Positions 1 to 52,517 of a stretch of DNA of 52,517 nucleotides are shown in pieces (position 1 is the stretch's first letter; each line of letters opens with the position of its first letter). The notes under the pieces are model-generated. The model was not told the DNA's origin. It did not search any database and saw only the letters and a list, made by a program, of their open reading frames with translations. The translations under genes and the position numbers were made by a program. Source of the DNA: Actinomycetota bacterium (GTDB lineage Bacteria > Actinomycetota > Acidimicrobiia > Acidimicrobiales > Ilumatobacteraceae); NCBI GenBank assembly GCA_016870865.1, contig VGAC01000012.1, positions 1 to 52,517 of the forward strand, read 5' to 3'.

Positions 1-119
1 AGGTGGGCAGCGGTGTCGGTATGCACGAGGCGACGCTAGTGGCGGGTGCGAAGGGTTCGGTAGTGCTGCTGCGCACTACGGTTGTCGCCGTGTCGAAAAC
101 CCCCTTTGTTCCCAGAGAC

Positions 120-1115
120 ATGCGTAACGACCCGGGTGTGACCCACGACGTGATTGCCGTGGGCAATGCGCTGGTCGACGTGATTGCCACACGCGACGAC
201 GACTTCGTGGCCTCGATGCAGATGAAAAAGGGGTCCATGCAGCTGATCGACAGCGACCGTGCGTTGCAGCTGTATTCGGCGCTCGACGGTGCGGTGCAGA
301 TGAGCGGTGGCTCGGCGGCCAACACCACTGCGGGTATCACCAGTTTCGGTGGCACGGCGGCCTTCATCGGCAAGGTGGCCGACGATGCAGTGGGCGACGT
401 GTTCGGCCACGACCTGCGGGCCATTGGCGTGACGTTCGTAAAGCCGTTCGGCGGCAATTCCATTCCTACGGGACGGTGCATGATCGTGGTGACCCCCGAT
501 GCACAGCGCACGATGAACACGTACCTGGGCATTTCGTCGTTGCTGTCGCCCGACGACGTCGATGCGTCGGCCATTGCATCTGCTGCGTTGCTGTATCTCG
601 AGGGCTACCTGTTCGACCTTGACGAAGCAAAGACCGCGTTCCGCATTGCGGCAAGTCATGCGCATGCGGCGGGTCGCCAGGTGGCATTGACGTTGAGCGA
701 TTCGTTCTGCGTCGACCGGCACCGTGCCGACTTCCGTTCATTGATTGCCGACGGTGTCGACGTGTTGTTCGGCAACGAGGCCGAACTGTTGTCGCTGTAC
801 GAAACCGACACCTTTGAATTTGCAGTTGCACAGTCGCGCCGCGAGTGCACGGTGGCAGCCATCACGCGCAGCGAACACGGTTCGGTTGTGGTGACACCCG
901 ACGAAGTGATTGCGGTGCCGGCCAAGCCCGTGGAACAGGTGATCGACACCACCGGTGCGGGCGACCTGTATGCCGCCGGGTTCTTGTACGGCTACACGCG
1001 CGGCTTGCCGTTGGCGACGTGTGCCGACCTGGGGCACATTGCCTCGGCCGAGGTGATTTCGCACGTGGGACCGCGGCCGTTGGTGTCGTTGGCGTCGCTG
1101 ATTCCCGCGCTCTGA
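120..1115 (+). CDS. PfkB-family carbohydrate/nucleoside kinase (adenosine-kinase-like)
   Basis: Predicted 331-aa ribokinase-fold kinase that moves a phosphate from ATP to a sugar or nucleoside hydroxyl. Visible family marks are the N-terminal VGNALVDVIA strand, the GGSAANTTAG substrate-binding loop and the C-terminal DTTGAGDLYAAGF signature carrying the catalytic Asp and anion hole. The overall pattern is closest to adenosine-kinase-like PfkB proteins. The frame stays open to position 3, but residues before the ATG at 120 look non-family-like. A GTG at 138 is an alternative start just before the first conserved strand. The queF-like gene follows after 33 bases with its own apparent promoter. 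Substrate cannot be assigned from sequence alone. Confidence 0.85.
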   Translation: MRNDPGVTHDVIAVGNALVDVIATRDDDFVASMQMKKGSMQLIDSDRALQLYSALDGAVQMSGGSAANTTAGITSFGGTAAFIGKVADDAVGDVFGHDLRAIGVTFVKPFGGNSIPTGRCMIVVTPDAQRTMNTYLGISSLLSPDDVDASAIASAALLYLEGYLFDLDEAKTAFRIAASHAHAAGRQVALTLSDSFCVDRHRADFRSLIADGVDVLFGNEAELLSLYETDTFEFAVAQSRRECTVAAITRSEHGSVVVTPDEVIAVPAKPVEQVIDTTGAGDLYAAGFLYGYTRGLPLATCADLGHIASAEVISHVGPRPLVSLASLIPAL

Positions 1116-1135
1116 TAGGGCGGCGTTTGCGCCGT

Positions 1136-1141
1136 TAGCCT
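1136..1141 (+). promoter_or_regulatory. Candidate leaderless -10 box for the queF-like gene
   Basis: TAGCCT (TANNNT) lies exactly 7 bases before the ATG at 1149, with no Shine-Dalgarno sequence between. The spacing fits transcription starting at the A of ATG. No clear -35 was seen. Confidence 0.45.
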
Positions 1142-1148
1142 GACGAAC

Positions 1149-1523
1149 ATGGAACTCACCGTTCTCGGCCAAACAGTTCGACACCCCATCGACCACGTCG
1201 AGGTGTTTCCCGCGCCTGCGCATGTGACCAAGGTGCGCTTCACCACCGACGAACTGAGCTCGGTGTGTCCCGTGACCGAACAGCCCGACGTGGCAACCGT
1301 GGTCATCGAGTACGTGCCGAACGAATGGTGCATCGAGTCAAAGTCGTTGAAGCTGTACCTGTGGCGCTTCCGCGACATGCCGTTGTTCGCCGAGGCGTTG
1401 GCCGCCGAGATTGCGAACGAAGTGATGGTGACGGTGAAGCCACGTCACGTGAAGGTGTCGTTGACCCAACGCCCCCGCGGGGGCATCGAGGTCTTTGCCG
1501 AAGCCGAGCGCAGCGCTGAATAG
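1149..1523 (+). CDS. queF: QueF-family protein (7-cyano-7-deazaguanine reductase-like)
   Basis: A 124-aa tunnelling-fold protein of the QueF family, whose known members reduce preQ0 to preQ1 with NADPH in queuosine synthesis. The signature SSVCPVTEQPD holds the thioimide-forming Cys40 and general acid Asp47 at the right spacing, followed by CIESKSLKLYL. The C-terminal PRGGIEV is also typical. One difference matters: the substrate-binding His-Glu pair of classical QueF reads Phe80-Ala81-Glu82 here, so the His is lost and the Glu kept. It is shorter than the roughly 165-aa Bacillus enzyme. No queC, queD, queE or tgt is nearby. Family is certain; exact activity is less so. Confidence 0.85.
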   Translation: MELTVLGQTVRHPIDHVEVFPAPAHVTKVRFTTDELSSVCPVTEQPDVATVVIEYVPNEWCIESKSLKLYLWRFRDMPLFAEALAAEIANEVMVTVKPRHVKVSLTQRPRGGIEVFAEAERSAE

Positions 1524-1528
1524 CGCTG
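1511..1528. terminator. Hairpin between convergent genes
   Basis: CAGCGCT, loop GAAT, AGCGCTG: a perfect 7-bp stem spanning the queF stop codon, facing the converging gene whose stop is at 1539. There is no T-tract, so intrinsic termination is only possible, not shown. Confidence 0.35.
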
Positions 1529-1538
1529 AGCGCAGCGC

Positions 1539-3209
1539 CTAGAGAATTCGCACAGACCCCTTGACGGGGTCGACTTCGACGGTGGTGCCGTCGCGGATGT
1601 CGAGCATTGCGCGTGGCGCTCCGACGATTGCCGGGATACCCAGTTCGCGGGCGATGACTGCGGCGTGGCTGAGCGGTCCGCCTTCGGCGGTGACAAGCGC
1701 TCCGGCGAACCCAACGACCATGTTGTAGGCGGGGGTGGTGCAGGGCACGACGAGGATCTCGCCCGGGGCAAGTTGGTCGATGGCGGCCTCGGGTGTGGTG
1801 GCGAGGCGTGCGGTGCCCGTGTATGCGGTGGTGCCGACGCCGTAACCGTTCAGACCCGTTGTTTTTGGTGTGCCATCGAGGCCCAGTTCGACGACGATCT
1901 TTTGGATGTAGCCGGCGACGTAGGCGAGACCCTTCGGAAGAATGTCGAGGGGCGGCACGGGCTCGGGGTTGCCGAGTTTGCGCGGTGCGTCTTCGATGTT
2001 CACGGTCGTGCGCCACGTTTGTCGGGCTGCGAGATCGTCGGCGCCGGGTGAATTGTCGGTGAGTGCGCTGTTGATTTCTTCGGGCGTAAGTTCGAGTGCG
2101 TGTTCGGGTGAGTGAGCGAGGCCACGTGCCCGCATGCGGCGACCCAGTTCCAAGAGGGCACGACGAACGAGACCGAAGGGCCATTCGAGGGTGACGGGGC
2201 CGTTTTCGTCGCGAAGGTCCATCGCGTCGCGTGCTTCGGTAAGGAAATGGTCGAACTCGGGGCGATGTTGTTCGGGGACGCGCATGCGCATGGCATCGAT
2301 GCGTTGCTGCACGACGGCCCGGCGTTGTTCTTCATCTCCCTTGTGGAGTGGTGCCGACATAATGCGGGTGAAGAGCACGTCGGGGGATTCGCCGAGCGTG
2401 AGACCATCGATGTCGTAACGCGAGATGATCATGTTGCCGCGACGTTCGAGGAACGCATCAATCGCCTGTGAGGCCTCGATTGAGATGTTGCGGATGTCGT
2501 TGAGATTGTCGGGGCTCTTTACTGCGTCGACGACGAGCTTCCTGATCGCACCCAATTCGTGACCGGCAGCGGTTGTCGACGGTGAGGCGCCTTCGAGTAG
2601 TTCAAGAACATCGTTCGTGGTGAAGCCCCATTGGCTTGTCGCGAAGAAGAAAATGCCGATCGCGCCGAGGTCGAAGTTGTGCAGGTAGATGTGGTCTTCG
2701 AAGCACTTCCGACCGTGTTCGATCGTTGAGTTGACGTATGCGATCAGTGCGGCATCGTCGAGTGTTGCAGGATCGACCCGCTGAATTTCGAGGTTCTGCG
2801 CAATGTAGGTGTCGCGCAGGCCGCCCGGGCGGTGCCATTCTTTCGTTTTTGCGCGCCACGGCGGATTGGCAATGGTTTGCTCGGCGATCTTTGCGCGACG
2901 GCGCATTTCCGGGTGCAGCTTTGTCGCCAGTTTGAGAACGGGGAGCGGGGGAAGTTTCTTGGGCGGCTTGTTCGCGCCGATGAGAGGAAAGACGCGCGAG
3001 TAGAAGAGGCCGTTGACCTGACGAAACTCGAGCGAGCCGAGCGGCGCGCCGAGTTCACGAAACCCACGCCCCGTTCCGATGCCGGTGCTGGGGATCTGCA
3101 TGTGAATGTTGATCGGTGTTGCGGGGCGGTTGACGTGGGAACGGTCGAGCGACCATTCGCCCGGCCCGGGTGCAGTCCATGTGAGCGTGTCTTTCGGATC
3201 GCGTGCCAC
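1539..3209 (-). CDS. Solitary PEP-utilising-enzyme swivel-domain protein
   Basis: A 556-aa protein whose C-terminal 100 or so residues form the phosphohistidine mobile domain of PEP synthase, PPDK and rifampin phosphotransferase. The motif GGPLSHAAVIARELGIPAIV contains the likely phospho-accepting His515. The N-terminal 400 residues show no ATP-grasp or PEP-binding barrel motifs that I recognise. The subunit architecture resembles the alpha subunit of phenylphosphate synthase, which works with a separate ATP-binding subunit; none is encoded here. Starts at GTG with AAGGTGAG just upstream. It is divergent from the aromatic monooxygenase and shares that control region. Molecular substrate is unknown. 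Confidence 0.75.
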   Translation of the reverse strand: MARDPKDTLTWTAPGPGEWSLDRSHVNRPATPINIHMQIPSTGIGTGRGFRELGAPLGSLEFRQVNGLFYSRVFPLIGANKPPKKLPPLPVLKLATKLHPEMRRRAKIAEQTIANPPWRAKTKEWHRPGGLRDTYIAQNLEIQRVDPATLDDAALIAYVNSTIEHGRKCFEDHIYLHNFDLGAIGIFFFATSQWGFTTNDVLELLEGASPSTTAAGHELGAIRKLVVDAVKSPDNLNDIRNISIEASQAIDAFLERRGNMIISRYDIDGLTLGESPDVLFTRIMSAPLHKGDEEQRRAVVQQRIDAMRMRVPEQHRPEFDHFLTEARDAMDLRDENGPVTLEWPFGLVRRALLELGRRMRARGLAHSPEHALELTPEEINSALTDNSPGADDLAARQTWRTTVNIEDAPRKLGNPEPVPPLDILPKGLAYVAGYIQKIVVELGLDGTPKTTGLNGYGVGTTAYTGTARLATTPEAAIDQLAPGEILVVPCTTPAYNMVVGFAGALVTAEGGPLSHAAVIARELGIPAIVGAPRAMLDIRDGTTVEVDPVKGSVRIL

Positions 3210-3218
3210 GGGCTCACC

Positions 3219-3244
3219 TTAGTTGCCATTTGACAACTAACATT
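3219..3244. promoter_or_regulatory. Candidate operator between divergent catabolic genes
   Basis: TTAGTTG (3219-3225) and CAACTAA (3234-3240) are a perfect 7-bp inverted repeat with an 8-base spacer. The overlapping 13-mer GACAACTAACATT (3232-3244) recurs with two mismatches at 7579-7591 upstream of the other operon in this cluster. The TetR gene at 4693-5313 is the obvious candidate binder. Confidence 0.55.
3238..3243 (+). promoter_or_regulatory. Candidate leaderless -10 box for the FAD monooxygenase
   Basis: TAACAT lies 7 bases before the GTG at 3251 and inside the candidate operator, so a bound repressor would block RNA polymerase directly. Confidence 0.45.
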
Positions 3245-3250
3245 TCGCAC

Positions 3251-4660
3251 GTGGAAACCGAGGTCGTCATCGCCGGTGCGGGGCCCGTCGGCATGGCGCT
3301 GTCGATTGCGCTGTCGAACCTTGGTGTCGCCAACGTGGTTGTCGAGCGTGGGGCCGGTGTGCATCCGTTGCCGCGTGCCGCCGTGATCGATGCCGAGCTG
3401 CACCAGGCGTTCATCCTGCACGGACTGGGCGATGAGTTGGCCCCCCTGCTGACGCCCATTCGGGCGGCCGACTACGTGGATGCAAACGGCAAGGTGTTGG
3501 TGGGTGGCGACGTGTCGGGGATCCGTCTCTTCGACGATCTTCCTTCGGCGAGTTTCCATTTCCAGCCCGAGATTGATGCGCTGTTTCTGCGCGAACTACG
3601 GGCGCGTGGTGGTGGCTTCATGCCCGAGACGCCGTTCGTCGGAGTCGAGCAGAGCGTCGACGGTGTGCGGTTGTTGTTGGAAGACGGTCGTGCGGTGTCG
3701 GGGCGATGGCTTGTGGGTTGTGACGGGGCGTCGAGCACCATTCGTCGGTCAGTCGGCATCGACCACGAAGACCTGGGCTTCGAACAGGACTGGTTGGTTG
3801 TCGACACGCGCATCCACGACCGCGCGGGTTCCGGTCTGCCCGATGTGGCGCGACAGATCTGCGACCCGATGCGTCCCGTGACGATGATCAGCTGCAACCG
3901 CGACGTGTACCGCTGGGAGTTTCAACTGCAGCCCGGTGAAGACCCGAAAGAGATGAACCAACCCGGGAACGTGTGGAGTTTGTTGTCGCCGTGGGTGAAT
4001 CCGTTGATGGCCGACATCATTCGTTCTGCGTCGTACCGCTTTCACGGTTTGGTTGCCACGACTTTCCGTGCGGGCAACGTGTTTCTTGCCGGAGATGCAG
4101 CACACCAGATGCCGCCGTTCATGGGACAGGGTTTGAACTCGGGTTGGCGCGATGCGTTCAACCTGGCGTGGAAGATGCGCTGGGTGCGCGACGGCCTGGC
4201 CGACGATTGTTTGCTCGACACCTACGACCCCGAGCGCATTCATCACTCGCGTGTCACCGTCGAACGTTCGATCGAAGCGGGACAGTTGATCGACCAGTTC
4301 GCCGGTCGCGTGAGCCATGGCATCAAGCCGGGCAAGGCCTACGGAAGCGGCACGGCACGGCCGCGTTACGAGGCAGGTGCGGTGGTGGGCGATCACCCGC
4401 GCACGGGCACCGTGTACGACAAGTGGCACCTGATCGGCGGCGATGCGTCAGCGTTGACGCACATGACGGTGGTGTCGTCGAACCGCGGTGTACCCGCGTT
4501 ACCCGCGCGTGGATTGTGGCGTTCCGTCGCGTTGTCGTCGGCCGACTCGCTGGGGGCGGATCACGTGGTGGTGCGGCCCGACGGATTCATCGCTGCGGTG
4601 TGTGACGATGCATCGGTGGATGCGATGCTGCGCGAACTGTGTTCGCGCATGTGCGTCTGA
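3251..4660 (+). CDS. FAD-dependent aromatic hydroxylase (MhpA/PheA-like)
   Basis: A 469-aa group A flavoprotein monooxygenase expected to hydroxylate a phenolic ring using NAD(P)H and O2. The N-terminal Rossmann motif is VVIAGAGPVGMALSIALSN. The second FAD motif is FLAGDAAHQMPPFMGQGLNS, followed by DAFNLAWKM, and the C-terminal thioredoxin-like tail is that of MhpA-type enzymes. The GTG at 3251 was chosen because conserved sequence begins immediately and a -10 lies 7 bases upstream; the frame is open back to 3203 but would overlap the divergent gene start. Context with an extradiol dioxygenase, FAH hydrolase and TetR supports aromatic catabolism. Exact substrate is unknown. Confidence 0.85.
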   Translation: METEVVIAGAGPVGMALSIALSNLGVANVVVERGAGVHPLPRAAVIDAELHQAFILHGLGDELAPLLTPIRAADYVDANGKVLVGGDVSGIRLFDDLPSASFHFQPEIDALFLRELRARGGGFMPETPFVGVEQSVDGVRLLLEDGRAVSGRWLVGCDGASSTIRRSVGIDHEDLGFEQDWLVVDTRIHDRAGSGLPDVARQICDPMRPVTMISCNRDVYRWEFQLQPGEDPKEMNQPGNVWSLLSPWVNPLMADIIRSASYRFHGLVATTFRAGNVFLAGDAAHQMPPFMGQGLNSGWRDAFNLAWKMRWVRDGLADDCLLDTYDPERIHHSRVTVERSIEAGQLIDQFAGRVSHGIKPGKAYGSGTARPRYEAGAVVGDHPRTGTVYDKWHLIGGDASALTHMTVVSSNRGVPALPARGLWRSVALSSADSLGADHVVVRPDGFIAAVCDDASVDAMLRELCSRMCV

Positions 4661-4690
4661 TCAGCACTTCAGGCCGTTCACCGTGCTGAT
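4660..4690. terminator. Inverted repeat between convergent genes
   Basis: ATCAGCAC (4660-4667) and GTGCTGAT (4683-4690) form an 8-bp stem with a 15-base loop in the 32-base gap between the converging monooxygenase and tetR genes. A bidirectional terminator is likely, though no T-tract is present. Confidence 0.45.
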
Positions 4691-4692
4691 GC

Positions 4693-5313
4693 TCAACGGC
4701 GGAGGCCGTTGACGATCACCCACGCCGCTTCGTCGGCGAGGGTGTCGACATCAATGGGGCCGTCGGCTGAATTGAACTTTGCCGACAGTGCATCGAGTGT
4801 GAACAGCGCGGCTGCACCGTGCGCAATGAGGAAAAAGGCGGTGCGCACCGCAGTGGGCTTGATGACCTTTTTCTTGGCGAGGTCGTCCATCAACTTGCGA
4901 ATGGGCGCGAGCGACGGCTGCACGTACTTCTTGTAGATGTGGTCGAGGTGCCAGGAATCTTCGAGGCCCTCGTTGTTCATCAACCGGTTGAGGTACGGGT
5001 GCTTGCTGGAAACAATGAGAAAGGCCTTGAATTGCGACTGCAGTTCACCGAGCTCGGAGTCGGGGCGGGGAAGGGCGCGCAGGTGCTCGCGGATTTCCCG
5101 GAACATGGTGCCGAACTCGTGGTCAATGACCGCCTTGTAGAGGTCTTCCTTGGTGCCGAACCGTTGGTGGATGGCGCTGTGGCTGAGGCCGAGCTCACGG
5201 TTGAGCGATCGCAGCGACATGCCGTCGTAGCCGTACGTTGCGAACATTCGCAGTGCGGCCTCGAGAATCTGTTGGTCGGTGTGCAGCTTTGGCCGACCGC
5301 GACCAGCCGTCAT
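4693..5313 (-). CDS. TetR-family transcriptional regulator
   Basis: A 206-aa regulator with a typical N-terminal TetR helix-turn-helix at about residues 10-60 (ILEAALRMFATYGYDGMSLR, then LGLSHSAIHQRFGTKEDLY). The C-terminal ligand domain is divergent, as usual. Its ATG overlaps the stop of the dioxygenase gene (ATGA), so it is the last gene of the CMD-FAH-dioxygenase operon and probably autoregulated. The shared motif at 3232-3244 and 7579-7591 is the best candidate binding site. The likely inducer is an aromatic substrate or its CoA or ring-cleavage product (inference). Confidence 0.88.
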   Translation of the reverse strand: MTAGRGRPKLHTDQQILEAALRMFATYGYDGMSLRSLNRELGLSHSAIHQRFGTKEDLYKAVIDHEFGTMFREIREHLRALPRPDSELGELQSQFKAFLIVSSKHPYLNRLMNNEGLEDSWHLDHIYKKYVQPSLAPIRKLMDDLAKKKVIKPTAVRTAFFLIAHGAAALFTLDALSAKFNSADGPIDVDTLADEAAWVIVNGLRR

Positions 5314-6263
5314 GCAAGCCCTCGCTTTGCTCGGGCTTGGGCAATCTCTTCCATGTCGGGGATGGCCATGAAGGCTTCGTTCGGGCCGGGGCCCCAGGCT
5401 TCGACGGGTGCGGGGGCGTCGGGCGAACCCCAGTCGGAGCGGCGCACGTTGTTGGCCCAGTGTTCGTCGTCGTTGATGTGGTCCATGTCGGCGAAGAACT
5501 CGAACATGTTGCCCGAGGGGTCGCGCATGTACCAGTAGATGTTGGAACCGAGCAGATGTCGGCCGACGCCGATGATGTGCGAGTCGGGGTTTTCCTTCAT
5601 CACTGCGCTTCCGTTTTCACCGACGGCGTCGAAGTCGTCGACTTCGAGTGCGTAGTGGTTGAGATAGCCGACTCGTGCGCGGTGAATGAGCAGGTTGTGG
5701 TGGTCGGTTTCGACGCGGCCGAAGGTGCCGCTAGAGCCGGCGAACTGGTCGCTGATGCGGTAGCCGAGACCTTCGAAATAGAACGCGTTCGATGCCTTGA
5801 TGTCGGGCGAGCCGAGCACGACGTGGCCGATGCGGCGTGGCGGTCGGCGCTTCGACGGGTCGATGGAAGCGGTGCGCCTGTTCCAGCGCGTGCGTTCGGT
5901 GGGTCTGTTGCCGGCGTGCGGGCCCGAGTCCCTGACGGGTGTGGGTGCGCCGACTTCGATGCGGATGACGTGGCCGAGTACGGGGTCGGTGCACTCGAGG
6001 GTGGTCGAGGTGGTGCGTGAAGTGACACCGATCGACTCGAGGCGTTTCGCGATGTCGGCGATGTCGCTTTCATCGACGCACGACAGGTGCATGGCCGAGA
6101 GGTGGCGATGGTCGCCTTCCTTGATGGTCATCACCGTGGCTCGATCTGCCGTGCCGTACACACCGTCCGATGTGCGGATGAAACCGTGGCGTTCCCAGAA
6201 CGCGCCGAGCTCGTTGGGGTTCTTGACGCTGAGTTCGATGTCGAGGAAACCGTTGAGCGCCAT
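5310..6263 (-). CDS. Extradiol ring-cleavage dioxygenase (VOC superfamily)
   Basis: A 317-aa two-module vicinal-oxygen-chelate protein. The C-terminal module carries the expected Fe(II) or Mn(II) ligands: His147 in RIGHVVLGSPD, His203 in LNHYALEVDD and Glu255 in MRDPSGNMFEFF. This is the catechol 2,3-dioxygenase / 2,3-dihydroxybiphenyl dioxygenase pattern, so meta-cleavage of a catechol is predicted. The ATG at 6263 is 2 bases after the FAH stop and begins the conserved domain; the frame runs open to 6314. It sits between FAH and tetR in one tightly packed operon. Confidence 0.85.
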   Translation of the reverse strand: MALNGFLDIELSVKNPNELGAFWERHGFIRTSDGVYGTADRATVMTIKEGDHRHLSAMHLSCVDESDIADIAKRLESIGVTSRTTSTTLECTDPVLGHVIRIEVGAPTPVRDSGPHAGNRPTERTRWNRRTASIDPSKRRPPRRIGHVVLGSPDIKASNAFYFEGLGYRISDQFAGSSGTFGRVETDHHNLLIHRARVGYLNHYALEVDDFDAVGENGSAVMKENPDSHIIGVGRHLLGSNIYWYMRDPSGNMFEFFADMDHINDDEHWANNVRRSDWGSPDAPAPVEAWGPGPNEAFMAIPDMEEIAQARAKRGLA

Positions 6264-6265
6264 GA

Positions 6266-7141
6266 CTAGCCCTTCTTGGTGAGAGGCAGGTTGTGGTCGC
6301 CGACGCGCACGCACTTGTTCGTCATCGTGCCGACGCCGTCGACGATGGTGGTGACGATGTCGCCGTCGCGCAGAAGTTTCTTCTGTGCCGCACCGACGCC
6401 CGCAGGTGTGCCCGTGAAGATGACGTCGCCGGTGTTCAGTGTGGTGATGTGCGACAGGTATTCGATGAGGAATGGAATGCCGAAGATCAGATTCGCCGAT
6501 GTGTCGTTCTGGCGCTCTTCACCGTTGACGAGACACTTGATGGCGATCTTGTCGCGGTTGGGGAGTACGTCGGGTGACACGGCAACGGGGCCGATGGGGC
6601 CGAAGGTGTCGAACGACTTGCCGAGGTCGAAGTGCGGCGGCTTGCTGGCCATCTGTACGGGGCGGTCGGACACGTCTTGTCCGGCAGTGATGGCAAAGAC
6701 ATGGTTCCACGCGTCGGCCTGCGAGATGTCCTTGCCCGGTGTGCCGATGATGACGACGATTTCGCCCTCGTAGTCGACGCCCTCGCTGCGCAGTTCGATG
6801 TTCGAGTTGGGTGCGCAGATGCACGACGAGAACTTGGCGAACACGACGGGGTTGTCGGGCACTTCCATGTTCGACTCGGCGGCGTGCGTTTTGTAGTTGA
6901 GGCCGATGCCGAACACCTTTTGTGGTGTGGGTGACGGTGCACCAAGCTTCGCTGCGTCGATGGTTCCCTCGGGGGTGCGGCCTGCTGTCTTTTTCTGCAG
7001 GTCGTGGAGTTTGTCGCCATGGGCGAGCGCGGCTGCGGGGTCGCTGGGAATGGTGCCGCCGCTGAGTGCTTCGAGGTCGTGGAAGTTGTTTCCGTCGACG
7101 AGAACTGCCCGACCCGCGTGGTTTGCGAACGTGAATGCCAT
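6266..7141 (-). CDS. Fumarylacetoacetate hydrolase family protein
   Basis: A 291-aa FAH-fold enzyme. The metal site motif YEGEIVVIIG is present, followed by the central AITAGQDVSDR and the C-terminal GDVIFTGTPAGVG. Relatives act as acylpyruvases, 2-oxo-hept-3-ene-dioate hydratases or isomerases, and oxaloacetate decarboxylases. After extradiol cleavage by the next gene product, hydrolysis, hydration or isomerisation of the ring-opened product is the sensible role. The ATG at 7141 is 2 bases after the CMD stop, with a GGAAGGG stretch upstream; the longer frame to 7405 would overlap the CMD gene. Confidence 0.85.
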   Translation of the reverse strand: MAFTFANHAGRAVLVDGNNFHDLEALSGGTIPSDPAAALAHGDKLHDLQKKTAGRTPEGTIDAAKLGAPSPTPQKVFGIGLNYKTHAAESNMEVPDNPVVFAKFSSCICAPNSNIELRSEGVDYEGEIVVIIGTPGKDISQADAWNHVFAITAGQDVSDRPVQMASKPPHFDLGKSFDTFGPIGPVAVSPDVLPNRDKIAIKCLVNGEERQNDTSANLIFGIPFLIEYLSHITTLNTGDVIFTGTPAGVGAAQKKLLRDGDIVTTIVDGVGTMTNKCVRVGDHNLPLTKKG

Positions 7142-7143
7142 GG

Positions 7144-7542
7144 TTATTTGCTGCCCTTCCGTGCTGCGTCTTCTTTGTCCATTGTGTCCCACACCTCTGC
7201 AAGGGTGCGCGAGGCGCTGACCGCGACCGGCCAGCCCGCATAGTGCGCGACGTGAGTGATCATTGCTTCCAACTTGTCGCGGCTGATGCCGAGATTGCGT
7301 GCGCCGCGGAAGTGGAGGTGTTGCTCGGCTTCGCGTCCGGTGGCAACGAGAACGGTGCAGGTGATGAGCGAACGTTCCTGCAGTTCGAGCGTCGGGTCTT
7401 GCCACACTTCGCCGAACAGGTGCGCGACCGTGTGGCGCGCAAGGCTTTTGTGGATGGCCGGTGTTGCGGGGCCGCCGGCGAAGAGTTTCCCGGCAAGTTC
7501 ACGGCCTGCGGCAATGCGCGGGTCGGGCTGGTCGTTGCTCAT
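7144..7542 (-). CDS. Carboxymuconolactone decarboxylase family protein
   Basis: A 132-aa CMD/AhpD-fold protein. The core reads ERSLITCTVLVATGREAEQH, then LHFRGARNLGISRDKLEAMI and HVAHYAGWPVA, which matches PcaC-type members; there is no CxxC pair, so an AhpD peroxidase role is unlikely. It is the first gene of the operon CMD-FAH-dioxygenase-tetR, with ribosome-binding sequence GGGAG and the shared candidate operator upstream. A role in lower aromatic-pathway chemistry is inferred from context only. Confidence 0.82.
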   Translation of the reverse strand: MSNDQPDPRIAAGRELAGKLFAGGPATPAIHKSLARHTVAHLFGEVWQDPTLELQERSLITCTVLVATGREAEQHLHFRGARNLGISRDKLEAMITHVAHYAGWPVAVSASRTLAEVWDTMDKEDAARKGSK

Positions 7543-7578
7543 GTCGTCTCCCTTGGTGGGCTTGCGAGTGAATTACTA

Positions 7579-7591
7579 GACAACTGACAAT
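7579..7591. promoter_or_regulatory. Second copy of the shared 13-bp operator motif
   Basis: GACAACTGACAAT matches GACAACTAACATT at 3232-3244 in 11 of 13 positions. It lies 36 bases upstream of the CMD start codon. On the minus strand it reads as a direct repeat TTGTC-AG-TTGTC, next to a -10-like TACATT. Confidence 0.5.
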
Positions 7592-7643
7592 GTAACAGGC
7601 GAAGACCGCCCAACTTTCCGGCGTGCGTGGGTGGTTTGTCTAC

Positions 7644-8438
7644 CTACTGGTTGCGGCCGCGCTGCATGATTTTGTCGCGGCGTTCGGCCACGGCATCGGC
7701 GCTGAAGGCGCGCTTGCGCCATGCCTTGGCCTCGGCGGCCTCGGTGGCCCATGCATCGGCGTCGGTGGTGGTGAGCGAGTAGGTGTTGCGGATTGCGCGG
7801 ACGCCCGACTGCTCGTTGCCGATGATGTCGAGGGCAATCTTGCGTGTGAAGGGGATGAGCTCGGCGTGGGGCACCACGTGGTTGACGAGGCCGAGTTCCT
7901 TTGCCTCGTGGGCGTCGATGAAGTTGCCGGTGAAGCTCATCTCGCGCGCGCGACGAATGCCGATGGCCTGGGGGAGAAGCACCGACAGACCCCAGCCGGG
8001 CATGACGCCGACGCGGGCGTGGGTGTCGCCGAACTTGGCGTTTTCCGAGGCGATGAGGAAGTCGCAGTTGAGGGCGAGTTCGAATCCGCCGGTGACCGCG
8101 ACGCCGTTGACGGCGCCGATGAGCGGCTTGGAGAGTTTCGGGAATGGGCCACGCACACCGTCGGAGTTCGGTGTGCCGTCGGCGCCGGTGCCGCCGAGCA
8201 GGTTGCTCGACGGGTCACCGAGTTCCTTTAGATCGAGACCCGCAGTGAATGCCGGATCGGCACCGGTGAGGATGATGACATCGACGTCGTCGTTCGCGTC
8301 GGCTGCCCTCATGGTGTCGTTGAGCAGGCGCAGGAGCTCACTGCTCAGCGCATTGCGTGCGCCGGGGCGGTTGAGCGTGATCGTGGCGATGCGCTCGGAG
8401 ATATCAAGAAGGACGACCGAATCATTGGACTGCGTCAT
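7644..8438 (-). CDS. Enoyl-CoA hydratase/isomerase family protein (EchA-like)
   Basis: A 264-aa crotonase-fold protein. The oxyanion-hole strand AFTAGLDLKEL and the loop GVAVTGGFELALNCD are intact, and the Glu equivalent to rat hydratase Glu144 is kept. The second catalytic Glu (164) is replaced by His in GDTHARVGVMPGWG, a pattern I associate with several actinobacterial EchA paralogues. The ATG at 8438 lies 4 bases after the stop of the preceding unknown gene, so the two are co-transcribed. A CoA-thioester substrate is expected; hydratase activity is uncertain. Confidence 0.82.
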   Translation of the reverse strand: MTQSNDSVVLLDISERIATITLNRPGARNALSSELLRLLNDTMRAADANDDVDVIILTGADPAFTAGLDLKELGDPSSNLLGGTGADGTPNSDGVRGPFPKLSKPLIGAVNGVAVTGGFELALNCDFLIASENAKFGDTHARVGVMPGWGLSVLLPQAIGIRRAREMSFTGNFIDAHEAKELGLVNHVVPHAELIPFTRKIALDIIGNEQSGVRAIRNTYSLTTTDADAWATEAAEAKAWRKRAFSADAVAERRDKIMQRGRNQ

Positions 8439-8442
8439 GTGG

Positions 8443-9060
8443 TCATGTTTGCAGGTCGGGTGTCTCGGGCGGAAAGTAGGAGAAGGCGAGATCACCCAAC
8501 TTGACGAGCGTCGAAGCGATCCAACCGCCGAGGGTGCCGAAGTGGTCGTCAAGAATCGTGCTCGAGCCGTCGGCGAGAGTTTCCTCGGAGAGGTCATAGA
8601 GACCCTCGTAGGTGATTTCGAGTGCGTACTCGGTGCGGCCCATGCCGTCGATCAGGTGGCTGATTTCGGTGGCGAGGCTGGCGCGCTCCATCGCGGCGTT
8701 GCCGATGGTGGGGCTGGTGGCCGGTGCGACCGTGAGCACGAGGGCATGGTCGGGCATCGACGAGATGCGCTGGGCGCGGAAGACGATTTCGATTTCGATG
8801 GCGGGCAGGTCGACCAGTGTTTCCTCGAGGTACCAGCGCCGGTACATGGCCTGGCTCCACGAGGGCCAGTCGAGGGTTATGTGGGCAACGACTCGCGGTG
8901 GTGAACCCTCACCCGGCAGGCCGTAGCTGGTTTCCCACGTGAGGTCGCCGAGGAGAACGTCGGACTGGAAATGCTCTTCGAAGGCTTGGCGTTCGAGGAA
9001 CGCTCCCTCGAAGGCCTCGCGCAGCGCTCCGATGGCATCGGTAAATACGTGATCCAACAT
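8443..9060 (-). CDS. Protein of unknown function
   Basis: A 205-aa protein I do not recognise. It lacks a signal peptide, membrane segments and Cys clusters. Visible features are an acidic, helix-prone N-terminus, a Trp-rich stretch HITLDWPSWSQAMYRRWYLE that suggests a beta-strand-to-helix core, and a C-terminal GGWIASTLVKLGDLAFSYFP. The ATG at 9060 follows a TACGCT -10 by 9 bases with no strong ribosome-binding site. It is divergent from the second crotonase gene and overlaps the promoter region of the EchA-like gene, implying a joint function with it. Confidence 0.7.
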   Translation of the reverse strand: MLDHVFTDAIGALREAFEGAFLERQAFEEHFQSDVLLGDLTWETSYGLPGEGSPPRVVAHITLDWPSWSQAMYRRWYLEETLVDLPAIEIEIVFRAQRISSMPDHALVLTVAPATSPTIGNAAMERASLATEISHLIDGMGRTEYALEITYEGLYDLSEETLADGSSTILDDHFGTLGGWIASTLVKLGDLAFSYFPPETPDLQT

Positions 9061-9069
9061 CCCAACCGA

Positions 9070-9075
9070 AGCGTA
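9070..9075 (-). promoter_or_regulatory. Candidate -10 box for the unknown 205-aa gene
   Basis: Minus-strand TACGCT, 9 bases before the ATG at 9060, implies a leader of two or three bases at most. The same hexamer is used before the thioesterase gene at 44511. Confidence 0.35.
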
Positions 9076-9087
9076 GCGAGGTGCTGC

Positions 9088-9104
9088 TGGCAGACTGTCA
9101 GCCA
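9088..9104. promoter_or_regulatory. 17-bp palindrome abutting the start of the second crotonase
   Basis: The sequence fits TGGCnGACnGTCnGCCA with all seven paired positions of each half complementary. It ends on the A of the ATG at 9104, in the 43-base gap between two divergent genes, so it is a plausible operator. Confidence 0.4.
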
Positions 9105-9856
9105 TGAGCCTGGTCCTCCTTGACAAGTCCGATGGCGTTGCGACGATCACGCTGAACAACCCCACTGAGCGCAACACGCTGACCGCGCCGATGGTCGCCG
9201 AGATCATCGCTGCGATGGACAACATCGAGGCCGACGAGGAGATCGGAGCCGTCGTGGTGACGGGTGCCGCACCCGCGTTTTGCGCGGGTGCGAACCTCGG
9301 CAACCTCGCCGAGGCAACGGGTGACAGTCTCAAGAACATCTACGAGGGTTTCCTGCGCATCGCGTACAGTCCCATTCCCACGTTGGCCGCGGTGAACGGC
9401 GCGGCAGTCGGCGCGGGTATGAACCTCGCTCTTGGTTGTGACGTGCGCGTGGCGGCGCGTCGCGCGAAGTTCGACACGCGGTTCCTTCAGATCGGCATTC
9501 ATCCCGGTGGTGGTCACACATGGATGTTGCGCCGGATCGCCGGTCCGCAGGCTGCCATGGCGTCGGTCGTCTTCGGTGAGATTCTCGACGGCATCGAGGC
9601 CGAACGCATCGGCTTGGTGTGGAAATGCGTCGAGGATGATCAGTTGCTGTCCTACGCGCACGAAATGGCCGCACGTGCCGCATCGCGACCGCGTGAACTG
9701 TTGAAGGTCACCAAGCGCACCATCCAGGACATGGCCCACGTCTCGGAACACCCGGCGGCGGTCGAACGCGAACTTGACCCGCAGGTGTGGAGCACCCGCC
9801 AGCCGTGGTTTGCCGAAATGCTCGCCGCGCTGCAGGCGAAGATCACGAAGAAGTAG
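9104..9856 (+). CDS. Crotonase-fold protein lacking both hydratase glutamates
   Basis: A 250-aa enoyl-CoA hydratase/isomerase superfamily protein. CoA-binding and oxyanion features are present (FCAGANLGNL, AAVNGAAVGAGMNLALGCD). Both canonical catalytic Glu positions are changed: the first is Asn in GAGMNLALGCD and the second is Phe in KFDTRFLQIGIHPGGG. A classical hydratase reaction is therefore unlikely; isomerase, decarboxylase or hydrolase chemistry of this fold is more plausible. There is no clear Shine-Dalgarno; a weak CAGACT lies 7 bases before the ATG. The subtilisin gene begins 8 bases after its stop. Confidence 0.82.
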   Translation: MSLVLLDKSDGVATITLNNPTERNTLTAPMVAEIIAAMDNIEADEEIGAVVVTGAAPAFCAGANLGNLAEATGDSLKNIYEGFLRIAYSPIPTLAAVNGAAVGAGMNLALGCDVRVAARRAKFDTRFLQIGIHPGGGHTWMLRRIAGPQAAMASVVFGEILDGIEAERIGLVWKCVEDDQLLSYAHEMAARAASRPRELLKVTKRTIQDMAHVSEHPAAVERELDPQVWSTRQPWFAEMLAALQAKITKK

Positions 9857-9864
9857 CCGTCGTC

Positions 9865-11952
9865 GTGAGACGCGTGTCCGCAACCTTCGTCGGCGTTCTG
9901 GTTGTTGCCCTGTTGGCTCCGCTGTCGGCGATCACCGCCTCGGCGCGACCCGTGCCGGGTGCGACGTCGTCGTACATCGTGGTTCTCGCCTCGCGGGACG
10001 ACATCGATGCCGTGTCGGCAGACGTGGTGCGGGCCGGGGGTGCGGTGACGGCGGTGTATCGCTGGGCCGTCGGGGGTTTTTCGGCCCGCTTGACTGATGC
10101 CCAGGTTGCGACGTTGCTGGGCGACCCGCGGGTCGAGAGTGTGTCGCGCAACAAACGGGTGCGCAAACGCGGGTCCTCTCCCGTCGGTGGCTCGGCCGCT
10201 GCGCCGGCGCCGCAGGAAGAAGCTGCGTACCAACTCGACCGCATCGACCAGCGGGCGTTGCCCCTCGACGGTCGCTTTGCACCGCCGGGCACGGGTGAAG
10301 GCGTGCAGATCTACATGATCGACACGGGCGTGCGCGCGACACACGTCGATCTCGCGGGTCGCGTCATTCTCGGTCTCGACGCGGTGGGAGGCGACGAGCG
10401 TGGCATACCCGCGATTCCCGCCGACGATTGTGACGGTCACGGCACGCACACTGCGGCACTTGCGGCGGGAAGCGAGCACGGCGTGGCGAAGAAGGCGACG
10501 ATCGTGGCCGTGCGTGTTCTCGACTGTTACGGCGAGGGTGACGTCGACAGTGTCATCCGCGGTATCGACTGGGTGATACGGCACCATCGGTCGGGGAGTT
10601 TGGCGGTGGCGAATCTGAGCCTGGGTGTCGAGGCCGACGAGGATTCACGGCCGATGGACCTGGCCATCGTCGACCTGATGCTCGACGGCATAGTGCCGGT
10701 GACTGCGGCGGGAAACGACGGCCGGGACGCCTGTGAGATCTCGCCGGGCCACACGCCCGAGGCGTTGAATGTGGGTGCGACGAACCAAACCGATGAACGT
10801 CTGGCGCTCTCCCTCGGCACGTCGAGCTACGGGCCCTGTGTCGACGTTTTCGCCCCGGGCGTACGGATTCGCTCGGCGGGGATCGCCAGCGACACGGCCG
10901 AAGAGACCTTGACCGGTACGTCGATGGCTTCGCCACTCGTCGCCGGATACGTGGCGCTGATCGGTGAGGCCAACCCGACCGCATGTCCCGAAGCAGTGCA
11001 CGAGGCCGTGACGGAACGGGCGACGAAGAATGTCCTGAAGAATCTGGGTGCCGGATCACCAAATCAGATGCTGAACGTCAGTGACGTCGGGGCTCCCCGC
11101 GAGACGGTTCCGGGAACGCCGAGTGCGCTGGTGTCGAGCGCGCTCGCCGATGGAATCGTGGTGTCATGGGACCCTGGTTGCGATGGCGGCCTCGGTGCAG
11201 GTTCGACGAGTGTGCGGGTGTACCGCGACAGTGAGACGACACCGATACGCACGATGAAGGTTCGTGCGGCGACGAGTGTCGTCGTGCGTGGGCTCGATCC
11301 TGATTCGTCGTATCGCGTCAGCGTGCGCCGCAGTACGACGATGGGCGTCAGTGACTGGTCGGAGAAATCGGTTTCCGTCAAACCGTCTGCCGTGACCACG
11401 GGCGGCAAGGTACGCACGTCAACGCTCGTGTATTCGACTGAGGCGAAGGTTCGCGGCAACTGGACGGTTGACGAGACACAGAAGTGGAATTGTCGAGTGT
11501 TGGGCGGCGGGTCGCGCCTGTGGTTCATGCGCAGTGCGCGATGCGGCGTGTCGATCGTGCCCGCCTACACCAATGTCGCGGTGGGGAGAACCTTCACCCC
11601 CGCGGAGTCGGATGTGCCAGCGGGAAGCGGATCCGGTCGCCGCATGGTGTACGACCGCGGTTCGCGAAGGCTGTTTGCCATCGATGCAAACGACACCGTT
11701 CTCCGCAGCACGACGGTCGTCGGAACCGCACCACCACCTGTAACGGGGCGTTACAAGTTGGCGCGTCGGGGCCCCGGTTTCGTCGCACAAAGGGGTCCGG
11801 CGGTCGTCGAGTTTCGTGAGATCGTCGACGAGTTCGGCCCCGAATCCCTGGGATCGGCGGCCTCCAGTGGGGCGGTCTTCGTGCCGCCGCCCGACGGGAA
11901 GTGGTTCCGGTCCTTCGTCAAGGGCACGAACCTACTCGTCATCGTGCAGTGA
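9865..11952 (+). CDS. Secreted subtilisin-like serine protease with Fn3 and degenerate YkuD-like tail
   Basis: A 695-aa S8 peptidase. The start is GTG at 9865, giving a signal peptide (VRRVSATFVGVLVVALLAPL) that probably ends near ASA-RP. An inhibitor I9-type prodomain follows (about 30-105). The catalytic triad is clear: Asp153 in MIDTGVR, His192 in DGHGTHTAALAAG and Ser353 in GTSMASP, with an AAGND oxyanion Asn. Residues about 413-510 form a fibronectin type III domain. The last 100 residues (about 593-693) resemble an L,D-transpeptidase (YkuD) fold, but the SHGC active-site motif position reads Ser667-Ser-Gly-Ala670, so it would be inactive. The tail assignment is inference. Confidence 0.88.
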   Translation: MRRVSATFVGVLVVALLAPLSAITASARPVPGATSSYIVVLASRDDIDAVSADVVRAGGAVTAVYRWAVGGFSARLTDAQVATLLGDPRVESVSRNKRVRKRGSSPVGGSAAAPAPQEEAAYQLDRIDQRALPLDGRFAPPGTGEGVQIYMIDTGVRATHVDLAGRVILGLDAVGGDERGIPAIPADDCDGHGTHTAALAAGSEHGVAKKATIVAVRVLDCYGEGDVDSVIRGIDWVIRHHRSGSLAVANLSLGVEADEDSRPMDLAIVDLMLDGIVPVTAAGNDGRDACEISPGHTPEALNVGATNQTDERLALSLGTSSYGPCVDVFAPGVRIRSAGIASDTAEETLTGTSMASPLVAGYVALIGEANPTACPEAVHEAVTERATKNVLKNLGAGSPNQMLNVSDVGAPRETVPGTPSALVSSALADGIVVSWDPGCDGGLGAGSTSVRVYRDSETTPIRTMKVRAATSVVVRGLDPDSSYRVSVRRSTTMGVSDWSEKSVSVKPSAVTTGGKVRTSTLVYSTEAKVRGNWTVDETQKWNCRVLGGGSRLWFMRSARCGVSIVPAYTNVAVGRTFTPAESDVPAGSGSGRRMVYDRGSRRLFAIDANDTVLRSTTVVGTAPPPVTGRYKLARRGPGFVAQRGPAVVEFREIVDEFGPESLGSAASSGAVFVPPPDGKWFRSFVKGTNLLVIVQ

Positions 11953-11990
11953 GCTCCACGTGACTTTTTTGTGCGTAATGGCGAATGCCC

Positions 11991-12019
11991 TTCACAAGTC
12001 GGCGCCGCGGGGGTACGTT
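11991..12019 (+). promoter_or_regulatory. Candidate sigma70 promoter for the small basic gene
   Basis: TTCACA (11991-11996) and TACGTT (12014-12019) are spaced by 17 bases, about 47 bases before the ATG at 12067. Confidence 0.45.
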
Positions 12020-12066
12020 GCGAGTCGAGGAGCTTTCACTCCGGTTCATCTCTGAAAGGAGACCCG

Positions 12067-12378
12067 ATGAGCAAGCGTCATCGCAGTCAAGAGACTGTCC
12101 CGCCTCCGCGTGTCGAACTGCGCGCGCATGCCCACAACGAACGGCACCGAATGCATGCCGAATTGCACACGGTCGCCGGCCTCGTGAGCAACGGCGTCGA
12201 ACCTGACGACGTCCACGAGCCCGGCCAGGCCTGGCGTGTCGAGGCTCACCACAACAAGGAACGCGCGCTACAGAAGAAGGGTCGTGCGGCAAAGCGCCAC
12301 TGGAAGACGAAGGACTGGAAGCGCCGCAAGGTGTTGCGCAGGCAGCGCGCGCAGGCGTTCCGCCAGCTCGCCGACTGA
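12067..12378 (+). CDS. Small highly basic protein of unknown function
   Basis: A 103-aa protein very rich in Lys, Arg and His, with the C-terminal third (KKGRAAKRHWKTKDWKRRK onward) almost entirely basic. It starts at an ATG preceded by a strong AAAGGAG ribosome-binding site, unlike most genes here, and has its own promoter candidate. The more neutral middle carries LHTVAGLVSNGVEPDDVHEP. No Cys or membrane segments are present. Nucleic-acid or ribosome binding is the natural guess, but I recognise no family. It stands alone between the subtilisin and a convergent acetyltransferase. Confidence 0.7.
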   Translation: MSKRHRSQETVPPPRVELRAHAHNERHRMHAELHTVAGLVSNGVEPDDVHEPGQAWRVEAHHNKERALQKKGRAAKRHWKTKDWKRRKVLRRQRAQAFRQLAD

Positions 12379-12396
12379 CTCGTCGTATCGGGTTGG

Positions 12397-13047
12397 TCAG
12401 GCCTTGCCCGTGGCAAGCCACTCTGCGGTGAGTTCGCCGCGCCTCGTCATCCATTCCTCGGTGGTCATCGCAAAGCGGTAGTGGTCCTCCCATAGACCAT
12501 TGATCTCGAGGAAGCGTTCGGCCAAGCCCTCGTTGCGGAGTTCGAGTTTCTCGACCACCCGCAGGCTGTTCGTGTTGCGCGGGATGATGCAGACTTCGAT
12601 GCGGTGCAGATGCAATTCGTCGAAGGCGAACTTCAACAGCACCGTGACCGCTTCGGCGACGTAGCCGTTACCCGCGCGTTTTTGGTCGATCCAATAGCCG
12701 ACGGTCGCACACTGCATGGCGCCACGTATGACGTTGTTCAGGTTGACCTCGCCGCAAAAAGCGTTGTCGACGAAGAGCCCGAAGGCGTACGAAGTGCCCG
12801 TCTGGCGTTCCCGCTCGCGGATGTTGCAGCGTGCGGCAAAGATGTCGCGGTCGTTTGCAGGATCCGGCTGCGTGATGGGGCGCAGGGGTTCCCACCTCAA
12901 CAACCAGTCGGCGTTGTGCTTGCGGCATTCGGCCCACGCCGAGAAGTCCTGCGCATTCAGCGGTCGCAGGACGACCCGCTTGCCGTACAAGCGCAGGCCC
13001 ACGGCGCCGACGGCGCTCGTGTTGGAGGGGTGGTGGGCGGCGTTCAT
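12397..13047 (-). CDS. GNAT-family N-acetyltransferase (RimJ/RimL-like)
   Basis: A 216-aa acetyltransferase expected to transfer acetyl from acetyl-CoA to a protein N-terminus or small amine. The start matches RimJ (LYGKRVVLRPLNAQDFSAWA), the core has GYWIDQKRAGNGYVAEAVTV with the pyrophosphate-binding Q/RxxGxG/A-type loop, and IIPRNTNSLRVVEKLEL carries the conserved Asn and the helix of motif B. Its ATG overlaps the ppx stop (ATGA), so it is translationally coupled to ppx. Substrate unknown. Confidence 0.85.
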   Translation of the reverse strand: MNAAHHPSNTSAVGAVGLRLYGKRVVLRPLNAQDFSAWAECRKHNADWLLRWEPLRPITQPDPANDRDIFAARCNIRERERQTGTSYAFGLFVDNAFCGEVNLNNVIRGAMQCATVGYWIDQKRAGNGYVAEAVTVLLKFAFDELHLHRIEVCIIPRNTNSLRVVEKLELRNEGLAERFLEINGLWEDHYRFAMTTEEWMTRRGELTAEWLATGKA

Positions 13048-14030
13048 CGGCGGAAGAAGTCTCGCAGAAGGTCGGCGAGGCCGTCGCCGGCGGCCAAACG
13101 TTCCGCTCCGTGCCTGGCAACGACGGCAACCCCGTCGGCGAGCGCCGCTGTCGACACGGTGATTGAGGGCAATTGCAGTTTTCTCAGTACGGCGACGAGC
13201 ACGCAGCATCCCCCGACGATGATGTCGGCGCGGTCGGCAGGAAGTCCGGGATTGTGCACCCGGTCGGCGAGAGTCTCGGTTGCGAGCGTGCGGAAAACAT
13301 CTTCTGCTGCATCCTTGGTGAGTTCCATGCCATGGAGGGTATTTGCGTCGAATTCATGCAGACCGAGTTCGACCATCGCGATCGTTGCGATCGTGCCCGC
13401 GATGCCGAGAAAACGCTCACAATGTTCGACCTCCGGGATCTCGCGCACGACATCGTCGATTTCGTCGACGACGGCGCCGATTGCATTGGTGAGTTCCTCG
13501 GGTCGCGGCGGGTCGTGTTCGAACATGCGCTCCGTGAGGTTGCGCGCGCCGTAGGGGATGCTCACCACGCGCGGAGTCGACCCCGGTGCACCGACGCTGA
13601 ATTCAGTCGAGCCTCCACCGATGTCGATGACGGTGAGGGGCGATGTTCCGAGTTGCGATTCGAGACTTCGCTGTGCACCGACGAAGGCGAGTGAACCCTC
13701 GCTGACGCCGTCGATGACGGTGATACCGCAAGCGAGTGTCGCTGACGCCGCGGAGAGGAATGGTGCGGAGTTGTTGGCCACCCGCACCGCCGCGGTCGCA
13801 ACCGCGCGGACGTCGGTAATCGAGTACGTATCGAGAATCGACCGAATTTCTCCGAGGCGCCGGAGGGTGGCAGCGACCGAATCCTCGGCGAGTCCCCCGG
13901 CATCGGTGATGCCCAACCCCAACCGTGTAACGACGCTGTCGCGGTGCAGCGTGTCGTCACCGTCGAGGATGAGCAACTTCACCGAGTTGCTGCCTATGTC
14001 GACGACGCCGATTCTCCCGTGCTCAGACAT
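13044..14030 (-). CDS. ppx: Exopolyphosphatase / pppGpp phosphohydrolase (Ppx/GppA)
   Basis: A 328-aa ASKHA-fold phosphatase of the short actinobacterial Ppx type, which hydrolyses inorganic polyphosphate or pppGpp. The phosphate-1 motif is VVDIGSNSVKLLILDGDD, the phosphate-2 motif is VIDIGGGSTEFSVG, and the C-terminal IIVGGCCVLVAVL is typical. The ATG at 14030 overlaps the DUF501 gene by 8 bases, a conserved actinobacterial pairing. The usual upstream partners ftsB and eno are 15 kb away on the same strand, separated by the cox module. Confidence 0.9.
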   Translation of the reverse strand: MSEHGRIGVVDIGSNSVKLLILDGDDTLHRDSVVTRLGLGITDAGGLAEDSVAATLRRLGEIRSILDTYSITDVRAVATAAVRVANNSAPFLSAASATLACGITVIDGVSEGSLAFVGAQRSLESQLGTSPLTVIDIGGGSTEFSVGAPGSTPRVVSIPYGARNLTERMFEHDPPRPEELTNAIGAVVDEIDDVVREIPEVEHCERFLGIAGTIATIAMVELGLHEFDANTLHGMELTKDAAEDVFRTLATETLADRVHNPGLPADRADIIVGGCCVLVAVLRKLQLPSITVSTAALADGVAVVARHGAERLAAGDGLADLLRDFFRR

Positions 14031-14487
14031 GACGCAATTCGGGGGAGTATTCGATGCGTTGCGCGACCCATTCGCCAACCGGGTCGTTGCCACCGGCGAG
14101 CCACCAGGCAAAGTGTGCGTGGAGGCACTTCACGCCGCGGCGCGTGCCGGCGACGCCCGCCGAGGGTGCGGGACCCGTGTGGTGCTCGGGGAGATCCGCG
14201 CTGCGCAGCGCGGCGTACTCATGGTGCGCGGCCTCGAGGACCGCCGGATCAATGTCGGCTTCGGCCCGGTCGACGCCACCGGCGGCTTCGAGACGTGAAA
14301 CGGCGGCATATTCACCCTGGCCGACGAGCCAAAAAAGGGTGGGCATCGGGGTTCCGTCGGCGAGCAACGGCGCATTGCGCACGACCACGGGGTCGCCGTC
14401 CGCGCGGCGAACCACGACTTCGAACTCGCCCTGGGGGGCACGACCGAGCAATTCAGTGATGCGAGCGACGTCGGCTTCTGTCGCCAT
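14023..14487 (-). CDS. DUF501 domain protein
   Basis: A 154-aa member of the DUF501 family, which is almost exclusively actinobacterial and typically encoded next to ppx and ftsB. Recognisable parts are the PLLADGTPMPTLFWLVG segment and the C-terminal GVKCLHAHFAWWLAGGNDPV with its conserved Cys, His and Trp residues. No biochemical function is established that I know of. A GGGAAGA ribosome-binding site precedes the ATG, 17 bases after the coxG stop, so it now reads as part of the mocA-coxG operon. Confidence 0.87.
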   Translation of the reverse strand: MATEADVARITELLGRAPQGEFEVVVRRADGDPVVVRNAPLLADGTPMPTLFWLVGQGEYAAVSRLEAAGGVDRAEADIDPAVLEAAHHEYAALRSADLPEHHTGPAPSAGVAGTRRGVKCLHAHFAWWLAGGNDPVGEWVAQRIEYSPELRHV

Positions 14488-14504
14488 GTGGTCTTCCCAA
14501 GCGA

Positions 14505-15149
14505 TCAGAGGATCGCAATGAGGAGGAGCACCAAGGCCACGACACCCGCAACGACGGGAAGCGCGCGCTTGACGATGGTGCCGCCCGCAGCCTCGATGAG
14601 GTTGATCGGTGCAACCTCGGGGGCGTCGATCTTGCGGACCACGGGCTGGCCGGAATCGGCTGTGGGTGTTGGTGCGGGCGCCGGTTCGGCTGCGGTGGGT
14701 TCCGAGGCGATGAGGTTGTTCAGGTTGTCGGAGAACTGCGCGAGCAGTTTGTCGCTGACGTCGGCGAGTGCTCCACGTCCGAATTGAGCAACCTTACCGG
14801 TGATCGAAAGGTCGGTGTTGACGTTGACCTGCGTGGAGGCTGCGTCGATGACCGTGAGCCGCGCGGTGATGACCGCCGAGGCATTGCCCTTTCCGCCGGT
14901 GTCGCGGCCTTCACCTTTGAGCACGACCTTGTAATTGACGTCGTCCTTTTCGACGAACGACGCCTGGCCCTTGAACTGGGCCTGAATCGGGCCGACCTTG
15001 ACCTTGACCGCACCGCGGTAGGTCTCACCCTCGACCTCTTGCAATTGCGCACCCGGAAGGCAGGGCGCGATGCGCTCGACGTTGGTGAGAACGTTCCACG
15101 CCTCTGCGATGGGCACGGGGACGGTGAAGGTGTGATTCAGGGGTTCCAT
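14505..15149 (-). CDS. coxG: CoxG-like SRPBCC membrane-anchored protein
   Basis: A 214-aa protein of the carbon monoxide dehydrogenase subunit G family. Residues 1-150 form the SRPBCC fold (VPVPIAEAWNVLTNVERIAP, LPGAQL, VKVKVGPIQAQFKG, FGRGALADVSDKLLAQF). A Pro/Ala-rich linker follows and a C-terminal transmembrane helix (ALPVVAGVVALVLLLIAIL). In carboxidotrophs CoxG recruits the CO dehydrogenase to the membrane. It overlaps the mocA gene by 13 bases. Its presence with coxD, coxE and xdhC supports a functional molybdenum hydroxylase module. Confidence 0.88.
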   Translation of the reverse strand: MEPLNHTFTVPVPIAEAWNVLTNVERIAPCLPGAQLQEVEGETYRGAVKVKVGPIQAQFKGQASFVEKDDVNYKVVLKGEGRDTGGKGNASAVITARLTVIDAASTQVNVNTDLSITGKVAQFGRGALADVSDKLLAQFSDNLNNLIASEPTAAEPAPAPTPTADSGQPVVRKIDAPEVAPINLIEAAGGTIVKRALPVVAGVVALVLLLIAIL

Positions 15150-15709
15150 GATTCGAGGTCCTCGATCGTGTCAATGTCGGCGGGGGTACCCACGCAGGGT
15201 ACTTGCTCGACCAGTTCGGGGCGACTGGAGATGAGGTGACGTGCGCCAAAGTCACCCGTTTTCGGCAGGTGTTGCCACCCTTCGCGGCGGATGAGGGCGG
15301 GCGTGCGGGTGGCAGAGCCGGGGTATGTGGCGACTGCGATGGTGGCCTGCGATGAGGCCACGGCGTGCCAAGCGGCGGGGTCGATGAAGGGCTGGTCGCC
15401 GAGACCGACGATGACAGCCTCGGCGCCCAGAGCGCTCGCCGCATCGATGCCGACGGCGAGCGAGGTCGCCTGGCCTTGGGCCCAGATCGGGTTGTCGACG
15501 ACGAGTACGTCGGCGGGTAGCGGGTCCAGTGCCACCGCACCCGAGACAACCATGACGTGATCGATCGGGGCGCCCTCGGCGATTGCCGTGCGGACCGACG
15601 CAATGGTGTGGTCGATGATCCGCGTGCCGTGCAAAAGCGAGAGGAGTTTGTGGCCTGGGGCGTGGAACCGCGAACCTGCGCCGGCGGCAAGGATCAGGGC
15701 CACAATCAC
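15137..15709 (-). CDS. mocA: MobA-like NTP transferase (MocA-type molybdenum cofactor cytidylyltransferase)
   Basis: A 190-aa nucleotidyltransferase. The N-terminal VALILAAGAGSRFHAPGHKL loop binds the nucleotide, and VIVGLGDQPFIDPAAWHAV gives the metal-binding Asp region typical of MocA and related enzymes that put CMP on the molybdopterin for xanthine-dehydrogenase-family enzymes. Starts at GTG; conserved sequence begins directly. Placed directly before coxG and on the same strand as xdhC, coxE and coxD, it probably supplies cofactor to the CoxL enzyme. Confidence 0.85.
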   Translation of the reverse strand: MIVALILAAGAGSRFHAPGHKLLSLLHGTRIIDHTIASVRTAIAEGAPIDHVMVVSGAVALDPLPADVLVVDNPIWAQGQATSLAVGIDAASALGAEAVIVGLGDQPFIDPAAWHAVASSQATIAVATYPGSATRTPALIRREGWQHLPKTGDFGARHLISSRPELVEQVPCVGTPADIDTIEDLESWNP

Positions 15710-15755
15710 GGCTCAAGCCTGCCCCGAAAGTGTCAGGACCGCCACTTTGCGTCGG

Positions 15756-15761
15756 TAGTTT
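15756..15761 (+). promoter_or_regulatory. Candidate leaderless -10 box for the NlpC/P60 gene
   Basis: TAGTTT lies 7 bases before the GTG at 15769, with no Shine-Dalgarno sequence. Confidence 0.45.
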
Positions 15762-15768
15762 TGTTCTC

Positions 15769-16500
15769 GTGAAACGGGGGTTTCTGCGCCGTGAGAGGGT
15801 CCGGCAGGGATTGATCGTTGTCGCGCTCGTCTGCGCCGCGACGGCCGCTTCCGGTGCCTCGCGGGTGCATGCCGGCCGTGGTGCTGTCGTCGTTCCCCCA
15901 TCGCTGCTGCAAACGACGTGGCGTTCACCCCAGATGATGACGAAAGAGGGCTTGCCCCGTCACGACGTGTTGCTCAATCGCGCGGTCGAAGCGTTGGCGG
16001 CATACGAGGCGTCCATTGCATCGAGCGACCCGAAGATCCTGAATCGTTATCAGCGTGCGCTGGCCGAAGTCGTGTCGATCGTTGCCGCACGAACGTTCGT
16101 GTCGCGCAGCGAGATGCTCGCGGCCTGGCAGACGACGTCGTCGCGGCACCAGAAGGCGATTCTCGTCGGCATGACGACTCTTGGAACCGGCTATTTGTTC
16201 GGTTCCGACGATCCCAAGAAGGGTCTCGACTGTTCAGGTCTTGTTGCCTTCGCATGGGCGGAGTCAGGGGTCGGGTTGCCGCTGAAATCAGACCGACAGA
16301 TCGACCGCTCACGCGAGGTGTCGCGCGAGGCGGCACGGGCCGGTGACATCGTCGGCTATCCGGGCCACACGATGATCTATCTCGGTGTGGGTGACATCGT
16401 GCTGCACTCCGCGCGCCCGAATTTGGGTGTGCGTGTGGGGCCGATCAACTGGAAGGAATCGAGGAATATCAAGTTCGCCGACCCGCTACCGGTCGACTAG
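15769..16500 (+). CDS. Secreted NlpC/P60 cysteine peptidase (peptidoglycan hydrolase)
   Basis: A 243-aa exported protein. The N-terminus has basic residues then a hydrophobic segment (GLIVVALVCAATAASGASRV), a likely signal peptide. The C-terminal NlpC/P60 domain has the catalytic Cys in KKGLDCSGLVAFAWAESG and the His in YPGHTMIYLGVGD. It should cleave peptide cross-links in cell-wall stem peptides. The middle helical segment (about 45-125) is a plausible coiled region. The GTG at 15769 is favoured over the open frame from 15730. It is the only plus-strand gene among the cox accessory genes, and its TAG stop shares CTAG with the converging xdhC stop. Confidence 0.87.
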   Translation: MKRGFLRRERVRQGLIVVALVCAATAASGASRVHAGRGAVVVPPSLLQTTWRSPQMMTKEGLPRHDVLLNRAVEALAAYEASIASSDPKILNRYQRALAEVVSIVAARTFVSRSEMLAAWQTTSSRHQKAILVGMTTLGTGYLFGSDDPKKGLDCSGLVAFAWAESGVGLPLKSDRQIDRSREVSREAARAGDIVGYPGHTMIYLGVGDIVLHSARPNLGVRVGPINWKESRNIKFADPLPVD

Positions 16501-17639
16501 TTCGTGTGAATCGGGCCGCTGGAATCGCGCAGTGACGGCGCGTTGCGGCCGGTGCGGCGTGCGATGATTTCCGCACAGATTGAAATGGCGGTTTCTTCGG
16601 GGGTGCGTGCGCCGAGGTCGAGTCCGATCGGTGACATCAGTCGCGCAAGGTCGTTGGGGTTCGTGACCCCGGCTTCGGCGAGACGTTCGAGACGCTTCGT
16701 GTGCGTCTTGCGCGAACCCATCACGCCGACGTAACCAACGCGAGTGGCCAGTGCACCCTGCACGGCGGGAACGTCGAATTTTGCATCGTGGGTGAGGATG
16801 CAGACTGCGTCGCGGGGCCCGAGTGTTTTGCCCTCGGCGGCGAACAGGTCGCCCGGCCACGACACGACCACGTTGTCGGCCATGGGGAAGCGGCGGCGTG
16901 TGGCGAAGACTTCGCGGGCGTCGCACACCGTGACGCGGTATCCGAGAATTTTCGCGACTCGGGCAAGTGCCGCGGTGAAGTCGACCGCACCGAAGATCCA
17001 CATTTGCGGGGCGGGCGCAAAGCTCTCGACGAACACCTTGACCGTGGGTGTATCGACGAGGTCCTCGGGCGTGGTTTGGCCCTCGGGTCCGTAGTGGCGG
17101 ACACCCGTGGTGCCCGCCTCGAGTTCTCCGAGGGCGTCGCGCACGACGATGCGGTCGAGTTCGGCGTTGCCGAGCGAACCGCCGGGTGTCTCGCCGGGGG
17201 TGATCAGCATCGTCGCGCCGGTGTGTGGTCCGTCGATGACGGTGGCAACGGCGACGGGTTCGTGCGAGCGGATGCGCGCATCGAGAATGTCGAGTGCGGC
17301 GGTTCCGGCTCGGGTGCCGATGAAGTTGTCGGCGGGCTGGATGAATAGGTGAATGGTGCCACCGCACGTGAGACCGACCGCAAAGGCCTCATCGTCGGAA
17401 TATCCGAACGTGACGACACGGGACGGGGCATCGCCGGCGAGGATGGCGAGGGCCTCGGAGACGACGGCGCCCTCCACGCAACCACCGCTGACAGAACCAA
17501 CGACCTGGCCCGAGGCACTGACGGCCATGGCGGCGCCGGGTTCGCGTGGCCCCGAGCCCTCGATGTCGACGACGCGTGCGATGGCAAAGCGTTCAGCGTT
17601 GCGGCGCCAGGCCGCGAACTCGGGGAGCAGATCGCGCAT
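16497..17639 (-). CDS. xdhC: XdhC/CoxI-family molybdenum hydroxylase maturation factor
   Basis: A 380-aa two-domain XdhC protein. The N-terminal XdhC/CoxI domain carries VSGGCVEGAVV, and the C-terminal Rossmann domain carries VGVMGSRKTHTKRLERLAEA and the closing SPIGLDLGARTPEETAISI. Relatives bind molybdenum cofactor and promote its sulphuration and insertion into xanthine dehydrogenase or CO dehydrogenase. The ATG at 17639 follows a TACACT -10 by 7 bases, so it may be expressed from its own leaderless promoter as well as from coxD-coxE read-through. Confidence 0.88.
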   Translation of the reverse strand: MRDLLPEFAAWRRNAERFAIARVVDIEGSGPREPGAAMAVSASGQVVGSVSGGCVEGAVVSEALAILAGDAPSRVVTFGYSDDEAFAVGLTCGGTIHLFIQPADNFIGTRAGTAALDILDARIRSHEPVAVATVIDGPHTGATMLITPGETPGGSLGNAELDRIVVRDALGELEAGTTGVRHYGPEGQTTPEDLVDTPTVKVFVESFAPAPQMWIFGAVDFTAALARVAKILGYRVTVCDAREVFATRRRFPMADNVVVSWPGDLFAAEGKTLGPRDAVCILTHDAKFDVPAVQGALATRVGYVGVMGSRKTHTKRLERLAEAGVTNPNDLARLMSPIGLDLGARTPEETAISICAEIIARRTGRNAPSLRDSSGPIHTN

Positions 17640-17646
17640 GGGAGCA

Positions 17647-17652
17647 AGTGTA
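17647..17652 (-). promoter_or_regulatory. Candidate leaderless -10 box for xdhC
   Basis: Minus-strand TACACT, exactly 7 bases before the ATG at 17639, in the short gap after coxE. Confidence 0.45.
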
Positions 17653-17658
17653 CGGGCG

Positions 17659-18756
17659 TCAGTCGAGACGTGAGATGGCGCGACAGAGACGGTCGAGTGC
17701 GTCGATCGAATGGCCCTCGACGAAGTCGTCGACGTGTGGCAATGCGGCGGCCATCCCCTTGGCGAGCGGGGCATAGCCTTTGGTCACCTTCAGGGGGTTC
17801 ACCCAGATGGTGCGGAACGCCGCGCGGTGGAGACGCTGCATCTCGGCCCCGAGAAGTTCGGGATCACCGCGATCCCACCCGTCGGAGAGGATGACGAGGA
17901 TTGACCCACGGGCGAGGCCGCGCACGCCCCATTCGTCGTTGAACGTGCGCAGGCAGTCACCGAGGCGCGTGCCACCGCTCCAGTCCGAGACGTTGCGTGA
18001 GGCCCGGGTGATTGCCTCGTCGGGATTGCGTGTCGAGAGTTCCTTCGTCAGGCGGGTGAGGCGCGTTCCGAAGGTGAATGCCTCGACGCGCTGGCGGCCG
18101 GCCACTGCAGCATGCACGAAACGCAGGAAGGCCCGCGAGTAAGGCTCCATCGAACCGGATATGTCGAGCAGCAGAACGAGCCGGCGTAGTTTGTCGTCGG
18201 GCTGCCGCCAGTGGCGTCGAACGGGCTCGCCGCTCGAGCGCAGCGATGCGCGAACCGTGCGACGCAGGTCAGGGATGCTGTGGGTGCCGCGCGCAGAACG
18301 CAGCCGCAGCGAGCGACGGCGGGGGCCGGCGAGTCTCAGGCGCGTCATCAATTCTCGCGCCAGGTGCATTTCGTCGTCGGAGTATTCGGCAAAGTCCTTT
18401 TCGCGCAGCGTCTCAATGGCCGACCACCGCAGGGTGAAGGTGATGTCGGCTTCGTTCTGCGTCGTCGAATCGCTGTCGGGGGCTTCCTCGCCGTCGTCGG
18501 TGGCCAATGCAATGCGAATCGTCTCCGCTGACTCTTCCGTCACGTTCGCCGAACGTGCATCCCAGAAGACGGCAAAGGCCCGGTCAAAAGTCTCGAATTC
18601 CTCGGGGCGACGCACCAGCGTGGCGCGGCCCGACCAGTACACGTTCTTGCGCTCGCCCAGGCCGAGCCGGTGCAACGCGTCGACGAAGGTCACGACGCTG
18701 TCGACCGGGGCGACGATGCCGACACCGCGCAACACGCGCGCAAAAGCCACGGCCAT
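17659..18756 (-). CDS. coxE: CoxE-like von Willebrand factor A protein
   Basis: A 365-aa VWA-containing CoxE-family protein. The metal-ion-dependent adhesion site reads LLLDISGSMEPYSRAFLRFV (DxSxS), followed by SGGTRLGDCLRTF, which supplies the MIDAS Thr. In carboxidotrophs CoxD (MoxR ATPase) and CoxE together assemble the [CuSMoO2] centre. The start is uncertain: ATG 18756 is 31 bases past the coxD stop, while a GTG at 18807 would add 17 residues and overlap coxD. The order coxD-coxE-xdhC on one strand supports a maturation role. Confidence 0.87.
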   Translation of the reverse strand: MAVAFARVLRGVGIVAPVDSVVTFVDALHRLGLGERKNVYWSGRATLVRRPEEFETFDRAFAVFWDARSANVTEESAETIRIALATDDGEEAPDSDSTTQNEADITFTLRWSAIETLREKDFAEYSDDEMHLARELMTRLRLAGPRRRSLRLRSARGTHSIPDLRRTVRASLRSSGEPVRRHWRQPDDKLRRLVLLLDISGSMEPYSRAFLRFVHAAVAGRQRVEAFTFGTRLTRLTKELSTRNPDEAITRASRNVSDWSGGTRLGDCLRTFNDEWGVRGLARGSILVILSDGWDRGDPELLGAEMQRLHRAAFRTIWVNPLKVTKGYAPLAKGMAAALPHVDDFVEGHSIDALDRLCRAISRLD

Positions 18757-18787
18757 CGCCTCGGCCTCGTTGGGCGAGGCAATCGAA

Positions 18788-19720
<933 letters not shown>

Positions 19721-19726
19721 GCGCAA

Positions 19727-19732
19727 AGCCTA
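19727..19732 (-). promoter_or_regulatory. Candidate leaderless -10 box for coxD
   Basis: Minus-strand TAGGCT, 6 bases before GTG 19720, in the 38-base gap after the flavoprotein gene. It favours the GTG over the TTG start. Confidence 0.42.
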
Positions 19733-19758
19733 CGAGTCAAAGCCGCTTTCCCCGACTC

Positions 19759-21180
19759 TCACGAGTCGAAACCGAGTCCGAGACGATCAAGGGAGCGGAG
19801 CCAGAGGTTTCGTTTGCCGGTTCTGTCTTCGCGGCGCATCGACCAGCGTGTTGCCTGGATGCCGATGAAACGGAACGGCTCGGGTGGGAAGGGAAGCGGC
19901 TTGTCCTGCACGAACTTGGTCGAGGAGGCCTTGGTGCGGCGACCGTCGAGCTGATCGACCAGCACTTCCGCGCCGAAACGCGACGAGCCCGTGCCCAGTC
20001 CGGTGTAGCCCAGTGCATAGGCGACGCGGCCACCCATTGCACGGCCCCAAAACACCGTGAAGCGCGTGCACGTGTCGATGGCCCCGCCCCACATGTGGCT
20101 AAAGCGCACGTCGTCCAACTGCGGGAACGTCTCGAAGAAGTGGCGCGAGAGAAGGGCCCACGACTCGGGCCGTGATTCGAGCTCGGTGTTCACTCTTCCG
20201 CGGAAGTAGTACACCGCGTCGTAACCACCCCAGAGAATCCGGTTGTCGGCGGTGAGTCGGTAGTAGTGGAACTGATTCGGAATGTCGGAGAGACCCTGCC
20301 GATTCTTCCAGCCGATCGATTCAAGCTGGTCGTCGGTCAGCGGTTCGGTGACCATGCAGTAGTCGTAGACCGGAATGATGTAGTGGCTGAGGCGTTTGAG
20401 CAGCGGTTTGAACGCGTTGGTACACAGCGCTACCTTGCCGGCACGCACGCGGCCCAGTGAGGTCTCGACGAGCACACCGACGCCGTCACGTTCAAGGGAT
20501 GTCGCCCTCGTGTCCTCGAAGATGCGCACGCCGAGTGATTCGGCGACTCGCTTCAATCCCCAGGCGAGGCGTGCGGGGTCGACGAGAGCCGCGCGTTCCT
20601 TGCGCCACAGGCCACCTACGTAGGTGGGTGAGTGAATCTGTGCCTGCATCGCCTCGCGGTCGAGCCACTCGACGTTGTGGCCAAGCGAGCGCAACTGGTG
20701 GAAGTCCTCGCGCATCTCGTCGCTGTACGACGACGGATGGAATGTCGTGGCGACATCGATGACCCCCGTACGCTCGAAGTCGCAATCGATGTTGTAGCGG
20801 CGAATCGCCGCCTCGATTTCGTTTAGGTTGTGGAGACCGAGTTCTTCGAGAACGGGAATCTCGTCGGCAAAGCGTTGCTGGGCGTTTGCAATGCCGTGGG
20901 TCAGGGACGCCTCCATGAAACCGCCGTTGCGGCCGCTTGCCGCCGAGCCCACCTGTTGGGCGTCGAGGAGAATGATGTCCCGCGACGGGTCACGTTCCTT
21001 GGCGATGATGGCTGTCCACAGACCGGTATAACCGCCGCCGACGATGCACAGGTCGCAGCTCTCGGTGCGCACCAGCGTCGGGTTGGCGTCGGGTTCGTCG
21101 GCGTCGTCGTACCAGTACGGATATGGATCCGCATCGGCGATCGCATCTAGATGACGCGGATCAATCGCCGGGTTTTCCAT
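19759..21180 (-). CDS. FAD-dependent amine oxidase (DAO family, PuuB-like)
   Basis: A 473-aa flavoprotein of the D-amino-acid-oxidase superfamily. The dinucleotide motif is CDLCIVGGGYTGLWTAIIAK, followed by SAASGRNGGFMEASLTHG, the pattern of gamma-glutamylputrescine oxidases and related amine dehydrogenases, and the C-terminal FAD contact GRVAYALGYTGLGTGSSR. It probably oxidises an amine or N-methyl amino acid. The ATG at 21180 has GGTGGGGTGA upstream. It sits immediately before coxD-coxE-xdhC on the same strand and is divergent from an SDR gene. The link to the molybdenum enzyme is inference from position. Confidence 0.83.
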   Translation of the reverse strand: MENPAIDPRHLDAIADADPYPYWYDDADEPDANPTLVRTESCDLCIVGGGYTGLWTAIIAKERDPSRDIILLDAQQVGSAASGRNGGFMEASLTHGIANAQQRFADEIPVLEELGLHNLNEIEAAIRRYNIDCDFERTGVIDVATTFHPSSYSDEMREDFHQLRSLGHNVEWLDREAMQAQIHSPTYVGGLWRKERAALVDPARLAWGLKRVAESLGVRIFEDTRATSLERDGVGVLVETSLGRVRAGKVALCTNAFKPLLKRLSHYIIPVYDYCMVTEPLTDDQLESIGWKNRQGLSDIPNQFHYYRLTADNRILWGGYDAVYYFRGRVNTELESRPESWALLSRHFFETFPQLDDVRFSHMWGGAIDTCTRFTVFWGRAMGGRVAYALGYTGLGTGSSRFGAEVLVDQLDGRRTKASSTKFVQDKPLPFPPEPFRFIGIQATRWSMRREDRTGKRNLWLRSLDRLGLGFDS

Positions 21181-21193
21181 TTTTTCACCCCAC

Positions 21194-21210
21194 CGGGAAA
21201 CGTTTTCCCG
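21194..21210. promoter_or_regulatory. Inverted repeat between divergent flavoprotein and SDR genes
   Basis: CGGGAAA (21194-21200), three-base spacer, TTTCCCG (21204-21210): a perfect 7-bp inverted repeat centred on the AACGTT core, in a 72-base divergent control region. It is a plausible operator. Confidence 0.4.
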
Positions 21211-21240
21211 ATACCCACAGACTACCTGCAGGCCACCGAA

Positions 21241-21246
21241 TAAGGT
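21241..21246 (+). promoter_or_regulatory. Candidate leaderless -10 box for the SDR gene
   Basis: TAAGGT lies 6 bases before the ATG at 21253; no Shine-Dalgarno is present. Confidence 0.42.
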
Positions 21247-21252
21247 CGGCCC

Positions 21253-21999
21253 ATGGATCTTGGAATTTCCGACAAAAGGGCAATTGTCGCGGCGGGAACC
21301 GCGGGTCTGGGTCTGGCAACCGCGGTCAGTCTTGCGCGTAATGGTGCAAAAGTCGTGATTTGTGGTCGCGATGAACAACGTTTGCAGCACGCAATCGATG
21401 CTGTGGGTCACGGATGTGTCGGGATTCAACATGACGTTGCGACGCATGCGACGGCGATGCAATTCGTGACAAAGGCAATCGACGCATTGGGTGGTGTCGA
21501 CATTCTGGTGACAAACGGTGGTGGGCCGCAGCCCGGATCCGCTCTCGACACACCCATCGACAAATATCCCGCGGCGCTGGAACTGAGCCTGTTGTCCGTC
21601 ATCGGCATGTGCCAGGTCGCCCTGCCGAACATGCGTGCGCAGAAGTGGGGGCGCATCATTGCGATCACATCGGTGTCGGTCAAGCAGCCGATCGCCACGC
21701 TGGCTCTGTCGAACACGGCACGCGCCGGTGTCACCGGGTACCTGAAGTCGCTCGCCCGCGACGTTGCAAGTGAGGGTGTCACGGTGAACTCCGTGCAGCC
21801 CGGTATCCACCTCACCGACCGCATCAAGGTCGTGTCAGGGGACACGCTCTCGGCACAGGCGCTCGGGATTCCCGCGGGCTTCATCGGCGACCCGGCCGAC
21901 TTTGGTGAGATTTGCGCGTTCTTCGCCAGCGAGCAAGCGAAGTACATCACCGGGGCACACCTCAATGTGGACGGCGGCCAGTACGCCGGCCTCCAGTAA
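21253..21999 (+). CDS. Short-chain dehydrogenase/reductase with altered catalytic motif
   Basis: A 248-aa SDR. The cofactor loop is VAAGTAGLGLATAVSLA, NGGG replaces the usual NNAG, and the C-terminal YITGAHLNVDGGQYAG is standard. The catalytic YxxxK is not conserved: 13 residues after Ser140 the motif reads Ser153-Asn-Thr-Ala-Arg157. An S-N-x-x-R form occurs in a subset of proteins annotated as 3-oxoacyl-ACP-reductase-like, so this is probably a real subfamily and not a decayed gene. It is likely co-transcribed with the Dabb gene 90 bases downstream. Confidence 0.83.
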   Translation: MDLGISDKRAIVAAGTAGLGLATAVSLARNGAKVVICGRDEQRLQHAIDAVGHGCVGIQHDVATHATAMQFVTKAIDALGGVDILVTNGGGPQPGSALDTPIDKYPAALELSLLSVIGMCQVALPNMRAQKWGRIIAITSVSVKQPIATLALSNTARAGVTGYLKSLARDVASEGVTVNSVQPGIHLTDRIKVVSGDTLSAQALGIPAGFIGDPADFGEICAFFASEQAKYITGAHLNVDGGQYAGLQ

Positions 22000-22089
22000 G
22001 GATTTCGGCGCGCCCAGATGCAGGTTTCGGCAAGATTTACGCCGAGAAATACGATCGCCCGAAGTGGCAATGTCAATGGAGGAGAAGAA

Positions 22090-22389
22090 GTGTTCATTCA
22101 TAACGTGTTCTTCAAATGGAAAGCGGGCACGTCGGCGGCGGAGATCGCCCAGATGGCTGCGGCACTCGGCACGCTGCCCGGTGCGGTTCCGTCGATTCGC
22201 TCATACACGTTCGGTGCAGACCTTGGCCTTGGACAGCCGGGAGCGAGTTGGGACTTCGCGATTTTGGCTCAGTTTGAGGACGAAACAGGGTGGCGTGAAT
22301 ACCTCTCGCACCCCACACACGAAGCGGTTCGCGATGAGATCCTGGCTCCGCGTATTGCCGAGCGTGCGACAGTTCAGTTCAGCGTCTGA
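22090..22389 (+). CDS. Dabb (stress-responsive A/B barrel) domain protein
   Basis: A 99-aa dimeric alpha/beta-barrel protein: FIHNVFFKWKAGTSAAEIAQ at the start, then SYTFGADLGLGQPGASWDFA and LSHPTHEAVRDEILAP, which is the standard Dabb layout. Such proteins include small hydrolases and cyclases, and many have no known function. GTG at 22090 was chosen because a strong GGAGG (22079-22083) lies just upstream; the longer frame to 22018 is unlikely. Its last 11 bases overlap the converging PAP2 gene. Probably works with the SDR upstream. Confidence 0.8.
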   Translation: MFIHNVFFKWKAGTSAAEIAQMAAALGTLPGAVPSIRSYTFGADLGLGQPGASWDFAILAQFEDETGWREYLSHPTHEAVRDEILAPRIAERATVQFSV

Positions 22390-23302
22390 ATCTCGGTGTA
22401 AATCTTGACGTTTTCTGCACCTGGGTGCGCCGAGAACCCTCGTAGTGGGACCAGAAGCGGAACGCGATCAGCACGTACGCAACCCCGAGGATCCCGTCGG
22501 AGACGAAGTGCTCACCGAAGTAGACGAGTGTCAGCATCATCAACGCAGGGAAGACCACAACGACTGGTCGCAGCCAATTTGGCATTTGTTTTGCAAAGAA
22601 AAGGACGACGATCAGCGAGAAGGCGACGTGCAGGCTGGGAACTGCAGCGACCGGATTCACCACCTCGCGGCCACGTTCAATGACTCGTGACACCGTGTCG
22701 AGGCCGAGGTGCGTCCAGCCGCGCACCGTTGGCCGCGCGATCGCATCCATTCCGCCGTCCTTTGCGACCATCCACGGTGGTGCGGCGGGAAAGACGACGA
22801 AGGTGGCGACACCGAGCAGCAAAACCGTGGCCAGACGGCGGACGTATTGCACCCAGCGGTCACGGTTGCGGGCCCACAGTGCGATTGCGATACCCATCGG
22901 CACACAGAAGTGCGTGAAGTAGATGAGTGAACCCGCCACGTCGTACCAGCGCACCGAACCGGCCTCGTAGAAGTGTCGTTGCATCCACACGTTCGGGTCG
23001 GTGCCGAAGAACAACAATCGATCCACATCGCGGGGAAGGGTACGGTTCACGGGAAAACCAATCTGGTCGGCCATACCGCGCGAGTAGTCATAGGCGAACC
23101 ACATGGCGACGAACAACGAGAAGTCGCGCAGCATGAGGAACCAGTCGCGCCGCGGCCGGCCAACCGCGCCGCAAGCGAACCCGCCGAGCGCCCACGACAA
23201 CACGGCGATGCGATCGGTGGGCAGGCCATAGACGAACGCCGACCACACAAAGACGACGACATAAAGGCAGAATGCGGCGACCCGTAGGTGCCGGGAATCC
23301 AT
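22379..23302 (-). CDS. PAP2-superfamily membrane protein (inositol-phosphotransferase-like)
   Basis: A 307-aa integral membrane protein with about six hydrophobic segments. PAP2 active-site motifs are visible: VAAVPSLHVAFSLIVVLFF with the catalytic His, and VYFGEHFVSDGILGVAYV with the second His and Asp. The absence of a classical KxxxxxxRP first motif and the overall layout fit the Aur1/Ipt1-like (PAP2_3) branch, which transfers phosphoinositol-type head groups. A role in cell-envelope lipid synthesis is likely. It follows coxM by 21 bases on the same strand, but no functional link to it is evident. Confidence 0.8.
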   Translation of the reverse strand: MDSRHLRVAAFCLYVVVFVWSAFVYGLPTDRIAVLSWALGGFACGAVGRPRRDWFLMLRDFSLFVAMWFAYDYSRGMADQIGFPVNRTLPRDVDRLLFFGTDPNVWMQRHFYEAGSVRWYDVAGSLIYFTHFCVPMGIAIALWARNRDRWVQYVRRLATVLLLGVATFVVFPAAPPWMVAKDGGMDAIARPTVRGWTHLGLDTVSRVIERGREVVNPVAAVPSLHVAFSLIVVLFFAKQMPNWLRPVVVVFPALMMLTLVYFGEHFVSDGILGVAYVLIAFRFWSHYEGSRRTQVQKTSRFTPRFRR

Positions 23303-23323
23303 CGTTGTGCGGAAGAGCCCCGG

Positions 23324-24148
23324 CTACCTGGATGCTTCTTCCAGCGCACGACGCACGAGAACCGAAGCGAGGTGCTTGCGGTAGTCGCTCGTCGCGTTCA
23401 GGTCGGACTGTGGCTCGGCCTCGTTTGAAGCCTTTTGAGCCGCATCGGCAACCGATGCACCCGATGCAATGGCCGAGGCGACGCTGGAAGCCAGCACCGG
23501 AGTCGAACCCATGTTGACGAGACCGACACCAGATTCGCTGCCACGGCGCCATGCCGCAACACCCACGATCGCCCAGTCTTGGGCGCGACGATTGAACTTC
23601 TGGAAGCTCCAGCCCGCACCGTTCATCTTCGGCACGCGGATCTCGGTGAGCATCTCGTCGGGGCGCAATGCACTCTCCAAGAAGCCCTTGTAGAAGTCCT
23701 TCGCGGCGATTTCACGCGTACCCGACGCACCCTGCACGACGTAGGTCGCACCGAGGGCGAGGGTGGTCGCGGGAAGGTCGGAGGCCGGGTCGGCGTGGGC
23801 GATCGAACCACCGATCGTGCCGCGGTGACGCACCTGCGGGTCGCCAACGTGCCAGGCCGCATGTGCGAGCAACGGCACGTGCTGAGCAAGCACCGGCGAC
23901 TTCTCGACGTCCATGTGGCGCGTGAGCGCTCCGATGGCGATGTGGTCACCGGCGTCACGGATGTAGGAGAGATCGGAGAGACGACCAATGTCGACGAGAA
24001 CGCTGGGCGCTGCGAGGCGCAACTTCATGAGCGGCAGGAGGGAGTGGCCACCGGCGAGGAACTTTGCGTCTTCGCCGTACTCGGACACAAGGCTGATGGC
24101 CTCGGCGGCGGAGCCGGCACGCTTGTAGTCGAAGGCTGCGGGGAGCAT
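23324..24148 (-). CDS. coxM: Molybdenum hydroxylase FAD subunit (CoxM family)
   Basis: A 274-aa FAD-binding subunit of xanthine-dehydrogenase/CO-dehydrogenase-type enzymes. FAD motifs are LAGGHSLLPLMKLRLA near residue 30 and RGTIGGSIAHADPASDLPA near residue 110, followed by the CO-dehydrogenase flavoprotein C-terminal domain. It takes electrons from the CoxS iron-sulphur clusters and passes them to an external acceptor. Its ATG overlaps the coxS stop (ATGA). The gene order S-M, separated from L by an ABC exporter, is unusual. Confidence 0.9.
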   Translation of the reverse strand: MLPAAFDYKRAGSAAEAISLVSEYGEDAKFLAGGHSLLPLMKLRLAAPSVLVDIGRLSDLSYIRDAGDHIAIGALTRHMDVEKSPVLAQHVPLLAHAAWHVGDPQVRHRGTIGGSIAHADPASDLPATTLALGATYVVQGASGTREIAAKDFYKGFLESALRPDEMLTEIRVPKMNGAGWSFQKFNRRAQDWAIVGVAAWRRGSESGVGLVNMGSTPVLASSVASAIASGASVADAAQKASNEAEPQSDLNATSDYRKHLASVLVRRALEEASR

Positions 24149-24609
24149 CAGTTGCCACCCTTCGCGCATGCGAGAACCGACTGGATGATGTTGTGGTAAC
24201 CGGTGCAGCGGCAGAGATTGCCCTCGAGGCCGACACGAACTTCGTCCTCGGTGGGGTTGGCATTTTCTTCGAGCAATGAAATTGCGGCCATCACCATGCC
24301 CGGTGTGCAGTAACCGCACTGCAGACCGTGGTTCTGCATGAATGCTTCCTGCATCGGGTGCATCTTGCCGCCCTTGGCAAGGCCCTCGATCGTGGTGATG
24401 TTGCAACCATCGGCCTGTGCTGCCAGGATCGTGCAGCTCTTCACGGCTTCGCCGTTCAAATGCATCGAGCAGGCGCCGCAGCTCGACGTGTCGCAACCGA
24501 TGTTGGTACCGGTCAGCGCGAGATTCTCACGCAGGTATTGCACGAGCAGAGTGCGAGGTTCAATCTCGCTCTCGCGCAGTTCTCCGTTCACGGTGAGGCT
24601 GATCTTCAT
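24148..24609 (-). CDS. coxS: Molybdenum hydroxylase 2x[2Fe-2S] subunit (CoxS family)
   Basis: A 153-aa iron-sulphur subunit. The plant-ferredoxin-type cluster is bound by Cys39, Cys44, Cys47 and Cys59 (GCDTSSCGAC), and the second by Cys98, Cys101, Cys133 and Cys135 (CGYCTPG and NLCRCTGYHNI). It shuttles electrons from the molybdenum site in CoxL to the FAD in CoxM. The ATG at 24609 has AAGGGGAG upstream. All eight Cys ligands are present, so the subunit looks functional. Confidence 0.93.
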   Translation of the reverse strand: MKISLTVNGELRESEIEPRTLLVQYLRENLALTGTNIGCDTSSCGACSMHLNGEAVKSCTILAAQADGCNITTIEGLAKGGKMHPMQEAFMQNHGLQCGYCTPGMVMAAISLLEENANPTEDEVRVGLEGNLCRCTGYHNIIQSVLACAKGGN

Positions 24610-24650
24610 GGCTCCCCTTCTTGGCCCCGTCTTTGGGCGTTCCCCATACT

Positions 24651-24666
24651 GCCCCAAAGCGGGGGC
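24651..24666. terminator. GC-rich hairpin between ABC permease and coxS
   Basis: GCCCC (24651-24655), 6-base loop, GGGGC (24662-24666), in the 79-base gap after the permease stop on the minus strand. GGAACGCCC occurs twice around it. It could end the ABC transcript or attenuate coxS; no T-tract. Confidence 0.3.
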
Positions 24667-24688
24667 GTTCCTGCTAGCCGACGCGGGT

Positions 24689-25471
24689 TTAGTCGCGTTC
24701 CAGGCCACGCAGGCCGCGGTAAGCAAACGTCAGGGTGAGTAGGGATCCGCCGGCGAGAGCCAGAACACCACCCCAGACCCCGTTCCAGGTGACGTCACCC
24801 AGGAATCCCTGTCGGGAGAGGCGCAGCACGTTGGTGGCGGGATTGACCCGGGCCACCCCGTGGAGCCAGCCGCTCATGACAAAAAGGGGCGTCTGGGCGC
24901 TCGACAGGAACATCACGAGGAAGAGAGTCAACTGCATGATTGCCGCGCCGCGCATGTCGCGAAAGCGGTAGGCGATGCCCAGGCCCCAACCCGCCGACAC
25001 CGTGGCGAGGCCGATCGACGCGAGGTACAGACATCCGAGGCCGACGACCCCGCTGGTGAGACGCGCACCGAACGCGAAGCCGATGACCATCACCATGGTC
25101 ACGACGATGACGGTGCGCACCCACGTCATGACGAGCGGCCCGACGATGAGCGCCGAGCGGGGTGTCGGTGACATGCGCAGGCGATCGAAGAAACCTGTTT
25201 CGATGTCGCGGATCGTGGTGAAGCCAAGGCCAACGCCGGCGAATGCCGAGCCCATGACGACGGCAAGCGGAAGGTACCAGTTGATGCTGCGATCGGTGGG
25301 AAAGCCGGGCAGTTTCGTGATGGCGAAGAACGTGCCGGAAAACGCGATGGCCTGGAAGATCGGCATGGCGAGGGTGGGAATGAACGTCGAGGGAAGGCGG
25401 CGCATGTTGCGCATGCCGCGAGCCGACAGCGCGCGCGACGAACGAAGGGCCGACAAGTGAGTGACCGTCAT
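24689..25471 (-). CDS. ABC-2 type transporter permease (DrrB-like), second
   Basis: A 260-aa membrane protein with about six transmembrane helices (ALIVGPLVMTWVRTVIVVTM, GCLYLASIGLATVSAGWGLG, LTLFLVMFLSSAQTPLFVMS). This is the ABC-2 exporter permease fold of the DrrB kind; the typical SSAQTPLF and WLHGVARVNPATNVL stretch precedes the last helix. Its ATG overlaps the stop of the first permease. The two permeases likely form a heterodimer driven by the ATPase at 26268-27224. Substrate unknown. Confidence 0.85.
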   Translation of the reverse strand: MTVTHLSALRSSRALSARGMRNMRRLPSTFIPTLAMPIFQAIAFSGTFFAITKLPGFPTDRSINWYLPLAVVMGSAFAGVGLGFTTIRDIETGFFDRLRMSPTPRSALIVGPLVMTWVRTVIVVTMVMVIGFAFGARLTSGVVGLGCLYLASIGLATVSAGWGLGIAYRFRDMRGAAIMQLTLFLVMFLSSAQTPLFVMSGWLHGVARVNPATNVLRLSRQGFLGDVTWNGVWGGVLALAGGSLLTLTFAYRGLRGLERD

Positions 25472-26271
25472 TGCGCCGCCACCCTTCGTGCAAGCGAGCG
25501 CAGGGCGAGTGCAAACGACACCACCATCATGCCGGCCGGCACGAGCAGCGCCTTGGCGCACGCCGAGGCCGAAAAGCCGGTGATGCACAGGTCACGGAGT
25601 CCCTCGATGAGGTACGAGATCGGGTTCACGTTGGCGATGTGGCGGTATGCGCCGCTCATCGTTTGGCGTGGAAAGAAGGCACTCGAGAAGAAGAGTGCGA
25701 TGAAGACGAGCGGGAACACGCCCTGCACCGCCTCGGAGGAACCGGTGCGCAAGGCCATGGCGGCCATGAAGCCCCCAACGGCGATCGCGGTGAGGCCCCC
25801 CGACACCAACATGACGATCGCGCCCGGGACCCCGCTCTTGACGTGCAGTCCGAAGGGGATCAACAATGCGGTGAAGAACGCGGTTTGCGCCGCACCGTAG
25901 GCGGCGGCACCCATGAGACGGCCGAGGAGAATGCCGAGCCGCGACGTCGGAGAGGCGAGCAAGCGATAGAAAAAGCCGTTCTCGATGTCGGTGGCCAGTG
26001 CGGACCCGCTTTGCACCGAGCCGAACAGCACGCCCTGCACGATCGTGCCCGCGAGGCTGAAGTCGAGGAACGAATCGACCTTCGGAAAGCCCGGCAAACC
26101 TGTGGCACGGCCGAACGACGACGTGCCGAGCGCGGCGAAGAACAGCGGAAACGTGATCGAGGGGATGATCAACGCCGGTTGGCGCACGAGGGCCATGATC
26201 GAACGCCTCGACATGGCGGCCGTCTGGCGCACCGCACCCACACGAGCGGTGCGGCTGATTGTGGCGGTCAC
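25468..26271 (-). CDS. ABC-2 type transporter permease (DrrB-like), first
   Basis: A 267-aa ABC-2 permease paralogous to the next one. After a short cytoplasmic helix (RRSIMALVRQPALIIPSITF) it shows about six membrane segments, with FFSSAFFPRQTMSGAYRHIA and NVNPISYLIEGLRDL before the final helix. It starts at a GTG that overlaps the ATPase stop (GTGA), so the three genes are translationally coupled. Export of a lipid, drug-like compound or cofactor-related molecule is possible. Confidence 0.85.
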   Translation of the reverse strand: MTATISRTARVGAVRQTAAMSRRSIMALVRQPALIIPSITFPLFFAALGTSSFGRATGLPGFPKVDSFLDFSLAGTIVQGVLFGSVQSGSALATDIENGFFYRLLASPTSRLGILLGRLMGAAAYGAAQTAFFTALLIPFGLHVKSGVPGAIVMLVSGGLTAIAVGGFMAAMALRTGSSEAVQGVFPLVFIALFFSSAFFPRQTMSGAYRHIANVNPISYLIEGLRDLCITGFSASACAKALLVPAGMMVVSFALALRSLARRVAAQ

Positions 26272-27224
26272 TTCTCGCCCTCGAGACGGTGGCCCGTCGC
26301 CTCGGCGAAGACGTCGTCGAGGCTGGGTTCGTTCAATTCGAGGTGGTGCACGACGATGCCCTGTTCGTCGAGTCGACGAACGACATCGGTGACGGCGCGC
26401 GCACCGGCGGTGAGGCCGACACCGAGCGTGCCCTCGGCGGTTGGGCGCATGTCGCCGAACTCACCGAGCACGCGCGCGGCGGATTCGCTGTGGTGCGCAT
26501 CAACGTTGATCAGGAGGGTCGGTGCACCCACCTTGGCCTTGAGGTCGCGCGGCGCACCTTCGCGCACGATCTTGCCCCCGTCGATGATGGCGATGCGGTC
26601 GGCGAGTTGGTCGGCTTCTTCGAGGTACTGCGTGGTCAGCAACACCGTCGTACCCTCTTTGTTGAGGCGACGGACCTCCTCCCAGAGGGTGACGCGGCTC
26701 ATCGGGTCGAGTCCGGTTGTCGGCTCGTCGAGGAACAGGACGATCGGCTCGTGGATGAGAGACAGTGCGAGGTCGAGTCGCCGACGCATGCCGCCGGAAT
26801 AGGTACCGACACGGCGGTCGGCCGCCGCGGTGAGACCGACACGCTCGAGAAGTTCGCCCGCCCGCGACTTCACACCGGCGGGCGCGATGCCGTACAACAC
26901 GGCCTGCAGTTCGAGTAATTCGTTGCCGGTCATCAGCGGATCAATCGCGGCATCCTGCAGTGCGACACCGATGTTGCGGCGCACTTTGTCGGCCTCGCGC
27001 ACGATGTCGAATCCCGCGACCCGCGCCATGCCCGAAGTGGGACGCAGCAAAGTGGTGAGCATGCGCACGGTCGTCGACTTTCCCGCACCGTTGGGCCCGA
27101 GGAAGCCGAAGATCTCGCCCTCACGTACCTCGAGGTCGACACCGTCGACGGCGCGAACAGGATTGTCTGACGCCCCAAAGTGGCGCGCCAACTGCGACGC
27201 AACGATCGGGGCATTCGATGACAC
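26268..27224 (-). CDS. ABC transporter ATP-binding protein (DrrA-like)
   Basis: A 318-aa ABC ATPase of the daunorubicin-resistance DrrA group. Walker A is FGFLGPNGAGKSTTVRML, the signature is VGTYSGGMRRRLDLALSLIH, Walker B is IVLFLDEPTTGLDP, and the C-terminal 90-residue extension is the DrrA-type regulatory domain. GTG start. It lies 86 bases downstream of coxL with its own promoter candidate. Together with two permeases it forms an exporter inserted between coxL and coxS. Confidence 0.9.
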   Translation of the reverse strand: MSSNAPIVASQLARHFGASDNPVRAVDGVDLEVREGEIFGFLGPNGAGKSTTVRMLTTLLRPTSGMARVAGFDIVREADKVRRNIGVALQDAAIDPLMTGNELLELQAVLYGIAPAGVKSRAGELLERVGLTAAADRRVGTYSGGMRRRLDLALSLIHEPIVLFLDEPTTGLDPMSRVTLWEEVRRLNKEGTTVLLTTQYLEEADQLADRIAIIDGGKIVREGAPRDLKAKVGAPTLLINVDAHHSESAARVLGEFGDMRPTAEGTLGVGLTAGARAVTDVVRRLDEQGIVVHHLELNEPSLDDVFAEATGHRLEGEK

Positions 27225-27240
27225 GGGGATTCCTATCTGG

Positions 27241-27260
27241 CGACCGCGAAGTGACGGTCG
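27241..27260. repeat. Inverted repeat in the 5' leader of the ABC exporter
   Basis: CGACCG (27241-27246), 8-base spacer, CGGTCG (27255-27260), between the candidate promoter and the GTG at 27224. It could be an operator or an RNA hairpin. Confidence 0.35.
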
Positions 27261-27270
27261 GCGCAGCGAG

Positions 27271-27300
27271 ATACTACGCCTGCCGTGGAACTTTCGTCAG
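27271..27300 (-). promoter_or_regulatory. Candidate promoter for the ABC exporter genes
   Basis: Minus strand: -35-like CTGACG (27300-27295), 18-base spacer, -10 TAGTAT (27276-27271), giving a leader of roughly 40 bases. It suggests the exporter can be expressed apart from coxL. Confidence 0.4.
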
Positions 27301-27310
27301 GACTGTCGCG

Positions 27311-29599
27311 TCAGGACTTGGCCGACATGATGGCGGCCCACACACGCTCCGACGTCGCGGGCATGTCGATGTGCTTGACGCCAAGATGCGACACCGCGTC
27401 GACAACGGCCGACTGCACGGCAGGGGTCGAACCGATGGTGCCCGACTCGCCGATGCCCTTGGCCCCGAGCGGGTTCAGGTACGTCGGTGTCTCCATGTGC
27501 ACGACCTCGAAGCTCGGCAGTTCCGCCGCCGAGATGAAGGCGTAGTCGGCGAGGTTCGACGTGATCGGGTTCCCGTCGGAGTCGTAGCGCACTTCCTCGA
27601 GCAATGCCTGCGCGGTGCCCTGTGCGACACCACCGTGGATCTGGCCCTCGAGGAGAAGCGGGTTGAGAACGCGCCCCGCGTCGTCGAGTGCAACGTGGCG
27701 CAGGTGACGCACCTTGCCGGTTTCGGTGTCGACTTCGACGACCGCCACGTGTGCGCCGAAGGGGAACGACGCGCCCTCGGCGGTGAAGCGCGACTCTTGT
27801 GAGAGACCGCCATCACCCTTTGCGGCGGTTGCGAGATCCGCCCACGACTTGGCAATGGCGGGCGTACCCGAGACGTGGAACACGCCGCGGTCGCGGTCTA
27901 GTTCGATGTCGGCTTCGTTGGCCTCGAGCAGTCGTGCGGCGAGTTTCTTGGCCTGGTCGACGAGTTCGATCGATGCAAGATTGACAGCAGCACCGCCCTG
28001 CTGCAGCGATCGCGATCCCATGGTTCCGCCACCGACGGGAACGAGATCGGTGTCGCCCCAGACGAGGTCGATCATGTCCATCGGGATGCCGGTCTGTTCC
28101 GAGGCGATCATCGACCACGACGTGGCGTGGCCCTGGCCGTGTGGGCTGGTGCCGGTGTAGACGATGGCGCGACCGTTTTCCTGAACCTCGATCTTCGCGG
28201 TTTCACCCATCGGCGGAACGCCACCGGTGATTTCGACGTAGATCGAAACACCGACGCCGAGCTGTTTCACGTCACCCGACGCGCGGCGCTTGGCCTGCTC
28301 GGCGCGCAGCGACTTGTAGTCGGCGGCGGCGAGCACCTTGTCGAGTGCGGTTTCGTAGTCACCCACGTCGTAGGTCTGGCCGATCACGGTGGTGTGCTTG
28401 TCGAGGAACTTCGGAATCAGGTTCATGCGACGCACGTCGGCAGGGTCCTTGCCGATTTCGAGGGCGAACATGTCCATTGCACGCTCGGCGGCCGCGGTCG
28501 CCTCGGGGCGACCCGCACCGCGGTAGGCGGTTGTCGGAGTCGTGTTCGTGACGATCGATGTGGTGCGGCACTCGACCTTGGGGAACGCGTACACGGCCGA
28601 CGACATCGGACGGGTCATGAACGGGGCGAGGATGGTTCCCATGTCGACCCAGGCACCGCAGTCCTGCAGCACGTGCATCTGGTAGGCGAGAACCTTGCCG
28701 TCGCGGTTTCCACCGATGGTGACGTACTGGATCTGCCCGCGACCGTGGCCCATGCCGAGCATCGACTCGCTGCGCGTCTCGCGCCAGCGCAACGGGCGGC
28801 CGAGCTTCTTGGACATCATTCCAAGGAGGCTCTCTTCGGGGTAGACGCCGATCTTTGCGCCGAAGCCGCCACCCACGTCAGGGGTGATGACGCGGAGTTG
28901 ATCCGCGGAAAGGCCGAGGGTGGCCATGATGCCGTCCTTGGCGCCCTGTGCGTGCTGGGTGCTGAGCCACTGGTAGAGGCGTCCATCGACCCATGCGACC
29001 GCCGAGCCGCGCACCTCGAGCGGGCACGGTGCGACACGCTGGTTGATGAAGCGACCCTTGACGACGACTTCGCAGCCCTCGAAGAGGGCATCACCGGTGT
29101 TGTCGGGCATACCGAGTGCAGTCGAGTCGAACACGACGTTGCTGCCGCATTCCTCGAAGATGATGGTCGAGCTCGTCATCGCCTCTTCCATGTCGACGAG
29201 AACGGGGAGCATGTCGTAGTCGACGACGACCATTTCGGCCGCGTCTTCGCCCTGTTCGCGCGTTTCGGTGACGACGGCGGCGACGGGTTCACCGACGAAG
29301 CGCACCTTGTCGCTGGCGAGGAGAGTGCGCTTGGCGCCCGGGTTGAAGGTTGCGGGCATGGCCTGTAGTTCGAGATCGGCCGCGGTGTAGACGGCGATGA
29401 CGCCGGGTGCCGACAGCGCATCGGACGCGTCGATGCCGATGATGCGACCGTGCGCGACGGTGCTACGGACGTAGGTGACGTGCGCTGCGCCCGCCAACAA
29501 CGGTTCGCCGAGAAGGTCGTCGACATATTCGCCGCCGGTTGTCAGGAATTTCGGGTCTTCCTTGCGGATGACGCGGTTGCCGAGAATGCTTCCAGCCAT
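27311..29599 (-). CDS. coxL: Molybdenum hydroxylase large subunit (form II CoxL-like)
   Basis: A 762-aa xanthine-dehydrogenase-family molybdopterin-binding subunit. The active-site loop reads AYRGAGR at residues 358-364, the form II (BMS-type) signature; true form I CO dehydrogenases have AYxCSFR with a Cu-binding Cys. DVGGGFGAKIGVYPEE binds the cofactor, and the catalytic Glu is in KGIGESGTIGS near the C-terminus. Expected partners CoxS and CoxM lie 2.7 kb downstream beyond an ABC exporter. It could oxidise a small organic substrate and not CO. The ATG at 29599 has AAGGGA upstream. Confidence 0.9.
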   Translation of the reverse strand: MAGSILGNRVIRKEDPKFLTTGGEYVDDLLGEPLLAGAAHVTYVRSTVAHGRIIGIDASDALSAPGVIAVYTAADLELQAMPATFNPGAKRTLLASDKVRFVGEPVAAVVTETREQGEDAAEMVVVDYDMLPVLVDMEEAMTSSTIIFEECGSNVVFDSTALGMPDNTGDALFEGCEVVVKGRFINQRVAPCPLEVRGSAVAWVDGRLYQWLSTQHAQGAKDGIMATLGLSADQLRVITPDVGGGFGAKIGVYPEESLLGMMSKKLGRPLRWRETRSESMLGMGHGRGQIQYVTIGGNRDGKVLAYQMHVLQDCGAWVDMGTILAPFMTRPMSSAVYAFPKVECRTTSIVTNTTPTTAYRGAGRPEATAAAERAMDMFALEIGKDPADVRRMNLIPKFLDKHTTVIGQTYDVGDYETALDKVLAAADYKSLRAEQAKRRASGDVKQLGVGVSIYVEITGGVPPMGETAKIEVQENGRAIVYTGTSPHGQGHATSWSMIASEQTGIPMDMIDLVWGDTDLVPVGGGTMGSRSLQQGGAAVNLASIELVDQAKKLAARLLEANEADIELDRDRGVFHVSGTPAIAKSWADLATAAKGDGGLSQESRFTAEGASFPFGAHVAVVEVDTETGKVRHLRHVALDDAGRVLNPLLLEGQIHGGVAQGTAQALLEEVRYDSDGNPITSNLADYAFISAAELPSFEVVHMETPTYLNPLGAKGIGESGTIGSTPAVQSAVVDAVSHLGVKHIDMPATSERVWAAIMSAKS

Positions 29600-29624
29600 G
29601 TGTTTCCCTTCGAGACAGATGCCT

Positions 29625-29699
29625 AATTGACCACGGAGATTACCCAAGGGCCCGAGCGAGCCCACAACGGGGCGCCCAAGGTTCGGCGCGGAATTGACC
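29625..29699. repeat. Direct repeat upstream of coxL
   Basis: AATTGACC (GGTCAATT on the coding strand) occurs at 29625-29632 and 29692-29699, 67 bases apart, within the 106-base gap between ftsB and coxL. These may be regulator half-sites for coxL. Confidence 0.25.
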
Positions 29700-29705
29700 G
29701 GCCCC

Positions 29706-30203
29706 CTAGGGATTGGCGCCGAGGGGAGTGAGAACGCCGGGGCGGTTGGCGGCGACCTCGGAGGCGCGAACGGTGAGGATGGCCCCGACCACGTTGTAGG
29801 GCCAGGTTGCGGGAAGGTTGCCGGTGAGCGCAGGCAGGTCGAGGAGAGCGAGGCGGCGCTCACCGGGCAGGAGGTAGCCGAGTTCGCGGCGCGCGGCCTC
29901 CTTCACACCGGCCTGGGTTTCGAGACGCTGGATGTCTCTTTGGATTTGCTCGTTGGCGTCTTCGAGGGCGGAGAATTCGGCCTCGCTGCGACCCAGGGCC
30001 TGGCGCTGGGCGAGGAAATCGCGGATCGGATAGATGAACAAGACGACCGCCACGAGGATTGCGAGAATCACACCAAGAGCCACGACCATGCGGCGCATGC
30101 CGCGATTCGAGATCAATCGCGAGTCGCGTGGCACGGGGCGCGCGAACTCGCGGGTCTGCGTGCGGGAGTTCACGGCTACATTCTGGCGGTTCGTGACCGC
30201 CAT
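29706..30203 (-). CDS. ftsB: Septum formation initiator (FtsB/DivIC family)
   Basis: A 165-aa bitopic division protein. The basic cytoplasmic N-terminus (to about residue 36) is followed by one transmembrane helix (MVVALGVILAILVAVVLFIY) and an extracytoplasmic coiled coil (RSEAEFSALEDANEQIQRDI), ending in the conserved region EAARRELGYLLPGE. It would link FtsL and FtsQ in the divisome. Enolase lies 27 bases upstream, the normal actinobacterial neighbour, but the usual downstream DUF501-ppx pair is displaced by the cox module. Confidence 0.9.
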   Translation of the reverse strand: MAVTNRQNVAVNSRTQTREFARPVPRDSRLISNRGMRRMVVALGVILAILVAVVLFIYPIRDFLAQRQALGRSEAEFSALEDANEQIQRDIQRLETQAGVKEAARRELGYLLPGERRLALLDLPALTGNLPATWPYNVVGAILTVRASEVAANRPGVLTPLGANP

Positions 30204-30230
30204 CTGGTGGCAAGGCCCCGTTGGGCGCCG

Positions 30231-32982
<2,752 letters not shown>

Positions 32983-32995
32983 GGTCACCCGGGCG

Positions 32996-33937
32996 TCAGC
33001 TGGCCGAAATGGTGCCGGTCGCCGCATCCCAGCGGCCGTAGGCGGGGTCGACGGAGATGTCGGCGTTGGCGAGCCAACCCGTCGCGAGGTTCGGGCCGGG
33101 CCGGGCCTCTACGAGCGAGAGCACGTGATCCTGCACGTTGGCCCACGGCGCAAGGAGAATGACGTGCCAGCCGAACGACGATTGCACGGGGCCGTAGGGA
33201 ACGCCCGCCCGCGCGGCAATCGCGCCACGTGTGAACGCGGGGTCGAAGTTCTGCTGGTAGTCGAGAATCGACACGCACGGGTTCGTCTTGCCGTCCTCGG
33301 TGCGGCCCTCGAGGGCGCCGCCACTGGTTTTTGCGGCGGGTTCGGTCGAATATTTCTTGGCCATGTCCGCAAACTTTGCGCCCTTCGCGAGGAGTGACAG
33401 CACCCTTTCGGCCGTCTCCTTCTTCTTCACGACGACGTGGCTTGCGCACATCGCGCCCGTCAGCGACGGCCGCCGCGCGTAGAGCTTCTCGATCTCGCCG
33501 GCCGAGGGCGCCTTGAAATCGTTGATTGCCTCGGTTGCGGCATTCACCTCGACGATCACGGCCTCGACTTCTTCGGACAACTCTCCGAAGTTCTGGCTTC
33601 GCAACTGCTCGCGCACCGCATCTCGCTGCTCGTCGGTGAGCGGGGAACCTTGTTCACGCAAGAAGGAGGCGTAGGCGTCGGCCTTGATCATTCCGGCGAG
33701 CAGGTTGCGCGCATCGTCGAGTTGCACGACGCCGTCGGCCAACGCGAGTCTTTGATTCGTGGCGAACTCGTCGATGAAGGCTTCGAGCCGGTCGATCGGA
33801 ATTCCCCTGCCGTTGACGACGGCAGCATCCGAATTGCGGGTGAAGGTCGCACACGACGACAATGCAAGAGCACCCGCGACGGCGAACGCAGACATGACGA
33901 CGCCGCGCCGGGTGCCCAAGGGTGTGGTCGTGCGCAC
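32996..33937 (-). CDS. SurA/PpiC-like peptidyl-prolyl isomerase lipoprotein
   Basis: A 313-aa exported protein. The N-terminus ends in a lipobox (FAVAGALALSSCATF), so it is probably lipid-anchored. A SurA-type N-terminal helical domain follows (NGRGIPIDRLEAFIDEFATN), then a parvulin domain (CASHVVVKKKETAERVLSLL, LAKGAKFADMAKKYSTEPAA, VQSSFGWHVILL). It likely assists folding of secreted proteins. GTG start, with TAGGGT 6 bases upstream overlapping the mfd stop, so it may be leaderless. Position between mfd and mazG is common in actinobacteria. Confidence 0.87.
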   Translation of the reverse strand: MRTTTPLGTRRGVVMSAFAVAGALALSSCATFTRNSDAAVVNGRGIPIDRLEAFIDEFATNQRLALADGVVQLDDARNLLAGMIKADAYASFLREQGSPLTDEQRDAVREQLRSQNFGELSEEVEAVIVEVNAATEAINDFKAPSAGEIEKLYARRPSLTGAMCASHVVVKKKETAERVLSLLAKGAKFADMAKKYSTEPAAKTSGGALEGRTEDGKTNPCVSILDYQQNFDPAFTRGAIAARAGVPYGPVQSSFGWHVILLAPWANVQDHVLSLVEARPGPNLATGWLANADISVDPAYGRWDAATGTISAS

Positions 33938-33943
33938 GTCGGA

Positions 33944-33949
33944 ACCCTA
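33944..33949 (-). promoter_or_regulatory. Candidate leaderless -10 of the surA-like gene, containing the mfd stop codon
   Basis: Minus-strand TAGGGT; TAG at 33949-33947 is the mfd stop codon, and 6 bases separate the hexamer from the GTG at 33937. Confidence 0.47.
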
Positions 33950-36900
33950 CTCGCCCAGCATTTCGGTCAACAGGTCGCGCATCTGTGTGACGAGTTGCAA
34001 GCCGGCGGACGACTTTCTTCGCTGGGCCGAAGGCAGGGGAATGACCAGTTGCTTGTCGTTCTCACGCCACGTGAGGCCGGTGAACGCACCGCGGGCGAGA
34101 CGCGTCAAGCGCAGTTGTTGGCTGGTGCGCAGTTCGACGGGCGAGACCTTCGCCGAGTTCATCGAGATGCCCAACTCGGTGATGCCAAAGCCATGGCAGG
34201 TCGCGCGCAACGCCCCGACAGCGAGAAGCGTTTCGGCTTCCTCGGGGATCGGCCCGTAACGGTCGAGCCATTCTTTGCGTACGTCGTCGACCTCTTCATG
34301 GGTCTTGACTTCAGCGAGTCGACGGTAGGCCTCGAGACGCAGGTCCTCGGTCGGTACGTACGAGTCGGGGAGGAAAGCCGACACGGGGATGTCGAGTTTC
34401 AACTCGACGGGTTTGTCGACCGATTCACCCTTCATCTCGGCGACAACCTCGGTGACCATCTGGCAATAGAGGTCGTAGCCAACGGCGGCGATGTGACCGC
34501 TTTGGGCCTCGCCGAGAATGTTGCCGGCACCGCGGATTTCGAGGTCGCGCATCGCGATCTTGAAGCCACTTCCCAGTTCGGTCGCCTCTCCGATTGCCCG
34601 CAGGCGTTCGTATGCCTCCTCGGTGAGGACCCGTTCGCGTGGATGGAACAGATATGCGTAGGCGCGTTGACCTCTGCGACCGACGCGCCCGCGCAACTGG
34701 TGCAACTGTCCAAGGCCGAGGAGCTCGGCGCGCTCGACGACGAGGGTGTTCACCGTCGGCATGTCGATGCCGCTTTCGATGATCGTCGTGCAAACGAGAA
34801 CATCAAACTTGCCCTGCCAGAAGTCGAGCACGACACGTTCGAGCGCTGCCTCATCCATCTGTCCGTGGGCGACGGCCACGCGTGCTTCGGGAACGAGTTC
34901 GCGCAGTTCTGCGGCGCGTTCCTCGATGCTCTGCACGCGGTTGTGGACCCAGAACACCTGGCCCTCGCGCAAGAGTTCCCGGCGGATCGCCTCGACCGCG
35001 AGACGCTTGTCGAGCTCGCCGACATAGGTGAGGATCGGCTGACGATCGGCCGGTGGGGTCTGCAGCAGGGAAAGATCGCGGATACCAACGAGGCTCATCT
35101 CCAGGGTGCGCGGAATCGGTGTGGCGCTGAGCGTGAGCACGTCGACGTTCGCACGCATCTTCTTCATTGCTTCCTTGTGCTGCACGCCGAACCGCTGTTC
35201 TTCGTCGACGACCAGGAGGCCGAGGTCCCGGAACTTGATGCCTTCTTGCAAGAGTCGGTGCGTGCCGATGACGCAGTCGACCTCACCCGAGGCGAGGCCG
35301 GCAAGAATCTTCTTCGCCTCGGGGGCGGTCTGGAACCGCGACAACACCTCGACGCGGACGGGGAATCCGGCGAAACGGTCGCGGAACGTCGAGCCGTGTT
35401 GCGACGCGAGCAATGTCGTGGGACAGAGCACGGCCACCTGTTTGCCGTCCTGGACAGCCTTGAATGCCGCGCGAATCGCAACTTCCGTCTTGCCGAAGCC
35501 GACGTCTCCGCACACGAGGCGGTCCATCGGGGCGGCGCGCTCCATGTCGCTTTTGACCTCGGTGATCGCGCGGCGCTGGTCGAGCGTCTCGACGTACGGG
35601 AAAGCCGCCTCCATGTCGTGCTGCCAGGGTGTGTCGGCCGCAAAGGCGTGTCCCTCGGCAGTCACGCGGCGTTGGTAGAGCACCACCAGTTCCTGTGCGA
35701 TTTCCTGTACCGCCGAGCGCACCTTGGACTTGGCGCGCGCAAAGTCCGAGCCACCGAGTCGGTGCATGGTCGGTGTCTCGCCACCGACGTACTGGCGAAT
35801 CGTGTCGATTTGGTCGGTCGGCACGTACAGCCTGTCGCCGCCCTTGTAGGCGAGCAGCAGATAGTCGCGCTGGGTGCCGCCGATTGCACGGCTCACCAGG
35901 CCCTCGAACTTGCCGACGCCGTGGTGATGGTGCACGACATAGTCACCGGGCTTGAGGTCTTCGAATACCGTGCCCGACGATCGTGGCTTTTGTCGTCGCG
36001 GCCCGGGTCGGCGTCCGGTGAGGTCGGACTCGGCGATGAGTGCGAGTTTCGCGTTCGGCATGAAAGCGCCGTGGTGCAGTCGCTGCACCGTGACGAACAT
36101 GCCCGGTCCGATCGCCATCCGCCGGGAGTCGGGCACCGTGTCCAGGTCGACCACATCGGCGCCTTCGCCGCGCAGGCTGTCGGCGATGCGCTCGGCCGAG
36201 TTCGGCGTGTCAGCGGCGATGATGACACGCGTTCCCTCGCGCACCAGTTCGGCAAAGCGTCGCACGGCCCCTGCCGGATCGTTCGTGATCGGTCCCCAAG
36301 CGGTTGCGTTGACACTTTTGCCCGAACCCGTGTCGCCTGCGGCGAGCAGGTGGTACGTCGCCACGTTCGCATAGTCGCCCAGAACACCCTCGGAGTCGGC
36401 GTGCAGTCGCGGGAAGTCGTCGGCGGCGGGGTCGCGGCCCCACGTGCCGGCGAGGGCCTTTGCGATGTCGGCCTCCTCGGCGAGGATGTCGCGACCGCGG
36501 TCGCGAATACGTCGCGGCTCGACGAAGACGAAGCGAATGTCCGCGCTCGCCTGCCCGGCCTTGGCCCCCGCGAGTTCGGCTGCGGCCGAAGCCAGCGTGG
36601 AGCCGTCGCTGAACCACGGCAGCCAACTTTCCATGCCGTCAAAGACGAGACCTTCGGCGATGCGGTCCCAGTGCTCGCGACCCCAGGGCTCGTCGGCCAC
36701 CATTCGTGCGGCGCGTTCGCGCATAGCACCGTCGACGAGGAATTCGCGCGCCGGTTGCACCCATGCCTCGTCGATCCTCGAGGTGCTGCGTTGGTCGTTC
36801 ACGTTGAAGTTTTGCAGGCGCTCGATTTCATCCCCCCAGAACTCGACACGCAACGGTTCGTCATGGGTCGAGGCGAACACGTCGACGATCGCACCTCGTT

Positions 36901-37432
36901 GTGCGACGTGGCCACGCAGTTCGACGAGGTCTTCGCGGCGGTAACCAAGCGTGACCAGATCGCGCACGAGTTGTGCCGGGTCGATCTGCATGCCGACCGC
37001 CAGGTGCAAAGGCCACGGCTGAGACGTCGCGACGGCCACGGGTGGGGCGGTTTTCTGGAGCAGCGCGCGTGCACCGGCGACAACGACGCGCGGACGACGG
37101 CCGGGGGTGCGCAGGCGCCAGAGAATTTCGAGTCGGCGACCCATCGTTTCGACGCTCGGGCTGATGCGTTCGAAGGGCAGCGTTTCCCAGGCGGGAAACA
37201 GTGCGACTGCATCGTCACCGATGAGGCCCTGCAGATCGTCGGCGATCCGGCCCGCGGCCTGACCCGTCGCGGTAGCGACCACGAAGACCGCCTCGGGATG
37301 CAAAGCGGTGAGCGCGGCGATGACCGCGGGACGTGCCGCATCGGGGCACGAAAGCGACCCGTCCAGACCCGACATCGAGCCGACGACGGCCGAATCGTTG
37401 GCGACAAGATGCGCAACCGCGGTGATGGTCAT
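33947..37432 (-). CDS. mfd: Transcription-repair coupling factor Mfd
   Basis: A 1161-aa full-length Mfd that releases RNA polymerase stalled at DNA lesions and recruits UvrA. It shows the UvrB-homology N-terminus (FPAWETLPFERISPSVETMG), the RNA-polymerase-interacting domain (GDYVVHHHHGVGKFEGLVSR), the motor with Walker A GDVGFGKTE (Lys648), the DEEQRFG box (VVDEEQRFGVQHKEAMKKM), LSATPIPRTLEMSL, and the C-terminal TRCF domain (DSYVPTEDLRLEAYRRLAEV). Its ATG overlaps the pth stop. No frameshift seen. Confidence 0.98.
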   Translation of the reverse strand: MTITAVAHLVANDSAVVGSMSGLDGSLSCPDAARPAVIAALTALHPEAVFVVATATGQAAGRIADDLQGLIGDDAVALFPAWETLPFERISPSVETMGRRLEILWRLRTPGRRPRVVVAGARALLQKTAPPVAVATSQPWPLHLAVGMQIDPAQLVRDLVTLGYRREDLVELRGHVAQRGAIVDVFASTHDEPLRVEFWGDEIERLQNFNVNDQRSTSRIDEAWVQPAREFLVDGAMRERAARMVADEPWGREHWDRIAEGLVFDGMESWLPWFSDGSTLASAAAELAGAKAGQASADIRFVFVEPRRIRDRGRDILAEEADIAKALAGTWGRDPAADDFPRLHADSEGVLGDYANVATYHLLAAGDTGSGKSVNATAWGPITNDPAGAVRRFAELVREGTRVIIAADTPNSAERIADSLRGEGADVVDLDTVPDSRRMAIGPGMFVTVQRLHHGAFMPNAKLALIAESDLTGRRPGPRRQKPRSSGTVFEDLKPGDYVVHHHHGVGKFEGLVSRAIGGTQRDYLLLAYKGGDRLYVPTDQIDTIRQYVGGETPTMHRLGGSDFARAKSKVRSAVQEIAQELVVLYQRRVTAEGHAFAADTPWQHDMEAAFPYVETLDQRRAITEVKSDMERAAPMDRLVCGDVGFGKTEVAIRAAFKAVQDGKQVAVLCPTTLLASQHGSTFRDRFAGFPVRVEVLSRFQTAPEAKKILAGLASGEVDCVIGTHRLLQEGIKFRDLGLLVVDEEQRFGVQHKEAMKKMRANVDVLTLSATPIPRTLEMSLVGIRDLSLLQTPPADRQPILTYVGELDKRLAVEAIRRELLREGQVFWVHNRVQSIEERAAELRELVPEARVAVAHGQMDEAALERVVLDFWQGKFDVLVCTTIIESGIDMPTVNTLVVERAELLGLGQLHQLRGRVGRRGQRAYAYLFHPRERVLTEEAYERLRAIGEATELGSGFKIAMRDLEIRGAGNILGEAQSGHIAAVGYDLYCQMVTEVVAEMKGESVDKPVELKLDIPVSAFLPDSYVPTEDLRLEAYRRLAEVKTHEEVDDVRKEWLDRYGPIPEEAETLLAVGALRATCHGFGITELGISMNSAKVSPVELRTSQQLRLTRLARGAFTGLTWRENDKQLVIPLPSAQRRKSSAGLQLVTQMRDLLTEMLGE

Positions 37433-38001
37433 CGGTTGAACGCATTCATCGTCGCGGCGGGACCGTTGACGATGAGCGACTCGATTGCATCGGCGGCACG
37501 CGACTCGGCTTCGTCGAGAAGTCGTCGCTCGACCGGCGGCACCTTTCGCAGCACATGGTCCGCGCCAAGTTCCGCAGTCGGGGGTTTGCCGACACCGATA
37601 CGCACGCGGAGGTAGTCCTGCGTCGAGAGGTGCGACGTGATCGAGCGCAAGCCGTTGTGGCCGGCGAGGCCCCCGCCCTCTTTCACACGCACCGCACCCG
37701 GAGGCAGGTCGAGTTCGTCGTGGACGACCACGAGACGCGTCGCAAACGCATCGGCTTGCAGATTGTGGCGTTTGACGATGGCACGCACGGCCCGGCCAGA
37801 TTCATTCATGAAAGTGAGTGGCACGGCGAGCACGACCTTTTCGTCTTCGACCGTGAATTCGCCAACGAGAGCCTTGTCACGCCCTTCTTTCAGGGCGACA
37901 CCGTGGCGACGGGCGAGGGCATCCACGGCATCTTGACCCACGTTGTGGCGAGTGCGTTCGTACTTCTTGCTCGGGTTGCCCAGACCCACGACGATCCACA
38001 T
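37429..38001 (-). CDS. pth: Peptidyl-tRNA hydrolase
   Basis: A 190-aa Pth1 enzyme that frees tRNA from stalled peptidyl-tRNA. Signatures are WIVVGLGNPSKKYERTRHNV with the catalytic His, PLTFMNESGRAV with the substrate Asn, VVHDELDLPPGAVRVKEGGG with the catalytic Asp, and GLAGHNGLRSI. Encoded 33 bases after rplY and overlapping mfd, the standard actinobacterial order. It is a single intact copy here. Confidence 0.97.
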   Translation of the reverse strand: MWIVVGLGNPSKKYERTRHNVGQDAVDALARRHGVALKEGRDKALVGEFTVEDEKVVLAVPLTFMNESGRAVRAIVKRHNLQADAFATRLVVVHDELDLPPGAVRVKEGGGLAGHNGLRSITSHLSTQDYLRVRIGVGKPPTAELGADHVLRKVPPVERRLLDEAESRAADAIESLIVNGPAATMNAFNR

Positions 38002-38034
38002 GTCGGTGCGATCCCGATCGCGCGGGCCGTCGGA

Positions 38035-38658
38035 CTAGGACGCAGCGGGAGCGTCGGGTGCAGCGCCCTCGGCCGGCGCAACCGTGGGCGCAGGGGCGTC
38101 GGCACGGGTGGTGAGAACCGTGACCACGACGAGGTTGGGATCGCCGATCGGGGTGACACCGGCGGGCAACGTGAGCTCACGCAGGTGGATGACATCGTTG
38201 ACCGACATGTCCGTGATGTCGACGAGGATTTCGTTCGGCATCGCCGACGGTGTGGTGCGCACGTCGATGGTGTCGACGGCGGCGTCGACAAGACCACCCT
38301 CGGCGACGACTGCCTTGGCGGTACCCGACAATCTGAGCGGCACGCTGACGACGATTTCCTCTGTCATGCTGATCTGCTGGAAATCGATGTGGTTGACCGT
38401 GCGGCGCACGGGGTGGCGCTGCAGTTCCTTCACGATTGCCGGGTAGGTGCTGCCGCCGACGCTGAGATCGATGATGGTGTTGACACCCGCAGGACCCGAC
38501 AGGGCGCTACGCAGGGCGCGCCGCTCGACGAAGAGCGATACGGGCTGCATGCCGTGACCGTAGAGAACACCGGGGATCTTGTCTTGGCCACGCAAACGAC
38601 GGGAGGCGGCGCTGCCGGTCGCGCGGCCGAGTTCTGCGGAGAGGGATGCATTCGCCAT
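38035..38658 (-). CDS. rplY: Large ribosomal subunit protein bL25 (Ctc form)
   Basis: A 207-aa long-form L25 that binds 5S rRNA. The N-terminal L25 domain reads ASRRLRGQDKIPGVLYGHGM and VNHIDFQQISMTEEIVVSVP, followed by the TL5/Ctc C-terminal beta domain (EILVDITDMSVNDVIHLREL) and an Ala/Pro-rich acidic tail. Minus-strand TAGACT lies 10 bases before the ATG, so the leader is predicted to be very short. It stands between prs and pth. Confidence 0.95.
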   Translation of the reverse strand: MANASLSAELGRATGSAASRRLRGQDKIPGVLYGHGMQPVSLFVERRALRSALSGPAGVNTIIDLSVGGSTYPAIVKELQRHPVRRTVNHIDFQQISMTEEIVVSVPLRLSGTAKAVVAEGGLVDAAVDTIDVRTTPSAMPNEILVDITDMSVNDVIHLRELTLPAGVTPIGDPNLVVVTVLTTRADAPAPTVAPAEGAAPDAPAAS

Positions 38659-38684
38659 AGGAAAGCAGAGTCTATGCGCGGATT

Positions 38685-38714
38685 CCGGCGAAAACCCCGC
38701 CCCCGAATCGCCGG
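38685..38714. terminator. Inverted repeat between prs and rplY
   Basis: CCGGCGA (38685-38691) and TCGCCGG (38708-38714) form a perfect 7-bp stem enclosing a C/G-rich loop in the 61-base gap. On the minus strand GGGGTTTT lies in the loop and not downstream, so it is a weak terminator or attenuator. Confidence 0.4.
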
Positions 38715-38719
38715 GGTGG

Positions 38720-39730
38720 CTATGCCTGGTTCTCGCCGCCGAAGAGTTCGCTGACGCTGGTCTCGTCGAACACTGCGGCGAGAGTGTCGGCCAGAATTTT
38801 GGCGACCGACAGCACCTCGATTTTCTCGATCGCCTTGTCTTTGGGGAGGGGCACGGTGTTGGTCACGACCACACGCGAGATCGCGCTCTGCTCGAGGCGT
38901 TCGATGGCCGGGCCCGACAACACGCCGTGGGTCGCCATTGCCCACACTTCGGTGGCACCTCGCTCGCAGAGCAGGTCGGCAGCCGACACGACGGTTCCGC
39001 CGGTGTCGATCATGTCGTCGGTGAGAATGCACAAGCGTCCCTCGACCTCACCGATGACTTCCTTGGCGACCGCCACATTGGTGGTGCTCTTCGGTCGACG
39101 CTTGTTGATGAAGGCGACGTCGGCGTTGAGATCGGACAGGTGCTGCGCGAAACGTTCCGCGACCTTCACGCGACCAGCATCAGGGGACACGATGACCATT
39201 CCCTCGCTCGCGTTCGCGCGCACGTACTTCTCAAGAATGGGCATCGCGGTGAGGTGGTCGACTGGCCCGTCGAAGAAGCCCTGAATCTGACCGCTGTGCA
39301 GGTCGACCGAGACCATGCGACCGGCACCCGCGGCGCGGAACATGTCGGCGATGAGGCGTGCGGTGATGGGTTCGCGCCCTTCTGCCTTGCGGTCTTGTCG
39401 CGCGTAACCGTAGAAAGGGCAGACCGCGGTGATGCGCTTGGCCGACGCGCGGTAAGCGGCATCGATCATGATCAGCTGTTCCATGATCGAGTCGTTGATG
39501 GAGCGGCCGTCGAAGCCGAAGTGGGTTTGCATGACGAAGACGTCGCCGCCGCGTACCGAGTCGGCGAAGCGGGGGCGCACTTCGCCGTTCGCGAACTCGA
39601 CGATGTTGGCGTCCCCGAGGCGAATGCCCAGGTGCGCCGCAACTTCTTCGGCCAGAGCGGGGTGCGTGCGACCGGTGAAGAGAGACAACCGCTTTGTCGT
39701 AACCCTGTCGATGTTCAGGCCATCCATCAT
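38720..39730 (-). CDS. prs: Ribose-phosphate pyrophosphokinase (PRPP synthetase)
   Basis: A 336-aa class I PRPP synthetase making phosphoribosyl pyrophosphate from ribose-5-phosphate and ATP. Features include VEFANGEVRPRFADSVRGGD, the ATP loop and flexible-loop region PFYGYARQDRKAEGREPITA, the signature SVDLHSGQIQGFFDGPVDHL, and the PRPP-binding loop LTDDMIDTGGTVVSA. The start is ATG 39730 (or 39727) behind GAGGGGG. It is downstream of tRNA-Gln on the same strand. The glmU gene that usually precedes prs in actinobacteria is absent. Confidence 0.97.
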   Translation of the reverse strand: MMDGLNIDRVTTKRLSLFTGRTHPALAEEVAAHLGIRLGDANIVEFANGEVRPRFADSVRGGDVFVMQTHFGFDGRSINDSIMEQLIMIDAAYRASAKRITAVCPFYGYARQDRKAEGREPITARLIADMFRAAGAGRMVSVDLHSGQIQGFFDGPVDHLTAMPILEKYVRANASEGMVIVSPDAGRVKVAERFAQHLSDLNADVAFINKRRPKSTTNVAVAKEVIGEVEGRLCILTDDMIDTGGTVVSAADLLCERGATEVWAMATHGVLSGPAIERLEQSAISRVVVTNTVPLPKDKAIEKIEVLSVAKILADTLAAVFDETSVSELFGGENQA

Positions 39731-39765
39731 GTGCCCCCTCAAAATCGGGCCGTTGCCCATTTGAG

Positions 39766-39794
39766 ATACTAGGAGAGGGGCCCGAAGCGCCGAA
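39766..39794 (-). promoter_or_regulatory. Candidate promoter for prs
   Basis: Minus strand: weak -35 TTCGGC (39794-39789), 17-base spacer, good -10 TAGTAT (39771-39766), about 35 bases before the prs ATG; it lies between tRNA-Gln and prs. Confidence 0.4.
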
Positions 39795-39814
39795 AAAGTG
39801 CGTCGCCTAACGGT

Positions 39815-39888
39815 TGGTTCCGGGGAGAGGACTCGAACCCCTATATGCGGGACCAAAACCCGCTGTCCTGCCATTGAACGACCCCGGA
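39815..39888 (-). tRNA. tRNA-Gln (anticodon TTG), CCA encoded
   Basis: The minus strand folds as a complete cloverleaf. The acceptor stem is TCCGGGG with CCCCGGA, then discriminator A and an encoded CCA (39817-39815). The anticodon stem GCGGG/CCCGC encloses the loop TTTTGGT, giving anticodon TTG. The T arm is AGGGG-TTCGAGT-CCTCT with one G-U pair. Length is 74 bases with CCA. A tRNA-Gln near ispE and prs is usual in actinobacteria. Confidence 0.95.
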
Positions 39889-39960
39889 CCGATGAATCGC
39901 CGATGCAAACGGTAGCGGGTTTTCCTTTTTTCTCTCCTGACCGATACTCTCTGGGGTCTC

Positions 39961-40053
39961 ATGGGCTCACTGATCAAGAAGCGCCGCAAGCGGATGCGCA
40001 AGAAGAAGCACAAAAAAATGTTGCGCCGTACCCGCCACCAGCGTCGCAAATAG
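39961..40053 (+). CDS. Small ribosomal subunit protein bS22 (AURKAIP1/COX24-like)
   Basis: A 30-codon ORF encoding MGSLIKKRRKRMRKKKHKKM followed by LRRTRHQRRK. It matches the tiny Lys/Arg-only protein bS22 seen in mycobacterial ribosomes, which starts MGSVIKKRRKRMSKKKHRK. It binds rRNA near the decoding region of the 30S subunit. TACTCT lies 10 bases before the ATG, with GGGG just upstream of the start. It is too short for many gene callers. It lies between tRNA-Gln (divergent) and ispE (convergent, 11 bases away). Confidence 0.9.
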   Translation: MGSLIKKRRKRMRKKKHKKMLRRTRHQRRK

Positions 40054-40064
40054 CGCCTGCCGGG

Positions 40065-40823
40065 TCAGTTCTGGGTGTAGTTCGGGTCGACGGTTCGCGC
40101 CAGCACGACAGTCGACTCGGGCAGAGCCTCCGCGAGCCATCCATAGTGGCCGCGGAGAAACCACGTCGATCCGCTGCCCGCGAGCTGTGGCGCGACTCCT
40201 GCCGCGTCGGTGATGCGGTCGCGGACCTGCAACAACCGCGGCTCGGCGATGAGTGCCGCCGGTTCGAGGTCGTTGGCCCCGTGGGCTGAGCCCGCGTGGC
40301 GGGGTCCCCCGATGACATCCCAGGTCTTGTAGACGAGGGGAGTCGACACACCGAACGGCGGTATCACGAGGGTGATGTCGAGGTCGTCATGGGGGAGTGG
40401 TTCGACGACCTCGCCGATTCCCCCGACGCGTGCGCGTCCGCCAACCATGCAAAACGGGATGTCGGCGCCGAGGCGCGATGCCGCGGCCATGTCCTTGAAG
40501 CCGGCCCAGCGCAGTACCGCGGCTGCGTCGGCCGATCCACCTCCGAGCCCACCACCGTGGGGGATGTTCTTCGTGAGGTGCACGCTTGCATTCCGCCCGG
40601 CGAGCGCGAGTGCCCGCAACACGAGGTTGTCGCTGTCGTTACCGATCCCCGCGGCATAGGGGCCGTCGACCGTGAGCGAAGACTCGCCATCGCACGCAGT
40701 GACAACGACGGTGTCGGCGAGATCGAGCGTGACCAATTCGGCATCGATGAGATGGAAGCCGTCATCGCGCACCCCACTGATACGAAGGTCGAGTGTCAAC
40801 TTGGCGTGTGCAGCCGTCGTCAT
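40065..40823 (-). CDS. ispE: 4-diphosphocytidyl-2-C-methyl-D-erythritol kinase
   Basis: A 252-aa GHMP kinase of the methylerythritol phosphate pathway, phosphorylating CDP-ME at the 2-hydroxyl. The N-terminus AAHAKLTLDLRISGVRDDGF, the ATP loop IPHGGGLGGGSADAAAVLRW and the C-terminal APQLAGSGSTWFLRG are all present. Slightly shorter than the usual 280-310 aa. Its ATG overlaps the rsmA stop (ATGA), so the pair is translationally coupled, as in most actinobacteria. Confidence 0.93.
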   Translation of the reverse strand: MTTAAHAKLTLDLRISGVRDDGFHLIDAELVTLDLADTVVVTACDGESSLTVDGPYAAGIGNDSDNLVLRALALAGRNASVHLTKNIPHGGGLGGGSADAAAVLRWAGFKDMAAASRLGADIPFCMVGGRARVGGIGEVVEPLPHDDLDITLVIPPFGVSTPLVYKTWDVIGGPRHAGSAHGANDLEPAALIAEPRLLQVRDRITDAAGVAPQLAGSGSTWFLRGHYGWLAEALPESTVVLARTVDPNYTQN

Positions 40824-41668
40824 GTGTGCACCGTCCGACACAACACGGCCCAGTCGCCGAGCGTGAGTTGTTCCGCGCGTGCGGTCGGGTCGACACCCGC
40901 GCGTTCGAATTGGTCTGCGGTGACCGTTCCCGCGAGTGCAGTGCGCAGCATCTTGCGGCGCTTTGCGAAGCCGGTGCGCACCAGCGAGAACAGGGCCTCG
41001 GCATCGTCGACGTCGGCGGCGGGAGTGTCGTACCGTGCGATGCGCACGAGAACCGAGTCGACCTTCGGGCGCGGCAGGAACACGGTCGGTGGAACTCTGC
41101 CGACGATCTCGGCGTGGGCCCAGTACGCCACCTTGAGGCTGACCGCGCCGTATGCGGGCGTTCCGGGCTTTGCACAAAATCTTTCGCCGACTTCGGCCTG
41201 CACCATGACGAGCATGCCGCGCACCTGCGGCACACGGTCGAGCAGATCAGCGACGAGCGGAGTGGCGATGTTGTACGGAAGATTCGCCACCACAGTGACT
41301 CCGGCACCGCGCGCTCGGTCGAGGTGCGCATTCAGGTCGGTGATGAACGCAATCCAGTCGAGTTGCATCGCATCGGCCTCGTGCACCTCGACGTTGGGGT
41401 GGTCGACCATTTGTGCACGCAAAACGGGGACGATGCCACGGTCGACTTCGACGGCGGCGACGCGCGCACCGGTTTCGGCGAGAGCGGCGGTGAGCGAACC
41501 GAGCCCCGCGCCGATTTCTACGACCACGTCGCCCGCCGATACGCCTGCGAGGCGGGCGATGCGCCGCACCGTGTTCGGATCGACGACGAAGTTCTGGCCG
41601 AGTGTGCGGCGAGGTGACAGGCCGTGTTGTTCGAGCAACGCGGCAGCCTGTGGCCGGCTGAGTGTCAC
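40820..41668 (-). CDS. rsmA: 16S rRNA dimethyladenosine transferase
   Basis: A 282-aa KsgA/RsmA methylase that dimethylates A1518 and A1519 of 16S rRNA (E. coli numbers). LGQNFVVDPNTVRRIA, the SAM motif VVEIGAGLGSLTAALAETGA and the catalytic NLPYNIATPL are clear, with FLPRPKVDSVLVRI downstream. The GTG at 41668 overlaps the stop of the preceding exported protein gene (GTGA). Part of the cluster tatD - exported protein - rsmA - ispE. Confidence 0.95.
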   Translation of the reverse strand: MTLSRPQAAALLEQHGLSPRRTLGQNFVVDPNTVRRIARLAGVSAGDVVVEIGAGLGSLTAALAETGARVAAVEVDRGIVPVLRAQMVDHPNVEVHEADAMQLDWIAFITDLNAHLDRARGAGVTVVANLPYNIATPLVADLLDRVPQVRGMLVMVQAEVGERFCAKPGTPAYGAVSLKVAYWAHAEIVGRVPPTVFLPRPKVDSVLVRIARYDTPAADVDDAEALFSLVRTGFAKRRKMLRTALAGTVTADQFERAGVDPTARAEQLTLGDWAVLCRTVHT

Positions 41669-42198
41669 CAGCTCACCGTGACGGGAAGCGGTGCGTCGAC
41701 CAGGTTTGCGATCTGCAGATACAGCGGTGTGTGGATGACGACGTCGGCACCCGACGGAAGCGTGACGGCGAAGATGTTCGAGCAGCGCAGCGACCTTCCG
41801 TTGTTCAGATTCACGATCGTCACCTCTGCACCGAGTGGGGCGGTCGAGGCGTAACAGATGGCCGAGTTGTAATCGGGAAAACGCACGTAACTGGCCTTGC
41901 CATTGACGCGGTTCATTTCGCCGGGGCCCGGATATGCAATCGGTGCGGTGCCGGTGGGCTGTTGGGCGAGCGGACCATCGAGGTTGACAGGTTTGGAGGA
42001 ATCGTCGGCGAGTGGCCCGACGGCCGCCGCATCGTCGAGCGGCGTCGAGGTGGTGGTGCTTTCGACCGTGGTCGGCGCTGCGGTGTCGGTGGATCGTGAG
42101 TCGGACGAACCGCCGACGCTTGCAAAGACGAGCGCGACCACGGTGGTGACCACCGCAAGCACCCCGATGCGGCGGCGGTCGTAGACCGTCATCGTCAT
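41665..42198 (-). CDS. Exported protein with RlpA-like double-psi beta-barrel domain
   Basis: A 177-aa protein with one N-terminal membrane segment (GVLAVVTTVVALVFASVGGS) and a Thr/Ser/Pro-rich linker. The last 80 residues resemble an RlpA-type DPBB domain: CYASTAPLGAEVTIVNLNNG, then RSLRCSNIF and the closing PLPVTVSW. It occupies the position, between tatD and rsmA, where many actinobacteria have the resuscitation-promoting factor rpfB. A cell-wall role is likely. The DPBB catalytic residues are hard to judge. The domain call is moderately sure; enzymatic activity is unknown. Confidence 0.7.
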   Translation of the reverse strand: MTMTVYDRRRIGVLAVVTTVVALVFASVGGSSDSRSTDTAAPTTVESTTTSTPLDDAAAVGPLADDSSKPVNLDGPLAQQPTGTAPIAYPGPGEMNRVNGKASYVRFPDYNSAICYASTAPLGAEVTIVNLNNGRSLRCSNIFAVTLPSGADVVIHTPLYLQIANLVDAPLPVTVSW

Positions 42199-42956
42199 GC
42201 CGCAGCCATCCGCGGAAACGCCCGCCGGGCATTCGCCGACGTAGCGCCGGCGAGGTACTCGGGTGTGACCCCGCGCAGCTCCGCGATTGCGTTGCCAACC
42301 ACCGCGACGAACGCCGGTTGGTTCTGCTTGCCGCGGTGCGGAACCGGCGCGAGGAACGGGCTGTCGGTTTCGACGAGGAGTCGATCCTCGGGGCACATCA
42401 GCGCGGCCTCGCGCAGGTCGGCCGCGTTCTTGAACGTCACGATCCCCGAGAACGACAGGTACATGCCACGGTCGAGGCAGGATTTTGCTTCGACGGGACC
42501 GCCGCTGAAGCAGTGCATCACCGTGTTCGTCGGAACGCCCTCGGTGTCGAGAATGTCGAGGGTGTCGTCCCAGGCGTCGCGTGTGTGCACGACGAGGGAG
42601 AGGTCGTGTCGATGGGCAAGTGCGATCTGTTCGGCGAACGCGGTGCGCTGTGAGGCGCGGTCGGAGTGTTGGTAGTGGTAGTCGAGGCCACACTCACCGA
42701 TGGCGACGACGCGCGGTTCACCGATGAGCGGCAGCAGCTGCGAGGTTCCGTGTCGCGCCTCGTGGGGATGCAACCCGACGGTCGCCCACACCTCGTTGTG
42801 ACGTGAGGCGATGGCGATGGCGGCACGGCTGGTGTCGGCATCGCAGCCGATGGTGACGATCGTGGACACACCCGCGTCGAGGGCGGCACGGATCGTTGCA
42901 TCGGTGCCGAGGTCCATTCGGTCGTCCTCGATATGGCAGTGGGTGTCGGTCCACAT
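42195..42956 (-). CDS. tatD: TatD-family metal-dependent DNase
   Basis: A 253-aa TIM-barrel hydrolase. Metal-site motifs are WTDTHCHIEDDRMDLG, TVGLHPHEA, IGECGLDYHYQHSD, LVVHTRDAWDDTLDIL, MHCFSGGPVEAKSCLDRGMY and LVETDSPFLAPVPHRGK. TatD enzymes are 3'-5' exonucleases acting on damaged DNA or RNA. Starts at ATG 42956, 24 bases after the metG stop; its stop overlaps the next ATG. A standard neighbour of metG. Confidence 0.95.
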   Translation of the reverse strand: MWTDTHCHIEDDRMDLGTDATIRAALDAGVSTIVTIGCDADTSRAAIAIASRHNEVWATVGLHPHEARHGTSQLLPLIGEPRVVAIGECGLDYHYQHSDRASQRTAFAEQIALAHRHDLSLVVHTRDAWDDTLDILDTEGVPTNTVMHCFSGGPVEAKSCLDRGMYLSFSGIVTFKNAADLREAALMCPEDRLLVETDSPFLAPVPHRGKQNQPAFVAVVGNAIAELRGVTPEYLAGATSANARRAFPRMAAA

Positions 42957-42980
42957 GAGAGATGGTTGTTCGCTCGCGTT

Positions 42981-44486
42981 TCAGAGGGACTTGCGCGGAA
43001 AGAGCGGGTTGCCTTTTTCCACGCCGTGTCCGGCGGGGTACTGCCCCCATGAAACGCTATTGGGTAACCGATGCGCCGACACGTCACCGTCGAGGCCGAT
43101 GCGTTGCCACAGGATTTGGGCGGTACGCGGCATGGCCGGAACGCAGAGAATTGCCACGATGCGTAGTGCCTCGAGCGCATCGCCCATGATGCCGTTCAGT
43201 TCGGCCGATGGTTCGGCCTTCCACGGTTCGTGGTTCTCGAGGAAGGCGTTCGTCGCATGGATGAGCGACCATGTGGCTTCCAGCGCCTTGGCGGGCTGGA
43301 ACGAGTTCCATGCCGCGGTGCTGTCCGCCACCGCCTGTCGGGCGATGTCGCTCAGGGGGGAATCGGCTCGTGGTGCGGTGCCGACGCCGTTGCACTTTTT
43401 TTGCACGACGGTTGCCACGCGGGCGGCGAGATTGCCGAGATTGTTCGCGAGGTCGGAGTTGTAGCGCGAAACAAGGCCCTCATACGTGAAGTCACCGTCG
43501 TTGCCATACTGGGTGTCCGACAACACGTAGTAGCGGAAACCATCGACGCCGAAGTCGTCGATGAGATCGAGCGGGTCGACGACGTTGCCGGTCGTCTTCG
43601 ACATTTTCTCGCCGCCGACCAGCAGCCAGCCCCCGACGGCCCAGTGTTGCGGTGGCTCGATGCCCGCTGACATCAGCATCGCCGGCCAGTAGATGCAGTG
43701 GAAACGGATGATGTCCTTGCCGATGAGGTGCACCGACACCGGCCAATTTCGCACGAATGCACCGTCGTCGTTGCCGTAGCCGACGGCGGTGATGTAATTC
43801 GCGAGTGCGTCGAACCAGACGTAAGTCACCTGTTCGGGGTCCCACGGGATGGGAATGCCCCAGGCGAGGCTCTTGCGGCTGATCGAGAAGTCACGCAGAC
43901 CCTGCTTGATGAACGATGTCACCTCGTTCATGCGGTACGACGGGGTGATGCAACCCGGGTGTTTCGCGTACCAGTCCAGGAGGCGGTCAGCGAACCGTGA
44001 GAGACGGAAGAACCAGTTTTCCTCTTCCACGCGCTCTACGGGGCGTTTGTGCACGGGGCAGTTCCCACCCTCGAGCTCTTCCTCGGTGAAATATGCCTCG
44101 CAGGCCACGCAGTAGAGCCCCGAGTAGGTGTCGAGTTCGATGTCGCCGGCCTCGTAGCAGGCCTGCAACAACCTGGCGACGCCACGCTTGTGGCGTTCTT
44201 CCGTGGTGCGAATGAAGTCGTCGTAACTGATGTCGAGGCGTGTCCAGGCGTCGGCGAACAGCGGTGCGATGGAGTCGGTGAATGCCTGAGGAGACACGCC
44301 GGCGGCATCGGCGGCCTGTTGAATTTTCAGACCGTGCTCATCGGTGCCGGTGAGAAAGTGCACGTCGTCGCCGTTCAGGCGGTGCCAGCGCGCGAAGGCG
44401 TCGCCCACGATGGTCGTGTAGGCGTGACCGAGGTGCGGTCGTGCGTTCACGTAATAGATGGGGGTCGTCAACGAAAAACGCGGCAC
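42981..44486 (-). CDS. metG: Methionyl-tRNA synthetase
   Basis: A 501-aa class I MetRS of the short form, lacking the C-terminal tRNA-binding domain. HLGH at residues 18-21 is the HIGH motif and GGEKMSKTTGN is the KMSKS motif. A single zinc-knuckle region is seen (YCVACEAYFTEEELEGGNCP), and DYVWFDALANYI-type core TYVWFDALANYITAVGYGND is intact. GTG start at 44486, 7 bases after a TATCCT -10, so it is predicted leaderless. There is no room for a T-box or SAM riboswitch in the 24-base upstream gap. Confidence 0.97.
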   Translation of the reverse strand: MPRFSLTTPIYYVNARPHLGHAYTTIVGDAFARWHRLNGDDVHFLTGTDEHGLKIQQAADAAGVSPQAFTDSIAPLFADAWTRLDISYDDFIRTTEERHKRGVARLLQACYEAGDIELDTYSGLYCVACEAYFTEEELEGGNCPVHKRPVERVEEENWFFRLSRFADRLLDWYAKHPGCITPSYRMNEVTSFIKQGLRDFSISRKSLAWGIPIPWDPEQVTYVWFDALANYITAVGYGNDDGAFVRNWPVSVHLIGKDIIRFHCIYWPAMLMSAGIEPPQHWAVGGWLLVGGEKMSKTTGNVVDPLDLIDDFGVDGFRYYVLSDTQYGNDGDFTYEGLVSRYNSDLANNLGNLAARVATVVQKKCNGVGTAPRADSPLSDIARQAVADSTAAWNSFQPAKALEATWSLIHATNAFLENHEPWKAEPSAELNGIMGDALEALRIVAILCVPAMPRTAQILWQRIGLDGDVSAHRLPNSVSWGQYPAGHGVEKGNPLFPRKSL

Positions 44487-44493
44487 CCAACGA

Positions 44494-44499
44494 GGATAC
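44494..44499 (-). promoter_or_regulatory. Candidate leaderless -10 box for metG
   Basis: Minus-strand TATCCT, 7 bases before GTG 44486. It shares its TA step with the plus-strand -10 of the divergent thioesterase gene. Confidence 0.5.
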
Positions 44500-44502
44500 G
44501 CT
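44497..44502 (+). promoter_or_regulatory. Candidate leaderless -10 box for the thioesterase
   Basis: TACGCT, 8 bases before GTG 44511, overlapping the metG -10 on the other strand. Confidence 0.45.
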
Positions 44503-44510
44503 CGACACCC

Positions 44511-45311
44511 GTGACTTTCGCGTTCGATAATGCAACCGCGGTGCGAAAAACGGCCGAGGGGCGCTACGAAGCCGAAGTCATCGCCGGCTGGGACATCGGG
44601 GGTAATGCGAACGGCGGCTACCTCTTCGCACTCGCCGGACGCGCGATGCTCGACCACTCGGGGCGGCGTGATCCGTTCAGCGTCACCGCGCATTTTCTGG
44701 CACCGGTGAATGCAGGTCCGATCACGCTCGCGGTGGACACGGTCAAGACGGGGAAGTTGCTGACGACGATGAATGCCAGCCTGCTCGTCGACGGTCTTGT
44801 CGCAGTGCGTTTCCTCGGTGCGTGCGGCGAGTCCGCGCCGGTCACCGATGTTCAATTTGTCACCACCAATCCACCAGAGTTGCCCCCTTTCGGAGAGTGC
44901 GTACCGCGCAACGACGTTGGAACCGCGGTGCCCGTGGAATTTGCCAACCGTTTCGATTCGCGCATCCATCCCGATGACACTGCGTTCCTGCGTGGCGAAA
45001 CGAACGGCTCGGCAGTGATGCGCGGTTGGTTCGACTTCGGCGACGGCAGACCCATCGACACCCTCAGCCTCTTGACCATTGCCGATTCGTTTGCACCGCC
45101 GGTGTTCAATCTGCCGGTACCAAGGGCATGGGTGCCGACGATCGAACTCACGGTGCACGTGCGCGCGGTGCCGGTTGGCACGCGTGTCGCGTGCGTGTTT
45201 CGCTCCCGGGTGATCCAGGGCGGACTCACCGAGGAAGACGGAGAGATCTGGGACGAGGAGGGCAGGCTCGTCGCCCAATCCCGCCAACTTGCCCTGCTGG
45301 GTCGCGGCTGA
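44511..45311 (+). CDS. Acyl-CoA thioesterase, double hot-dog fold (TesB-like)
   Basis: A 266-aa thioesterase of the TesB-like family, predicted to hydrolyse acyl-CoA. The first hot-dog domain has GWDIGGNANGGYLFALAGRA and SVTAHFLAPVNAGPITLAVD; the second has MRGWFDFGDGRPIDTLSLLT, IADSFAPPVFNL and ELTVHVRAVPVGTRV. The tail GEIWDEEGRLVAQSRQLALL is the usual ending. GTG at 44511 was chosen because of the -10 8 bases upstream and because earlier sequence belongs to the divergent metG. Physiological acyl chain unknown. Confidence 0.87.
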   Translation: MTFAFDNATAVRKTAEGRYEAEVIAGWDIGGNANGGYLFALAGRAMLDHSGRRDPFSVTAHFLAPVNAGPITLAVDTVKTGKLLTTMNASLLVDGLVAVRFLGACGESAPVTDVQFVTTNPPELPPFGECVPRNDVGTAVPVEFANRFDSRIHPDDTAFLRGETNGSAVMRGWFDFGDGRPIDTLSLLTIADSFAPPVFNLPVPRAWVPTIELTVHVRAVPVGTRVACVFRSRVIQGGLTEEDGEIWDEEGRLVAQSRQLALLGRG

Positions 45312-45335
45312 AAACCGGCCGGATGTGTCGTCTTC

Positions 45336-46004
45336 CTAGACGGTGAGCAACCCCAACAGGTCGGCGGGTGTTTCCGCGATCGCGTGGGCGCCGGCCAAGG
45401 TCAGTTCCTCCCGCGAGCCAAAGCCCCACAACACGCCCAGACCCCTCGTGCCGACTTCGGTGGCTGCATCGATGTCGTGGTGGCGGTCGCCGATCATCCA
45501 GCATTCGTCGGGTTCGACCGTGATGCCGTGGTCGCTGTTCAGTTCGCGGATCGCCTTTTCCAAAAGGCGGGCCTTGGGCACTTCGCCATCGGAGTCGGCG
45601 GCAACCACGTGGAGGAAGCGGTCGCGTGCCCGGGTCACGTCGAGAACCAGCAGTGCCTGTTTCCACGGCTTGGATGTGACGATTCCAAGGTGCCAATCGT
45701 GACCAAGGGTGTCGAGTACCTCGAGAATGCCCGCGAACGGTTGTGTCTGCGGCAGGTATTTCGGTGTGTAGATCGCGCGGTAGTCGGCGATGAATTCAGC
45801 GGCACCGTCGTGCGGCAGACCACGCGGCACGAAGAACACCGGATACGACACCGTCAGCGGTGGCCCGACGATGTGGCGAAGATCGTCGCGGTTCAGCGGG
45901 GTTGCACCCCGGGAAACGAGGACCTCGTTCATCGCCGCCATGATTCCCGCACCCGAATCGGCGATCGTTCCGTCCAGGTCGAAGAAGAGAACACGCTGTT
46001 TCAC
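45336..46004 (-). CDS. HAD-family hydrolase (phosphoglycolate-phosphatase-like)
   Basis: A 222-aa haloacid-dehalogenase-type phosphatase. Motif I is VLFFDLDGTIADSGAGIMAA with the nucleophile Asp, motif II is LGIVTSKPWKQALLVLD, motif III Lys lies in VPKARLLEKAI, and motif IV is CWMIGDRHHDIDAATEVGTR. The cap domain is the small alpha-helical C1 type of Gph and beta-phosphoglucomutase. GTG start overlapping the rsmI stop. Substrate not predictable. Confidence 0.9.
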   Translation of the reverse strand: MKQRVLFFDLDGTIADSGAGIMAAMNEVLVSRGATPLNRDDLRHIVGPPLTVSYPVFFVPRGLPHDGAAEFIADYRAIYTPKYLPQTQPFAGILEVLDTLGHDWHLGIVTSKPWKQALLVLDVTRARDRFLHVVAADSDGEVPKARLLEKAIRELNSDHGITVEPDECWMIGDRHHDIDAATEVGTRGLGVLWGFGSREELTLAGAHAIAETPADLLGLLTV

Positions 46005-46849
46005 GGGGTGTCTCGGGCAGCGCGGCGCGACAGTGCAACGCGGTAGGCCGCACGCCGCGCCACGCCGAGCGTCCTTGCCGCACGATCGGCGGCATCACGC
46101 ACCGACAAACCGGTGGCGAGTGATTCGTCGACGACGCGCGCAATGAGTTCCTCGTCGGCGGCGGGGGTAGGTGCCGCACCGTCGACGACGACGACGAACT
46201 CACCCCGGGGTGGGTTCGCGGCGAAGTGGGCCGCCGCGTCGCCGAGCGTTCCCCGCCAAACGTCTTCGTGCATCTTCGTCAGTTCGCGCGCCACGGCAAT
46301 ACGACGTTGATCACCGCAGGTGACAGCCAGATCAGTGAGAGTGCGTGTGATGCGGCCGGGCGACTCGTAGAAAATGACCGTGCGCTCTTCGGCTGCGATG
46401 TCAGCCAGTCGCCGTTCGCGATCACTGCCCGACCGCGGCAGGAAGCCCTCGAAGACGAATCGTGTTGTCGAGAACCCGCTGAGTACGAGTGCCATCACGA
46501 GTGCCGCGGGACCGGGCACCGCGCTCACGGCAAGTCCCGCGTCGATCACCGCGCGCACGACAACAGCACCGGGGTCGGAGATCGCCGGCGTGCCGGCGTC
46601 GGTGATGAGGGCGACGGTGTTCCCCGATGAGATCGTCTCGACGATACGTTTCGTCGCCTCGCGTTCGGTGTGTTCGTTCACCACCACATAGCGCGGGTCG
46701 GCGATGCCGAGGTGTTTCACCAAGCGCCCCGAGTGGCGTGAGTCCTCGCAGGCGATGAGATCGGCTACTGCGAGCACCTCGTGCGCGCGCTGCGAGATGT
46801 CGCCAAGGTTGCCGATCGGGGTGGCGACGAGAACGAGCGAACCGCTCAT
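46001..46849 (-). CDS. rsmI: 16S rRNA 2'-O-methyltransferase RsmI
   Basis: A 282-aa SAM-dependent methylase of the tetrapyrrole-methylase fold, which methylates the 2'-OH of C1402 in 16S rRNA (E. coli numbering). Signatures are LVLVATPIGNLGDISQRAHE, NEHTEREATKRIVE, ALITDAGTPAISDPGAVVV, STTRFVFEGFLPR and IFYESPGRITRTLTDL. ATG overlaps the DUF192 gene's stop (ATGA). The normal genomic neighbour of metG in actinobacteria, here with HAD and thioesterase genes between. Confidence 0.96.
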   Translation of the reverse strand: MSGSLVLVATPIGNLGDISQRAHEVLAVADLIACEDSRHSGRLVKHLGIADPRYVVVNEHTEREATKRIVETISSGNTVALITDAGTPAISDPGAVVVRAVIDAGLAVSAVPGPAALVMALVLSGFSTTRFVFEGFLPRSGSDRERRLADIAAEERTVIFYESPGRITRTLTDLAVTCGDQRRIAVARELTKMHEDVWRGTLGDAAAHFAANPPRGEFVVVVDGAAPTPAADEELIARVVDESLATGLSVRDAADRAARTLGVARRAAYRVALSRRAARDTP

Positions 46850-47211
46850 TCGGACATGTCCGATTCGGTGTCACGTACGGCAACCATGTCACCGACGGCG
46901 AGTCCCCACCGTGAGAAAGCGCCAGGCGATGCTTCGATCACGCGTGAGGCACGCAGAACGGGAAGACCCAGTCGGTTCGGTTCCAAGTGCCGGATTGCGA
47001 CGATCGTGTCCGTGGCGTCGAGGTAAGCGACGTCGAGTGGAAAACGCATGCCGAAGGAGTGAACCCAGTGGCAGTGGTCTATGACGAGGGGCACCGAGGC
47101 ATCGGGGAATGCCTTCATGCCGCGGCGGCGGTCGTGCCGCGTCCTGGCGATGTTCGCACTGGCCACGACGTGCGTGTCGTGGACGATCCATCCAACGGCG
47201 AGCTGCGTCAT
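46846..47211 (-). CDS. DUF192 protein
   Basis: A 121-aa DUF192-family protein with the conserved HSFGMRFPLDVAYLDATDTI core and the following GAFSRWGLAVGDMV. These small beta-rich proteins are common in bacteria and archaea and have no established function. Unlike many members, there is no signal peptide. The ATG at 47211 is favoured over a GTG at 47220, because TAGCGT (47224-47219) fits a -10 box 7 bases before the ATG and the GTG would lie within it. Confidence 0.87.
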   Translation of the reverse strand: MTQLAVGWIVHDTHVVASANIARTRHDRRRGMKAFPDASVPLVIDHCHWVHSFGMRFPLDVAYLDATDTIVAIRHLEPNRLGLPVLRASRVIEASPGAFSRWGLAVGDMVAVRDTESDMSE

Positions 47212-47218
47212 GTGGATC

Positions 47219-47224
47219 ACGCTA
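47219..47224 (-). promoter_or_regulatory. Candidate leaderless -10 box for the DUF192-rsmI-HAD operon
   Basis: Minus-strand TAGCGT, 7 bases before ATG 47211, identical to the eno -10 hexamer. Confidence 0.48.
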
Positions 47225-47240
47225 ACCAGCCGGCGCGTCC

Positions 47241-48338
47241 CTAGACGTTGAAGCGGAACTCCATCACGTCTCCGTCGACACCCTCGTAGTCCTTGCCCTC
47301 GAGGCGGATCTTGCCGAGTTCCTTGGCCTTGGTCCACGAACCAATCTCGAGAATCTCATCCCACTGGATGACCTCGGCGCGGATGAACCCTCGCTGAAAA
47401 TCGGTGTGGATTCGACCGGCGCACTCGGGCGCTTTGGCACCGGCGCGGAACGTCCAGGCGCGCGATTCCTTGTCGCCCGTGGTGAAGTACGTCCGGAGAC
47501 CGAGCAGGTGGTAGGCGCTGCGCACCATGCGTGGAAGGGCACCCTCGCCGAGGCCGAGCGCGCCGAGCATTTCTGCACGGTCGGCCGCCTCGAGTTGCAC
47601 GGCCTCGGCCTCGAGTTGGACGCTCATGCCCAGCACCTCTACCTCACTCACACTCTTCGAACCGGGCGGTGCGATTTCGTTGCGCACGCGCTCTTCGAGC
47701 GCGGGAATGCGATCCAGCTCACCTTCGCCCACGTTGACCACGCAAAGCACGCGGCGGTTGGTGAGGAGGAAGTGTGATGCGAGCGCTTCGCGCACGTCGG
47801 CACCGAGGCCGGCGCGGTACAAGGGAAGACCCTCGCTGAGTGCGGCGTGGGCTGCCTCGAGAGCGGCCGCCTCCTCGGCGACGTTCTTGTCCAGTCTGGC
47901 AACTTTCTGCGACCGACCGAGTCGGGACTCGACGGTTTCGAGGTCGGCGAGTGCGAGTTCCAATTCGACGACGCGCAGGTGTTCGAGCGGGTCCCAGGGT
48001 CCCGGTACGTCGTCGTCTTCGAAGGCACGCAGAACGAACACGATGGCGTCCACCTCGCGGATGTTGGCGAGGAATTTGTTGCCCAAGCCTTCGCCCTTGC
48101 TGGCGCCTTCGACGAGTCCACCGATGTCAACCACCTGCACCGCGGCGTGGACGACGTTTTTCGACTTCGACATCGCGGCCAACTGGTCGAGGCGCGGGTC
48201 GGGGACCTTGGCGACGCCGATGTTGGGGTCTTTCGTGGCGAACGCGTAGGGGGCGGCGAGGGCGCCCCCGCCCGTGAGGGCGTTGTAGAGAGAGGACTTG
48301 CCCGCGTTGGGGAGGCCGACGAGGCCAAAGCGTTCCAT
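47241..48338 (-). CDS. ychF: Redox-regulated ATPase YchF
   Basis: A 365-aa Obg-like P-loop protein that prefers ATP and associates with ribosomes. G1 is LVGLPNAGKSSLYNALTG, switch II region is VVDIGGLVEGASKGEGLGNK, and the position of the GTP-specific NKxD reads VVNVGEGE, as expected for the ATP-specific YchF branch. The TGS domain ends the protein (GRIHTDFQRGFIRAEVIQWD). The ATG at 48338 is 9 bases after a TACCCT -10, so a very short leader is predicted. Divergent from sufB. Confidence 0.97.
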   Translation of the reverse strand: MERFGLVGLPNAGKSSLYNALTGGGALAAPYAFATKDPNIGVAKVPDPRLDQLAAMSKSKNVVHAAVQVVDIGGLVEGASKGEGLGNKFLANIREVDAIVFVLRAFEDDDVPGPWDPLEHLRVVELELALADLETVESRLGRSQKVARLDKNVAEEAAALEAAHAALSEGLPLYRAGLGADVREALASHFLLTNRRVLCVVNVGEGELDRIPALEERVRNEIAPPGSKSVSEVEVLGMSVQLEAEAVQLEAADRAEMLGALGLGEGALPRMVRSAYHLLGLRTYFTTGDKESRAWTFRAGAKAPECAGRIHTDFQRGFIRAEVIQWDEILEIGSWTKAKELGKIRLEGKDYEGVDGDVMEFRFNV

Positions 48339-48347
48339 GGCTTCACG

Positions 48348-48353
48348 AGGGTA
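48348..48353 (-). promoter_or_regulatory. Candidate -10 box for ychF
   Basis: Minus-strand TACCCT, 9 bases before ATG 48338; transcription would start within a few bases of the start codon. Confidence 0.38.
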
Positions 48354-48358
48354 CTTGT

Positions 48359-48412
48359 GGTCGGCTCGAAACCCCTGAAAACAGTGGGTTTCAGGAGTGG
48401 ATTGGGCCGACC
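48359..48412. promoter_or_regulatory. Nested inverted repeats upstream of sufB
   Basis: Outer arms GGTCGGC (48359-48365) and GCCGACC (48406-48412) enclose two mutually exclusive inner pairs: GAAACCC (48368-48374) with GGGTTTC (48386-48392), and CCTGAAA (48374-48380) with TTTCAGG (48389-48395). All lie just before the sufB -10 in the 147-base divergent ychF-sufB region. Likely operator sites for an iron-sulphur-sensing regulator; no sufR is in the window. Confidence 0.5.
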
Positions 48413-48416
48413 GAAT

Positions 48417-48425
48417 TGTTACTAT
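48417..48425 (+). promoter_or_regulatory. Candidate extended -10 promoter of the suf operon
   Basis: TGTTACTAT carries the extended TG motif and the -10 hexamer TACTAT (48420-48425). No good -35 at 17 bases, so activation or the extended TG may compensate. The leader would be about 55 bases, with GGAG 6 bases before the sufB ATG. Confidence 0.5.
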
Positions 48426-48485
48426 GGCGGTAGTGGTAATTCACCCCCGACACGCCACACAACCCCTCAGAATACGGAGCCGCCG

Positions 48486-49886
48486 ATGAGCACGTTCGAT
48501 CTGGATCTCAGCAAATACCAACTCGGTTGGAGCGACAGCGTCGAGTATGCGTTCGCGCCGTCGAAGGGCCTCAACGACGGCGTCGTCGAGCAGATCTCGT
48601 GGTGGAAGGGTGAGCCCGACTGGATGCGCAAGTTGCGCCTGCGGTCGCTACAGACCTTCGAGCGCAAACCGATGGCCAAGTGGTTCGCCGACAACATGCC
48701 CGATATCGACTTCCAGGACATCTACTACTACTTGCGCCCCGCCACCGAGCAGGTCGACGAATGGGACGACCTGCCCGAGCAAATGAAGGCAACCTACGAA
48801 AAATTGGGTATCCCCGAAGCCGAACGCAAGTACCTCGCGGGCGTCACCGCGCAGTACGAATCGGAGGTCGTCTTCCACCGCAACCGTGAGGACCTCGAGG
48901 CGCAGGGGATTCTCTTTTGCGACATGGACACCGCGTTGCGCGAGTATCCCGACCTCGTCAAGGAACACTTCGGCACCGTCATCCCGCCCGGCGACAACAA
49001 GTTCGCCGCACTCAACACTTCGGTTTGGTCGGGTGGATCCTTCATCTACGTACCACCGGGTGTCGAGTGTGAAATGCCGCTGCAGGCCTATTTCCGCATC
49101 AATTCGGAAAACGCCGGCCAGTTTGAGCGCACGCTCATCATCGCCGACGAGGGCTCGAAGGTGCACTACATCGAAGGCTGCTCCGCGCCCGTCTACACCA
49201 GCGATTCACTGCACTCGGCGGTCGTGGAAATCGTCGTGAAGCCCAGTGCGCGTGTCACCTACACGACCATTCAGAACTGGTCGCCGAATGTCTACAACCT
49301 CGTCACCAAGCGCGCCCGCGTCGAGGCCGAAGGCCACATGGAGTGGATCGACGGCAACATCGGCTCGAAGCTGACGATGAAGTACCCGTCGGTGTACCTG
49401 GTCGGCCCGAAGGCGACGGGCGAAGTGCTCTCGGTCGCCTATGCGGGCGCCGGCCAGCACCAGGACGCGGGGGCGAAAATGGTGCACGCCGCACCCGAAA
49501 CCTCCTCCAAGATCGTTTCGAAGTCGATCTCGAAGGACGGTGGTATCACCACCTACCGTGGACTCGTGCGTGTCGACGAGGGAGCGCACGGTTGCAAGAG
49601 CCACGTGCAGTGCGATGCACTCATCCTCGACGAAACCAGTGAATCACGCACGCTGCCCTACATGGAGGTGGGCGAGCGTGATGCGCAGATCGGCCACGAG
49701 GCAACCGTGTCGAAGATCGCCGATGAGCAGCTTTTCTACCTGCAAAGCCGTGGTCTCTCGCAGGAACAGGCGATGTCGATGGTCGTCAACGGTTTCATCG
49801 AGCCCGTCACCCGAACGCTGCCGATGGAGTATGCCGTCGAATGGAGCCGCCTCATCGAACTGCAGATGGAAGGTTCGGTCGGCTGA
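48486..49886 (+). CDS. sufB: Fe-S cluster assembly scaffold SufB
   Basis: A 466-aa SufB, core of the SufBCD scaffold on which [4Fe-4S] clusters form. Typical blocks are YEFAPSKG-like EYAFAPSKGLNDGVVEQIS, VWSGGSFIYVPPGVECEMPL, QAYFRINSENAGQFERTLII, VHYIEGCSAP, and the C-terminal EATVSKIADEQLFYLQSRGL. The ATG at 48486 is preceded by GGAG; the longer open frame from 47847 is antisense to ychF. Its TGA shares the A with the start of the four-Cys gene. Confidence 0.97.
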   Translation: MSTFDLDLSKYQLGWSDSVEYAFAPSKGLNDGVVEQISWWKGEPDWMRKLRLRSLQTFERKPMAKWFADNMPDIDFQDIYYYLRPATEQVDEWDDLPEQMKATYEKLGIPEAERKYLAGVTAQYESEVVFHRNREDLEAQGILFCDMDTALREYPDLVKEHFGTVIPPGDNKFAALNTSVWSGGSFIYVPPGVECEMPLQAYFRINSENAGQFERTLIIADEGSKVHYIEGCSAPVYTSDSLHSAVVEIVVKPSARVTYTTIQNWSPNVYNLVTKRARVEAEGHMEWIDGNIGSKLTMKYPSVYLVGPKATGEVLSVAYAGAGQHQDAGAKMVHAAPETSSKIVSKSISKDGGITTYRGLVRVDEGAHGCKSHVQCDALILDETSESRTLPYMEVGERDAQIGHEATVSKIADEQLFYLQSRGLSQEQAMSMVVNGFIEPVTRTLPMEYAVEWSRLIELQMEGSVG

Positions 49887-50221
49887 TGCCGATGAAGACC
49901 GAGTGCAAGCACTACGAAACGCGCACCTACGCAAATGGTGATGCGATGCGCAAGTGCACGCTCGATCTTGCTCCCGACGCACCCTGGCGCTGTCCCGAGA
50001 ACTGCGGTCGCTACGAACGTCGCCTGGCTGATGCGGCATGGGTACGTGGAGGTGCTTTCGCGCCGCGTACACCCGACGAGCCACCGGGTCTCGACGACGG
50101 ATCCGCTGCCGCCGTGCTCGACGCTGCCGAAGACATCGTCAACGCAGCGGGCCTCGGCCTGATGGAGGAACTATCCGACGGCAAGAAACGTCGTTGGTGG
50201 AAATTCCCCCGCAAGAAGTAA
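49886..50221 (+). CDS. Four-cysteine protein inside the suf operon, unknown function
   Basis: A 111-aa soluble protein I do not recognise. The N-terminal 45 residues hold four Cys (7, 24, 36, 40) in a C-x16-C-x11-CPENC arrangement, preceded by MPMKTECKHYETRTYANGDA, which could bind zinc or an iron-sulphur cluster. The middle is Ala/Asp-rich and acidic, and the tail (GKKRRWWKFPRKK) is strongly basic. Start and stop are interleaved with sufB (TGATG-type overlap), and sufD follows after 27 bases, so it is expressed with the SUF scaffold. A cluster-carrier or SUF accessory role is inference from position. Confidence 0.75.
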   Translation: MPMKTECKHYETRTYANGDAMRKCTLDLAPDAPWRCPENCGRYERRLADAAWVRGGAFAPRTPDEPPGLDDGSAAAVLDAAEDIVNAAGLGLMEELSDGKKRRWWKFPRKK

Positions 50222-50248
50222 CGCACACCGCTTCCGAGGACCCCTGAG

Positions 50249-51352
50249 ATGACCACTCCCACCCGATTCAGCGGCATCGCGCTGCCGACAGTCGACGAAG
50301 AGATCTGGCGCTACAGCCGCATCGGTGAGCTTGACCTGGCCAAATACGCTGCAGGCCGCCTCGACACGACCCTCGAAGTCGCCGGCGACGCGAGGGACAT
50401 CGTCTCGACGGGGTCGTTTGCCGACTGTGGCAGGGCGATGCCGATCGCTGTCGACGCCTTCGCCGAGATCAGCGCCATCCAGTCGACGGGCCCCACCGCC
50501 GACGTGACCATCGTGCGGATACCTCGTGGCAGGGCGATCATTGAGCCCATCGTCATCACCCGCACCGTCAGCGCCCCGGGTGTCGTGGCAACGCCACGCC
50601 TCATCGTCGACGCCGCCGAGAACAGTGAAGTCACCGTGATCGAACGTTTTGTCAGCGCCGACGATGTCGACGCGCTCGTCGTTCCGATCGTCGAAATGTC
50701 GGCGGCACAGTCGGCCCGCATCACGTATCTCGCGATCAATGAACTCGGCAACCGCACATGGAAGATCGCCCATCAGCAGTCGCTTGGCGAGCGCGACTCG
50801 TCGACCCGCATTTACACCGTCGCCCTCGGCGGTGACTACGCCCGCGTGCGTACCGAGGCGCGGCTCATCGGCACCGGTGCCTCGACCCAGCAGGTGGCCC
50901 TCTACTTCGCCGACAACGACCAGATGCACGACTTTCGCACGCTCCAAACCCACGTCGCCCCGCGCACGCACAGCGACATGCTCTTCAAGGGCGCCGTTGC
51001 CGGGACCTCGAAGAGCGTCTACACCGGCCTCATCCGCATCGAGAAGGATGCGCACGGTTCACAGGCCTACCAAACGAACCGCAACCTCACGTTGTCCGAG
51101 GGTGCGTGGGCCGAGAGTGTGCCGAACCTCGAGATCGAAACCAACGACGTCAAGTGCAGTCATGCCAGCACGGTCGGCCCGATCGACGACGAGCAACGTT
51201 TCTATCTCGAGTCGCGCGGCATCCGTCCGGAAGTCGCCGAACGCCTCGTGGTTCTCGGGTTCTTCAACGAGGTCATCGAGCGCCTGCCGAACCTCCCCGT
51301 CGTGGCTGGCTTGCGCGACAAGGTCGCAGCGAAATTGAGCGGTGCATCATGA
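50249..51352 (+). CDS. sufD: Fe-S cluster assembly protein SufD
   Basis: A 367-aa SufD, the SufB-like partner in the SufBC2D complex. Family marks include the N-terminal VDEEIWRYSRIGELDLAKYA, HDFRTLQTHVAPRTHSDMLF, VYTGLIRIEKDAHGSQAYQT, VKCSHASTVGPIDDEQRFYL and ESRGIRPEVAERLVVLGFFN. GAGGA ribosome-binding site upstream of ATG 50249. Its TGA overlaps the Rieske gene ATG. Sequence is complete. Confidence 0.95.
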   Translation: MTTPTRFSGIALPTVDEEIWRYSRIGELDLAKYAAGRLDTTLEVAGDARDIVSTGSFADCGRAMPIAVDAFAEISAIQSTGPTADVTIVRIPRGRAIIEPIVITRTVSAPGVVATPRLIVDAAENSEVTVIERFVSADDVDALVVPIVEMSAAQSARITYLAINELGNRTWKIAHQQSLGERDSSTRIYTVALGGDYARVRTEARLIGTGASTQQVALYFADNDQMHDFRTLQTHVAPRTHSDMLFKGAVAGTSKSVYTGLIRIEKDAHGSQAYQTNRNLTLSEGAWAESVPNLEIETNDVKCSHASTVGPIDDEQRFYLESRGIRPEVAERLVVLGFFNEVIERLPNLPVVAGLRDKVAAKLSGAS

Positions 51353-51666
51353 GCACGAAAATCGGAAAGGCATTGGACTTCACACCCGGCAGTGCAACCA
51401 GGGTCGTCATGAACGGAACCAACATCGCTGTCGTGCGCATCGGCAATGACTTCTACGCGATCAACGACACATGCAGCCACGGCAACGTGTCACTGTCCGA
51501 AGGTCACGTGTGGGAAGACACGAAAGAACTCGAGTGTGTCAAGCACGGCAGTGCCTTCAGCCTGGAAACCGGCTGTCCGAACACGCTGCCCGCCACGCGT
51601 CCCGTCACGGTCTACAGCGTCATCGTGAAGGGTGACGAGGTCTTCATCGAGGAGCCAGCACAATGA
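51349..51666 (+). CDS. Rieske-type [2Fe-2S] ferredoxin of the suf operon
   Basis: A 105-aa single-domain Rieske ferredoxin resembling the ferredoxin component of ring-hydroxylating dioxygenases. Cluster ligands are Cys42 and His44 in DTCSHG, and Cys63 and His66 in ECVKHGSAF. A Rieske gene between sufD and sufC is a known actinobacterial arrangement; it is assumed to supply electrons or act as a cluster client. Overlaps sufD and sufC by ATGA junctions, so all three are translationally coupled. Confidence 0.93.
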   Translation: MSTKIGKALDFTPGSATRVVMNGTNIAVVRIGNDFYAINDTCSHGNVSLSEGHVWEDTKELECVKHGSAFSLETGCPNTLPATRPVTVYSVIVKGDEVFIEEPAQ

Positions 51667-52388
51667 GCACCCTCCAGATCAGCAACCTCCAGGCCGGCAT
51701 TGCAGGCAAGCAGATCCTCCACGGCATCGAACTCACGGTCAGGTCCGGCGAGGTGCACGCCATCATGGGTCCCAACGGCGCCGGCAAGTCGACGATGTCG
51801 GGCGTGATCATGGGCAAGCCCGGTTACCAGGTCATCTCGGGTGCCGTGAGCATCGACGGCCACGACCTGCTCGGGAAGCCTGCATGGGAGCGTGCGCTCG
51901 CGGGTCTGCACCTCGTGATGCAGTACCCGACCGAGGTCCCCGGGGTGCACATCGACGACGTGATGCGCGAAGCATTTGCGACCCGTGGCCGCGACACCCA
52001 AGGTCTCGATGCGCTCATTGCCAAGGAAGCCGGTCGCATCAACTTTGGTACCGAACTCGTTGCGCGTTCACTCAACGTCGACCTGTCGGGTGGCGAGAAG
52101 AAGCGCAACGAGACCCTGCAGCTCTCGCTTTTGAAGCCGAAGTTCGCGATTCTCGACGAACTGGACTCGGGTCTCGACATCGACGCTCTGCGCGACTGCG
52201 CCCGGCGTGTCGAAGCCGCCACCACCGAAGACAATCTCGGCGTACTTGTGATCACCCACTATGCGCGACTGCTCGAGGAGTTGAGGCCCGATTTCGTGCA
52301 CATTCTCGCCGCGGGCAAGATCGTCAAGTCGGGCGGCCCGGAACTTGCCGATGAGTTGGAGAAGTCGGGCTACGCCGCCTTCCAGTGA
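51663..52388 (+). CDS. sufC: Fe-S cluster assembly ATPase SufC
   Basis: A 241-aa ABC-type ATPase that powers the SufBCD scaffold. Walker A is AIMGPNGAGKSTMSGVIMGK, the signature is DLSGGEKKRNETLQLSLLKP, Walker B is FAILDELDSGLDIDALRDCA, with the H-loop VLVITHYARLLEEL. It ends the operon: the next gene converges directly on its stop, so sufS and sufU, which often follow sufC, are not part of this transcript. Confidence 0.96.
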   Translation: MSTLQISNLQAGIAGKQILHGIELTVRSGEVHAIMGPNGAGKSTMSGVIMGKPGYQVISGAVSIDGHDLLGKPAWERALAGLHLVMQYPTEVPGVHIDDVMREAFATRGRDTQGLDALIAKEAGRINFGTELVARSLNVDLSGGEKKRNETLQLSLLKPKFAILDELDSGLDIDALRDCARRVEAATTEDNLGVLVITHYARLLEELRPDFVHILAAGKIVKSGGPELADELEKSGYAAFQ

Positions 52389-52517
52389 TTACTCGGTGAG
52401 TCCCGATCTCAGGTACTGCTCGAAACAGTCGACGACCAGCAAATCACGTGGGTAGGTGAGGCGCTTGCGCACCTCGTTGGGTGACAACCACTCGACGTCA
52501 TCGACCTCGATGTTGGG
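52389..52517 (-). CDS. NUDIX hydrolase, C-terminal part (truncated by window end)
   Basis: The last 42 codons of a minus-strand gene running past the window edge. The visible peptide begins PNIEVDDVEWLSPNEVRKRL and ends LVVDCFEQYLRSGLTE. The D-D-V-E-W-L-S-P-x-E-V pattern is the typical ending of NUDIX hydrolases such as NADH pyrophosphatase or ADP-ribose pyrophosphatase. The NUDIX box itself lies outside the window, so the family call rests on the tail only. Its stop directly abuts the sufC stop. Confidence 0.6.
   Translation of the reverse strand, partial: PNIEVDDVEWLSPNEVRKRLTYPRDLLVVDCFEQYLRSGLTE

What the first reader, a model, noticed from the sequence alone, without database searches (positions are those of the whole stretch)
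14488..29705. A 15-kb molybdenum-hydroxylase module sits inside the conserved eno-ftsB-DUF501-ppx block
In actinobacteria eno, ftsB, DUF501 and ppx are usually contiguous on one strand. Here eno-ftsB (31514-29706) and DUF501-ppx (14487-13044) keep their order and strand, but coxL, an ABC exporter, coxS, coxM, a PAP2 protein, SDR, Dabb, amine oxidase, coxD, coxE, xdhC, NlpC/P60, mocA and coxG lie between. coxG runs into DUF501 with a 17-base gap. This looks like a precise insertion or a lineage-specific locus. No integrase or flanking repeats are seen.
Basis: partly seen in the sequence, partly recalled or inferred. Interest (0 to 1): 0.68.

Follow-up and report, generated by a model that had tools for sequence, protein, structure and literature searches.

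The report
Ancient cox locus splitting housekeeping genes
A 15-kb set of molybdenum-enzyme genes sits between four housekeeping genes that are neighbours in most related bacteria, but it is an old, inherited feature of this lineage rather than a recent insertion, and its enzyme is probably not a true carbon-monoxide dehydrogenase.

Summary
In detail: eno-ftsB and DUF501-ppx keep order and strand, with 15.2 kb of cox-type genes between them. The insertion idea holds only at depth. Outside the window's order, eno and DUF501 lie under 2.2 kb apart in 88 of 93 same-contig genomes of the class, and under 5 kb in 44 of 49 of the rest of the phylum. Within the order they are 7-76 kb apart in 23 of 36. 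The genus has one gene order in 7 of 7 fully visible loci. In family f1 a cox gene lies between in 18 of 18 same-contig genomes. Site CoxL1 genes group together across eight families; CoxE gives weaker, mixed support. Ends carry no tRNA, no convincing repeats and no compositional shift. So this is a long-established locus under purifying selection. The enzyme is form II (AYRGAGR, no copper-ligand cysteine), below the cut-offs for CO and glyceraldehyde dehydrogenase. Its substrate is unknown; I favour an aldehyde. Side result: relatives keep one coxS-coxM pair at the site with zero to three coxL genes. The window's genus lacks a second coxL that many family members have.

The parts
13044..14111 (-). 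ppx ORF (Ppx-GppA phosphatase), downstream end of the split block
   Evidence: Pfam PF02541 1e-44
14023..14487 (-). DUF501
   Evidence: Pfam PF04417 9.4e-23
14505..15149 (-). coxG, 17 bases from DUF501
   Evidence: Pfam PF06240 8.5e-21; gap to DUF501 within 60 bp in 87 of the 98 loci where coxG was the nearest upstream hit
15137..15709 (-). mocA-like MobA-type NTP transferase
   Evidence: Pfam PF12804 3.7e-22; TIGR03310 68 bits, below cut-off 186
15730..16500 (+). NlpC/P60 peptidase, convergent; among family-coded loci seen only in f1
   Evidence: Pfam PF00877 6.6e-11
16497..17774 (-). xdhC/coxI maturation factor (ORF; real start probably near 17606)
   Evidence: Pfam PF13478 2e-42, PF02625 2.1e-31
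17659..18861 (-). coxE (VWA domain)
   Evidence: Pfam PF05762 1.5e-61; trees
18788..19726 (-). coxD (AAA+ ATPase)
   Evidence: Pfam AAA_5 2.7e-12; MadB family 290 bits, below cut-off 475
19759..21180 (-). DAO-family FAD-dependent oxidoreductase (ORF opens at 21810)
   Evidence: Pfam PF01266 3.4e-59; Phn_aa_oxid 243 bits, below cut-off 633
21253..21999 (+). SDR oxidoreductase
   Evidence: Pfam adh_short_C2 4e-44; an SDR also sits by coxD-coxE-xdhC outside the order
22018..22389 (+). Dabb (A/B barrel) protein
   Evidence: Pfam PF07876 7.5e-17
22379..23302 (-). PAP2_3 membrane phosphatase-like protein
   Evidence: Pfam PF14378 5e-28
23324..24148 (-). coxM (FAD subunit)
   Evidence: Pfam PF00941 1.3e-51, PF03450 3.9e-14
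24148..24609 (-). coxS (2Fe-2S subunit); in many relatives a second coxL lies between coxS and coxM, but not here
   Evidence: Pfam PF01799 7.6e-33
24689..25471 (-). ABC-2 permease
   Evidence: Pfam PF01061 1.4e-16
25468..26271 (-). ABC-2 permease
   Evidence: Pfam PF01061 2e-24
26268..27224 (-). ABC ATPase, DrrA type
   Evidence: TIGR01188 349.5 bits, cut-off 312.45
27311..29599 (-). coxL1, form II molybdopterin subunit, active-site loop AYRGAGR
   Evidence: Pfam PF20256 2.6e-78, PF02738 1.6e-66; translation; tree
29706..30203 (-). ftsB (DivIC)
   Evidence: Pfam PF04977 3.5e-9
30231..31514 (-). eno, upstream end of the split block
   Evidence: Pfam PF00113 1.3e-128

Best explanation
The interval is a long-established cox locus that entered the ftsB/DUF501 junction in or near the common ancestor of much of this order (probably Acidimicrobiales) and has since been inherited vertically, with local gain and loss of genes. 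It encodes a form II molybdenum hydroxylase: CoxL1 (molybdopterin), CoxS (2Fe-2S) and CoxM (FAD), with a maturation set (CoxD, CoxE, XdhC, MocA, CoxG). By its loop it lacks the copper-ligand cysteine of CO dehydrogenase. Most likely it hydroxylates a small organic substrate and passes electrons through Fe-S and FAD to the respiratory chain; an aldehyde, possibly one made by the neighbouring flavin oxidase, is my best guess. Shown: gene content, position, conservation in genus and family, constraint, loop motif. Inferred: single entry, enzyme type. Guessed: substrate (about 0.35) and electron acceptor.
For: Contiguity elsewhere: eno-DUF501 under 2.2 kb in 88 of 93 same-contig genomes of other families of the class, against 11 of 36 in the order; under 5 kb in 44 of 49 others of the phylum. 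Occupancy: cox genes between in 18 of 18 same-contig f1 genomes; same order in the window and 6 of 6 fully visible congeners. Trees: 28 site CoxL1 rows fall in one set (98*) over f1, f12, f13, f14, f18, f19, f22, f24 and one named locus, with one row from an unplaced contig and one extra f13 copy inside; the 12 site CoxL2 rows fall in one set (100*) over f1, f13, f18 and named loci, with two rows from elsewhere inside. All 23 f1 site CoxE rows in the tree and 16 named loci form one set (96*). Constraint: dN/dS against congener G001 0.051 coxL, 0.029 coxM, 0.080 coxS, 0.030 DAO. Enzyme: AYRGAGR; in the alignment with solved CO dehydrogenases the Cys is Gly, while GES and the Gln are kept (residue roles recalled); glyceraldehyde dehydrogenase is the best NCBIfam model for L, S and M.
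Against: The full CoxE tree needs four site/elsewhere changes and puts six CoxE of other orders beside site rows of f5, f7 and f14 (97*). One side of a branch is reached only after nine rows are dropped, six of them 'elsewhere' rows, and with unstarred support 86. L133, titled Ilumatobacteraceae, has eno-ftsB and DUF501 5.4 kb apart with no cox gene found; its family code is not known. In eight named loci only NlpC-mocA-coxG are seen upstream of DUF501. Some families have no cox here (f20: 11 of 11 same-contig genomes contiguous; f8, f15, f21), so single entry needs several losses. Unrelated genes sit in the junction in f28 and f23. CoxL2, unlike CoxL1, scores best against CO dehydrogenase (656 bits, cut-off 991). 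No substrate evidence exists.
Confidence: 0.72

Rival explanations
1. Several independent insertions: the ftsB/DUF501 junction is a hotspot in this order, and cox clusters entered it more than once from related genomic copies.
For: The eno-DUF501 distance ranges from 1.7 to 76 kb in the order. Unrelated cargo sits there in f28 (MFS, histidine kinase, acyl-CoA dehydrogenase, GGDEF-EAL) and f23 (protein kinase and ORFs without match). CoxE rows of other orders mingle with site rows in the full tree.
Against: CoxL1 at the site falls in one starred set over eight families, and the order L1-ABC-S-(L2)-M-D-E-xdhC-mocA-coxG is shared by loci of f1, f12, f13 and f24.
Confidence: 0.24
2. It is a functional aerobic CO dehydrogenase (form II) used to scavenge CO.
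For: coxL, S and M with coxD, coxE, coxG and xdhC; best solved relative is a CoxL, 8uem, 1.4e-147. Form II has been called a CO dehydrogenase system, for example in Aminobacter carboxidus (abstract in the listing, PMC7645674).
Against: AYRGAGR instead of the form I motif; TIGR02416 527 bits against a cut-off of 991. Form II activity is described as unresolved (passage of PMC13240472). Where form I CoxL was seen in relatives (2 genomes), it lay away from this site.
Confidence: 0.15
3. A recent horizontal or mobile-element insertion in this strain or genus.
For: The contiguous block in other actinobacteria; tight ends; one weak 24-nt repeat pair outside both ends.
Against: Same locus across the genus, family f1 and other families; no tRNA, no annotated integrase, no compositional shift.
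Confidence: 0.02
4. Assembly or binning chimera.
For: The genome is a 42-contig assembly.
Against: The same order occurs in six other fully visible assemblies of the genus; a similar locus, with a second coxL, lies in the single-contig genome G023.
Confidence: 0.01

Closest known systems
Form II CoxL / 'putative CO dehydrogenase' cox clusters
   Same: Mo-binding L subunit with AYRGAGR, 2Fe-2S S subunit, FAD M subunit, coxD, coxE, coxG and xdhC maturation genes
   Different: coxL is separated from coxS-coxM by an ABC exporter; many relatives have an additional CoxL between coxS and coxM; position between ftsB and DUF501
Form I aerobic CO dehydrogenase (8uem, 1ffv, 1n5w)
   Same: Overall sequence of L; GES and the Gln loop align
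   Different: The Cys and Phe of the form I loop are Gly and Gly; 527 bits against a cut-off of 991
Glyceraldehyde dehydrogenase alpha/beta/gamma (NF041018-NF041020)
   Same: Best curated NCBIfam model for all three window subunits
   Different: All three below the equivalog cut-offs (611.9/790, 276.8/350, 234.3/290)
coxD-coxE-xdhC-SDR block of other orders of the class (L212-L220)
   Same: coxD 66-71%, coxE 51-58% identical; SDR close by in 9 of 9, Dabb found in 3 of 9
   Different: No coxL, S, M, eno or DUF501 found in the up to 20 kb fetched, 9 of 9; in L214 the upstream side is not in view

Membership tests
Form II CoxL molybdenum hydroxylase | AYRGAGR active-site loop in an L subunit with both MoCo-binding domains | tested here: met
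Form II CoxL molybdenum hydroxylase | 2Fe-2S and FAD subunits and maturation genes in the same cluster | tested here: met
Form I aerobic CO dehydrogenase | (A/S)YRCS(F/L)R loop with the copper-ligand cysteine | tested here: not met
   Gly at the Cys position
Form I aerobic CO dehydrogenase | TIGR02416 equivalog cut-off | tested here: not met
   527.3 bits against 991.15
Glyceraldehyde dehydrogenase | NF041018/NF041019/NF041020 equivalog cut-offs | tested here: not met
   611.9/790, 276.8/350, 234.3/290
Aldehyde-oxidising Mo hydroxylase (works like) | Activity on an aldehyde | not testable with these tools
   -
Mobile genomic island | Integrase, tRNA or attachment-site repeats at the ends | tested here: not met
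   one weak 24-nt pair (83%) outside both ends taken for chance; not every ORF searched for integrases
Mobile genomic island | Composition unlike the flanks | tested here: not met
Mobile genomic island | Patchy presence among close relatives | tested here: not met
   7 of 7 fully visible loci of the genus; 18 of 18 same-contig f1 genomes; L133, of uncertain family, lacks it
Order-level ancestral locus | Site genes form one clade across families | tested here: inconclusive
   CoxL1 98* with one row from an unplaced contig inside; CoxE four changes with all rows, one side of a branch only after nine rows dropped, 86

The most novel reading that the evidence does not exclude
The locus is a docking place for interchangeable catalytic subunits. 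One coxS-coxM pair and one maturation set stay at the ftsB/DUF501 junction while CoxL genes come and go: none in 4 fully visible loci that keep S and M; one in the window's genus; two or three form II CoxL with a single S and a single M in 7 loci (of 41 stretches examined, chosen by me). CoxL1 and CoxL2, about 40% identical, would then share partners and give one scaffold two substrates.
Probability: 0.25. Interest if true: 0.5.

Novelty: new member of a known kind. Interest (0 to 1): 0.3.

Why it matters
The gene order eno-ftsB-DUF501-ppx becomes a marker for the history of one order of actinobacteria. The locus offers a widespread, vertically inherited form II Mo hydroxylase of unknown substrate in a lineage with small genomes, so the open question of what form II enzymes do could be tested in one defined group. 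It also warns against scoring CO oxidation from these cox genes.

Tried and rejected
Recent or mobile insertion: rejected by occupancy in genus and family, no tRNA, no convincing repeats and ordinary composition. CO dehydrogenase proper: not supported by motif or cut-offs. What fills the junction where cox is absent: f28 and f23 hold unrelated genes and several ORFs without a Pfam match (20 ORFs of eight loci were scanned), so no shared alternative cargo was found. Promoter/terminator scan: no more hits than in shuffles (2 vs 2.3; 10 vs 13.8). Relocation of a lost coxL2 within the window's genome: not found among its five MoCoBD_2 matches (four genes); the other form II CoxL (L147) falls on a separate branch. 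Literature: six searches; in their listings (titles and starts of abstracts) I saw nothing on this locus and its position. I read passages only of PMC13240472, PMC4735515 and PMC10305171. The last reports CO dehydrogenases in Ilumatobacteraceae MAGs (it defines coxL as form I), which I did not follow up.

Limits of counts: for I transcribed only 22 in-order CoxE matches from the table, itself cut, so 'CoxE between' (18) is a lower bound. The 50 two-ended loci include regions I chose to fetch, so 27 of 50 is not a frequency estimate. In one search I left out duplicate or short loci (L001-L030, L067-L073, L092, L095, L102, L145, L148) and rows under 300 residues (which removed, for example, L035, L036 and L045); of the 20 'elsewhere' regions, 13 gave a coxE hit and 12 entered the tree. 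One search left out L150 and rows under 500 residues. One search dropped L047, L152, L156 (site) and L172, L177, L181, L183, L190, L191 (elsewhere). In one search one flank gene (GNAT) was in a wrong frame; one search repeats the test without it. The mfd rows are spurious (those loci do not hold mfd) and dS was saturated for many genes against L041. Gaps rest on guessed starts; a few are clearly wrong (such as -655). Form I CoxL was looked for only in the fetched stretches.
Full report
What is there. The window is contig C12 of a 1.95-Mb, 42-contig genome, 96% complete. The nearest loci in the named collection are MAGs titled Actinomycetota, Acidimicrobiaceae, Acidimicrobiales or Ilumatobacteraceae bacterium, one marked acIV; the window's family code f1 also holds a 4.83-Mb single-contig genome. 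I take it to be a freshwater member of Ilumatobacteraceae, order Acidimicrobiales; that is an inference, since the tools show group codes, not names. SDR, Dabb and NlpC/P60 are on the + strand, the rest on the - strand. The 'amine oxidase' is a DAO-family flavoprotein.

Is the block normally contiguous? Mostly yes. I compared positions of DUF501 (PF04417) and enolase (PF03952). Of 105 genomes of other families of the class, 93 had both on one contig; in all 93 eno was upstream on the same strand, and 88 were under 2.2 kb apart, median 1.7 kb; 3 were at 5 kb or more, two of them f28. In a phylum sample of 80 genomes, 64 had DUF501; of the 57 of these outside the class, 49 had both on one contig, 44 under 5 kb and 5 at 7-24 kb. 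In the window's order, 36 of 44 had both on one contig, all 36 in that orientation: 11 under 2.2 kb, 2 between 2.2 and 5 kb, 23 at 7-76 kb. CoxE lay between them in at least 18.

Is the cox locus recent? No. In the genus, the window and six of six other fully visible loci have the same 18-gene order from eno to coxG, and five further congeners with a broken site agree as far as they can be read; one congener (G004) gave no DUF501 match. In f1, 18 genomes have eno and DUF501 on one contig, and in 18 of 18 a coxL- or coxE-type gene lies between. Among 50 loci with both ends in view, partly chosen by me, 27 carry coxL, S, M, D or E between eno and DUF501, five more keep only xdhC, mocA and coxG of the cox set, and the rest have none or weak hits. 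Where coxG is the nearest upstream hit, its gap to DUF501 is within 60 bp in 87 of 98 loci, with a 4-base overlap in 22, so translational coupling is likely there. Against: L133, titled Ilumatobacteraceae, has ftsB and DUF501 5.4 kb apart and no cox gene found; and eight named loci show only NlpC-mocA-coxG upstream of DUF501 in the stretch held. In f1 genome G107 the coxE gene is 39 kb further on, so those eight may have cox genes out of view.

Descent. The 28 CoxL1 rows next to ftsB or eno fall in one set with 98* support across f1, f12, f13, f14, f18, f19, f22, f24 and one named locus; a row on an unplaced contig (G018:C27) and an extra f13 copy lie inside it. The 12 rows of CoxL2, the copy between coxS and coxM, fall in one set with 100* support over f1, f13, f18 and two named loci; two rows found elsewhere (G018, G019) lie inside it. 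All 23 f1 site CoxE rows in the tree, with 16 named loci, form one set (96*). Against a single origin, the full CoxE tree needs four site/elsewhere changes and puts six CoxE of other orders beside site rows of f5, f7 and f14. With nine rows dropped (three site, six elsewhere) the 63 site rows lie on one side of a branch against those six, support 86, unstarred. Single entry is favoured, not shown. Outside the order, in nine of nine loci looked at (f35, f36, f38, f39), coxD-coxE-xdhC has an SDR close by and no L, S, M, eno or DUF501 in the stretch fetched. So part of the cassette, with the SDR, also exists apart from this position.

Composition and constraint. GC is 0.641 inside and 0.651 in six flanking genes; the codon-use difference is no larger than in random splits of the genes (0.649 of 2000). 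dN/dS against congener G001 is 0.03-0.25 for the site genes, 0.051 for coxL1, so they are under purifying selection.

The enzyme. CoxL1 has the loop AYRGAGR. In alignment with solved CO dehydrogenases the GES motif and the Gln are kept, while the Cys and Phe of the form I loop are Gly (residue roles recalled). It scores 611.9 against glyceraldehyde dehydrogenase alpha (cut-off 790) and 527 against CO dehydrogenase (cut-off 991); CoxM and CoxS are likewise nearest to glyceraldehyde dehydrogenase subunits and below cut-off. CoxL2 of a relative scores 656 against CO dehydrogenase and 647 against glyceraldehyde dehydrogenase, both below cut-off. A recent survey calls form II activity unresolved and notes AYRGAGR in other molybdenum hydroxylases (passage of PMC13240472). 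The window's genome has one more form II CoxL with its own S and M (L147); none of its MoCoBD_2 genes read showed a form I loop. Two relatives, of those whose extra coxL regions I fetched, have form I CoxL (AYRCSFR), both away from this site. A CO-oxidation annotation of this locus is therefore not warranted.

Unexpected variation. In the 41 stretches examined no stretch had more than one coxS or coxM, but CoxL varied. Seven loci (L042, L044, L045, L048, L052, L062, L156) have two or three CoxL with one S and one M. Four fully visible loci (L055, L056, L107, L168) have S and M and no CoxL. One (L154) has CoxL1 without S and M. The window's genus has CoxL1 only, its coxS and coxM being adjacent. 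Either CoxL1 and CoxL2 share partners, or one of them works with subunits coded elsewhere.

Verdict.

Noticed in passing
L042, L044, L045, L048, L052, L062, L156: Two or three form II CoxL genes with a single coxS and a single coxM at the same locus.
   Followed up: partly
L055, L056, L107, L168: coxS and coxM between eno and DUF501 with no CoxL found in the interval.
   Followed up: partly
G107:C1 1135577-1212133; G119:C35 10080-61617; G087:C17 313140-349255: The eno-DUF501 distance grows to 36-76 kb in some order members; in G107 about 39 kb separate coxE from DUF501, so the junction seems to keep collecting genes.
   Followed up: partly
L212-L220: In other orders of the class coxD-coxE-xdhC has an SDR close by (9 of 9) and sometimes Dabb (3 of 9), with no coxL/S/M in the stretch seen: the SDR may belong to the pathway rather than be a bystander.
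   Followed up: partly
L195 (G016:C39), L210 (G024:C61): Form I CoxL (AYRCSFR) in two f1 relatives with 1.7-2.0 Mb genomes, away from the site.
   Followed up: no
L133:3876-9917: A genome titled Ilumatobacteraceae has ftsB and DUF501 about 5.4 kb apart with a fn3/DUF4214 protein and no cox genes.
   Followed up: partly
L160:1872-4091, L160:6084-8045, L053:12972-16163, L168:2444-6244: Large ORFs without a Pfam match sit between eno and DUF501 in relatives.
   Followed up: no
L069, L072, L073, L111, L136: Public MAGs titled Acidobacteria or Bifidobacterium breve carry DUF501 loci of this lineage: probably misnamed records.
   Followed up: no
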